Below, piece after piece: positions 1 to 64,000 of a stretch of DNA of 64,000 nt. How positions within the stretch are numbered: the stretch's first letter is position 1; each line of letters begins with the position of its first letter. The position numbers and the translations under genes are program-made. This stretch comes from Ulva prolifera (Eukaryota > Chlorophyta > Ulvophyceae > Ulvales > Ulvaceae): NCBI GenBank assembly GCA_023078555.1, contig CM041197.1, positions 4,981,810 to 5,045,809 on the forward strand, written 5' to 3'. Below the pieces are notes generated by a model, which was given only the letters and a program-made list of their open reading frames with translations, was not told where the DNA came from and made no database searches.

Positions 1-220
1 GCATGCTGACATGGACAATGCATTCACAGCGCCACCGTAACCAAGTGCGCTTTGGAAGCGTTCACGCAGAACATGGCGCTGCTCTGTTTGCCAGTGCACA
101 GGCACCTGTTGTTGCGGGCTGGCAATGTGCTGAACACACGGATGATGCCGTGCATGCGTGGACTCTAGAGGGCCAGGGGACCCTAGGGGCGCAAGGACAT
201 ATACATGCATGTTGGCGCAC

Positions 221-1624
221 CCTGCACGTACATCCGAGGGAGGCCCTCGTCCTTTGTAGTGACGCCGATGGCGCGGCTGTTGTTGCCGGCGCCCTGGAAT
301 ACACAGTCCGTGATCCACATCATCCCATCCACCTGCACATGTTATCATGCATACACGTATTGGCAGGTGCCTACAAGAAGGGGCTTCATCAGGCTGACGT
401 CTTTTAAGTGCTGGTACACTAGTGGCATGTGTTGTCTCGGCATATGTGGTCCCGTCACTTTGGAGTTGCCAATGTCCTCTTCAGGATACGGCAGAGTATA
501 TTCAGATTTGCTTTACTTTCCTAGCGGTCCAGTGCTCTAGTACTCCTGCTGCCAAATGGTACTGGAGAGGGCTCTACACACGCACGGCTACCTGCACCGC
601 CCATCACCAATGAATCAGGCTATCATGTTGGTCGAGACTACTGTACTTTCGCCGAACCTTCAATTAGGACTTCTAGAAGAGCAGGGATACCTGTAACTCA
701 TGGTGTCAAAAGCTAGCCCGCGAGCCGCAAGTTCCACCCACACTTGCAGCTGCGCCGCAGCTCTGGATGCAATTGACAGCGTGGCTGCGATTTAATGGCC
801 ATCTGGAGGCCCTGCGGCGTGGATGAGGGGCACACCTGCAGCACGAGGACGGAGCTCTCGGAGGTGCCAGGGCTGGCGATCGCGACATACAGCGAGTCGA
901 GCCAGAAGTGCCGGGTTCCCAGAGGCACGTCCAGGAAGTCCTCCGTGACGAGGATGGCACAGGCTCCCGGAGGCACCGGCTCTGTGAGATTGAACGATGC
1001 AGGGGGAGGGAACGTGCACCTGCCCTGCGCTGATCACGAGGTTGATAGCATGGCTGGCCTGGATCTAAATTTGTAGGGTGATGAACATTGTGTTTGCATC
1101 CGGGAGGGAATGCCTTGCATTGTGTGTCCAGGTGACAGATTGACCTGGTGACAATTTTCTGTTGTTGGTCCGCACTGCTACATTCAAGTGTATTGGCACC
1201 TGACGCAGTGTGACAGCCGCCTGGCCTGCCATATGGACTTATATGGTCAGTTCGAATTTCTATGTTGTGCATGAGCATGAGGCTGTTCGCGCACCGCTAT
1301 GGATGTGGTGGTGTCCAGGACCCTCCCTACTGCCGTGCTCAAAGCTTCTGCCTCAGCGTCCATGTCTGGTTCGGTGAAAACTGTCGTCATGTCTAAGTGG
1401 TTGGTCACGAGGATATGTTTGACGCCCGCACGTATAGACCTCTGAAACCCGGAAGGCGTGGAAGCCGTGATGAACGGGATCAATTGCGCATTTCCAGCAT
1501 CTCCAGCCGCGATGCAAGCCATTAGGATTTTGCTGAACGCATACAGCAGCTGTAGCGCAGTGTTTGGCTTCGCAAAGGTGAGGACGGGCGCGGCGATGCA
1601 TCGTCTTCGGCAGTGCAGCACCAT
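221..1624 (-). CDS. Beta-helix receptor family, 5' part (copy R0), runs off the left edge
   Basis: Three exons are visible on the minus strand: 1624-1295 (110 codons, phase 0), 1024-836 (63 codons, phase 0) and 332-221 (112 nt, leaving phase 1). Exon 1 starts at the ATG at 1624 and holds a hydrophobic leader followed by the family block STPSGFQRSIRAGVKHIL...NHLDM. Exon 2 has the block EPVPPGACAILV and the LYVAIASPGTSESSVLVLQ strand. Exon 3 has QGAGNNSRAIGVTTKDEG. Exons 2 and 3 have exactly the lengths of copy RA (189 and 112 nt) and very similar sequence, so R0 and RA are the closest pair. The repeated short strands and the NSRA turn suggest an extracellular parallel beta-helix; this is inference. 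Exon 4 onward should lie left of position 1, so whether R0 carries a kinase cannot be seen. It is divergently oriented to RA. Confidence 0.72.
430..520 (+). repeat. Dispersed repeat family 3, copy in R0 intergenic/intronic DNA
   Basis: This copy carries the family-3 core: ATGTGGTCCCG, then TTTGGAGTTGCCAATGTCC, a TTCAGGATACGGC block and a TTTACTTT end. About seven copies occur in the window in both orientations, with the same block order. Confidence 0.6.
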
Positions 1625-4600
1625 ACTCCGTCAGCGACCTATGCTATCAGCAGTACACATATTGGCATAAGTTATTACTACGTCGGTTCTGGACTGTCGC
1701 TCAGCGTCAGCGCGGCCCTGGCATGCAAAGGGGCTAGGCGCTCGATACACGAGTCCGAAGGCCGACAGCGGTATGCAATGCGACAGGTCTCCTGCTCGGA
1801 CTGTCCGCTTGAGTAATCAAACAAAGTTTTTGCACGCTCATCAACCTTGTATTCCGTTCGGGTGGCTTCTGCTCGAGAGCTCGGCTGAAGCGAGGTGAGA
1901 CAATGGAACCGAGGGCTGAAGTCTGCCACGGGGGCAGCATCGCCAGAGATCTTGTCCGATCCACGGTTATATAATAGCGAATCCAGGCTCGCAATCTCCA
2001 GGTTCCAGTGTGTCAACTGCTGTGCACAGAACGTTGCAACAGACCGGCGCCATCAGCGCATAGACACTTTTTTTTTGTCACGCGCCCACTTCTGACCACG
2101 CGCAGCGATGAGTAAAATGGTCATGACGCCAAGGCCTCAAATTTTACATGACGCTGGGTCAAGATAGTTGGAATTAAGCACCTGAATGGTTGAGCGATTA
2201 TCCTTGCCCTGAGGCCTCCTATTGCGAGTACTGCGCCTTTCTTTCACAAGCCTCCCTTTCTCAAACTCATCACGCTGTATTCCCGCTGCCCCCTTCCTGG
2301 ATCTAGATACCTGCCTTTTCTGGATCACGCTGTGCGATGATGAGACGAAGTGGATGGTATCTCGAGATACAACCAGGCCTCCTGCAGGGCATCACTTATC
2401 AATGATGCGAAATGTACAGTTGCAGTCACAACTTGAGACAGCAATTGCAAGGACCACAAGGTGGCTGCACATTGAAGGGTGGCTGCGGTGTGTTGTGCAG
2501 AGCGGCTCCTCTTGCGGGCTGCCGGGCGGGCCCCGCGTGTCTTCAAACACTGTCTTGCACATAAAAGGCGACACAGGTCATCATGATGTTGAGTGGAAAC
2601 CGCCAACCCGGAGGGTCAATGTCTGCCTGATCAGGAAGAGATGCAGATATACCTGCTCCATATGCGGTAGTGCTACATAATTGGCCAATACAACTCTGAC
2701 GTAACATGACAACGGTGTCCGGAGGAGCTCCTAGGAAGGGCCGTATGGACCACGTGCACCACACCTTGCCTCCACAGAACACCCCAGCCACAGCCGCCAT
2801 CCCATGCAGAACGCACTCAAATGCTCCGCAGCAGCGCCGCGGCTTACAACTACCCTCGTGCACACAATCGATCTCACCCGTGCCATAAACCAGTGTATAA
2901 CGCCCAGACCCTGACCCAGACCCACGCGCGCGAAGGCGCCAGCACTGGAGAGCAGGCTGGAGAGCAGGGCACCCCTCTTTGATTGCAGGTGCGCTCGCCT
3001 GAAGACCTCCGCACGGACGACGTCGTCCGCCTCTACGGCTCTGCTTGGCACGCGGTGTGGCGGCTGCCTGTGTTGGGCCTGTAGCCGCTGTGCCAGCTGA
3101 TCGGCTAGGGCCGGCACTGGCCTGGCCGAGGTGCCGCGAATGTAGGCTGTCGATGGGTGAGGGCTGCGCAGGCGTGAGCATGCTGCCTGATGCCACAACT
3201 CTCGAGAAGCTCCGCGCGCGGCCACCATTCCACTCGCAGTGGCGAATATTGTGCCTGTGCACGCGTGCAGTGCGGATGAGGGGGGACAGCCCCGCAGAAA
3301 CATCTAAGGAACAGGGCTATCAACTGAGCATAACACGCGAGCGCGTGAGCCAGCAGCCCCGGCAGAACATGTTCTTGCAAGCATCCTCCCAGCACCGGTA
3401 GAAATTTCCCAGCTCGCCCTCACCCACCCATGCACACACCAACATCCCAACACACGTGAGTACTCACCCCCACACACATGCCCCCCCCCCCCCCCAAATA
3501 ATGCACGCATTTGTCACCACTGCCGCGTCCGCGAGTTGTGCGGCCACACACGAGACCGGCCAGCTGGGCCAGCCCCCTGGCCCCCACCTTCACATACACC
3601 TGTGTACAGCAGACCCACTGCTGCGCAGCTCCCGACCATGTGAAGCCTACACCAGGCCGCGGCAGGGCTGCATCGGCCATAGTGCGACCATCACAGCCCA
3701 CTCTGCAACGATCTACACTGCGCCGTGGCTAGAGGTGTGCATCCCGATGGCCGAGGCCCACAGGCGATGGTGCGTCTGGCCACGAAGTGATTCGAATTCA
3801 TGGTGTCTATGTTACTGTCCAAGTACATATGTACTATACCTATAGGGTTGTACAACCCCCCAGCACATCCACCCTCTCCCCCGCAAAGCCGCTTCTGGGT
3901 AACACGGAACACCCCCCTGCCGCGCATCATGCTCTCTCTAGTGGCAAACACACAACACGAGGCGCCAGTCTTCCTGGAACAGGTGTCCTGAGTCTTCTCA
4001 TTGTCCGGGATACCGATTGCAGGTGTTACAAGGATAAATGCGGCGAGGCGGGCAGCACCGCGGAAGAAGCAAGCGGATCAAGTACAAACCCAGACATGTG
4101 CACCCACGCAACACACACAGAACCCTCCACGCGCGCGGGAAAAAGACGTCACCGAATCCGGATGTGACGTCGTCGAAACAGCATATACGCATCTGGCACC
4201 ACGGCGGCAAACATGCATCTGGCACAATGTGTGCACATGAATAAACGCAAAGATCACCCCGTTCGGCGGCAATTTGAGTGCTTCTGGGTGCACTTCGTAG
4301 CCCGAGGCAACGTCATGACATTGTGCACGTCCTGACGCCCACGGTCCAACTGAGAAATTCTGACACCACCACGAGTGCATCGACTTCTGTCCATGCATGC
4401 AGTATTGGAATACGCTGCTGCATACCGCAGGCAACCGCGCCGCCTTTCCTGTTGCCGCGGTACGCAATCGTCCAGCGTTTGCTAACCTGTTGGCACATGA
4501 ATGTTGATGCGAACGAGAGAGCTGGCCCCACCGCAAGGTGTTCGTTGTGCGGGACCGCTCACGATGCACCACTTCTTCGGCCTAGTCTCCCTTGCTTGAT

Positions 4601-4926
4601 ACCCTAATTCAATTGCACGAACGTCAACGCGTGTCCCCAGCGTCGATCACTCGATCAGTGTCGCACAATTGTCGCTGTATCTAGTGTACTCCGAAGTATA
4701 TTGTTCGCTAGCCACCATCCGCCTAGCCATTTGACACGCCCACATTGCGGCTGGAATCTCCATCTTTCATACTTTATGAGGATTTTTCGCTGCGGTGCTT
4801 CTTGCTGGCTGTTCTAGCGCGCGGTAGCGCAGCACCTGCTATCGCACTGCTGAAAAGTGTTCATTGAAGTCTACATCCGATGGCAATCCGAAATATATTT
4901 AGTGGTACTACTTGAAGCTGTATAGA
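1625..4926. other. Divergent intergenic region between R0 and RA
   Basis: This 3.3-kb spacer must hold the promoters of the head-to-head genes R0 and RA. It contains a run of 15 C at 3481-3495 and, near 4028-4070, a fragment related to the dispersed repeat whose end reads ttacaaggayaaa. Several open frames of 190-240 codons exist around 2540-3300, but they overlap one another on opposite strands and show no motif I recognise, so I do not call a gene. I see no clear TATA box or other named regulatory site. Confidence 0.5.
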
Positions 4927-7900
4927 ATGAGTTTATTGCGACAACCAGGCACAGGCCGCGGTCCAGCGTGCTGGTTGGGGTTGCTCTGCGTGATCGCCAT
5001 CAGCTGCGTTGGGGATTGCATCGGGCAAGCTCAAAATTCGAATGATTTTCTCGCAGCTTCTACTCCAGACAAGTTTCAGGCCGCTGTACGTGCTGGCATC
5101 AAGCATATCCTTATCACAGATCATCTGGACATGACAGAGTCTCCCAGAGAGCCAGACGCTGACCCTGAAGCTCAAGCGCTCAACAATGGTGTAGCCAGAG
5201 TGAGAGAAACAACACAGTCCATTGGAGTGCGTCACCAGTTTTCTTCCATGGACAAGGGTGTATTGTTGCGTGCGGAGACCAGTGTCAAGGACATCCCTGC
5301 GTAGAAACCGCGGTTGCAGGAATATGTCTTGCGTTTATTTGCAAGATGACACCAAACTTCATCAAATTTGATTTGTTGCTTTGGCTACTGCGTCGTTGTT
5401 CTGTTGCTTTGAAGCTGCGAGCTTGGCTGATGGACGAGTTGCAGATCACGGAGCGGTTGTTGACAGGCACCTGCAGTGCTTACCATCGCGATCCATTGGA
5501 TCATTTAAGGCTACCTCCATCAGTGCATATGCGGCCCACATCTATGGGAAGTTAGCTGTAGCGCCTTTGTCGCTTGTATACCTCGAGTTCCTCGGCATTC
5601 GACTCGTCAACCACCGTCGTGTTCAATTTTCATGCACAGGAAAGCTAATGCTGCATGTCTTGGCTGCATGTGAAGTAGTTCAGCGGCTACATCCGGCATG
5701 CGATTATCTGACGCAGACGACACCTAGCGCTCAACTTGGCACGATGTGTGGGAGTTTATACCTTCGCCAGTTCGAAACATCGTGAATTTTAGCTGAATTT
5801 TAGCTGAAAATGCCACATGTTTGAGCTGATATCAGCCCGTGTTCTGACACACTCTTGCTCCTATTGCCCGATTCGAACGACCGACGAGAAGAAGTAACCG
5901 CTCCTGCATAGCGAGGAGACTTTCGCCATAATTGATGAGCTCCTGACATATCTCCAAACTCATCTCAGCTCTCACACAGGGCCTCGAGCCATCTAGGCCC
6001 GTCTAGCTAAGCTTAGTTAAGGCTAAAGCACTCTAGTCTATCCCAGCGCATTGCCAACCGACTGTCCATCAACAAGAATCGTGGCAAATTCCATAAAGTA
6101 CGGCAGGGAGTCACTGCATGCCAGTATGTGTGCAGGGAAGATGCAGCACACCACCGCCTGCTTCGTTCAACCTCGTAGAGCCTGTGCCCCCCGGGGCCTG
6201 CGCAATCCTGGTCGAGGAGGACTTCTTGGATGTGCCAGTGGGGAACCTCGTGTTCTGGCTCGACTCTGTCTACGTCGCCATGGCAAGCCCTGGGACCAGC
6301 GAGAGCTCCGTCCTTGTGCTGCAAGTGTGCTCCTGCCCTTCTCGTGTCACCCGCATCCTCCTCAACGATTCACTATGGTCACTCTGCTTGCAAACTGACT
6401 GGCTTTAACAGCCAATGATGATCCCACACATCCGCACTAATTTTCCTTTCTTCTCTAATCTTTTTTCTGTCGCAGCAACGTTACATTGCTCTCTCGATGC
6501 GCCAAGAGCTGCCCTATGGCGCTGGCTGTACCCGGCCCTGGCGGGAGGGTGCTGGGTGTGCTGCAGTGCATCATGGAGCAGAAAAACAATCTCATGTTCA
6601 TCGGTCGGTCCGGCTGTGTGAAAATGATTTGCTACATCCGATCACAGGGTCACTGCTGGCCAGCACAACGGACGTGCGGCCTCGCAGCTAGGTTGGGGCC
6701 CGTCAGCCTGCCACCCACACACCCTCACATGGCGTGTGCATGCGACTTCGAAGAGTCTTCATTCCACGTGGCAAAAAGCATGAGTACAAAGCAACATCGT
6801 ATCGGTGCTCAAGAGGCTGGCTATGTGTGGAGGCCATGCATGTGCGCCACATTCGGTGTACCAGACGTGGCCACCGGCGCAACGGTACATGCGTTTGGGT
6901 CACTGCCTGTAAGTGTGCAGGTGGACGGGCTGCTGTGGATGACGAACTGTGTCCTCCAGGGCGCCGGCAACAACAGCCGTGCCGTCGACGTCACTACGAA
7001 GGACGAGGGCCTCCCTCAGATGTACGTGCAGGGTGCGGCCACGTGCATCCTATCGCCTGGCTCACCGATGCTGTATCAGTGCTAGCTGGATGTCATTGAC
7101 ACCGGCGTCTTATCAGTAAAGTAACGTTCACCTGAATGTACTTAACAGCATCCTCAACCGGACATTGACAACTCCGAATTCACGGGGCCACATGTGTCGA
7201 TGTATCAGTACCGGGGGGATTGTCAGTAGTACCGAATCGCGATCGGTACAGCGAGACAGCCTCTCATGCCATCAGTTTTTCAGGACAGCCTCACATGCCG
7301 TCAGTCTTTCCGGGCCGTCAGTGACGTCGGCAGAGCCTGCGGATGGGCACGGGCCTTCACGGCTGAGACGCTGCAAGCCACCGTTACGGCGGCAATGTCG
7401 CGGAGCTGCACGACCGCATATCTGCAGCCCTCGCGCCTCGCGTAATCTAGCTGCAGAGACAGTGATTGGGGGCCTGCGCGGCTGCATGTGCCTGTGGGCG
7501 ACAGTCGTGGTGCCATGGAGCACCAGTGGTGCTCCGTGGTATCGATACAGGCTGTGCCAGGTGACGGAGGTTTAGTGCCTGATGTGCCTGCTGTGCCTGC
7601 TGTGCCTGCTGTGCCTGCTGTGCCTGCTGCACTGTCCCGGTGCGCCCACGCTGCCGCCATGTCATGCCTGATGACATGTTCATCTTCCTCGTGCGCCTAA
7701 CCCGCTCAACGATCGGTTGCTTATGTCACGACGAGCACGGCACGAGCATGGGGAGTGGGCTCATAAGGCACAACCTTCTGGCCAACGGGCTGGACCGATG
7801 AGGGTGCGCCTTTATGTGCGGAGCCACACACAGTAATCAAGTCATACGAAGCAATGGCCAGCCAGCCGCAGTCGCGGCATGGCAAATGGCTCGGCAGGTG

Positions 7901-9729
7901 GCTGCTGCTTCAGTGCCCAGGTTGCCAGCGAACAGGCCAGCACATAGTGTGATATTGTGGTACGTTGAGGTGTATCATACAAAGTGGTGACAACGTGCAG
8001 GGTCGACGATCAGCAGCTTCACACGGCCGCTCGCGCCCGGCATCATCGTGTGGGAGGGCGCCTCCCTCACCCTCGATACCGTCACCTTCCGCAACCTCAG
8101 CCTCACGCCCTCCCTCAAGGGCGAGGTCGCGCGCTCCCCCGCCGTCACAGCCTTCGCGGGCGCCGGCCTGCTCATGCAGGTGCGCCACACATGGGCCTCA
8201 TGCATGATCCCACCTGGCCACCCGCTGCCCTGCTTCGTCAGTGTGCTGCACGAACCACTGCCGCTTGACACCGCCGCACGAATCGGGGATACATATGGTC
8301 CTGCCTGTGAGCGTCCCTGTGGCCATGGCGGTAGTAGCACGCATGTGCCCGGGTCTCAGGTGCAGCACCCCCCCCCCCCCCCCCCCCCCCGGCAGTTCAT
8401 GGAAGTGGGTCAGAAGCACCCAGCACCCAGCGCGCCGTGAACATATGATTATCCAATGCAGGACGTCTCGTTTGAGGACAACACAGTATACGGACAGCCG
8501 GCGGAGTTCCGGGCGGTGTCCATCGCAGCGGGTCCACCCGCGGCGATGGCGTTTGCCGCGCCGCCGTTCTTTGTGTGGCTGGAGCCGAGCGGGCCCAAGG
8601 TCATGACTCAGCAGCTGCGCAACAGCAGCGCATTCGAGCTCGGCTTTCTGGACGACAGCCCCTTGTTTTCCAGCATCCAGGCGGTGCGGTGCCCACACCC
8701 AAGGGGGCTCCCACGCTGCACTGCTGCAATCTGCCGTTACGCGCACCAGCAAATGAACTGCACGAGTGAGCATGTGCAAGATGCAAGCTGTGCCAGAGTG
8801 TGGCTGATAGGCGGCCATGAGTACGAGAGAGCCCTCGTCCGTCACATGCCTTCACATGGAGGCTCTTACGCATCAGTAAGAGAGAGTCTTCGTCCTTACT
8901 GATGTTTTCACAGCCAGTGGCGCAGCTCCTTTGGCCACGTCTGGGTGTCGCCCGGCTGCTGGTGCCTACCAACTGTTTTCAAACTCATGCCACCTTTGAA
9001 GTCTAGAAGCTCTCTCTCATCCACAGACCACTTCCTCACAACTTTGGGCACACATCTGCCCATAAATTGGGGCATAAACTGGGGCAAAACAGCTTAAATC
9101 TCAGCCAGCCGCCAGCAGCAGCTGCACCACAGGTATATGTTGTGAGTGCTGTGTAGGAGCGAAACGCACTCATAAACGACATGCTCGGCCCTCTGCCCGC
9201 AGCCCCCGCTCCCGCCCCCGCGCCCGCCCCGGCCCCGGCCCTGGCGCCGAGCCCCACCCGGGTTCCCGCCCCGGCGGCCGTCGCGCCGGCCGTGGCTCCC
9301 CCCGTCGGCACCACACAGTCGCCGATCCCCCAGCCCGCGCCGCCGCAGCGGCCGGTGCTCCCCCTCCCTCCTGTGCAGCCTGATGCCTCCCCAACCTCGG
9401 CCCGCGACCAGCCCGACCTGAGCTCAGTGTCAACCGAAAGGGGCCCGGATGGGGAATCTGCTGGGTCGGAGCAGGGGGCCGGGGACGACGGCGACGACGA
9501 CGACGGCGTGAGGGTGGGGCTGGTGGTGGCGTGTGCGGTTGCGGCCGCAGTGGCCGCGGCGCTGTGCGTCGCCGCCGCCGCGCTGGCCGTGCTGCGGCGG
9601 CGGCGGCAGCAGCTGGACGCGGACGAGCAGGCAGCGCTGCAGGAGCCGCAGGCGGCCGTCGGCCACTGGCCGGTGCGCCCCCTGAAGCGTCGCACCGAAT
9701 TGCATAGCTTTGTGACAAAAGCTATGTGA
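4927..9729 (+). CDS. Kinase-less beta-helix membrane protein (copy RA)
   Basis: Six exons are inferred: 4927-5226, 6136-6324, 6921-7032, 8001-8179, 8462-8683 and 9157-9729, giving 524 residues. The ATG at 4927 precedes a signal peptide with core WLGLLCVIAISCVG. Residues about 40-334 form the family ectodomain (FQAAVRAGIKHILITDHLDM in exon 1, EPVPPGACAILV in exon 2, QGAGNNSRAVDV in exon 3). Exon 6 opens with a Pro-Ala stalk, then an acidic stretch and one membrane helix at about 452-478, followed by RRRRQQ, so the N-terminus is probably outside the cell. Unlike RB and RC, no kinase exons follow. A family-typical donor (GTGCGC, phase 0) sits at 9673, at the place where RB and RC splice, so RA may be a truncated receptor kinase that now reads through to a stop 18 codons later. 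Introns are 909, 596, 968, 282 and 473 nt. Ligand and function are unknown. Confidence 0.72.
7130..7196 (-). repeat. Dispersed repeat family 3 in RA intron 3
   Basis: On the minus strand this reads ATGTGGCCCCGTGAATTCGG, then AGTTGTCAATGTCC and a diverged GATGCTG...AAGTACATTCAGG end. It has the same block order as the copies at 430, 44108 and 54905. Confidence 0.6.
7576..7629. repeat. 9-bp tandem repeat (TGCCTGCTG), six copies
   Basis: There are six consecutive units, the first with one change (TGCCTGATG). The array lies in RA intron 3 and is not part of an exon in my model. Confidence 0.9.
8368..8390. repeat. Poly-C tract (23 C) in RA intron 4
   Basis: An uninterrupted run of C lies between RA exons 4 and 5, about 70 bases before the exon 5 acceptor. 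Its exact length is prone to assembly error. Confidence 0.9.
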
Positions 9730-10824
9730 CGAACAGACGAAAGAGCAGTGCACACCGAACGCGTGCTGTGTGCTTTACACAGCTGGTTGATGTTCTTTTT
9801 GTCAGTGTCAGCTTGCCTGTCTGTTTTGGTAACGAGCGCCTGCTGTTCGTTACAGCGATCAGTCCCATTGTGTGAGCGATCGCTTCATCTTCCGCGTGTG
9901 TGGAGGACGTATCTCCTAGACCTGGCTACGTCAGACGGGGCTACCTGCACTTGCGACCTTCAACTTTCGCTGCTTTAGGCGGTGCACCCTCCAGCCATGG
10001 TGGCGCTGTGTCATGCTCCGTCAGACCCCCTATTGAATCGTTTCTCAGCCCTGGAGCCTGAATTCAAACCCTTATCATCACTTCTTTGCTCTGACGTCTG
10101 CATGCTGTGCAGTACAATGACAGCCACGGCACCGGCATCCCCGCCAAGTGAAGAGCAGACCGCCCTGCGACAGCCTGTACTGGAGGCCGCTCGACATACA
10201 TGCCATCCTCCCGATGCCTCCGTCCGCGTGGTCAATCACCTCAGCGCAAGTGCGGCCAAAGCCAGTGCAAGGGCTCGTCAGCGCTGAGTCAGCACACTGT
10301 GTCGCGCCTCTGGCGTGTCTGAAGAGCACCACACATGCGCCACCATCACTGCTGGATGTTTTTGGCTGCAGGCATTGACACGCCACCGCTACACAGCGTG
10401 CTGTGCATGCTGGGGCGCGCCGCGGTGTGGAGCTCTGCAGCACCGACCCGTAGCACAGTGCTTTTATGCATGGCTCCGCACAGCTGCTGCTTGACATTGG
10501 GGTGCAGAATGGCAGCGAGCCCCTGAGGCCACCGCTGCTGCGGCGGTCCAGGACAGGCTGTATTCACAGCAAGGCCTGTTGTGCTCGTCCGTGCTGGGCG
10601 GCGCGTTCGTCGGTGCATGTTTCTAAGGCCATCATCAGTCGCTCAGACTGTCACGGGGGGGGCGCCAGCCCCAATGTGCTCAGCCGATCATGCACTTCAG
10701 ATGATCGGGGAGGCACGCGCGGCTAGACCAATGTCTCAGGGAGGCCGTGTTGTCTGTGAGTTATTGAGAGATAGCATCGGTGAGGGGCAAACATCGTTGA
10801 GAACGCAGGGGGGACGCTACGCGA

Positions 10825-10872
10825 CCGCGCATGCATGGGGCCGCGCATGCATGGGGCCGCGCATGCATGGGG
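10825..10872. repeat. 16-bp tandem repeat, three copies
   Basis: The unit CCGCGCATGCATGGGG is repeated three times without change. It contains the GCATGCAT palindrome that is frequent across the window. Confidence 0.9.
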
Positions 10873-12297
10873 CAGTCATGCGCTGGTGTGCCGCGTCCGG
10901 CTGTCTGTATGTGCCGATGGACCAGCTTTGCTCTGCAATCCACCAACTTGCCCCAACAGCACGATGTTCGACAATGTCTTGCTTGAAGCAAGGGGATGAT
11001 GATGTATGGGTGACGGCCGCACATGGCGCGCGGTACAACATCGGGCCTGCTGGCCGGCTAGGGCAGGAAAGGGTGTTGGCCGCCTCGACGACGCGACGGA
11101 AGGGTGGCGTGCCTGTCCAACCCATCGCCGACCTTCCTCAGACACACCGGCACTGCGACGTGGCTGCATCACAATTCACTACATCTGAGTCTGAAGAGGG
11201 GGGGGGGCTACGGTCTCCATTTGGTAGTCCTGTCTTGATCTGTGGTCCGCACCTCTGGCCTCGTGTCGGCAATTTGACAGGCTCACATGCGGCGGCTGAG
11301 TATTGCAGCATGCCCCTTGCTCGTCTGCTGCATGACAACGACATTCTGGGAATGGGTGTCTACCAGGGCGGCCGCGCACACTTCGGCACTGTGACCGCTG
11401 GCACAAGCTGCTGCATGCAGCACCCAGCACCGGCACTGATTCCACCATTTTTATACACCACGCTCCCCGCCATGGCCCGGTGGTCGCTATTTCAATGCTG
11501 TGTGTTGATACCATGTTAGAATGGGCAGAATGCATGTCAGTGACTTTGTTTAGACGGCAGGGTTCTTGCGCTTGGGGGGAAGAGAGTAGGCAGCCAGCCC
11601 TATGTGCTGAGGGCTCGCTGGTGGCCTTGTGTGGCGGAATCACGCCACCGCCCTGAGCTGTGTATGTATATATGTGTGACTAGATGACATTGCCAAGGCG
11701 ACAGTGCCATTTCAATGGGCCATTCACATCATGTAATAAAGCGTGTTCGGCTTGACCGTGCAAGTTGGGCACAACAAATCCTCTCCCCCCTCTGCATCTG
11801 CACCCAACAAAGAATAGACCGGTCCAGCTCACCCGCAGCCCCTCCCGAATTAGTAGGTGTGTCAAGGCAGTGCAACAGCGTGGGGTGATGGCATGGGGCA
11901 GGATGTGCGCCCATGATGCGTCACCGCCACACGCGCATGTGCAGATGCACGCCCAGGTCCTGGACTCCGGGAGTGCATCCCCGGCCCATGAATACATAGT
12001 AGGTGCAGCACCGCATTGCAAAGTACTTTACGACGTCGTGTACACATGTCGCTGGCCAAACCTCCGGAGATGGGCTTCGCCAAGGACTTCAAAGTGGGCT
12101 TTGCATTCAAACTGGCAGGCACTGCAATGCAGTGACTGTGACCGTCCTGGCCAATCCTCCGGAGATGTCCACAGGCACAATCCAGAGCAAGAACAATTTT
12201 GGCGCTCGTGATGAATTAATATTAACCGGTTAACCGCACAGTGTTCAGATTGAGCATGCATGGCTTATGCTTGCGTCCATGTACACATCATGATACG

Positions 12298-12406
12298 CAC
12301 ATACACATTGAGTGTATTGCATGAGTGACTGGATTTGCGCACGAGTGGATTCCGAGAAACGGCTCGATGCTCGGCCTCTGTCCTTTGTTACCACATACAC
12401 ATTGAG
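12298..12406 (+). mobile_element. Family-2 retroelement tail with 15-bp target-site duplication
   Basis: The direct repeat CACATACACATTGAG (12298-12312 and 12392-12406) flanks a 79-bp insert. The insert carries GTGGATTCCGAGAAACGGC and ends TCTGTCCTTTGTTA. A near-identical segment lies at 54125-54184 with its own flanking duplication. A duplicated target around a short tail-only insert is what heavy 5' truncation of a non-LTR retrotransposon produces; no coding part of this family is in the window. Confidence 0.82.
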
Positions 12407-12469
12407 CTCTGCAGGCGTAGCCGCTGGGCGCCCACTCATGATGCAGACAGGTAAACACGTGCTGCAGAT

Positions 12470-12530
12470 CATTTACAAAAGAGTGAACGGCAGAAAACAA
12501 ACACTGAAACCGAATCTCATCCGAATTAGC
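12470..12530 (-). mobile_element. Family-1 retroelement 3' tail, short copy
   Basis: The segment reads TTTACAAAAGAGTGAACGGC, then AGAAAACAAACACTGAAACC and GAATCTCATCCGAATT. It is the reverse complement of the 3' tail of the element at 61663-62883. The flanks share only the 7-mer GCTGCAG, so the duplication is unproven here. Confidence 0.75.
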
Positions 12531-12867
12531 TGCAGTGCACGCGCTGGCGGTGGCGTGGGTGCAGCAAGCTCACCAGACTCGCCTTGAGCGCTCGCCAGAC
12601 TCGATTAATCGAATTTCCCTATACACTGTTACGGCACCGCATGCATGGAACACGAGGCCGCGCCAGCTTGCACCTGTCCAAGGTTGCGTATGAGTAAGCG
12701 ATGCATGTCGCGATGTCGGCGATTGCAAGCCGTCACCGTTGCGCCTGGTGACGGAGCAGCATGGTCACCATTTTGTGCATCGTGAGGCCTCAGTCACGAG
12801 CTCGAGCGCGCACTCCGAGTCGAGTGCGCATGCTACTAGTAGTGCACTACGTAGCGCAATACGTATA

Positions 12868-12905
12868 CTGCAGATCCAGTACGCACTGCAGATCCAGTAC
12901 GCACT
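12868..12905. repeat. 18-bp tandem duplication
   Basis: CTGCAGATCCAGTACGCA is repeated twice without change. Confidence 0.9.
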
Positions 12906-13134
12906 CTCCCACGCGCAGCTGCTGGGCCTATACACACTGTGAAGGTCCAGTGATGAGACCGCTCTACCACTGGACTGTCATACACAGTTGGTGCTCCTAC
13001 TACTCTATATTCATATGCATGGCCACCCCTAGGGAGCTCCCTGTAGGCAGCCCGCCACCTGCACTGCGGCCGTGGGCCTAGGCTACTGCATGCAGAGCTG
13101 TGGTCACCTCCGGCGCCGGCCACATATGCATGGG

Positions 13135-13323
13135 CCTGGAGGACGCGATCCTGTCGGACTGAGGTGTGGGTGCGGTTGTAGTGTGGTCGTGTGTGTTTAT
13201 GTTGCCAATCTAATCCGAATCAACCGTGACATCGGTGCTAGCTGTTGCAATTGATTCGGATGAGATCATTCGTCATTCATCCGGTTTGGGTGTTTGTCTT
13301 CTCCCGTTCACTCTTTTGTAATC
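13135..13323 (+). mobile_element. Family-1 retroelement 3' end, plus orientation
   Basis: This copy retains the last codons of the element protein (LEDAILSD then stop), the conserved untranslated tail with GTGCGGTTGTAGTG and TTCTCCCGTTCACTC, and the end TTTTGTAATC. The flanks share a diverged CCTCCGG...GGCCACAT motif that could be an eroded target-site duplication. Confidence 0.72.
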
Positions 13324-13358
13324 CTCCGGCCACATGTCTCCAGATCTGTCTCCACCAC

Positions 13359-13394
13359 CTTCTCCACAGCCGTCGCCTTCTCCACAGCCGTCGC
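13359..13394. repeat. 18-bp tandem duplication
   Basis: CTTCTCCACAGCCGTCGC occurs twice in direct succession just downstream of a family-1 tail. Confidence 0.9.
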
Positions 13395-14112
13395 CTACCG
13401 GACTTCCGCAGTATATGTCTGAGGCTCTACAGCTATACCTATGCATGCATTCTGCTCCGTGGCACAGGCCTGCAGCTAGCTGCGCCGTTTACAGGATTAG
13501 CATCGCCGGCTGCATTGTTGCGCGCACATCGTCAGCGCCGTTGGGCCCCAACGGCGGGCTTGCGGCATCGGAACTGGTGTGTTCGTGGTAGTGGCTGCGG
13601 TGACCTGCTAGGTCACGAGGTCGTCGAGCCTAGGCGCCGGCCGCCGTTGGGGCATGCAGCCGGCGCAGCTGTGGCAGCAGGCGCAGCTGCGGAGCAGAGC
13701 GCTCCCACAACCTTTACTGTATATATGCATGAGGTCTGACCTCTTTTGTAATTAGTGGTATTATTAGCGGTATTATAATACCACTGGCAGTAGGGGAATG
13801 CATGCCTCGTTCCACGCAGCTGATGCATCATGATGTATGGATAGGGTCCGTGTCTGCAGAGCCGCCGTCACCGTTCACGCTGCTGTTGTGGTGCAGCATT
13901 AACATATGCATATGCATGTACATGCGCAGTGAGGATTCACTTATACCGGTTTTGATTCACGTATACCTAGTATATACATGCATATGTACGTTCATGTGAT
14001 TGCATGATTGCAATCGAGATCTGCTGGGCCGGGCCCGTATACGTTGTACGTACAGCGTTCTGCACCCTGCACTCTGCAGGTGTCACCGCACCCTGCCAGT
14101 GCACGGATCACA

Positions 14113-14185
14113 TGTACTTTACAAAAGAGTAAACGGGAGAAGACAAACCCCAAAACCGAATCTCATCCGAATCAACAGCAAAACA
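14113..14185 (-). mobile_element. Family-1 retroelement 3' tail, diverged copy
   Basis: It reads TTTACAAAAGAGTAAACGGG, AGAAGACAAACCCCAAAACC and GAATCTCATCCGAATCAACA, several substitutions away from the other copies, so it is probably an older insertion. I could not find a clear target-site duplication. Confidence 0.7.
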
Positions 14186-14612
14186 CACATAGACACACGA
14201 TTTCAGTGACAGGTGAGTGCTATTTGCGAAACAAACTCTTTTGAATTCATGTACATGCTCAGGTGTATTTTAAGGACACCTGTACATGTGAAGCTAGCTT
14301 TCACATCGATCGGTGGCCTCGCTCGGTGGCCTCGATCGGCTCGACAATATTATTGATCTCACTCGGCTCGACAATATTAATGACCTCATTGTGTTCCAGA
14401 AGAGCGAACTGGTCCTAACAAACACTGCACATGGACTCGGGGACGGTCGACAATGGCATCATTACGTACCCGGATGGTCGACCAGCCGATCGTACAGAAG
14501 GTATACGAATACAGAAGGAGTGCAAGGGCTAGAACGAACACGAGGAAGACCTTACGAATTCTTTTTCGAAACAGCCTTACGGTCACACCACACGTGTGAT
14601 TGCAATCACACA

Positions 14613-15059
14613 CTGACCACCCGTTCTTAAAGAAGAGTGAACGGGAGAAAACAAACACTGAAACCGAATCTCATCCGAATCAAAATCAACATCAACATAC
14701 ACTCACACGGCGAGAGTTGTGAGTGCGGTTGTAGTGTTCGTGTGTGTGTGTGTGAGTGTATATATATGTTGCTGTTGATTCGGATGAGATTCGGTTTCAG
14801 TGTTTGTTTTCTCCCGTTCACTCTTTTGTGAAAACATTAGCATGCCATTTCTGTTGCTGTTCCGAGGCAGAATCCCGCTCGAAAGTGTACATTCCTGCGT
14901 GCCTACCATCTTTGTAATGCACGTCCCGCCGGAAGCGGTCCCGCTTCCTGTCCTCCTCCCGCTCCGCCGTCGCACCCGTCTCCCGCGCCGCAGCGGCCAC
15001 GTACGAGGCCGCAGGCGCATGTGTGACCACGACGTCCACAGCCGCTGACCACCCGTTCT
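14613..15059 (-). mobile_element. Family-1 retroelement fragment with internal inverted tail, 15-bp duplication
   Basis: CTGACCACCCGTTCT occurs at 14613-14627 and 15045-15059 and bounds a 417-bp insert. Read on the minus strand, the insert starts with coding sequence matching the endonuclease domain of the 61663-62883 copy (DVVVTHAPAASYVAAAARE, KRDRFRRDV) and then diverges. It ends with the family tail at 14628-14700. A second tail in opposite orientation occupies about 14705-14830, so the two tails form a near-perfect inverted repeat. This could be a twin-priming inversion or a nested second insertion. Confidence 0.8.
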
Positions 15060-15181
15060 CTCTTCGGGGATCAACACACTGATACGCACATGCGCACCCG
15101 CAGGCGCGCGCCCATATATATATATATAGCGAAGCCCATAGTATTAGGCCCCCGGCCGCGGGGCCATCCGGCCTGACACGA

Positions 15182-15278
15182 GCACGCGTGAGCGTTGGTG
15201 TATATTCGGGTGAGATTCTTTTGTGGTATTTGTCTTCTCTCGTTCACTCTTCTGTAATATATGCACGCGTGAGTGTTG
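15182..15278 (+). mobile_element. Family-1 tail, 65-bp insertion with 16-bp duplication
   Basis: GCACGCGTGAGCGTTG (15182-15197) and GCACGCGTGAGTGTTG (15263-15278), one mismatch apart, flank 65 bp that ends with TCTCTCGTTCACTCTTCTGTAAT. The insert is only the last part of the element's untranslated tail. Confidence 0.85.
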
Positions 15279-15296
15279 TTGTCAAAGCAACACATA

Positions 15297-15427
15297 TGCA
15301 CGTGTACACGTGAGGTACTACCTATATGTTACAAAAGAGTGAACGGGATCCCGCGGGAGAAAACAAACACTGAAACCGAATCTCATCCGAATCAACATCA
15401 ACATCATGATGCACGTGTACACGTGAG
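15297..15427 (-). mobile_element. Family-1 tail, 95-bp insertion with 18-bp duplication
   Basis: TGCACGTGTACACGTGAG is present exactly at 15297-15314 and 15410-15427. The insert carries the tail in minus orientation (TTACAAAAGAGTGAACGGG onward, ending CATCAACATCA) and is interrupted by a 10-bp ATCCCGCGGG inside the conserved motif. The duplicated target is itself nearly palindromic. Confidence 0.88.
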
Positions 15428-15468
15428 TACTTTTAAGTAGCTATAGCCCATAGCTGGCTGCCAGTGAG

Positions 15469-15506
15469 CACATATATGTATCATGAGCTCATGATACATA
15501 TATGTG
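15469..15506. repeat. Perfect 38-bp palindrome
   Basis: The left arm CACATATATGTATCATGAG is followed with no spacer by its exact reverse complement. It lies 42 bases beyond the 15297-15427 insertion, in AT-richer DNA than its surroundings. Confidence 0.95.
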
Positions 15507-16172
15507 GCACCTGATAAATATATGTCGCTGATGTGAAGTGGGGATACTCACAATCCGGTAATCGCCATATGGCGATGCATGGCCATGGCAATGTTCACTG
15601 CGCGCGGAGCTCCGGTCTCGGCGGAGCGTAGTTCGAAAGCCGGCACGTTCACCTCGGCATATGGCGGTCGCTGGGATCAAGATGTGCACATGCATCTCGT
15701 CAGCGCAATGCATGCACGTCGATACATTTAGCCCGCCGCTGAATTCGAAATGTATCCTTGCAGGACCCTAGGTTTTGCTTGGATACATGCAAGGTCAGCA
15801 GCGTTCCCACTTCGACAGGTCAATCATGTGTGCTGCATGCATTTCCAGATGAGAATGACCTGAACGGGTCCTCACAGCCACTTTTCTGCATACTTGCCCC
15901 ACATGGGCTGCTGACCAGTGGCGTGCCCGCACAACATCGTCGTCATGGAGCTCGTCCAAGGGGAGAAGTGCAGGGCAGGTCATTTGATCGTAAGCAGATG
16001 TACGATGTCAATGTGCCAATTTGAAAGTCGACTGCGATGTTAATCATTAAAGATCCGATTGCACGAATTGCAAGCCGACCCGCACCGCGAGATACGTGTC
16101 GGACGCGACACTGTTCGCTCACAGACCTTGAATCGCATACAATGCGGATCTTTGAAAAATAGTGAAGCTGTT

Positions 16173-19100
16173 ATGCTTTTCTCACCGGGCTGGGGTAGGG
16201 CGGTTTTTTCTTCTTTGATTTTGTGGAGCACTGTGGTGTGCTACAGCGACCGTGCGAGCCTATGTAGCGCAGATGCCATTGATACGGGCGACTTAGTCGC
16301 AGTTGGAACACCCGCAGAATTTCAAGATGCACTCAGCCCGCTGAACAGGACGTCCCATGTGTTGGTAAGAGCCCATCTGAACATGGTCAGATCTCCACGA
16401 CCACCCGAATCGAGCGAAGACTACACTCTAGACAACGGTGTTGTGAGAATATCTCCATTTACCAAATCTATCGTGGTACGATCCTTTGATCTCTTGCAGC
16501 ACTTCCGTCGTTCAACCACTTCGACACCCAGCGTCGTGCACACGCAAGCATGCCCCGCAGATCCAATCGCGAAACGCTTCTGCGCAGGCTGTCCTTTTGA
16601 TCACCGTATAAAGTAGTCGGGGCCCAGGCTACTTCTGCATGCGCGATATGCGAAGTGTATCACTTTCGATGTGACGCGCAACGGTCGTTGAGTGAGGTCT
16701 CCACTCTACAACCTTGCTGAGTTGAGCACACCATCCCATTCCTGTCTGCAAGGGTGCTGATGTGTATGTTGAGGGTGTCGCGTGCGTGAGTGCCATGTAT
16801 CTGCCAAATGAAATGTCGATGGGCTAACCACGAGGGCGTAGCGCACTACATAGCCCCAGTATGGAGGCAACCTGGAGCTGCCCTGACTGTGTTGACCTTG
16901 ATCGAGCGCGTATTGGCGTATATGGTTGTGCGGTGTTGTCGAGTTCCGGCTCCAGGAGGCTGCCCATCATGCAACCAGATGATAGAGCAAAGGGGCAGAC
17001 ACGAGCGAAGCACAGAAACGCTGAGGCGCCGATGCTTGTGCGTGATGCTGGAGCTCTAAATGCTAAAGGCATCTTGTCTGCGATACATCCATCTCCAGTA
17101 TCGGTGCACTGGGAATGCCCATGTACCTGAGCCAAACCAACAGCACCTGACGGCACACCAGATTCTCAGCTCATCCGTCTACCTGGAAAATATCTCTGTG
17201 ATCTTGCCGCTGTATCTCTGGGCATCTTTTGAGGTAGCACATTTGGCCTGCAAGCTGAGTGCTCAGTAGTAGAACAGTGCTGTTCTGCAAGCATTGTTTC
17301 TATCGGATAACGTTTCTGCCAACGCTTGATGCAGTTTTGACCATCCCAGGAGACCCAGTTCCCGGGTTGCAGCTGTGCACTCGCATCGGTAGGCCCTCTG
17401 TAAGTGACTGCATCTCTCAGACGTGTACTGCTCTCGTTGCCATCATGCACGTGAACAGTGCTGAACTGTTGGGCACAGTCTTACAGCGTAGTCGATCCAA
17501 AAATCATCCAGGAATCGCACTCCTGATCCAACTCATGACTGATCAAATGTCCAGAGTAGTGGCTGTGCACTCTCATTCGTGTGCGCCATGTGCACGGACA
17601 ATGTGTAAATCTTGTTCCCACAGTCCAGCCGTAGCATCCCACTTGCGATATTTTAGCAGTACAGCGATCAGAGTACCTGAGTCATGTCCAAACATTCGCA
17701 CACATCCTCCGGACTTCCAAATGTTATCTAGCAGAGACATGATCCGCCCGATGCCATCTGTGCCAGTGCTCACTCAATGGCTGTATGATCAGGCCCAGCT
17801 GGGCTCATACGCCATTGCAGGCTGAGATGGGGATCATGAATGTACACAGGACAGGTCATTACAAGGCTCAGCGAGCGCCGCACATCTGCACTCACGGCCT
17901 GACACCTGGTCTGCCTCTGAGGTGGAGCGCCGAAGTGATCCATTCTGCACGCCACATCGCTCCCACGAAGCAGCATGACACCTCGCCCATCGAATTGCAG
18001 CATGGACCCCGTGGAAACCCTTTCTCGCATCACTCTGCAGCGACACACTGTTCCGTCAACCCGCAGGGCGCCCGTTCAACACCCGAATCTGCATCCCACC
18101 ATTGCGCCTCTTCGCCACGAGAGCTCTTGTTGGAGCTGTTGCGTCCACCACTAGGAGGGCAATGCGTTGCTGCCCTTCCAGCCAGGCGCAGTTAGTCCGT
18201 GCATATCTCTACGCGAACAAACCTCAGTGATGTGACACCTCGGGGTGCAGGGGAACTGCAGCGACGCCGGCCCGGCGCCCGCGGGCTTTGGCCTCACCGA
18301 GCCGCTGCCGGCCGGCGCGTGCGCGATCCTCGTCAACGAGGACTTCATGGACACCGACCTGAAGGCCTCGCTGTGGCTGCACAACCTCTACGTCGTCGTC
18401 GCCGCAACCGTCGGGGGCGATGACTCCGTCCTCTTCCTGCATGTGTGCCCCCTCCCCCCCCCACCTTCCCCCTTCTGCAACACACAGCAGCAGCCTCGCC
18501 ACAGTGATTCCACGTAGGCTTCAGCTCCGCCTCTGTGATTCTGTGAAGGGCGTCAACTGTGCCCACCGGCTGCGCCCACGCACTGCAGCATCCTGCCTTT
18601 GTGGTGTCACGCAGGCTGCAGGCTGAGGGAGCTGTTTTGTGGGGTCGCCGGTCCCTGTGGCCGGGCGAAGGCTGGGCATCGCGGCGCGGTTGGGACGTGT
18701 GTGGTGGGGGCTTGACTGGGGCGATGGGCTGCAACCCGCGCTTCCGCGGACAGCGGCACTCGACGGAAACGGGCAGTCTGAGGATTGCTGCTCGTGAGTC
18801 GTTACAGCCATGTTGTTTGGCTGCGTTGACATCGTGTGTCTTGTCCATTGTTTGACTTGACGCCGGTGATTGAATCATCGATGGAGAATCTCGTCGTAAA
18901 TGGCCGCCACCACTCGGGAGTGCCGTGGCGCTGGCACCCGTGCTGATGTAGCGGCTGGTTTGCAGACCAACGGAGACGTGTACATAACCAACATGACGTT
19001 CCAGGGCGCCGGCACCAACAGCCGCGCCATCGAGCTGTCCCCGGAGAACGGCGCCTCCCCAGCGCTGTGGCTGCAGGGTGCGCCTCCGGCCTCCACCGCC

Positions 19101-22100
19101 CTCCTCTACTGCCATGCCGCACGACGGCTGTGTGTGATGTCAGTGCGGAGTGCGTATCGTGTAGTGAACCCGGATCTACTGAGCCGTGTTCTTGCAAGAC
19201 TTTGAGACCTCCGGATGCACCGGCCCGCACCTGCCGAATGTGTGACATGTGCACCTGAGTTCAGGGCTACGCGGCAGCTTGCTGTGGCTGCTGGGGCAGG
19301 GGTCCGGCCATCAGCGTTTTGAGATGCCGCCAGCTGCCACGGCACCACGCTCGCTGCTGTGCGTGCTGTGGTGCTGACGGCACGGCACGGCAATCCCGCT
19401 GGGCGTCTGGTACCTTAGCAACAGCTGCCAGCTGATCTTTCGGGGTCGGCAAGGTACGGCCGTAGCGCGGTAGCTGAGGGCCCGCGTCGCAGGCAGGGGC
19501 GCTGTGGCAGGGGCGCTCCGGTGTTGCATCTGTGCGGATCCTGCGCTGCAGAGTGGGGTGCGAGAGGGTGGCGTGGGGGTGCGAGAGGGTGGCGTGCGTG
19601 CGTGCAGATGTGATCATCACCGGTTTCTCCCGGCCGTCCGCGCCGGGGGTGCTGCTGGGCAATGACACGACCGTCAGCCTCGACAACGTCGTGCTCAAGG
19701 ACCTCAACCTGACGGCCGGCGGGGACGTCGCCGCCGGCTCCGCGCTGATGGCGATGGGCGGCGCCGGCGCTCTCCTCGAAGTGCCCCCCCCCCCCCCCCC
19801 CCCCCCCCCCGCTCCTGCTGCTGTCAGGCTCCTCCGTCCCATCTACCGCCATAGTCTCTGCTGTTGACACAGCCACCGCATCTGCGGCTGCTTCTCCGCC
19901 CTCCTGTGGCCTGTCTTGCGTCCTGCTGAACCACTTCTGAGAGATGCCCTCACGCACTCGTACCCATGCTGCATACCCATACTCAGCTACGCAGACAGCT
20001 CCGTGGATGTGTCGTTGTTGGTGCGCCGTGTCTTGCGTGCACTTGCCTTTCGTGTCCAGAGGGCCACCAAGCGGTGCCTGTGGCGACAACGATGAAGTCG
20101 GCGATGTACCTCCTCCGCAGCTTCAACCCTGTGAGCCATTGCGCTGTGTGTCTGTGCAGGCCACGACGATCACTAACAACTTCATTCTCGGCGAGCCTGC
20201 CGGTGTCAAGGCCGTGGCGCTGCTTGGGGGCGATGACGGCGCCGTCGTGTTTGCGCTGCCGGCGATGACGGTGTGGGACTGGAGCGACGAGGAGGAGGAG
20301 CCTACACAGGACGTGAAGGACATCGGCGAGCGCGGCGGCAGCACCTCCGGTGGCTTCCTCCAGACGTTTCTGCTCCGCGACATCCAAGAGGTGCGATGCA
20401 TGACCTGGATCCTGTACTTTTTGTTTTCGATGTTGAAGGCATGAAATATCTGCTGCCTCCACACATGTGCTGCATGCATGGAGGCAGCGGTTGGCCCACA
20501 TGGTGTGGTATGGTATACGGTATACGTACGCAAGTCCGAGAATTATGGAGCCGAACGCACGTGCACCGGCACCGCCTGCGCATTGGCACCTGCTTCAGCA
20601 ATCGCTTGCTTGGTCGAAATCTGCATGGGCTTAAGCCCAGAATTCTGTCGCTTGTGAGTGCCATGGCATTGTGAGTGCCATGGCCAGTTGGTGGCCTTGG
20701 CGTACAGGGGGTACCTCTGGTGCGTTTGCACACATGTGGCCACTGTGGCTTCGATTATGGGCCTGCGCATGTGCACCAGTGTCACAGAGAGTTTAGGACA
20801 GGTGCCCCTGCGCTGGTGGCTCGCTAGCGCTGTTCAAGTACATGTACGTGGGCCTGCAAGTCGCCGAGTCACGCACGAGTCGTGAGGAAGCACGCAGCGC
20901 TAGCTTGTGGCAACACATCCGTTGCTCGAGCTCCTGGATCACCTTACCGTGCATTGCGGCACTCGGGATTTAATTTGCTGGACACATCGCAGTGCTTGCT
21001 TGCGAAACACCTGCCAATCGGCGCAGGGCTCACGCTTTAGATCTAGCCTAGGTGGCGCCGCGCAGCTGCGCCTCGTCGGCACTTCACAGTGAACTTCGCT
21101 GCTGCGCCGTCGAAGTTCGCTCCGGCTTGGCATCCATAATCGATCAGGGCTCGCTGCTTGCAACGGGAACTGCAGGCACGCTCACGGCGACCACGCGCCA
21201 GCATCGGTAGCCTCGACGGTCGAGACATACATTTTGCATATTGTGATGCGATACCAGATCGTTAGGTCGACAGCACCTTGCAGCTCACATCACGTGGTGC
21301 TATCTCTGGAGATACAGCTAGCGCTACACGTCGGTTGATCCTCGTGACTCGTGGGCATTGCTCGCGCCATGCATATGGCCAGCAGCTTGCTGGACATCAA
21401 CCACCGAGCCCCAAGCGTGCGCGTCGAGCTCCCCCGGCTCGCCATTGCGAACGCAGCGCCTTGCCTCACAAAATTACAAAACACATGGCCACCAGCTGCG
21501 CATTGTCCTTGTAATACACAGGCTGGACCACATGCTGCCCCGTCAGCCCTCCACAGCTGCGCATAGTCTCATGCTCATATGCAGGCACAATCTACATCAA
21601 CGGGATTTGTACAGAAGTGCGAACGGGACAAACACAGCAAAAGAGTCTCTTCCGCATCAACAGCCGCACACACACATGGCCACACTACAGCAGCGCACAA
21701 TCTACATCAACTAGGCTCGTGGAAACTCTGTGTGTCGCGCCCTCGGCCTTGCACTACAGCTACACCCCATGGGTCACGTGTGACGAAGTCGGCGGTCCTG
21801 CCGGACCTGGGTGTTCGTGCGTGCGCTGCTGTAGTGTGGCTGCGTGTGTGACTGCTAATTTGGAAGAGATTCGTTTGCTGCGTGTGTCGATGCCTGTGCA
21901 GTCTTCTGTTCAAATCCCAGCTCCTTACGTGCCAAGATGGCACAGCTTGATTGTGTGTTCATCCAGGCGCCCGGTGCTGTGCAGGAGCAAGCGAGCCTCG
22001 TTGCTGCTGTCTTTGGCTTTGGCACCGATGTCCTGGCCGAGGCCCCAGAAATCACCCCTGTAGCCACGCCCGGATCTGCCACAGCTGAACCAGAAGACAC

Positions 22101-25100
22101 TGCCAGCCCCACGGCCGTCAGCCCCACTTCAGCCACCACCTCCCCCGCCGCACAGCCGCGGGGCTTCGACCAACCACCCAACACCTCGCAGCCCGGCGGC
22201 GCGGTTGCACCGTCCCCTGAGTCACAGCCCGGGGGGGTGCTGGGCAACACTGCCGACACGGCGGATGCCGTGGGAGCGGACGGTGAGTCTGTCCGTGACT
22301 CGAGCGCACAGGTCGGGTGGATTGTGGGGAGTGCGGTCGGCGCGGCGCTGCTGGTCGCGCTGTGTGGCGTGCTCATGCTGATTGTGCTGCTGCGGCGCCA
22401 GCGGCGGCGTCAAAAAGAGGCGCATTCGAAGGATAGCTGGCAGGTGTGGCTCCCACCCGCATGGGGAAAATCCGAGAGATTCGGAGAGGCATGTAGCACG
22501 ACAAACGCCATAGCGTGTGTGCAGATGAATCCGCCGCAGGCCTTGTGGCCGGGCAGCTTGCCCTCTGCAAGCAGCAGGGACGCCTGCGCCGACGCAGCTC
22601 AGCCCGCCGCTGCGACCGCGTCCACCGCGGTGTCCCTCGGGGCCGCGAACCGCAGCCGAACCGTCTCTCGCACCGGCAGCGTCTCCTCCAACGGCACCCT
22701 GTCCGGCCCCTCCGCCCCGGCCTACGTCCACCCCGCCACCAGCGCCACCTCTGCAAGCATGCATGCGGCGGGGGGCCTGTCCGGCATGATCGTGAACCCG
22801 ACCGTCGGCTCGATCTACCCGACGTCGAGCGCGCAGAGCGGGCGATCGGCGGAGGGCCTGCATACGCTTCCGCAGCAGGCGTCGCCGATGCCGGACAAGC
22901 TGTCCCACGCGACGGTGCCGCCGCTCGACGCCCATTCCCCAGCCAAGCCGCCGCTCAGCGGCAACAGTGTGCTGCGCGCGCTGCCGAGCGGCACGAGCAG
23001 CGCGGCGGCCGGCGGCGGCGTCGGCAGTGTCGCGATGGTGTCGCTCGCCGCGCAGTCGCTGAACCGTAGCGGCGCGGGGGCCGGTCGGGGGGAGTCGGTG
23101 TCGAGCCTGGGGATTGCCCTGCCGACGTCGACAAAGGACTTCAGCTCGTGCGGAGTCGTGCACGGTAGCAACACCCTCGGGACGACGTTTGACTCGATCC
23201 CGGTGGAGGAGCCGGCGCTGCCGCTGCCGACGACGGCGGACCGGGAGGGCGGGGCGCTGATGCCCCCGGACCTCCTGGAGCATGCATTGGACAACCTGTC
23301 GGCGGCGCAGGTGCCGTTCATGGGGGAGTTCCGACTGCTGGGGCCGCTGGAGCGGCGCGGCGGCGGCCAGGGTCTCGTGCAGTTCGCGACGCAGATGCGC
23401 GGCGGGGACCCCGTCGCGATCAAGTTCTTCATGAACAACCGCGCGTTTGAGTGCGAGCGGGAGCTCTACTCGCAGGAGCACCTGCGGGGCATGATGCCGG
23501 CGGTATCCCTCATGCACAGCAACGCCGATGTGCGCTTCTGCCTGCCTGCTGTGTGCTGTGTGCTGTGCGATGTGTGCTGTGGTGCGGCTGCTTGAGACCC
23601 TGTGCGATGTGCTACGTGATGTGCTGTCCTGTGTGCTGTGCTGTGGGCAAGCACGTGTGGACAGGCGCATGCGTGCAGAGGGGGCTTATGATCATGCACG
23701 TGCAGTTTGGGGGGGGGGGGGGGGGGGGGGCACGACCTTGGTGCCTAGGATGAGTTGACTTGTTGTTGCATCTGACTTATGTCCTTATCCGTGAATGTGT
23801 ATCAGCTGCTATCCTGACATAGTAAGGACAGTTTGGTTTGGGGATGCTGGGAGTGTTGGGAGTCCTCGGAGTCGGAGTCAGAGTCAGAGTCCTCGGAGTC
23901 GGAGTCGGCTTCGGCTTTCCGTGTGAATTGGATCTGTTTGCAGCATGAGTCTTTCTTGTTGCGTCCTGTGGCCCCCGGGTTTCTCAGTCACTCTCCTAAA
24001 TAAGTAAATTCCTGTTTCCACTAACACCTGTTTTGCAAACACCTGTCAGCACATGGTGCTAGCTGGCAGGGGTCGGGCAGGGGTCGGGCTGCAGCTGCGC
24101 TTTCACCCCTGGCCACAGCTGCCTTTCCTGTGTTTGAGCTGCCTTGCTGCCGGACCTGTGCCAGGGAAGCGCGCATGTTGGCCAGCATGGGAGCATGGCA
24201 TGTGACACGGACTTGGTCTGGCCAGATGTGCAGCATTATCACCATTATCAGTGATCATTTATCACCATTCTCACCATTACCACCATTGTTGGTGTCAAAG
24301 ATTTGTATCAGTTTTTTTCTGTGAGTCAGGCCAGCCAAGCTTCCATCCACTGGCATTGGATGTGACGAGCATGTGACGAGCATGTGACGAGCATGTGTTT
24401 ACCATTCTGCTCAGCTTAGCTGGGCTATCACAATTTTGTTGTTTATCACGTCACGTGTCCATAAGCTGTTCCCCTGAGTCATTGCTGCCATCATCCATCA
24501 TAACCTTGTAAAAGCTGCATTGTTGTGCATAGTAAGAAGTCAATCCAGGCATCAGCTTGTGTAGGACAAACAAACATGTGTTATAAGGAAGAACAAGAAC
24601 TTTTGTGCATTTGCAATGCCTGAGTGCCATTGACATTCCTCAGCAGCAGAGCCCACCCACCTGAAGATGTGTGGGTGGCCCTGGAAGACTCACAGTCTGG
24701 AACACTGGTCCTCTGTTTCTACACGCATGTATGTAGACTGTTTGTAGACGGTACCGGCACAGGCTTAGAATCAAAGAACATGTGCAAGCGTAACACTGTT
24801 GCAGCCAGCATTAAGTCAGCCTCAGGGTCACCTCGCACGAGGCCGGCCACCCACCCACCCACCGTGCAGCAGAGAGCACACAGCAGTGTCACAGATTTCA
24901 AACACACACTGCATGACGCAGCCAAGCTCTATGTTTGCGTTTCGACATGCGACATGCTGGTGCGTGCTCCGGTCCATGCCGACTGAATCACTGTGTGTTC
25001 CATTTGTCTTGTTTGCGGTGTCACTGCAAGCTCCACAGCCATGGGTACCACACAATGCCACCACGGCAAACAATAGCAGTTCACCATCGTATGACCTGTG

Positions 25101-28100
25101 ACCTGGTTGTTCGGTGGGACAGCCCGCACTGCTGACACACCCAAGACGAATCCCCCATGCCGGGCATCGCAGACACTGTGTGTTGCAGTGAGTCTGTGCA
25201 TCTTCTGTGGCATCTTCTGTTGCAGTGAGTCTGTGCATCTTCTGTGGCATCTTCTGTGGCATGTCTGGTGGCATGCAACAGCTCTGTCTCCTGTCCACAC
25301 ACATGCACCAATGGCATGCTTCTCCCTCTCAGATTCTCACTCACACACACATGGTGTTATTCCCATTCCTAGTACCATTCGCATTCCCGTGTGAACCCCT
25401 GCTGTGGGCGCACATGCTCTCCACTGGGATTCCCATGTCCACCCCGCATGCTTCCCAGTGAATCTCCCCTGTAGATCCACATCCATGTCAGTAGAATGGG
25501 GTGGTGATGACACCACTGTCAGCACACCATGAGCATGTGACCATTATCATGTACCGCTCACAACCACTGCCACTGCCACTGTCCAGATCAGATCCCATCT
25601 TGCAAGTAGTTCAAAATCAATCATGCAATTCAGAATCGATCTCGGGGAAACCCTGGGCGAAACCAATCACAGTTGTCCTGCCCACAGGTGGCACGGCCCA
25701 CCGGAAAACCAACTTGAAGTGACAGAAACCCACCTTGAGGTGACAAGTGTGCCTGCGCTGCCTACGCTGTGCATCACATCATGGAGCATCATGGAGCATC
25801 ATGGAGCATCATGGAGCGTGCGCCTGCAGATCCTTCGTGCCTCGTCAAGCTTCGCAACGGAACACTTGCTCGGCCGGTCACTCAACAAGCACACCTGCCT
25901 CACCCAGCTGTCCATGGCCTACAACATTGTCAGCCTCCAGTGGCTCAACGGGATGATGCCCACAACCCTTGAATTCAGATGGAGGGTGCCCACGAACCTG
26001 ATTCGTGTGCACACACCAGCTACTGATACATGTGTGCTCAAGGACAAAGCCCGAGACGCAGGTAGCACCGCAGGGCACGAACCGGGTCACCGCACACGCA
26101 CGCACGCACCAGCACGCAACACAACACCACACCCCCACGCCACCTGATCCATGCGTGGCCGCATGCAGGGCACTGTGCAGACACAAGAGGGGTGGGTGTT
26201 CCCGCCGTTCATCGTGGTGGAACGCGGGGAGAGCCTCGACGAGTGGCAGGCCCACGTCAAGCCCGACTTTGCGACCGTCGTGCAGGTGCGCGTCTTCGTG
26301 CTGCGTCTTCGTGCTGCGTCTTCGTGCTGCGTCTTCGTGCTGCGGTTTCGTGCTGCGTCTTCGTGCTGCGGTTCCGTGTTGCGTTTGACAGGCGGGCACA
26401 GGCGTCAATGCCGCAGCTCCGAGCCTCCCCGACGCCTGCAACCGACCCGCCGCTTCCCCTGCGGCCTCTGGATTCGTTGTCCTTTTGCTTTATTGATTTC
26501 GGGCCAGGGCGGCTTGCAAGGGGCTGGTGGGGTGGCGCACGAGTGCACGGCGTCCCTCTGGAGAGGAGGGAAATCAACTTTTTCTGCGTGATTTGAACTG
26601 AGCCCTCCTGCGTGGGTTTGCCTGCCCGCATCCCTTGGGTACAGCCGGATTGACAGCCCACTACGCACACGGCGATTTTGCATGTGGGTCAAGGACTCGC
26701 AAGACACTGATGGCGACAGATCGGATAGATCATCAGTTCCTCAGCGCGGTGGTCGTCCGTAGAACGACAGGAGTGTCCAAGAACGATGGGGAAAAAAAAA
26801 ACAAATAGTATGGTGAGCGTGCAGACATGCGGAGGCAGCTGCCGTGCAGGTGCTGAGTCACATATGCGAGCGCGTGAAGACGCTGCATGACGCCGGCGTC
26901 GCGCACCGCGACCTCAAGCCCGGCAACGTTCTCTGGCGCCCGAAGCACTACTCCTGGACCCTCATCGACTTTGGCTGCGCCGCCGAGATCGGTGCGCAGC
27001 CACACCCCTGCCTCGTCACCGCCCACCCTGCCACCCTGCCCCCCTTTCCCCCGTCTTGGGCCTCGCTGTTGCGGCATAGGGTCAAGCCGCAGCACTCTGC
27101 ATGCATGCTGCGATACGCTCGCAAGGCCAGCGTGGCTCAGTGTGCCTTTGCTCGCCTCACTGGCGGCGGCTCGATCGCAGCTGTCGCCGAATGCTTCAAA
27201 CCAAATATGCATGGGTTACGTGTGTGAGGCGACATATTGAGTCCCCTCTCGGGTGGCCCTGCCATCGTTGCCTCTGTACACACGCTGTGCCACAGGACCC
27301 CCGGTAGCCACCACGTGCATCAGCTGTTTGCTTGCAGGCGCGATATCGCGGCTGACGTTCAGCGTGAGCTACTCCCCGCCAGAGACGCTGATGGTGCTGC
27401 GTGCGGGGCAGCGCACGATCAAGTCGGACCCGGCCGCCGACATCTGGGCGATCGGCCTCGTCGCATACGAACTCATCCACCGCCGCCGCGCCTTCCGGGA
27501 GTTCTCGTGGACGTTCTCCGACGTGCTCGACGCGGCCGCGGGGACCCGCGCGTACCCCTGGGAGGACCGCCCCGGCAGCTTCGCGCGCGACCCGGAGCTG
27601 CGCGCGCTCGGCAGCGTCGTGCGCGCGTGCCTCTCGCGCGACTCTGCTGCCCGCCCCACAGCCGGGCAGCTGGTGCAGCGCCTGAACCAGCTGTTCGACA
27701 GCCACGGGACGACGCTCGTGCAGGGGACGCACACTTCTGACGCGGAGCCGTCGGTGCCGATGCCGGAGGCCGCGGCGGTGGCGCAGACGGCGTCAACGGA
27801 TGCGGCGTCGGTCGTGGCGGACGCCGGGTCGGAGGTGCCGATGTGGGACTCGCGGGACGAGCCGGCGCGGGTGGGCGGGGGCGCCGTGCGGCCGCCGCCG
27901 GGGATCACCCCGTCGCACCGGCCGCACACGTACACGTACACGAACTCCCGCATCGAGCTCAATTCATTGCAGCCCTCGTCGATCCTTGCGACGACGGCGG
28001 AGGTGGGGGACAACGGGGCGTTCGAGGCGGGCCTGCGCGCGGCGCTCGCGCATGCATGGGGGGCGTCGGCGCGGCTGGCGACGACGCTGGAGGGGGATGA

Positions 28101-28389
28101 GGGCGCCGAGGACACGGCGACGACGGACGGCGCGCCCGGCGGGCGCGACCCCACGCCGCCGGTGTCCGCAGCCGCGGCGCTGATGACTGCATCTGCGACG
28201 GTCACGACGGCAGACACGGCGGGCGACACTTCCTCGGCGAGCGCGGTGGGCGGCGGTGGCGGCAGCCGGGGTGGCGGAGGACGCAGCGGCAACCCACGCT
28301 CCCCTGCCGAGTGCGCGGTGTCTGCGAGCGGCGCCGAGTCCTCGTTTGCGGCCGGGATGTCCGGCCCCGGGACACATGACGAGGGGTGA
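16173..28389 (+). CDS. Receptor-like Ser/Thr kinase with beta-helix ectodomain (copy RB)
   Basis: Nine exons are inferred: 16173-16475, 18251-18442, 18966-19077, 19608-19780, 20160-20390, 21985-23529, 26169-26285, 26850-26991 and 27338-28389. All junctions keep frame, giving 1288 residues. The ATG at 16173 starts a signal peptide (SSLILWSTVVCYS). The ectodomain spans about 30-337 with the family blocks EPLPAGACAILV and QGAGTNSRAIEL, then a Thr/Pro/Ser stalk and a membrane helix at about 447-472 ending LLRRQRRRQK. A long Ser-rich linker precedes the kinase: GGGQGLVQFA at about 796, VAIKFF with the likely ATP lysine at about 817, FIVVERGESLDEW, HRDLKPGN at 910, DFG at 931, SPPE and DIWAIG in the last exon. 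These features predict an active cell-surface kinase. The C-terminal tail of about 200 residues is low-complexity. An optional 81-nt intron (22444-22524) could be spliced without changing frame. Ligand and pathway are unknown. Confidence 0.8.
17166..18048 (-). pseudogene. Possible degenerate coding relic, minus strand, in RB intron 1
   Basis: On the minus strand, short adjacent open stretches in different frames read like protein (for example DNIWKSGGCVRMFGHDSGT at about 17715 and LQPGNWVSWDGQNCIKRWQK at about 17370) but are broken by stops. I cannot assign them to a family. A decayed transposase or other mobile-element gene is one possibility, chance is another. The call rests only on residue composition. 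Confidence 0.2.
19784..19810. repeat. Poly-C tract (27 C) abutting the RB exon 4 donor
   Basis: The tract starts three bases after the exon 4 boundary (donor GTG then C27), so nearly the whole start of intron 4 is homopolymer. Confidence 0.92.
21585..21711 (-). mobile_element. 93-bp retroelement tail with exact 17-bp duplication in RB intron 5
   Basis: GCACAATCTACATCAAC occurs at 21585-21601 and 21695-21711. The insert resembles a diverged subfamily of the family-1 tail on the minus strand: GTACAGAAGTGCGAACGGG, ACAAACACAGCAAAAGAG, CGCATCAACAGCCGCACAC. A related, further diverged tail in plus orientation lies at about 21820-21915. Confidence 0.87.
23709..23730. repeat. Poly-G tract (22 G) in RB intron 6
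   Basis: An uninterrupted G run lies about 180 bases after the exon 6 donor. It may form G-quadruplex-like structure in the transcript. Confidence 0.9.
24361..24397. repeat. 11-bp tandem repeat, three copies
   Basis: The unit TGTGACGAGCA is repeated in RB intron 6. Confidence 0.88.
25181..25256. repeat. 37-bp tandem duplication in RB intron 6
   Basis: Two copies of a unit beginning TGTTGCAGTGAGTCTGTGC and ending GGCATCTTC follow each other with period 37. Each carries an acceptor-like TGTTGCAG. Confidence 0.85.
25781..25817. repeat. 10-bp tandem repeat (ATGGAGCATC)
   Basis: There are about 3.6 units, ending just before the candidate cassette exon at 25830. Confidence 0.9.
25830..25985 (+). 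other. Candidate in-frame cassette exon inside RB intron 6
   Basis: This 156-nt open segment is bounded by an acceptor (CGCCTGCAG) and a donor (GTGCCC) of the family type and keeps phase 0. Inclusion would add 52 codons (ILRASSSFATEH... to ...TTLEFRWR) inside the kinase N-lobe of RB. RC has nothing comparable in its 352-nt intron at this place, and kinases do not need the insert, so it may be an old exon remnant or chance. Confidence 0.25.
26033..26130 (-). repeat. Family-5-like repeat fragment in RB intron 6
   Basis: On the minus strand this shares GTGCCCTGCGGTGCTACCTG and GGGCTTTGTCCTTGAGCACAC with the segment at 44430-44525. It sits about 40 bases before RB exon 7. Confidence 0.55.
26292..26383. 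repeat. 13-bp tandem repeat, seven units, next to the RB exon 7 donor
   Basis: The unit GTCTTCGTGCTGC starts six bases after the exon 7 boundary, with a few substitutions in the last copies. Confidence 0.9.
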
Positions 28390-30801
28390 TCTTCGATGGC
28401 CGACGCGCACATGCGTGTCCTCGGGCCGCCGCAGCACGACCACAGCAGCCCAGCAGCAGGGCGGACCCACGAACCCTGCGTTAGCTTGCCGCAGGGTGGG
28501 GCGGGGCGTGCACATGCACTGGCGGACGACCAGTCATGACCTGCTGTGCTGTGGGTGCATGCTCCCTTTGGGACGCATACAACAGATGTCACTGTAGATC
28601 CACCTGCTCGTGTGCCGAGCTAGCTGACTTTTGCATGTTCCGGCGGTGTAGACGAGGCTGTGGTAGTGTGGCTGGAGGGTGTTCCCCCATGCTGTGCACT
28701 GTGCGTTGTGCTATTGCCAGCTCCATCACGCACAAATCGTGCGGCTGGCACCATAGCATCACGCTGAGCACCTGTTTCCATGCCCGTGCCCGGCTGTTGC
28801 GCAGTGCTGGTCTGCTACTTCCTCATTGCTTCTTTGCCAGGGCATGGTGCATACAGCACTTCCGCGAGTGCACGGCCGCTGCAGTGAAGGGCAGTCCCCG
28901 CAGTTTGGCCACTACTCCTGCGGGTAGACCGGCGGGCGCCTCGATCGCCCACACGTCCAAGCTGGCGGCATCCCGTGTTTGAGGTGGCTGCCGCTTTTTC
29001 CCTCAACCTGTGCTCTGTAGATGTGAGAGGGTGTGCGTGCCAACGGGCATTACCAATTGACTGGCTGGTGGTTTCTGCTGTAGCAACTCAACGCAGCATG
29101 GGAGCAGGGCATTGCGCAGGCGTGCAAAGGTTACTAGAGGTTTTTATCTGCATTGGCACAGGCAGTCCAGCAGGTAGCAATGACAGGCATGACAGCTCGC
29201 TGCGAACTCTGCGCAAATTGCAGTAGCATGGCGGCAGCAACGTTGGTGTCCTACTGTATCTGGCTGGAAGCCTGAGCGGGGTGGCTACCAGGCCAGCGAG
29301 TGTAGAATTCCGTTCCCGGCCTTCTGGTGGCTGGGTACTGATCTTCCTGCAGAGCTTAACGTGCCAGGGGAAATAATCTGTGGATCCTTTTTGCGACCGC
29401 CTGTGACGGCAGCGCATGCATGACTGCCAGCGCTGGAGGAGTTTGCTGGAGCACAGCACAGGGTGTAACACCATGCCACTACTTACTGGCATGATTTTCC
29501 GCCGCCAGGAATTTTACATTGCATGAGCGTTTCCAGACAGTTTTGCGTATTTTACCAGGACAGCCTAGTTTCACCTCCAGAGCGTTGCTTTCCATACCGG
29601 TCCCTCGTCGCTGACTGTGCAACCAGATATCTATGGCTCACTTCTGTTTACTTCCGCCTACCTGTGCCAGCTCGCCCGAGCCTACCTCAGCCATACCCTC
29701 GATGCACCACATTCACAGACACACCACTTCTGCGAATCCCCTGGCAGCTGCTCCAAGAGTCCATGCGTTGTGCAGCATACATGCTATGTTTCCTCTGTGA
29801 ACGACCGAGGGAGCCGACCCTCATCATGCAGCCAAAGCCTGTATTTCACGGACAACGATCCAGGTGATGTCCTCCCCCGAGAGCCCGGGCGTCGCTGCTG
29901 CTGTACCTGCTTGATGACCTGTTCCTCGCTGCATCTTTGCCTGTACAGGCCTGCTTTCTCCACCCACGTGTGCACTGTTCTCACAGCCCGAGCCTTCAAT
30001 CACACTGCTAACTCCTCGTTACGCCTGCCTTGCCGTGTTCCATTACGCCAATCTGCTAGACTTGCCAGTACCGCCCGATTGACAAATGCCAAGCCAAAGT
30101 GTGCCATGCATATGGCCTCGCTGGAGTGTATCGCTTGTATGCACTCGCCTCCATGCGGCGGCTGCCACCAATCTCAACGCACACCGCTCTAGCATGGCAA
30201 CTCCGTGGAGCAACGCGGTCGGGCGGTGAGAGTGACAGGCAGGGATCCGCCGGTGGGGGCAGCATCATCCAGGGGCGCCACGCGGGTGCCGCGCCACGAT
30301 GTGGTATGACCTCCTGCGAAACACACGGCATGTGTGGTCTCGTTGATTCGGAGTTCAAGTCCACTTCAGGACACGTCTCCGTGGAACCAGATTTACTGTA
30401 CTTGACACACACCTAGCCAGCCAGGGTGGCACAACCAAAAGCAACGCGGCGGAGTCACAGAGCCCCCTGTGAAATGGGTTCTTGTCTCATGAGATGTCAT
30501 GGGATGGTGTATTGAGAGCAGTCGCAGTGCGCATGCAGGCATTTGTTCACGTTCATGGCAACTGCAATGAACTCGGAAGATACGGCTTGATGGCAACCTC
30601 AGCCTCATCGGCGGCCACGGGCGGATTGGTGATGCTACTGCTTGCCGCGACCTTGCTTCCATGGTGACGTGGAAAAGATACATGGTGCCGAGGAGAGCCG
30701 TGCCTTCCACTTTCTTCTCCACGCATGCCAGAGGCTGCGATCGCGTCCTCAGGGCACGGCGACGTGTCCTGGACTGTCCCGGACAGCAGCATGCTATCGC
30801 T
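28390..30801. other. Convergent intergenic region between RB and G1
   Basis: RB ends at 28389 and G1 ends at 30802 on the other strand, so this 2.4 kb holds both 3' regions. One open frame of 191 codons (29617-30192) has no motif I recognise. A family-3-like repeat is present at 30325-30410. Nothing else is supportable. Confidence 0.5.
30325..30410 (+). repeat. Dispersed repeat family 3, diverged copy
   Basis: The copy reads CATGTGTGGTCTCGTTGATTCGG, then AGTTCAAGTCCACTTCAGGAC and CCAGATTTACTGTACTT, matching the block order of family 3 with many changes. Confidence 0.5.
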
Positions 30802-33048
30802 CTAGTAGAGCGATGAGACACATACATCCAGCGGAGATGCATGCGCACCTGCAGCTACACCAGCCTCTACCAGCGGCACCATCGCCGATCCCGGGTGAGC
30901 CGCATCCACGCCACCGCACTCTGTATCGGGCGTATTGTGCGTGTCTGTCGCCTCCTGTGAATGTGTCGGCTGCAGAGGCTCCTGCGCGGCTTGCCCGGTC
31001 ACGACACCCTGTAGCGCTGCAGGCGTGCCGCTGCCCCGGCGGTTCTTTGAAGCAGTGCAGCGCGCGCTGATGCGCCGGGCGGCGCCGCGCAGGCGGGCGG
31101 CGAGCGTGCCGAAGCCGGCGACGGTGCCGACAAAGGCGACGGCGGTGAAGGCGAAGGAGACGGCGGTGACGCCGACGTTGATGCGGTACTGCCGCACCGC
31201 CGCGGCGTCGGTGCCGGCGAGCCGCGGGTCCTGTGCCTCCGTGAAGAGCTTCAGCAGCGTCACCGCCACCAGCGCCGCCTCGCACGAGAACGCCGCCGTG
31301 TGCACAGCCACATACGCCCTACATGCCAGCGGCGTGAACTTCACTTTACGCCGTGAAGCCACTGTAACGTGCTTGCAGGCATGTGTGTTGGAGGCACACG
31401 CCCGCAGCTGAAGTGGCGGCTTGCACAGTCTACAGCAGAGCCTGACGGCACCATAGTAAAGAGGGCAAAGCACCACTTGAGCTTGAGCTTGTACTCGGGC
31501 CGTTCCAGATAGCCTCCCACGGTTCCAATGCCAACGCTGGCGACCAGGTAGAGGCCTGTGAAGATGCCAGTGAGCGCTGCCAGCAGGCGGTAGCGCCAGC
31601 AAGGGCTATGCTTGCCGAACCAGTAGCATGGGTACTGTGCCTGCACAACACTGTGGCTGCATGGCTGTGTGTGGGTGCAGGTGTGGCAGAAGGGTGAACA
31701 GGTGTGCCGAAACACACCAGTTCAATCAGGAGATGCTCTCCTGGAAGAGACTTTCCTGGAACAGCCGCCACACTCGTACAGCCATATTGCAGAGACAGAT
31801 CTATTCGCGGGGCTGCATCATTGCTGGCAATACTTGGTGGCGGTTTTGCCCACTGGGCAGACTGGATTCGTGCCATCGCACGTTTGTGTGTGTGCACTCT
31901 GGGACAATAGATTCCTTGCTCAGAACACATGAGATTGACAGACAATGGCGGACCATGCACGAGACACAGCAGCAACAGAGTTCCTAGGCTTGAAGCATGG
32001 TTTGTGTTTGTTGGGTGGTCAAGTCTGTGCACATTGTGCAGCTGCTAGCATGTCTGCGCTGTCGAGGTACCGTGCTTTGCAGATTGCATCAGGCGCAACC
32101 AGTTTGCCTCTACTAACATACCTGAGACATGGTCAGATGTGTTTGAGAATGATTGTGCCAATCTGCATGACGGAGTGATATTCCTACATCAGGCCTAACA
32201 TAACAATCGCCTTGTTGCTCGCGCCGTGCGATACAATCGCGGTGTACCGCCGCAGCATCGCTGTGGCCACAGTAGCTGACACAGATGTTGTTAAAATGTA
32301 CACGACTTGGCCAGAGCAGTCAAAACAAGGTACCGAGATGCAATTGGTACAGCGAGCTGCAGCGGGAGGGAGGCACTAGAGAGACATGCTTGCAGGACGA
32401 GCGCACCAGTTCAAGCAGCATACGAACCAGGATCATATCAGTGATTGGATCCATGACACGTACAGTTGCCCATGCCGCTTTCAGAAGGGGCGCAGCGAAA
32501 GTGATGTGTGGGACTGAGGGCTTGTCTGGAGCCGAGGCACCGGTGTAGCCTGACACGACGAACAGCCATAGCGCAACCGTCAGAAGTGCTGTTGTAAGCA
32601 GACGATTGTTAAACGGTACGAGTTGCGGTGGACCTGCGATCGCCGGTATCATGAGCGCCAACAAGAAGAGCATAATGAACGCGAATCCGATGTAGTGAGC
32701 AGGTGTCCCCGCGTGTCGCGGACCCCTTCTCCAGTAAAAGCCGAATTGAATGGCTTGAGTCACTCCGTAGCCCACAATGAAGACCAGGGGGTACCAGCCA
32801 TGGAGTGGAAGACCCAGCAGGAACGTAGCCATGACGATAGCACAGAACAATACAGTCGACCCCATGCAGACGAAAAGATTCAGCATGGGCTTCACATGCC
32901 ATTCTGCCCACGCATCTGCCGCAGTTTCGGCCATTCCCAAACGCCTGCATGCCTTCTGGAACCCAAGGGCGTCGCGATGGATGTGCTGTTCCTGTCGGCC
33001 GGAAACTTCAGCCGAGGCATCGCCACAGCATGATTGTAGATGGTTCAT
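30802..33048 (-). CDS. Multi-pass membrane protein, unknown function (G1)
   Basis: Three exons are inferred on the minus strand: 33048-32407 (214 codons), 31640-31452 (63 codons) and 31407-30802 (201 codons plus stop), 478 residues in all. Donors are GTGCGC and GTGCCG, both phase 0. Exon 1 encodes a soluble N-terminus and four hydrophobic segments (cores CMGSTVLFCAIVMATFLLG, LVFIVGYGVTQAIQFGF, IGFAFIMLFLLALMIPAIAG, ALLTVALWLFVV). Exon 2 encodes one (LTGIFTGLYLVASVGIG) after CYWFGKHSPCWRYR. Exon 3 encodes two (VHTAAFSCEAALVAVTLL and INVGVTAVSFAFTAVAFVG) and then a basic, low-complexity tail. About seven membrane helices are therefore predicted. G2 is a tandem paralogue about 5 kb upstream with the same three-part structure, which supports the model. 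I do not recognise the family. Confidence 0.7.
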
Positions 33049-35812
33049 AACCTGCGTGTGATGTATGCGAACTCAGCACAGCATATACATCTATGTAAAG
33101 AGTGGGCACGCTGTCCTTCAAATTTCGTACAAGCTGCGGTGGTCTCCGACGTTGGCGGCCTCAATTCTGTGCATGTCTAGAGTAGAGATATGTTTCGTGC
33201 ATGTCTACGAATGGGGACAGCTACAGATAAGGACCTAGGTTGCCTGACCTTCGCTGGGCCTTGAATGAAGGGCGCAACGCACTTGAGAGCCGCAAACCTG
33301 CCATGAGCTGAGCATGAGGAAGCGATAGATTACTTTCGGGACGGAGGTCATCAAAGCAGGACGATTGGCATCATTTAGGTGTGGCCTGCTGTTTGTGCCA
33401 ACACCGCGCTGTGAATCTTTGCCATGTCACACTCGCGATGTCTGACGGCGACAGCATTGCATTCGTCGAGATGTAGCTCGCACCGAAGTCACAGCGTGCA
33501 GCACATTCACCCACGACCGGGACATGCAGGTAACCTTCCAGGTCAGTGAGATGTCGCATGCGGCGCGTTCCCGTCCGCTCGGCGGTACGTGCACTTGGCA
33601 CTGCCAAGTTGGCACGACAAAGCCGGGCTTGTCAAGCCGTCGAGTTTGCTGGCCGCGGCCGCACACACAAGCCGCATGTAGCACCGAAGTAGTTCGATCA
33701 TATATGTCAAATTTAGAGCTGCAGAGCTGCACCTGTGAATGCATTGTATGGGCTGTTGGCATCTGGACGTAGCTCATGCGTGGGCTGCGAACGCATAGCG
33801 TGACAGCCACCGATTCAGAGATGATCTACGTGCGTATCCTCTAGCCCTAGGGAAGACACGGGGCAGTGTACAGGACATGGGGGTCATGTTCATCCTGGCA
33901 GACTGCACAGCAACTTTCGTGCGCTGCAAGTACAGCCTGAGCCGTGCACGTGATGATCTCAACAAACATCTTGGGTGAACACTTCAACATGTGCATATGT
34001 CAATCCGCATTTGGCATGGTCTTCAAGCGGCATCATGAATGCAACGAGCGAGCTGAGTTTGCATAATGTGCTGTTCAGAGTTTGAACTTCAGACCCCACA
34101 TCCTGCTCATCGGCCAATGTGCTGGCAAATACAATGTCCAGCTACTTCTACGTGGCAAGGTGCCACAGCATTGGCGTGCAGCTGCAATGTTGTGCGTATG
34201 GCCTTGTGAACAGTGTTTCATGCACACGCACAAGGCCTACCTGAGTTACGGTGAAGGATTGCCACCAGACATGTACGCATAATGAAAATTGTGAGTTTTT
34301 CCTGCTAGATACTGCTCTGAGGAAACCCACAGTATTTGGTGGTGAGCATCGAAAGTCGAGCCTGTCAAGCAGAGATTCATGCAACACTCCCTTGATGGTG
34401 AGGTACATGGCATCACTTCACTCTATCACGCTGCCGAATACAGCTAATACACGGAATCAAGTAGGCACTGAGCCACGATCCTCAGGGCAACGTGATCATC
34501 CACAGTCCAGCACGCAAATAGCCTTGACAACGCACACATGTTTCCCGCCTTTTTTGCAGACATCGGCACCCTTCTGCTGAGATTCTGAGCTTGTTAATCG
34601 AATCCGTAGACACCTCTACCTGGTATGGGGCCAAGGTGAGGGATATCCAGTCACACACAGCTCCAGAACTGCCTGTTGAGCAACGCTATGGTCAGTCCAC
34701 CTGGACCATGGCACATGCTGCTGCAAGCTCAAGGTGTCCCCATCCTACACTCCGCTCACGTTGCCGTTCAGACTCTTGCCTCATGGCGCCTTGGACTTCA
34801 CATAATTCAGCCGAGCTACCGTCTGATTTAGCGAAGCCCCCTTGGCGGAGCGCGGTCACCTCATGTGTATCTGGGCTGGTGATCTTGGCCGCGATGCAAA
34901 TACGGCAGGCGCCTCCCTTTGGCAGCGGGCTGGACCGACCCCACTGCCCCTGCAATTGCCAGCTTTGACAGCAGCTTCCGGCGAAAGGCGACCGCTGCCC
35001 ACCGCCGAGGGTATCCCATCCAGCAATTCGTTGCGCATTCTGTTGAACTGTTCCATGTTCCTGCCCTGGGAGAGTCTAAACAGTGCAGTTAACACGCGGA
35101 TCTCTAGCATGGGCTGTCCGCATCCGTACACGGTGGAGCGTGGAGGGGCAGAGGCCGGGGCCCGGCGCCGAGTGCACCCATCTCCACGGGCGTGATGCGT
35201 ATCCCACGCCAGGCGCTGCCTTGACCGGCACCTGCACACCAGTGTTGGGTCGTCGGTCCCGACCATATGTATCAATTCCGAATGTTCAGGTCTAATTTCT
35301 GGGTGGCAGACCTGCAAAGCGACCCAACACTGCTGCATACCCACATGCACCCGCTTGCTAAGTCTGGCGCTCTAGTGGCTGTGCTTCCATCGCACAGGGG
35401 CCCGCCGCTGCGCCTAGATCACATGTCATCGCTCAGCGTACTTCAGCATGCATGCAGTGATGTGCTTTTACATGCCACATGCGGTGAGATCTCGAGCTTC
35501 TATTGCGGCCACGTGGCCTGTGCACAGCGTGTTCAGGATCTGCACAGTCTGACGGTGCATTCTTTGCAGCCTAATGTGGCCGCAGCAACCTCAGAAAATA
35601 AGCAGGACAGCCACGAGGCAACGGAGCTCCGCTGATCTGCGTTGTGCCGTGCTGATCTCTCTTTTTCACGCCTCTTTTTTCCTCGAGCCCCGCAGATACA
35701 TGTGCACACACCACCATAAACCTCCATGCGATTGTGAGGGCAAACGCCGTCTTACAGAGTTGGATCCTGAGCGGCTACTCCACGGCAGTGGCCTCGCCGT
35801 CTCCTGCAACGT
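33049..35812. other. Intergenic region between G1 and G2
   Basis: It holds the G1 promoter side and the 3' end of G2. Apart from a family-4 repeat copy at 35262-35335, I see only short overlapping open frames with no recognisable motif. Confidence 0.5.
35262..35335 (+). repeat. Dispersed repeat family 4, copy 1
   Basis: The copy contains CAATTCCGAATGTTCAGGTC, then TAATTTCTGGGTGGCAGACC and GCAAAGCGACCCAACACTG. The same order of blocks is found near 42863 and 54322. Confidence 0.62.
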
Positions 35813-38280
35813 TCACATGTGCAAGCATGTGTACTGTGGTGACGTGATCAAACCTGCACGCTTGCTCCCATGCACCATCGGCCCCGCCGCTGCTCCTGAC
35901 TGCACCTCGCCGGCCGCTGCGCCGTCGGCTTTGTCGTCGCTGCTAGTCACCATCGGTGCTGCCGGGCGCCCCACCGATTCCGCCCGCGAGACGGCCCCAG
36001 GCCCGGCATCGGGTCCAGCTCCGCGATGCACGAGCAGGGCGAGTCGCGCGAGCGCGCGCTCGCTCACGCGCCGGGCGGCGCCGCGCAGGCGGGCGAGGAC
36101 GGAGCTGAAGCAGGCGACGGTGCCGACAAAGGCGACGGCGGTGAAGGCAAAGGAGACCGCGGTGACGCCGACGTTGATGCGGAACTGCCGCACCGCCGCG
36201 GCGTCGCTGCCGTCAAATCGAGGCTCCTGCGCCTCCGTCATGAGCTTCAGCAGCGTAAGCGCCACAAGCGCTGCCTCACACGTGAACGCCGCCGTGTGGA
36301 CCGCCACGTACGCACTGCATGCCAGCGACGTGAAGTCAGCCAGGCAGGTGTTCAGGCATGCGCGCTCGTGTACAGAGGATGAGGCTAGGTAAACTCCAGA
36401 CACACTTCACTTTGCGCATTCATACGTTGAAAATGATGACCAATTGAGCCTGCAAGTAGTTTAATACAGCGTGGACTGCAGCCGAGTGCAGGAGTAGCAC
36501 TGGCAGCAGCAGCGCGCCATGAGTGTATGCATGCACGCGGAGTGTTTGAGCATCAGCCGCCTGGGGTGCTCCCACTCGCAACGCTGCTGAGATTCCAGCT
36601 CGCACGCTCAGCCACATCCCACAATGCATGGTGAGTACACATGTGAGAGGCCAGGCCACCCTGCAGCTGATGGTCAGCTGACCTGTCCAGAGTGGCGATG
36701 ATTTGCTCCGGCCTCGCTGTGACAAATTTTAAAATGCGCAGACATTAGCCAGGGCACATGCCAATCAGTCTGAAGTGCAAGACGAAACACAGCGAGGGAA
36801 CCCAAACATTCTCAGCTTCTGCCTGACGTCCGGGCGATCCACAGGTCCCCCAAGGAATCCAATGCACAAGCTGGCGACAAGGTATAGGCCTGTGAAGAGG
36901 CCTGTCAGGGCTGCCAGCAGGCGGTAGCGCCAGCATGGGCTGTGTTGGCCAAACCAGTAGCATGGGTACTCTGCCTGCACGGCGACTGTGTCCGTCAGTG
37001 AGGTCCTCATTGCATATTGGCCATCGGCGATGCTGCTGGAGACGGTGCAGGCGCAATGGGAATGGGTGCTGAGTGCAGCTTGTGTGAGACGTTGGCATAT
37101 GAGTATGCCACCACATACTTGGCATACTTCACGATGGGCATATTGTATCCCTGATCATCGTGGCATGTTGTGGCGGTAGTGAAGGGCTGAGAGGCTGCGA
37201 CTGCGGTGCAGAAGCACTAGCACTAGCTAGCCTCCGTGTGTGGCTGCAGTATACATTGCAGCAAGTAGCTTCGCAGGTTAAGATATCAGCTGACAGCAGA
37301 GGGCGTCACAGCATGTCGCATTCACGATGACAGCCGACTGCAGAGATTCGTTCTGGTCTGCATCCTTAGCGTATATGTCACTGCACAGAATCGAAGAATC
37401 AGGCGAACATTGAAGAGCCGCAGCAGCTGCGTTGCTGCAGGTCAACACTATGACTGTTGAATCGTCTTCCTCTATGGGGCCGATGCAAGAGTTCCTCCCA
37501 TGGTCATGTATTCGGCTTGAACTGTTCAGAAGCGTATATTTGAGCACAGTGGTTCAAACGATCGTGCTGTTGCACATGCTGCTGGGAAAAGTTCACAAGA
37601 GCCGTCCAGCGCACCAATTCGAGCAGCATCCGCACAAGGACCATGTCCGTTATGGGGTCCATGACACGTACAGTGGTCCACGTTGCCTTCAGAAGTGGCA
37701 CAGCCATAGTCTTGTACGGAGTCGGGGGTTTGTCAGGAGCTGAGGCCCCAGTGTAGCCTCCCAAGACGAATAACCAGATGGCTATAGACAGCAGAACCGT
37801 CGTCAGTAGACGATTCTGAAATGGTACGAGACGCACAGGACCGGCTATAGCTGGTATAATGAGAGCAAAAATGCACAGCATCATCGAGGCAACGCCTGTG
37901 TAGTGAGCAGGTGTCCCTGCGTGCCTTGGCCCTCGTCTCCAGTAGAAGCCGAATTGAACCATTTGCGCTATTCCATATCCAAGGAGGAAGGGCAGCGGGT
38001 ACCAGCTGTCGACTTGACAGCCTGGCAGGAACGTCCCCATGATGGTGCTATAGCAGCACACGACAGAGCCCATACACACAGCAAAGATCCTAGTAGGCTT
38101 GATATGCCATTCTTCCCACGCAGCTGCGGCGTAATTGGCCATTCCCAGGCGTTCACATGTTGCGCGGAACCAGGCCGCATCGACATTGTCATGATCTTGC
38201 TGGACGAGAGAATTCAGTGGGATGATGGTGTCGTTGTGACATACATCTACAATCATGCCACCTTTGTCTGCACAGCTCAT
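35813..38280 (-). CDS. Multi-pass membrane protein, unknown function (G2, paralogue of G1)
   Basis: Three exons are inferred on the minus strand: 38280-37615 (222 codons), 36974-36791 (61 codons plus 1 nt) and 36384-35813, giving 473 residues. The ATG at 38280 (MSCADKGG) is chosen because homology to G1 begins about 45 residues later (CERLGMANYAAAAWEEWHIKP). The same hydrophobic segments as in G1 follow; highly conserved blocks are FYWRRGPRHAGTPAHY, GYTGASAPDKP, RVMDPITDM, CYWFGQHSPCWRYRLLAALT and RQFRINVGVTAVSFAFTAVA. The second intron differs from G1 in phase (1 instead of 0), with an acceptor at 36385; the poorly conserved join makes this junction the least certain part. The C-terminal tails of G1 and G2 are unrelated in sequence. 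Function unknown. Confidence 0.7.
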
Positions 38281-41200
38281 CGTGGTTGGGCAAGTTTCAG
38301 AGCGATGCCATTCAAGGCGCTTGCAAACTGCAAAAAATCTACAGGAACTGAAATTCACGATGTGAATAGAACTGAGCAGATTGTAAAGTAGTGGAAGCTG
38401 CGGAACTGGTCTACACTGATAGCGAAAGCGTCGTCTTGTTCCAGCGATGCTGAAACGTGGTGGATCACTGCAGTACACGAAGGGCGAAACAGACAATACG
38501 GAATCACACTCATGGCATGATGAACCTGCGGAACCTAAGATCGCCCTAGCCTGTAGAACTTCAAACAACTCACGAACCGACCCAACCATACATAAACTGA
38601 TCCCCGTCGAGCTGCGATGTGACTACTCTCGCACTTTCTCGCTTCTCTTCGCCTAGCTGGTGCCACACACGAGGCGAGCTGATAGCGCCTTGTGTGAGTT
38701 TCCCAGATCGACTCGAATTAGCTAGATTTGCGTCAGGTCGATGGTTCAGATCACGGCCAGATCACACGCGAGGACTGCCCAAGCCACAGGAGCTACCTCC
38801 ATATGGCACAGCCCGTGCCTGTTCGGCGGCCGTCAGGCTAAGTTATTTGTCTTAAATAAGGATGAACGATCCAGAAGTTGCCTTTTGAAGAGAGAGGCAT
38901 CAGCAGGTTGCTGAGCCAGCAGCACCTTCAGGTAGAACAGGGGCCAAGTGTCAGCTTCCGCCAAGCACTCAGCACTAGTGATCCGTCAAAGACAGTGCCG
39001 GGCCGAGATTTCTGCTCAGATTCGTTTGCAAAGCGATAGCTATGCGGTGTGCTGGTTGCCACGCAGTTTCTTCGACACCGCGTTACGTCTTGAGCTGAAT
39101 CGATTGATTGCCAATTGTGGGCATTTGCAAATGCCCACTCTTGCCTTCCCTGCGCAATGCGCAGCGCGATCATCTCCACAGTACTGTCATGCATACTGAC
39201 ATGGTGTACCAGTGTAGCAGGCTTGACAGAGCGCCAAGCTGCCTGCCATATCTGGGATAGATGAGAATTCTTAAGGGCCACGTCAGTACGCTCTCAAGTG
39301 TATCGATACTGCTCGGGCCCGTCCGTAGTCCGTGGTATGGTTCCGTTCTTCCAAAGACCTCCAGCTGTTGCCAGGAAACAGCCGCAGGGGAGTTGATCAC
39401 GTGATCAGCACATGACTGATCCAAACAGCACATGCACACCCGCTGCCTGGTGTCAGCTGTCAGCTGCAGCCACAACGTCACATGCCCAGATCCTGGTACA
39501 CATCCTGGCCAGCTAGTGCATCCACAGCCCGCTTAAGCAGCGTTCTGATGCGTGAGGGAAGTATGCCTGATCCATGCACTACAATCACGTCGGAAGCCTC
39601 TGCATTGGCCAGCTAGCGCTGCCGAGGCGCCCACATGAGACAGCACAAGGGGGACCCTGACACATCGTTTGCATCAGCACTGCACCTCGCGGAGCGTTGG
39701 TGAATTACGGAAACAGGCACAGAGCCAATGCATGGCCGAGGCCGGGGCCGTCGCCACACACATCCGATCGCCGTGGCCGAGGGAGCATGGTGCCAAGCAG
39801 GCAGCACATGCACTGACAACGCGCTGAAAGTGTACACGAGTGTCGCGACCGCCGGTGACACGGGAACGATGGCTGGAGGCCACTTGGCCACACCATCGAT
39901 GGTGGATATCCACAGCAGGACCCATCCGGGAGCCGGTGTGATGTGACAGTGGTGCATCGGAGGGACGCGCATGAGGAACCGCTGCAGAATGTCCAGGCGG
40001 CGGCACCATGGAGCACCAGAGGCCCGCAGCGAGTGGCTGCGTTGCTGTGAGTGGTGCAAAGCGGCTGGAGCCCCATCAGCCACACTCCCATTTGCGTGCA
40101 GCTACACTGGCACCGGCATTCCCCCCATTGTTTTTGCCGAGTCTTTGGGGAGCCTGGTCGGGGTGTACATCAGCCTACTAGGAGGTGTACATCAGCCTAG
40201 AGCTCATGCATCACCAGAATGCTGGCAGAAACGGGACACTTTGGCCACATCCCAGTCGCCAGAGCGGCTTGCCACCGGGACGCCGGCGGCAAGCCGCATG
40301 GATGGGCCCTGTGCATGTGAGTAGCAATCAGGCGTGTTCGGCCTGGCCAGAATCCTGGGAAAACTGGGCCATGTTGACATACGAATCATGCTGAATTCCT
40401 GTCCAAGCATACACCGTACGTGGGCAAAACGGAGGGTTACATAAGCATGGTCACTGCACAATAGAATTCAAACGCCGCTTTCGTTCGAACTGGTCCCAGG
40501 TACGTATGACTGGACGTCAGCAGCTGCTGACTAGTGCAGGCTGCAGAACACATAGGTCAACTGTTCAGATTCTTTACTTTACTGTAGTCTGACCATGCAT
40601 ACCATGTATCTCGAGATAGTGCAGCTGTCTAGACACAGACATGTCCTGCACAGCTATATTTATGTCCCACGCAACAACATACGTCTCGCCTGATCATGAG
40701 ATAGAGCATGACATATACGTCTCTGTGCAGGATGCAATTGCGCAGCATTGCTGCGCATCGCGTCCTCGGCCTGATTTCCGGCCTGTGGACACGCTGGCTG
40801 CATGCATTTGCAGAACGAGATCTGCGCGACGAGACGACTCGCCAGCTGCGTGCAACATCGTTGCAAACGAGGCGTGGGACACGGCGAACAATGACGAGCT
40901 AGTATGCATGTAACGCTGCACACCTTGCATCGTCACAGACAGCTCGCTGGCTATGTGCGCGCAGCTGCAGCTCGCGCCGGGCGCAGGCAGCATGAAGTCT
41001 GAGGCCAGACAAACAGGCGGGACGCTGTGCGTGGCCGAAAGTAGCGAGTGGCCCGAAAGCTGTGCTGTAATATCTGTTTTCACTTCTGTTGCTTGCGCCA
41101 TCGGCTTGAGTTGGAAGCGTGCACGTCGGAGTAGCCTGCGCCTCAGTGTGGCGCTCGTGAACCCTCGCTCGAAAGCACTGTATCTCAGAAATTCATTCAA

Positions 41201-41379
41201 TGTTTGGCGTATTCTGATGACGACCGCGATAGCGCGTGCCGCCTACAGCTAGCGCAATGCCGTCCCCTCTTGCAGCGGCTTCCGCGCTCGCTCCACGATT
41301 TTCTCCGCTGACCGGCTTGCAGCGAGGCAAGCCGCACACGTTGGAGGGCAGATTTGCGAATACATAGGTTGCTGCCCTG
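38281..41379. other. Divergent intergenic region between G2 and RC
   Basis: G2 and RC are transcribed away from each other, so promoters for both should lie here. I find no repeat family and no gene. Open frames near 39613-40091 on the minus strand overlap each other and lack any known motif. Confidence 0.5.
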
Positions 41380-52582
<11,203 letters not shown>

Positions 52583-52828
52583 GCCGCCGGATGATGATGG
52601 TGGAGTAGGAACCAGACGGTGGCGGGGCTGCCGCTGATATGAACTGATGCAGATGCTTCTGGAAGGAGGGGCGGGAGAGCCTCGCCACGTGGCCTGGGAA
52701 TGCATGCATGCTGCGCCGGCGGCGCGGCTGCAAGGACCTCCCTTGCGGCCCGCCGTTGACCACGGGCCGTGACGGGATGCTTGAGAGCAGGAAAGAGGAA
52801 AACAGGCGGCCACCTGAGCATGGTGCTG

Positions 52829-52873
52829 CATGCTGTGGCCCATGCTGTGGCCCATGCTGTGGCCCATGCTGTG
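52829..52873. repeat. 12-bp tandem repeat (CATGCTGTGGCC)
   Basis: There are about 3.75 units, about 250 bases after the RC stop codon, so it may be in its 3' untranslated region. Confidence 0.9.
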
Positions 52874-53296
52874 CATGCTGTGGCATGCTGTGCCACAGTG
52901 ACCCAAGCCCCGGGCATGGCCTGTTCAGGTACAGCCATGTCTCAAATTTTCGTATTTTGCATGTCGGGGTAACCTCACTTGTCACAGCGTCACGTGGGCG
53001 CAAGAGTGGTACAGGGTTATGTCTACAGGGGTGCAGATGGCCACGTGCAGCCGGTGCAGGCACCGCGGGTGGCTTGCCGCATGAAATGGGCTGAGAAGGC
53101 GTACACAGCCATGTTGGTGTCGGTGTTGATCGATGCGTGCATGCTTCGTGCTGTGTGCTGTGTGCTGTGAGACATGGACCACCGGTTACGGACAGGGCCG
53201 CAGGGTATCGACCCGGCTGTGTGCAACGGTGTGCTATAACCAGGGAGGTGCCCGCAAGTCAGTGCTCCCGCTCGGGCGCCACCCATCTGCGCTCCC

Positions 53297-53368
53297 GCAT
53301 CTGAGCGGTGCGTGTGTTACAAGGACAAAGGCAGCAAGGCGGGCAGTGCCGCATGTGAGCGGTGCGTG
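53297..53368 (-). mobile_element. 36-bp family-5 insertion with 18-bp duplication
   Basis: GCATCTGAGCGGTGCGTG (53297-53314) and GCATGTGAGCGGTGCGTG (53351-53368) differ by one base and flank 36 bp: TGTTACAAGGACAAAGGC then AGCAAGGCGGGCAGTGCC. The insert's end TTACAAGGACAAA, read on the minus strand as TTTGTCCTTGTAA, again finishes in TGTAA. Confidence 0.85.
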
Positions 53369-54115
53369 GGTGCCTGGACATACAGTTGTGCCCACAGATC
53401 CGGGCTCGCTTGAGCAACTGCATTCGCATCGCCAGGCACAGGCGCCACAGGGGTTGGCGCCACCAGCACTGCCTGGCATCGTGCACTGCTGCAAGGACTA
53501 AGCCGGAGAGCAGGTAGCATCGCAGGGGCCGCGTTGAACCATGTACGTAAACCAACATGACCGTGATGTATGATGAAATGGCCGCCCCACAGCCAGATTG
53601 AGGTGGCAGTTCCAAGCCCATGTGCGCGCCTGTGTGAATTGAATCTGCAATGCAGCTGTTTCTGAAGACTGACCTGACGGGCAGGCACTCTGGCAGTGCA
53701 GAGATTGTAAAAAACTTGTAATCAGCACAGTGCAGTCGACCGCGACGGCGGTCAGGTGATTTGCATGCCAAACTGTGCTCACGACTGAAGGCAACACTCA
53801 CAGTGGCAAATCTTGATTGGCGTGTCTCCGCCGTTGCGGCGTTGATGCGGTAGTTGCTCGCACGGCCAGGTCCTTGTGACCGTGCCTCTGGTGTTGCGTG
53901 GTCTGATGTAGCCATTGTTCTGATTGGTGGTGTTGGTGGTGATGTTGGGGTGCCAGGTGTTGCAAGTCGCCCGTCCCCTCTCGCAGAGTTGGCTCGTGTC
54001 GTTGCATTCTGTGGCGCAAGTCAGAGCCTGCGGCAGCATGTTACTTGGATGTCTCTTTCGGTCCCGGAGTTCAAGGTGTCCAATGCCTAAATGGATACGG
54101 CTACGTAATCATGCA

Positions 54116-54193
54116 TACACACATGGTGGATTTGCGAGTGGATTCTGAGAAACGGCTCGACGCCTGGCCTCTGTCCTTTGTAATTACACACAT
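54116..54193 (+). mobile_element. 60-bp family-2 insertion with 9-bp duplication
   Basis: TACACACAT at 54116-54124 and 54185-54193 flanks GTGGATTCTGAGAAACGGC and TCTGTCCTTTGTAAT. The sequence is close to the insertion at 12313-12391. The duplication is short, so on its own it is weak, but the insert boundaries agree with the other copy. Confidence 0.7.
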
Positions 54194-54321
54194 ACTCGCG
54201 GGACTCACAGTTCCGTTCGGCGATCTTTCGTGACTAACAGGCCATGTGCCCTGAGTGATGGGGCGGCCCACAAAACGTCGGCCCGCTTTCCCCCGCCTGC
54301 TGCAGTGTTCGTTCGTCGAGC

Positions 54322-54410
54322 CTCGTCATATGGAACCATTCCGAATACTCAGGTATAATTTCTGGGTGGCAGCCCTGGAAGTCCTGTGCCACAACCCGGC
54401 ACTGGTCTGC
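54322..54410 (+). repeat. Dispersed repeat family 4, copy 3
   Basis: Blocks are ATATGGAACCATTCCGAATA, CTCAGGTATAATTTCTGGG and TGGCAGCCCTGGAAG, then ACAACCCGGCACTGGTCTGC. Confidence 0.65.
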
Positions 54411-54540
54411 TGTTGGCCTTGGCCATCGGGCCTCGCGTCTCTGCCCCGCACACGGTGCGTGCGCGTGGTGGCTCCGTGACCTGTCATGGGTGCGCCACAG
54501 CCGCCATACATATGCTATAGTCCTCAAGGTTGTACGTATC

Positions 54541-54720
54541 TACAAAGGACAGAGTCCGGGCATGAAGCCAGTGCTCGGAATCCACTTGCAAACCCACCTA
54601 CTCAGTCACGACACTAGGCTAGGCACGAGCGCACCACAGCCCTGATGCTTGAACGTATGTAGACACAAAGGACAGATGCCAGGCATCCAGCCGTTGCTAG
54701 GAATTCACATGCCAACCCAC
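54541..54720 (-). repeat. Two further family-2 tails in minus orientation
   Basis: Segments beginning TACAAAGGACAGAGTCCGGGC (about 54542) and ACAAAGGACAGATGCCAGGC (about 54664) are reverse complements of diverged family-2 tails. They are followed by similar sequence (CACTTGCAAACCCACC and CACATGCCAACCCACTC, then CTCAGTCA), so they may be a local duplication. Confidence 0.6.
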
Positions 54721-54822
54721 TCAGTCATGGCACAAGGCCGCGCACCATCGCCCTGCCGGTAATTCCAGCCAAGGATTGGAGCCTCGCACGGAGCAGATAA
54801 GCATGATGTATGAATGCATGAA

Positions 54823-54905
54823 TACGTAAAGTAAAGTAAATCTAAATTTACTGAGCCGTATCCTATTGGACATTGACAACTCCGAATTAACGGGACCACG
54901 TAGCC
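54823..54905 (-). repeat. Dispersed repeat family 3, near-consensus copy
   Basis: On the minus strand it reads CGTGGTCCCGTTAATTCGG, AGTTGTCAATGTCCAATAGG and ATACGGCTCAGTAAATTTAG, then ATTTACTTTACTTT. A further partial copy lies at 55062-55130. Confidence 0.65.
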
Positions 54906-54995
54906 ATGTGACGCGGCCTGCCTGACATGGGGAGGGCGTTGCGGCGGTGGGTCTGCTGGCTGCTGCTGCGTGGGGTTAGCGGTAGAGGTCGGGCT

Positions 54996-55058
54996 GCCCG
55001 CTGGTCGGGCTGCCCGCTGTGGTGCGGCGCCCGCACCACAGCAGCCCGACCAGCGGGC
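54996..55058. repeat. Long hairpin, 28-bp stem with a 4-nt bulge and 3-nt loop
   Basis: The arm 55031-55058 is the reverse complement of 54996-55027 apart from four extra bases (CCGC). The left arm itself contains a 16-bp tandem duplication (GGTCGGGCTGCCCGCT). The hairpin lies between two family-3 copies. Confidence 0.88.
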
Positions 55059-55061
55059 CCC

Positions 55062-55130
55062 CTTAAGTAAAGTCAATCTGAGTTGACAAAGCCGTAATCT
55101 ATTGGACATTGGCATTATGTGTTAGCGGGG
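55062..55130 (-). repeat. Dispersed repeat family 3, partial copy
   Basis: It reads TTAAGTAAAGTCAATCTGAG, TTGACAAAGCCGTAATCTATT and GGACATTGGCATTATGTG, a diverged version of the copy 150 bases upstream in the same orientation. Confidence 0.55.
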
Positions 55131-57946
55131 GCCCCGGCGTCGGGTCCTGTGGTCGCGGGGCATCATGGCAATGCTTTCCTCGGTGCCGGAATTCTGCAGG
55201 TGATGTTGGCTCCGCCTTGCGAATGCTATGTTTGAACGTGGGCATATTTATGACCCTACTCTGCTCTGCACTTTGGGTGCCAGGATGTGGGCACATGCAT
55301 GCTCGCGCAAACCCTGGGCGCGCATATGTTATTGTTGCTGCCTTCCCAGCTTCCTGGAAAATAAACCTCAGCAAATCTGCAGCTGTTGTCCCCAAAAGAT
55401 ATCTACATGCATCGTGGCCAGGTGGCCACCTAGGACTCAGATGCACATTCTGCATCCTATGTGAGGTACGCGCTCAAGTGGCCCCCGATACGCCCCGCTT
55501 GCAGCAGACCATGCCGTTCCAGGGTTTGCCGCAGGCGAAACTTGCCTTCGCTCTCCGTCGCCAAGCCGTCACTCCCTGTGGGACTGGTCGCGTATGCATG
55601 CATGGGCGGTGAATGCCTGACGGGCGTCGAGCGGGCTAGTGCGAACTTTGCAGGCAAGCAAGCGAAGACAGCGATCACGTTCCAGCAGCGGCAGCTTGTG
55701 CATGCACGCCGCGCAACGTCGCCGTATCGGTAGACCCCTGCACAATCCACACGCACGTCGCGGTATCGGTACAGCTACCCATACTTTGAGGATCGTGGCA
55801 AACGCTGACAGTTGCCAAATCAGGTCGAAAGAGAGGCACAGTCCTGGCATAAGATGATTCGAATGTTCTCGTTGCGATGGCCGCGAAAAAGCGGTCTCTA
55901 GGCGGGACACGCGCGCAAGGTGTGTTGCAATCATGATGGGGTCTCCCGTGCGCACTGCAGGCAAGTGACAGGCGCAGGAGAATACACTAGCAGCGTAATT
56001 TTGGAATTCGTGCTGTGTGACGTGAGCCTGGGCGCCTTGCTGTGGTCCAGAGGCAGTCCTCTGCATGTGTTGTTGGGCTCCGCACACCCACTGAACGCAT
56101 TGCGGGGTACCCGATATACTGGCGTGGTCATGCGCTACAACTGGAAAAAACATCTGCGATGGTCATGATGGAATTCTGCCATTGTCATGATGTTGTTGAT
56201 GCTGTATGCGCCGTATGGCCAAAGCATCATCGGCTAAGAGAGCACCCCTAGCCACGTGCACCATGCCCGACAGCACAGGACAGAGCTCGGCATATAACCC
56301 GGCGACAACCGAAAGGATAATCAAAGCGGAACCGGAACCCATATGCTTCGACTTTACACCTTCGTTTGACTGCCCGCGCATAACGGTAAGTTCGACTTGC
56401 GTCGCCGAAGCCTTGTGAGCCGTTTCGGGCGCGTCCGTGCATCGTTCGTTGAGGGTTGCGACGCGACAATCGCGAAGCCTGTGCCATCAAGACAGCATTC
56501 CTAGTCACCTCTAGCTCCATTGCAATGCAGGTGTGTACGGTTTGAGGCCCTTGCATTGCGTTGACGCGCAGCCAAGCTTGCACTAGAGCACACCGCGATT
56601 GGGAATGCGCGCCAGCGAAGTGCATGGGCAACGGCTGTATATGCGTGTCCCTGTAGCACGCGCGCTGTTGTGTGGCTGTCAAGCTGCATTCCAGTCTCTG
56701 AATGTTGCAGTCTACCTTCGAAGCGCGCTCGCCGGTTGCTGGTTGTATCAACGCTGTGCCACCGACGCGTCGGTTACCTCGAGGGACGCAGTGGGCTTGG
56801 TGTTGCGTGAACTAGCCTGCGGGCCATCACCAGCCACCAACACCTGTGGGTTAATGCCACTCCGCGCATGAAATGCAGCGGTTAGATGGTATTGGCTCTT
56901 CGTGTTTGTGTGCGCCAGTTACCATACCAGTCGGTCCAGCCGCTGCTGATGTCGACCGAGTGCTGCACTTCACCTGCGTTAAGTTCGTCGTGTACAGCAT
57001 CGAGCACTTACCGTAACCTTGCGGAAATCGTCGTTGACATCAATTTGCCTTTCCGAGTTCCCATGAGACGTAGACCGATTGCGTTCGTGGGTCGCTCTGT
57101 CGCGGCCTACACCTCCATTCTGTTGTCGTGGGCCTCGGGCGCGCCAAAGCTGTCCGAACTCCCATTACGGCGAGAAAGCGGAAGCTGTGGTCCACATGCA
57201 ATCTCTGGTGTCGATCGTATGTTATTCAAAGCAAGTACTGTGCGAGGCTCGCGCAGGCTTGCGTAGGCAGAGACCAAGCTCAGCAGCACTGATGCTCGGC
57301 ACGATATCAGTCGTAGAAACAGCAGGGTGGCAGAGCTTCAGCAAGTTCCCCGTCCATGCTCATGATTGTGCTCAGAACCTTTGAGACACGCTTGACAGAA
57401 CCCACAGTCTCCAACATGCTCGACACAGTTCAAGATGCACGAACATACCCTTGAAATATGCCACAATATTGACTTCAAATGCATCTGTGGTAGCGCCTCG
57501 ATGCGCAGGAGCACAGATGGCTGCCACATGCCCCGTCCACACCATTTCTGCACAGCACATGTGTACAGGCCGAGTTCCTCACAGGTAGAGCTTTCCACAA
57601 ACCGCTCTGGAACACTTCTGCATCCAACATTGGATGATATAGATTTTAATACCCAATGACTCTGCACAATGCCTCATCGTCGCGATTGTGCCATGCGCAA
57701 CTGGACGTCCCACCATGGCGATGTGCTCTGATGACCTGCAAGCTCTCCCAGAGCGCATTAGGTGTCATGCAAACGCCAGCCTGGCAAACACATGAGCCTC
57801 CGTATCCTTGCAGGGCGTCCGACCGCTGCTGTAAAGCCTTCTTTCGCACAGCCAGTGCATCAGCAAAGAGCCCACACCAGGAGCACACTAGTTCCTCCAG
57901 CAACGCCAGTGCCAACACCTGCCCGGCACCTGCCAGCAGCGTCACC

Positions 57947-60115
57947 ATGGCCACCTTCAATTACAACCTCCAGCGGTTCATCTACAGCGTGGCTGTGGCC
58001 GCTCTGATGCTGCTGGCGACTGCAGCAGCCGATGCGGGCGCCGCGGCGGACTTTGTGGTCGTCGGTGGTGGCACTGCCGGTTGCGTTGTCGCCGCACGCA
58101 TCTGCCGCGATCTCCCCGACGCGTCCGTCCTGCTGCTCGAGCGCGGCAAGCCCCGCGGCCGCGAGGACAACCTGCTCGTGCGGTCGCCCGTGCGGTACCA
58201 GGAGACCTGGACCATCCCGGACTTGACGGAGACGTGGCAGTCGGAGCCGAACCCCGGCCTACGCGGCCGCACGCTGCCGCTGCAGACCGGCAACACGCTC
58301 GGCGGCAGCAGCGCGGTCAACACCGCGCAGTGGGTGAAGCCGCCACTGGCCACTTTTGACGGTGACGCCTGGGGCTTCTCTGGTGCGGCCCCCCGGCAGT
58401 GTGCATGTTTGACATCCCTGCATGTTTGAACCACACGAGGAGACGGTGTGAGGCCACATGCACTGCCTGCTGTGCGTTGTGCAGAGCTGCTGATTAGGCG
58501 TGCTGCTGGTGTGATGGTCAGGTGCTCGCGCGTGGGGCACTCCACAAAAGCGCCGCTGATCATGAGCAGCTCCCGCTGCGGCAGCATGCGGACGGCAACT
58601 GCGAACTGCGCGCTTACACCAACATACACCCTACGCAGGACTTGACTCACAGAAAGCAGGCCGGCTGTACCGCCGCGCAGAGCGGCGGCTACAAGTGGCG
58701 CAGCCGCCGCCGGAGCGGCAACACACATACGCGCCTGAGTACCTCGCCGCCGCCGAAGCGGTCGGGATTCCGACCGACGACGACCCCCTCTCGCGCAGCG
58801 GGCCCCCAGAGGATGGCTTATGGGTCAACGCCGTCGCCGTCGGCAGCAAGGGCCGCCGGCAGGACTCGTGCTCCGCGTACCTGACGCCACTGCTGCGCGA
58901 GGGCCGCGAGTGCGCGGGGCGTGTGGAGATCGTACAGTCGGCAACAGTGGCTAAGGTGGTGATCGAGGGGGGCCGCGCGGTGGGGGTGCGGTACCTGGAC
59001 GGGGAGGGTGTGGAGCAGGAGTCTTCGGCGGGGGTCGAGGTGGTTCTCTCGGCGGGGCCGTTCGGGTCGCCGAAGGTGCTGCAGCTGAGTGGCGTCGGGC
59101 CGCCGTCGGTGCTTGACGGCCTTGGCATCGATGTCGTGGTGGACCTTCCGGTCGGCCAAAACACGATCGTGCGCCTCCACCTCTGCCTGATAGCCACCCA
59201 TATGGGAATTTTACTCCACTGCACGGCGCCGGCTGTGCAAACACCAGCAGATTCGACGCCAGGGTTGCGCTTTGCTGCTTTTTGGATCGCCCCGTCACGT
59301 CGATGAATATGCATGGTCTCGCACCCACAGCCTGGAAACTGACAGACCCGCACCGTGATGCTCCACGTCACAAACACAATGCAGGGTTTTCCCAAAAAGC
59401 ACCCATAAGCGTTGTCAGTCCGCGTGGTCAACGGACACTCTCCCTGCAGGCACGCGCGGCGGCGCTGATGATCGACACGTACACCGCACCCCTTGCCCCG
59501 GAGGCCAACAGCGACATCTACAACTCGTCTGCGGCGCGTGAGCAGTTCGCGCGCGGGGACGGCGGCGTCCTCGCCGTCAGCCCCGCCGGCGGCAACGGCG
59601 TCATCGCGTCTGCAAACACGTACACCAGCTTCACCAACACGCCCACCCCCGGCACCAACGACAAGTTCATCGTGTCCCTCTGCGGCGTGAACCCCAGCTC
59701 CCGCGGCAGCCTCCGCGCCGCGAGTACCGACCCCTTTGCGCCCCCGGCGATCACTGCAAACTACTACGGCTCCGCCGCGGAGCTTGACAACGCCGTGCAA
59801 TGCATGCGGCGGCTGCGGGAGATCCACGACGAGCTCACGCCGGGACTCGGGCTGACGCCGCTCGTGCCGGGGAATGGGGACGTTAACACGGACTCCGTGC
59901 GCGCGAGTATTGTAGGGTTCAACCACTTTGCGGCAGGGTGCGCGCTGGGGGAGGTGGTGGATGCGGATTTCAAGGTGATTGGGGTGGCGGGGCTGCGGGT
60001 GGTGGACGCGTCGGTGATGCCGGACATTCCGCCGTTCGCGGGCCCGATGGCAACGGTGTACATGATTGCTGAGCTGGCATCTGAGATCATTGTTGCTGAG
60101 CATGGGAGCAGGTAG
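57947..60115 (+). CDS. GMC-family FAD-dependent oxidoreductase, secreted or membrane-targeted
   Basis: Three exons are inferred: 57947-58382, 58660-59168 and 59450-60115, giving 536 residues, a normal length for the family. The ATG at 57947 has a strong context (GTCACCATGG) and starts a signal peptide (FIYSVAVAALMLLATAAA). The Rossmann FAD motif FVVVGGGTAGCVVA follows at about 36-49, with LLLERG as the ribose-binding strand, and the GMC signature GNTLGGSSAVN at about 112. Exon 2 has VVLSAGPFGSPKVLQLSGVG, the second GMC signature. Exon 3 has HFAAGCALGEVVDADFKVIG, then LRVVDASVMPDIP. The spacing resembles plant HOTHEAD/mandelonitrile-lyase-like proteins. By eye the second catalytic segment reads PPFAGPMATVYM, where relatives have an Asn or His (as in TNPQAT), so the usual catalytic pair may be incomplete. 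Substrate is unknown; alcohols or hydroxy acids are typical for the family. Confidence 0.85.
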
Positions 60116-61170
60116 GGGGGTCCTCGTCCTCGCACGGGTGCCGATCATGAGGTATGCTTGACCCTGGTCCCCTACGGAAGAACATTCACCACCATGTAGA
60201 CGAGCGAGGGTGGTGATACAGCCAGTGTCAGTCGAGCGAGGCAGTACAGAGCGCTGTGTTGCTGCAGTGCTGCTTGGGGGCACCTCTGGTGGTGTGATTA
60301 GTTTAAACTCCGAGCTATGTCCACGGACATGGATCGCACACTACAGCATGGGAGGGCATTATTTGTTGTGCAGGACTGAGGGGCTGTAGGCCCACGGTCA
60401 CCGCACCGGGGCCCGGCTTCCCATAGCGCAAGTAAGAAAGACTGGACTTGTTCACACCAGTGCTGCTCCCCACCGTGCAGGTACCGTGCAGGTGCCATGC
60501 AGGTGCCGAGGGGCTGTTTACAAAAGAGTGAACGGGACAAAACAAGCACTGAAACCGAATCTCATCCGAATCAACATCAGCATGCACTTGCACACACACG
60601 GACACTACAACTGCTCTCACACCTCAGTCCGGCAGAATCGCGTCCTCTAGGCCCGCATCATACCGCAGCCCCTGCTCCCGAGATGACAAGCCCATGCCGA
60701 GGGTAGTAGTACCCCACCTAGACCAGCCAGGGATGAGAGACGATACAGTTCCATTCGAAAAGAGCAAGCACTCATGGCAGTGCTCATCGCAGATGCAGCC
60801 CTTGGCACTGTGGATGTCACTGGCATTGTTTTCTCAACTGGTCTAGGCTCCAAGGAGAACGATGGGTGCTAGTCAATGCTGTCAACGCCAGCAGAGAAGC
60901 CGCCGCGCGCTGGTGCTAGCCTGGCATAATTCTCTGTGGATCAAAACACTTCTCGAACGCCGGTGCCTTCAGATGGTCTTGCGCGAAAGTATGGCTGCCG
61001 TCCGGATTGGAAATTTAAGTTTAAACGGTGAAGCTTGATAGCTCCGCCAGCGGTTCGCTGGTCCCGACACTCTGAATCCGCGCAGCTGCCGTCAGTGTGC
61101 CACAGACATATCAAGCATGCCAATGTATTCATGAATTGATTGGCAAACGGAAACAAAGGATTTGTCGAAC
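60116..61170. other. Intergenic region between the GMC gene and RE
   Basis: It contains one family-1 retroelement insertion (60504-60703) and otherwise no supportable gene or site. Confidence 0.5.
60504..60703 (-). mobile_element. Family-1 retroelement 3' end, 182-bp insertion with 9-bp duplication
   Basis: TGCCGAGGG at 60504-60512 and 60695-60703 bounds the insert. On the minus strand it encodes the last residues of the element protein (SREQGLRYDAGLEDAILPD then stop) followed by the untranslated tail ending TCACTCTTTTGTAAA. Homology to the 61663 copy stops exactly at the right duplication, as expected for a 5' truncation. Confidence 0.82.
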
Positions 61171-61252
61171 ATGCCATGTACAGTGGTGCTTGCCATACGG
61201 CACGCGCTCACGGTACTGGTCACACTGTCGTCGAGTTGCCTCGCTCAGGCAT

Positions 61253-61311
61253 TCACCAGAGAGATGTTTGTTTTCTCCCGTTCACTCATTTGTAATCTCA
61301 CCAGAGAGATG
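61253..61311 (+). mobile_element. 31-bp family-1 insertion with 14-bp duplication inside RE exon 1
   Basis: TCACCAGAGAGATG occurs at 61253-61266 and 61298-61311. Between them are only the last 31 bp of the family-1 tail (TTTGTTTTCTCCCGTTCACTC to TTTGTAATC). Insert plus duplication adds 45 bp, so the reading frame is kept and 15 residues are added after the predicted signal peptide. Confidence 0.93.
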
Positions 61312-61646
61312 ACGCTCGTGAGCACAGCAAAAGAGCCTCAGGAAGCAGCTGTGGGCGTGCCAAGCACATCGTGATCACGGAGCACATCGACTTCACAGCC
61401 GAGGACATTCACATTGATGAAACAGCGTCTCCAAACGCTGCAGCGTTGGTGCCTGGCAAGTTCACTCACTCCATATCGGTGCGCATTTGCTGCTCAGCCC
61501 TTGCCACTCGAGCTTCTCATGCTGACGCTGCCCATCAGTCCGACGAACAATGCTGCAGCACCGTAAAATCATCAGTCGTTCTCGAGACTGGCAGAACCAG
61601 CACCAGCAATGCAGCACTCTGCGGTGCCAGCTGCGCCATCTGCGCA

Positions 61647-62899
61647 GCTGGTGCATGCAAGGACAATAATTACAAAAGAGTGAACGGGAGAAAACAAACA
61701 CCGAAACCGAATCTTACCCGCATCAACACCAACATACACTCACACACACACACGAACACAACAACCGCACTCACAACTCAGTCCGGCAGGATCGCGTCCT
61801 CCAGGCCCGCATCATACCGCAACCCCTGCTCCCGAGAGATGACAAGCCCAGACTTCCGATACATATCCGCATTGCCACGCTGCAATGACACCGACAACAC
61901 CCGCAGCGCCCACTGGACAAACGCGCCTTTGGAGATGCGCCCACTGGCAGCGGCCACATCCCCCAACTGACCGACCAACCTCACGGCAGCCTTGCCCATG
62001 AAGCCACGCGCGCTTCGACTGCAAACGGAACAAACCGGAACGCGGCATGGTCAGGCACGTCCCGCCGGAAGCGGTCCCGCTTCCTGTACAGGAACATGTC
62101 CTCCGCCCGCTCCGCCGTCGCACCCGTCTCTCGCGCCGCAGCGGCCACGTATGAGGCCGCCGGCGCATGTGTGACAACGACGTCCAAGGCCGCCATCTCC
62201 AGGCGCGGCATGACCACGACGATGTCCCCGCGGCGATTCAGCTCAACACCCGCGCCCCTCGCGCGGGCACGGTAGAGCGGCTCCAGGGCAGACTGCAGTC
62301 CGGCGTAAGAGGCGACCAGGCGCAAGGCACGAGCCAGGTTATCATGGCGCATCTGGGTCTCCTTTGCCACCTTCTTGCAGACCATGGCGTGGTCTGGTCC
62401 GGCGGCAACACCTGCACTGCATTTGCACGGAGGGGGGGGGACGTCCGTCGGGACGCGGAATCGCAGGCGGTGCCACACCGCCAGGACTAACATGTCGTCG
62501 CCCAGGGTGAGAACGCCGCCCGGCAGAGCGGAGAGGAAGGCGCCTGCAGGCCCCCCCGACGCGCTCCTGAGCCACGCCGCTTCCCACCTGCCGGCCGGCG
62601 TGTCGAGGTCGATGCCCTGTAGCAGGAGTGAGGCCGCATGGTCCGCGACCGCGCGCCCCACCTCACGCTGGGCCGCCAGCAGCTTGCCCGAGACGAACTC
62701 GTCCGGTAGGTCACGGGCATCCGCCTCCCACCCCAGCAGCTCATGCAGCTCGTCGAACAAGCCCTGCCAGCGCTGCAACAGACTGCCCCGGCTGCGGCCG
62801 CAGAGGGGGCGGAGCAGGTCCGGGCAGCCGCCGAGGTTGCGCTCGGCCATATGGCCGAGCGCAACCAACATGCACCAGCATATGCTGGTGCATGCAAGG
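61647..62899 (-). mobile_element. 5'-truncated non-LTR retrotransposon, R2-like endonuclease end (family 1), in RE intron 1
   Basis: The 16-bp duplication GCTGGTGCATGCAAGG lies at 61647-61662 and 62884-62899. The element reads on the minus strand from about 62850. It encodes a C-terminal polyprotein part: a CCHC knuckle CKCSAGVAAGPDHAMVC, RHDNLARAL eleven residues on, then RGDIVVV with a second Asp thirteen residues later (LDVVVTHAP) and RKRDRF. This order (C-C-H-C, RH, then a PD-D/E-K-like site) is that of the restriction-like endonuclease of R2-type non-LTR elements. A 2-nt gain near 62005 shifts frame, after which the C-terminus (QGLRYDAGLEDAILPD, stop at 61778) continues in another frame. 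The reverse transcriptase is missing. The 3' tail ends TTCACTCTTTTGTAA at 61670. The 5' junction carries two back-to-back palindromes (62835-62866 and 62869-62894). Confidence 0.85.
62835..62894. repeat. Two adjacent perfect palindromes at the retroelement 5' junction
   Basis: The first (32 bp, 62835-62866) joins element sequence GGTTGCGCTCGGCCAT to its inverted copy. The second (26 bp, 62869-62894) joins an inverted copy of the target, CATGCACCAGCAT, to the target duplication. Only two bases separate them. Confidence 0.93.
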
Positions 62900-64000
62900 C
62901 ATTGCAAATGGCCGGCGCCCCACACGAGGCGCAGTCTCATCGCGAGTTTTGTTCCGGCCAAGACGTACACGAGTGCGGAGCAGTCGATGCGGCAACACTG
63001 GTGACTCACCGGTGACTGAACGTGTGTACGACTTTCCATATGAAGTTGTGCATATCCATGCCTGCAGGGAATGTGCTCACAGCCTGCAGCCACCTTCGCT
63101 CCTGCGGCACTTCCAGGGCGTGGAGTTTGCGCCGCCGCCGTCAACGCCGGCTTCCTACACGTGGCCATGGACAGTGCACCAGGCCCGAGCCAGCTCTGGC
63201 TAGATCTATATCGACAACCTCCACCTCACAGCCACCCCCGCAGCTGCATGCATGGCACCGATGCGCCAGGGGTGTCCATGAGGCAGACCAGCCATGAGCC
63301 ATGAGCCAACGCTGCTTGTCCATGAAGCAGACCAGCTGTTCGCGACCAACGTCACGCTGAACGGCAGGGAACGTACGCTCACGTGCACACCGTGTACATG
63401 TACCTAGGGCTCTACCACTCGAGGATCCGACGCAGCCTCCCGAGGTGCACGCCGTCGTCGTGTACAGTGCGCTGCCCGAAGAGGGCTCTCTTCGATTGCT
63501 CTCTTTGATTGCTCTCTTCGATTGGGGCGACCTTGCCTGGCTTGCAGGCGACGTCAGCTGTGCTCTCGTTTCCAGGCTAGCCGCTGGGCGACGACCGGCA
63601 CCATCAAGATGCCTGCACCAGTCTTTGGAAAGCAAAGTAGGGTCAACCTGAGAGGTTTGTGTGGGTCACATCCCCCCCACGGCCCCCAGCATCTGCGCAC
63701 GCATGCATGCATGCAGACTGCACTCGTCCACCCCTGTCTCGATAACTCAACGGTAGCAGTCTGGACACTATGGCTGACAATTTGCACGCATGCATGCAGA
63801 TTGCACAGTCAGCGAGTGCCTCAACAGCCACGCGGCCGGCGTCCTCCTCACACCGCGCACCCGCGCCGCTGTCACCACCACCGCCTTCCTCGCCAACGCA
63901 CTGCTCCTGGCGCGAAGCGGCGACCGGCCGTCGCGATGTGCGGCTCCGCCGTCGCCGCCCGCGCCAACGCCACCATGCTCTTCTAAACGTGCACGTTCCG

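Follow-up and report, generated by a model that had tools for sequence, protein, structure and literature searches.

Extensive sets of receptor kinases are as a rule associated with land plants and related streptophytes, and the window analysed here, a 64-kb stretch of Ulva prolifera DNA, raises the question of whether a green seaweed carries a receptor-kinase family of its own, and with which kind of ectodomain. A profile search of the window locates all five copies of one ectodomain family that a preliminary description had claimed: RA' (221-1624, minus strand, extending past the left edge), RA (4927-9729, plus strand), RB (16173-28389, plus strand), RC (41380-52582, plus strand) and RD (63056-64000, plus strand, from 63056 onwards). 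RA' and RA are identified by ectodomain-profile matches and RD by weak ones, while RB and RC are complete gene models. The same ectodomain and kinase profiles find nothing in five Markov-simulated 64-kb controls at thresholds of E ≤ 0.1 and E ≤ 0.001, respectively. Scanned for Rfam families (at gathering scores) and for tRNAs, the window returns no match. The label "receptor kinases", initially given to all five copies, fits RB and RC; a kinase lies inside the window in only these two of the five.

The RB and RC models are predicted ones, with exons located by reading and splice consensus; the frame was used where the consensus is weak (in RC, the donors of exons 2 and 6 and the acceptor of exon 3). 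In RB (plus strand), the start, the putative signal peptide and the ectodomain N-cap are encoded by exon 1 (16173..16475, profile match E 5e-26) and two invariant ectodomain cysteines by exon 2 (18251..18442, E 1e-25). The ectodomain continues, by gene model and profile match, through exons 3 (18966..19077, with the NSRA motif), 4 (19608..19780) and 5 (20160..20390). Exon 6 (21985..23529, gene model and hydropathy), the counterpart of RC exons 6 and 7, encodes the stalk, the membrane helix, the cytosolic linker and the kinase N-lobe (VAIK). It is followed, again by gene model and profile match, by the kinase hinge (GESLDEW, exon 7, 26169..26285), the HRDLKPGN and DFG motifs (exon 8, 26850..26991) and the C-lobe (SPPE, DIWAIG) with the C-tail to the stop (exon 9, 27338..28389).

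RC (plus strand) starts with the putative signal peptide and N-cap in exon 1 (41380..41643, profile match E 1e-29). The two invariant cysteines lie in exon 2 (45021..45215, gene model, consensus-weak donor set by frame) and the NSRA motif in exon 3 (45319..45430, gene model, consensus-weak acceptor), both within the ectodomain, which extends through exons 4 (46647..46834) and 5 (47205..47426). Exon 6 (48466..48681, gene model and hydropathy) contains the stalk and membrane helix, exon 7 (49545..50519) the cytosolic linker and kinase N-lobe, exon 8 (50872..50988) the hinge, exon 9 (51268..51409) HRDLKPGN and DYG, and exon 10 (51537..52582) the C-lobe and the C-tail to the stop; exons 4, 5 and 7 to 10 are supported by gene model and profile match. 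RB and RC align end to end with matching exon phases, and in both a putative signal peptide is followed by the ectodomain, a single membrane helix, the linker and a catalytically complete kinase, in agreement with the two complete copies reported beforehand. The signal peptides were assigned by eye, the hydropathy scan flagging residues 5-23 of RC and not RB. Hydropathy places the single membrane helix between ectodomain and kinase at residues 455-473 in RB and 361-379 in RC. NSRA, previously described as recurring, occurs just once in each of RA', RA, RB and RC; as it is not repeated within one ectodomain, that description has to be given up.

The ectodomain and kinase exons might belong to separate neighbouring genes, joined by splicing in this analysis: the exon models derive from reading and splice consensus, and many ectodomain loci have no kinase match. 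This is very improbable, given the compatible exon phases of RB and RC, the pairing of 68 of 119 kinase loci with a same-strand ectodomain (see below) and the proteins of Ulva mutabilis. The closest proteins to RB and RC are predicted proteins of this species, UM062_0009.1 (P0001) being the counterpart of RC and UM062_0013.1 (P0002) that of RB. The annotation of P0001 is the work of others, and the protein aligns with 97% of the queried part of RC (residues 1-958) at 51% identity; as it spans RC from ectodomain to kinase, the chimera is very unlikely to have been created by our splicing. The receptor-kinase architecture is borne out by the RB and RC models and by P0001 as an independent protein. 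P0003, P0116, P0118 and P0119 keep the ectodomain-then-kinase order of P0001, and hydropathy gives one membrane segment to each of these four as well as to P0001 and P0002. P0117 of U. mutabilis differs, with its kinase behind six hydrophobic segments. A protein search by full-length alignment retrieved P0002 and otherwise bacterial-type kinases; it missed P0001, hence nothing is concluded from it.

The RB and RC kinases match PF00069 (E 1e-23 and 2e-24) and score higher with it (84-87 bits) than with PF07714 (35-39 bits). The motifs HRDLKPGN, D[FY]G and SPPE noticed at the outset are found in both, with DFG in RB and DYG in RC. The catalytic residues (K, E, HRD, DxG, PE, R) do not vary among the six aligned kinases, an insert of P0118 having been left out of the alignment, and from these residues both kinases are predicted to be catalytically complete. 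No RLK/Pelle-type kinase (plant RLK, Pelle, IRAK) is present among the best 60 of 1524 PDB matches, nor does a plant RLK occur in the top 60 PDB matches listed with the RC kinase or the kinase profile as query. The kinase relatives found outside Ulva are distant and mostly bacterial.

The ectodomain is of another kind than the usual ones. Those of RB and RC are without a Pfam match at E ≤ 1, and eight members scanned at E ≤ 5 match five Pfam families, none of which is LRR, lectin, LysM, WAK or malectin; the earlier statement that it is neither leucine-rich nor of the lectin or LysM type is upheld by these scans. A right-handed beta-helix, as first proposed, is favoured but not proven. In its favour, AlphaFold models display an all-beta ectodomain with an N-cap helix, and profile comparison (hhalign) yields a score of at least 23 in four of eight beta-helix segments against none of 70 control segments. 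The eight segments come from seven genes and the four high-scoring ones from three; the controls are random protein pieces, mostly bacterial-type kinases, not individually vetted for beta-helices. Against it, Pfam beta-helix matches are not significant (best E 0.23, two of eight members), a PDB profile search of the ectodomain gives no significant match (best E 0.6 and 1.1), and model confidence is modest (pLDDT ~45-80, dropping after residue 220-240). Fold searches with whole models return lists filled by kinases.

The beta-helix fold is common to many polysaccharide lyases and pectinesterases. The beta-helix signals would thus also suit a carbohydrate-active enzyme (a lyase or esterase) tethered to a kinase, with wall polymers processed and not sensed. 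The only invariant columns across the eight aligned ectodomains are V, A, I, G, C, C and L, without a single invariant charged residue, which makes an enzyme improbable.

The remaining copies in the window have no kinase or are degraded. RA (plus strand, exons 4927-5226, 6136-6324, 6921-7032, 8001-8179, 8462-8683 and 9157-9729) encodes 524 amino acids comprising the ectodomain, one membrane helix and a tail of ~45 residues; no kinase-profile match occurs before RB, and its gene model predicts a complete membrane protein without kinase. RA' (minus strand, exons 1624-1295, 1024-836 and 332-221) continues left of the window, where 20 kb contain no kinase-profile match, and its C-terminus is hydrophobic and, by eye, GPI-like. 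RD exhibits weak, collinear remnants of the ectodomain (E 0.006 to 0.3). Immediately to the right of the window lies the kinase copy RE, against which the reading frame of RD is disrupted; for these reasons, RD is probably a pseudogene, a decayed duplicate of RE. Extending this degradation to the majority of copies, as decaying and functionless duplicates, is hardly credible: the exons of RB, RC and RA are all open, orthologous kinases are 81-91% identical, and RA and RA' diverge with a dN/dS of ~0.4, calculated from 159 codons in exons 2-4 without exons 1, 5 and 6; taken by itself, exon 4 is close to 1.

The initial observation holds, and its extent is larger than described. In the 88.9 Mb genome containing the window, the kinase family counts at least 119 loci, a lower bound from 131 scored candidates out of 534, which includes two loci on contig C23 repeating C7. 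Tandem clustering is borne out as well. Of the 119 loci, 68 have an ectodomain match no more than 10 kb upstream on their own strand, based on four ectodomain queries, against two loci with an opposite-strand match and 20, 14 and 9 in shifted controls. The other 51 gave no ectodomain match in that range. No kinase accompanies ~14 ectodomain loci of the neighbourhood, nor most ectodomain loci of the local array, absence here referring to the genome list of kinase loci within 10 kb; the direct kinase-profile scan covered the ectodomain loci from C2:4961810 to the left part of the window, plus L046, a kinase-less member of the array. Ectodomain matches upstream, and membrane segments seen by eye, are also present at four more kinases (L044, L045, L047 and RE), L047 having been chosen with its ectodomain hint already known. 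Apart from RE, these loci come from five shortened genome stretches, four with a kinase and the fifth being L046. L048, one of the 51, combines a kinase and a membrane segment with an outside region that matches no recognisable ectodomain. Among 30 kinase loci taken with ~1.5 kb flanks, which are too short to decide, one ectodomain match was found (L013). Between RC or RB and its U. mutabilis orthologue, identity amounts to 81.1% (RC) and 91.4% (RB, 174 residues) in the kinase, and to 46.7% (RC) and 60.0% (RB) in the ectodomain. By these comparisons, the ectodomain evolves faster than the kinase, and the family is both large and fast-evolving.

RB and RC are therefore likely to be single-pass plasma-membrane receptor Ser/Thr kinases, with a probable beta-helix ectodomain, driven by a ligand and accompanied by kinase-less partners. 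Architecture, catalytic residues, family size, tandem clustering and faster ectodomain evolution are read from the sequence; fold, localisation, ligand-driven activation and the role of the kinase-less copies we infer. The secreted ectodomain, probably a short right-handed beta-helix with a cap made of a helix and a conserved cysteine pair, would face the wall or seawater, and is predicted to be connected to the kinase through a single membrane helix followed by a long, flexible linker. A ligand, be it a wall polysaccharide, a microbial product or a partner protein, would probably gather the ectodomains, and the gathered kinases would then trans-phosphorylate and signal inward, like other receptor kinases. 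Land-plant receptor-like proteins act beside receptor kinases; by analogy, kinase-less neighbours such as RA are probably co-receptors or decoys. Fast-diverging ectodomains, tandem arrays and kinase-less copies are also compatible with recognition between cells of the alga itself, as in gametes, adhesion or allorecognition, instead of environment or microbe sensing, a less likely reading.

The 2018 U. mutabilis genome paper of De Clerck reportedly discusses kinases. It falls outside the listed literature, judged by title and abstract opening, in which no description of the family was found. The accessible part of a 2024 review lists one RLK for U. mutabilis and ~1-4 in the other tabulated chlorophytes (PMC10868138); with a count of one, the Ulva family seems to have escaped this census. 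Tentatively, we propose that an RLK/RLP-like system arose in the sea-lettuce lineage without connection to that of land plants, a system that associates a kinase outside RLK/Pelle with a beta-helix ectodomain, comprises at least 68 receptor kinases and a kinase-less array, was missed by domain-based censuses, and reads bacteria or the wall, including the bacterial morphogens needed for form. If true, a single kinase family of at least 119 loci, of which 68 have a matching ectodomain upstream, would represent an independent RLK/RLP origin in a multicellular green lineage. The family would provide concrete candidates for the open question of how Ulva perceives the bacterial products that its morphogenesis requires (accessible parts of PMC8891106 and PMC10974524). 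It would also provide candidates for how macroalgae link matrix state to growth, a coupling described as uncharacterised so far in the accessible part of PMC8307928.

Among known systems, P0001 and P0002 share the architecture of RC and RB, with kinases 81-91% identical and ectodomains just 47-60% identical; P0002 stops inside the kinase, and both records give a gene name only. Right-handed beta-helix proteins (PF13229, pectin-lyase-like) share a weak profile similarity and the strand pattern with the ectodomain, which differs by its non-significant Pfam matches, its conserved cysteine pair and its lack of an invariant charged residue. Brown-algal receptor kinases, described in the same part of PMC8307928 as evolved independently in that seaweed lineage, belong to another lineage and, unlike the Ulva family, carry an LRR ectodomain. 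With land-plant RLK/Pelle receptors and receptor-like proteins, the Ulva family has in common the ectodomain, the one membrane helix and the Ser/Thr kinase, along with a putative signal peptide. Land-plant RLKs form tandem clusters, have kinase-less relatives and possess fast-evolving ectodomains, three features that the Ulva family shares. It differs from them by a kinase without any plant RLK among its 60 best PDB matches and with PF00069 above PF07714, and by RB and RC ectodomains outside Pfam families at E ≤ 1. As ectodomain and kinase both look unlike those of land-plant receptors, this green seaweed of the sea-lettuce group has probably built its own toolkit for sensing the outside.

For RB and RC, two of the five copies of the ectodomain family in the window, gene models based on open reading frames and splice consensus comprise nine exons (1288 amino acids) and 10 exons (1158 amino acids), respectively. 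Their splice sites are mostly GTG-type donors and TGCAG acceptors, and a few weak RC sites were set by the frame. Exon phases agree between the two genes, RC exons 6 and 7 being the counterpart of RB exon 6, and the protein alignment runs from the signal peptide to the end of the kinase. Both proteins exhibit the same layout: an ectodomain of ~300 residues, one membrane helix, a low-complexity linker of ~250-300 residues, and the kinase. A search with RC residues 1-958 against 5.8 billion proteins returned 115 proteins, the top three all from Ulva mutabilis (943, 417 and 224 bits) and those below them reaching at most 75 bits and 31% query coverage. The best counterpart, the predicted protein P0001 (UM062_0009.1), displays 51% identity over 97% of this RC segment; P0002 (UM062_0013.1) is the RB counterpart and ends inside the kinase. 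Their names place both on scaffold UM062, with numbers 0009 and 0013. P0001 provides independent support for the ectodomain-kinase chimera, and the receptor-kinase architecture proposed in the preliminary description is borne out by this coverage and by the RB and RC models.

The neighbouring copies are more diverse. RA (524 amino acids) has its first five exons as in RB and RC, and ends in a short tail behind a membrane helix; a profile scan found no kinase match between RA and RB. RA' extends past the left window edge, its continuation in the flank ending in a hydrophobic C-terminus that, by eye, resembles a GPI signal. At the right edge, the four matches of RD are collinear and weak (E 0.006 to 0.3), and RD appears to be a decayed duplicate of RE, the adjacent ectodomain and kinase gene whose matches lie outside the window, at window positions 67640-72903. 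To the left of the window, profile matches reveal a further kinase-less copy (window positions -8499 to -5459) and a fragment (-15438). Between 4.81 and 5.08 Mb, the array on this contig (C2, with the window at 4981810-5045809) holds 21 merged ectodomain loci; this count enters RC two times and may split a single gene into two loci, 4.6 kb apart. Six of the 21 have a kinase match within 10 kb downstream; 14 consecutive plus-strand ectodomain loci, together with RA', have none within that distance.

Several other features were observed in the window and on its contig. In RC intron 5, the hexamer GTGTGC is repeated head to tail ~100 times over 603 bp (47538-48140). On the minus strand, a tandem gene pair (~30190-33070 and 35100-38620) displays several hydrophobic segments by eye; its members are 66% identical over 198 residues, and the pieces scanned gave no Pfam match at E ≤ 0.01. 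A GMC oxidoreductase is represented by its N-terminal part at 57650-58426 on the plus strand (PF00732, E 3e-7). A short repeat dispersed in both orientations (near 12471, 14122, 14630, 14769, 15354, 60521 and 61673), with a KRVNGRKQTLKPNLIRI-like translation, looks like a small interspersed element. Long single-frame ORFs with significant PF13229 matches, many of them ~800-1080 amino acids in length, number in the dozens at C2:134-977 kb and other sites, and form a separate large beta-helix expansion of the same genome.

The preliminary description proves correct on the main points, and a genome-wide count of the family established that it had understated the scale. In the genome (88.9 Mb, 44 contigs), the RC kinase yielded at least 139 exon matches, merged to at least 119 loci (116 with a wider merging distance), 37 of them within C5:7.19-8.73 Mb. 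When the family kinase profile was run on eight other kinases from this genome as a control, none exceeded 59 bits; in four stretches with family members, the longest kinase exon of each reached 145-288 bits. With four ectodomain queries, an ectodomain match was found within 10 kb upstream on the same strand for 68 of the 119 loci, and on the opposite strand for two; for 51 of the 119, no such same-strand match was obtained. With the ectodomain positions moved by 37, -53 and 120 kb, 20, 14 and 9 loci were paired, a residual pairing due to the clustering of the loci. Direct reading of RE and of the further loci L044, L045 and L047 identified both ectodomain and kinase, and L046 is an ectodomain copy with no kinase in the 8.9 kb examined. 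Locus L048 (C2:4452500-4459400) combines a family kinase and a membrane segment with a different, unmatched extracellular region, possibly a second ectodomain class, and in the U. mutabilis protein P0117 six hydrophobic segments precede the kinase; the family kinase therefore occurs behind different kinds of front part. Contig C23 repeats the kinase and ectodomain matches of C7:621-636 kb at equal or almost equal scores, and is possibly an uncollapsed haplotype.

The catalytic residues are all invariant across six aligned family kinases, and the HRDLKP motif presumably indicates Ser/Thr specificity. In Pfam, the RB and RC kinases match best PF00069 (84-87 bits), with PF07714 at 35-39 bits. Among the best 60 of 1524 PDB matches of the kinase profile are TTK, PknB, PknA, OSR1, MK2 and similar kinases, at 70 bits or less, and no plant RLK; this match list, which is not a tree, leans towards a kinase outside RLK/Pelle. 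Searching with the P0001 kinase region gave 68 proteins at E ≤ 1e-12: itself, five further U. mutabilis proteins (39-70% identity), and others at 23-39% identity, the named ones being bacterial except for one oomycete protein. Apart from U. mutabilis, no green alga is named in the results of this search, which scored only candidates sharing most words, with restricted lengths, and returned most rows without an organism name, so that absence is not proven.

Across eight aligned ectodomains, the invariant columns are V, A, I, G, C, C and L only, including an IxGxC...C pair; the lack of any invariant charged residue speaks against an enzyme. In Pfam, the RB and RC ectodomains match nothing at E ≤ 1. 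At a looser limit, the eight members gave PF13229 Beta_helix in two (best E 0.23), Pectinesterase in one (0.3), pentapeptide repeats in two (best 0.019) and two more families of no apparent connection. A profile of 16 ectodomain copies was then compared with eight beta-helix segments from seven genes of the same genome: scores range from 16.8 to 36.7, four segments (from three genes) reaching at least 23. None of 70 control segments does so (maximum 21.5), and the eight segments score at most 18.0 once residue-shuffled. AlphaFold models from six sequences exhibit a strand, a helix, then short strands, with a pLDDT of ~45-80 up to residue ~220-240 and low values beyond. Together, the profile comparison and the predicted strand pattern make a right-handed beta-helix, as suggested earlier, the probable fold.

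RC and its U. mutabilis ortholog are 46.7% identical in the ectodomain, 44.5% in the linker and 81.1% in the kinase (302 residues); for RB and P0002, the values are 60.0%, 55.2% and 91.4% (the 174 kinase residues present in P0002). The ectodomain therefore evolves at roughly the rate of the linker. Across 159 codons in exons 2-4, RA and RA' differ by a dN of 0.22 and a dS of 0.56, and exon 4 by itself has a dN/dS near 1. A fast ectodomain joined to a constrained kinase is the pattern that would be expected of receptors, and names no ligand.

No paper on this kinase family was found in the literature searched, the scope of which excludes the U. mutabilis genome paper, where kinase expansions may be mentioned. 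In its table, a 2024 review counts one RLK in U. mutabilis and ~1-4 in the other chlorophytes included (PMC10868138). In the relevant sections of an Ulva paper, receptor-like kinases are mentioned solely as something to be studied further (PMC8891106). A review of macroalgal matrices describes, in the part concerned, the pathways linking the matrix with growth and development as not yet characterised in macroalgae, and reports LRR receptor kinases of independent evolution in brown algae (PMC8307928). RB and RC have the architecture of a receptor kinase, a known kind, and the novelty lies in their ectodomain and kinase lineage and in how large the family is in a green seaweed.
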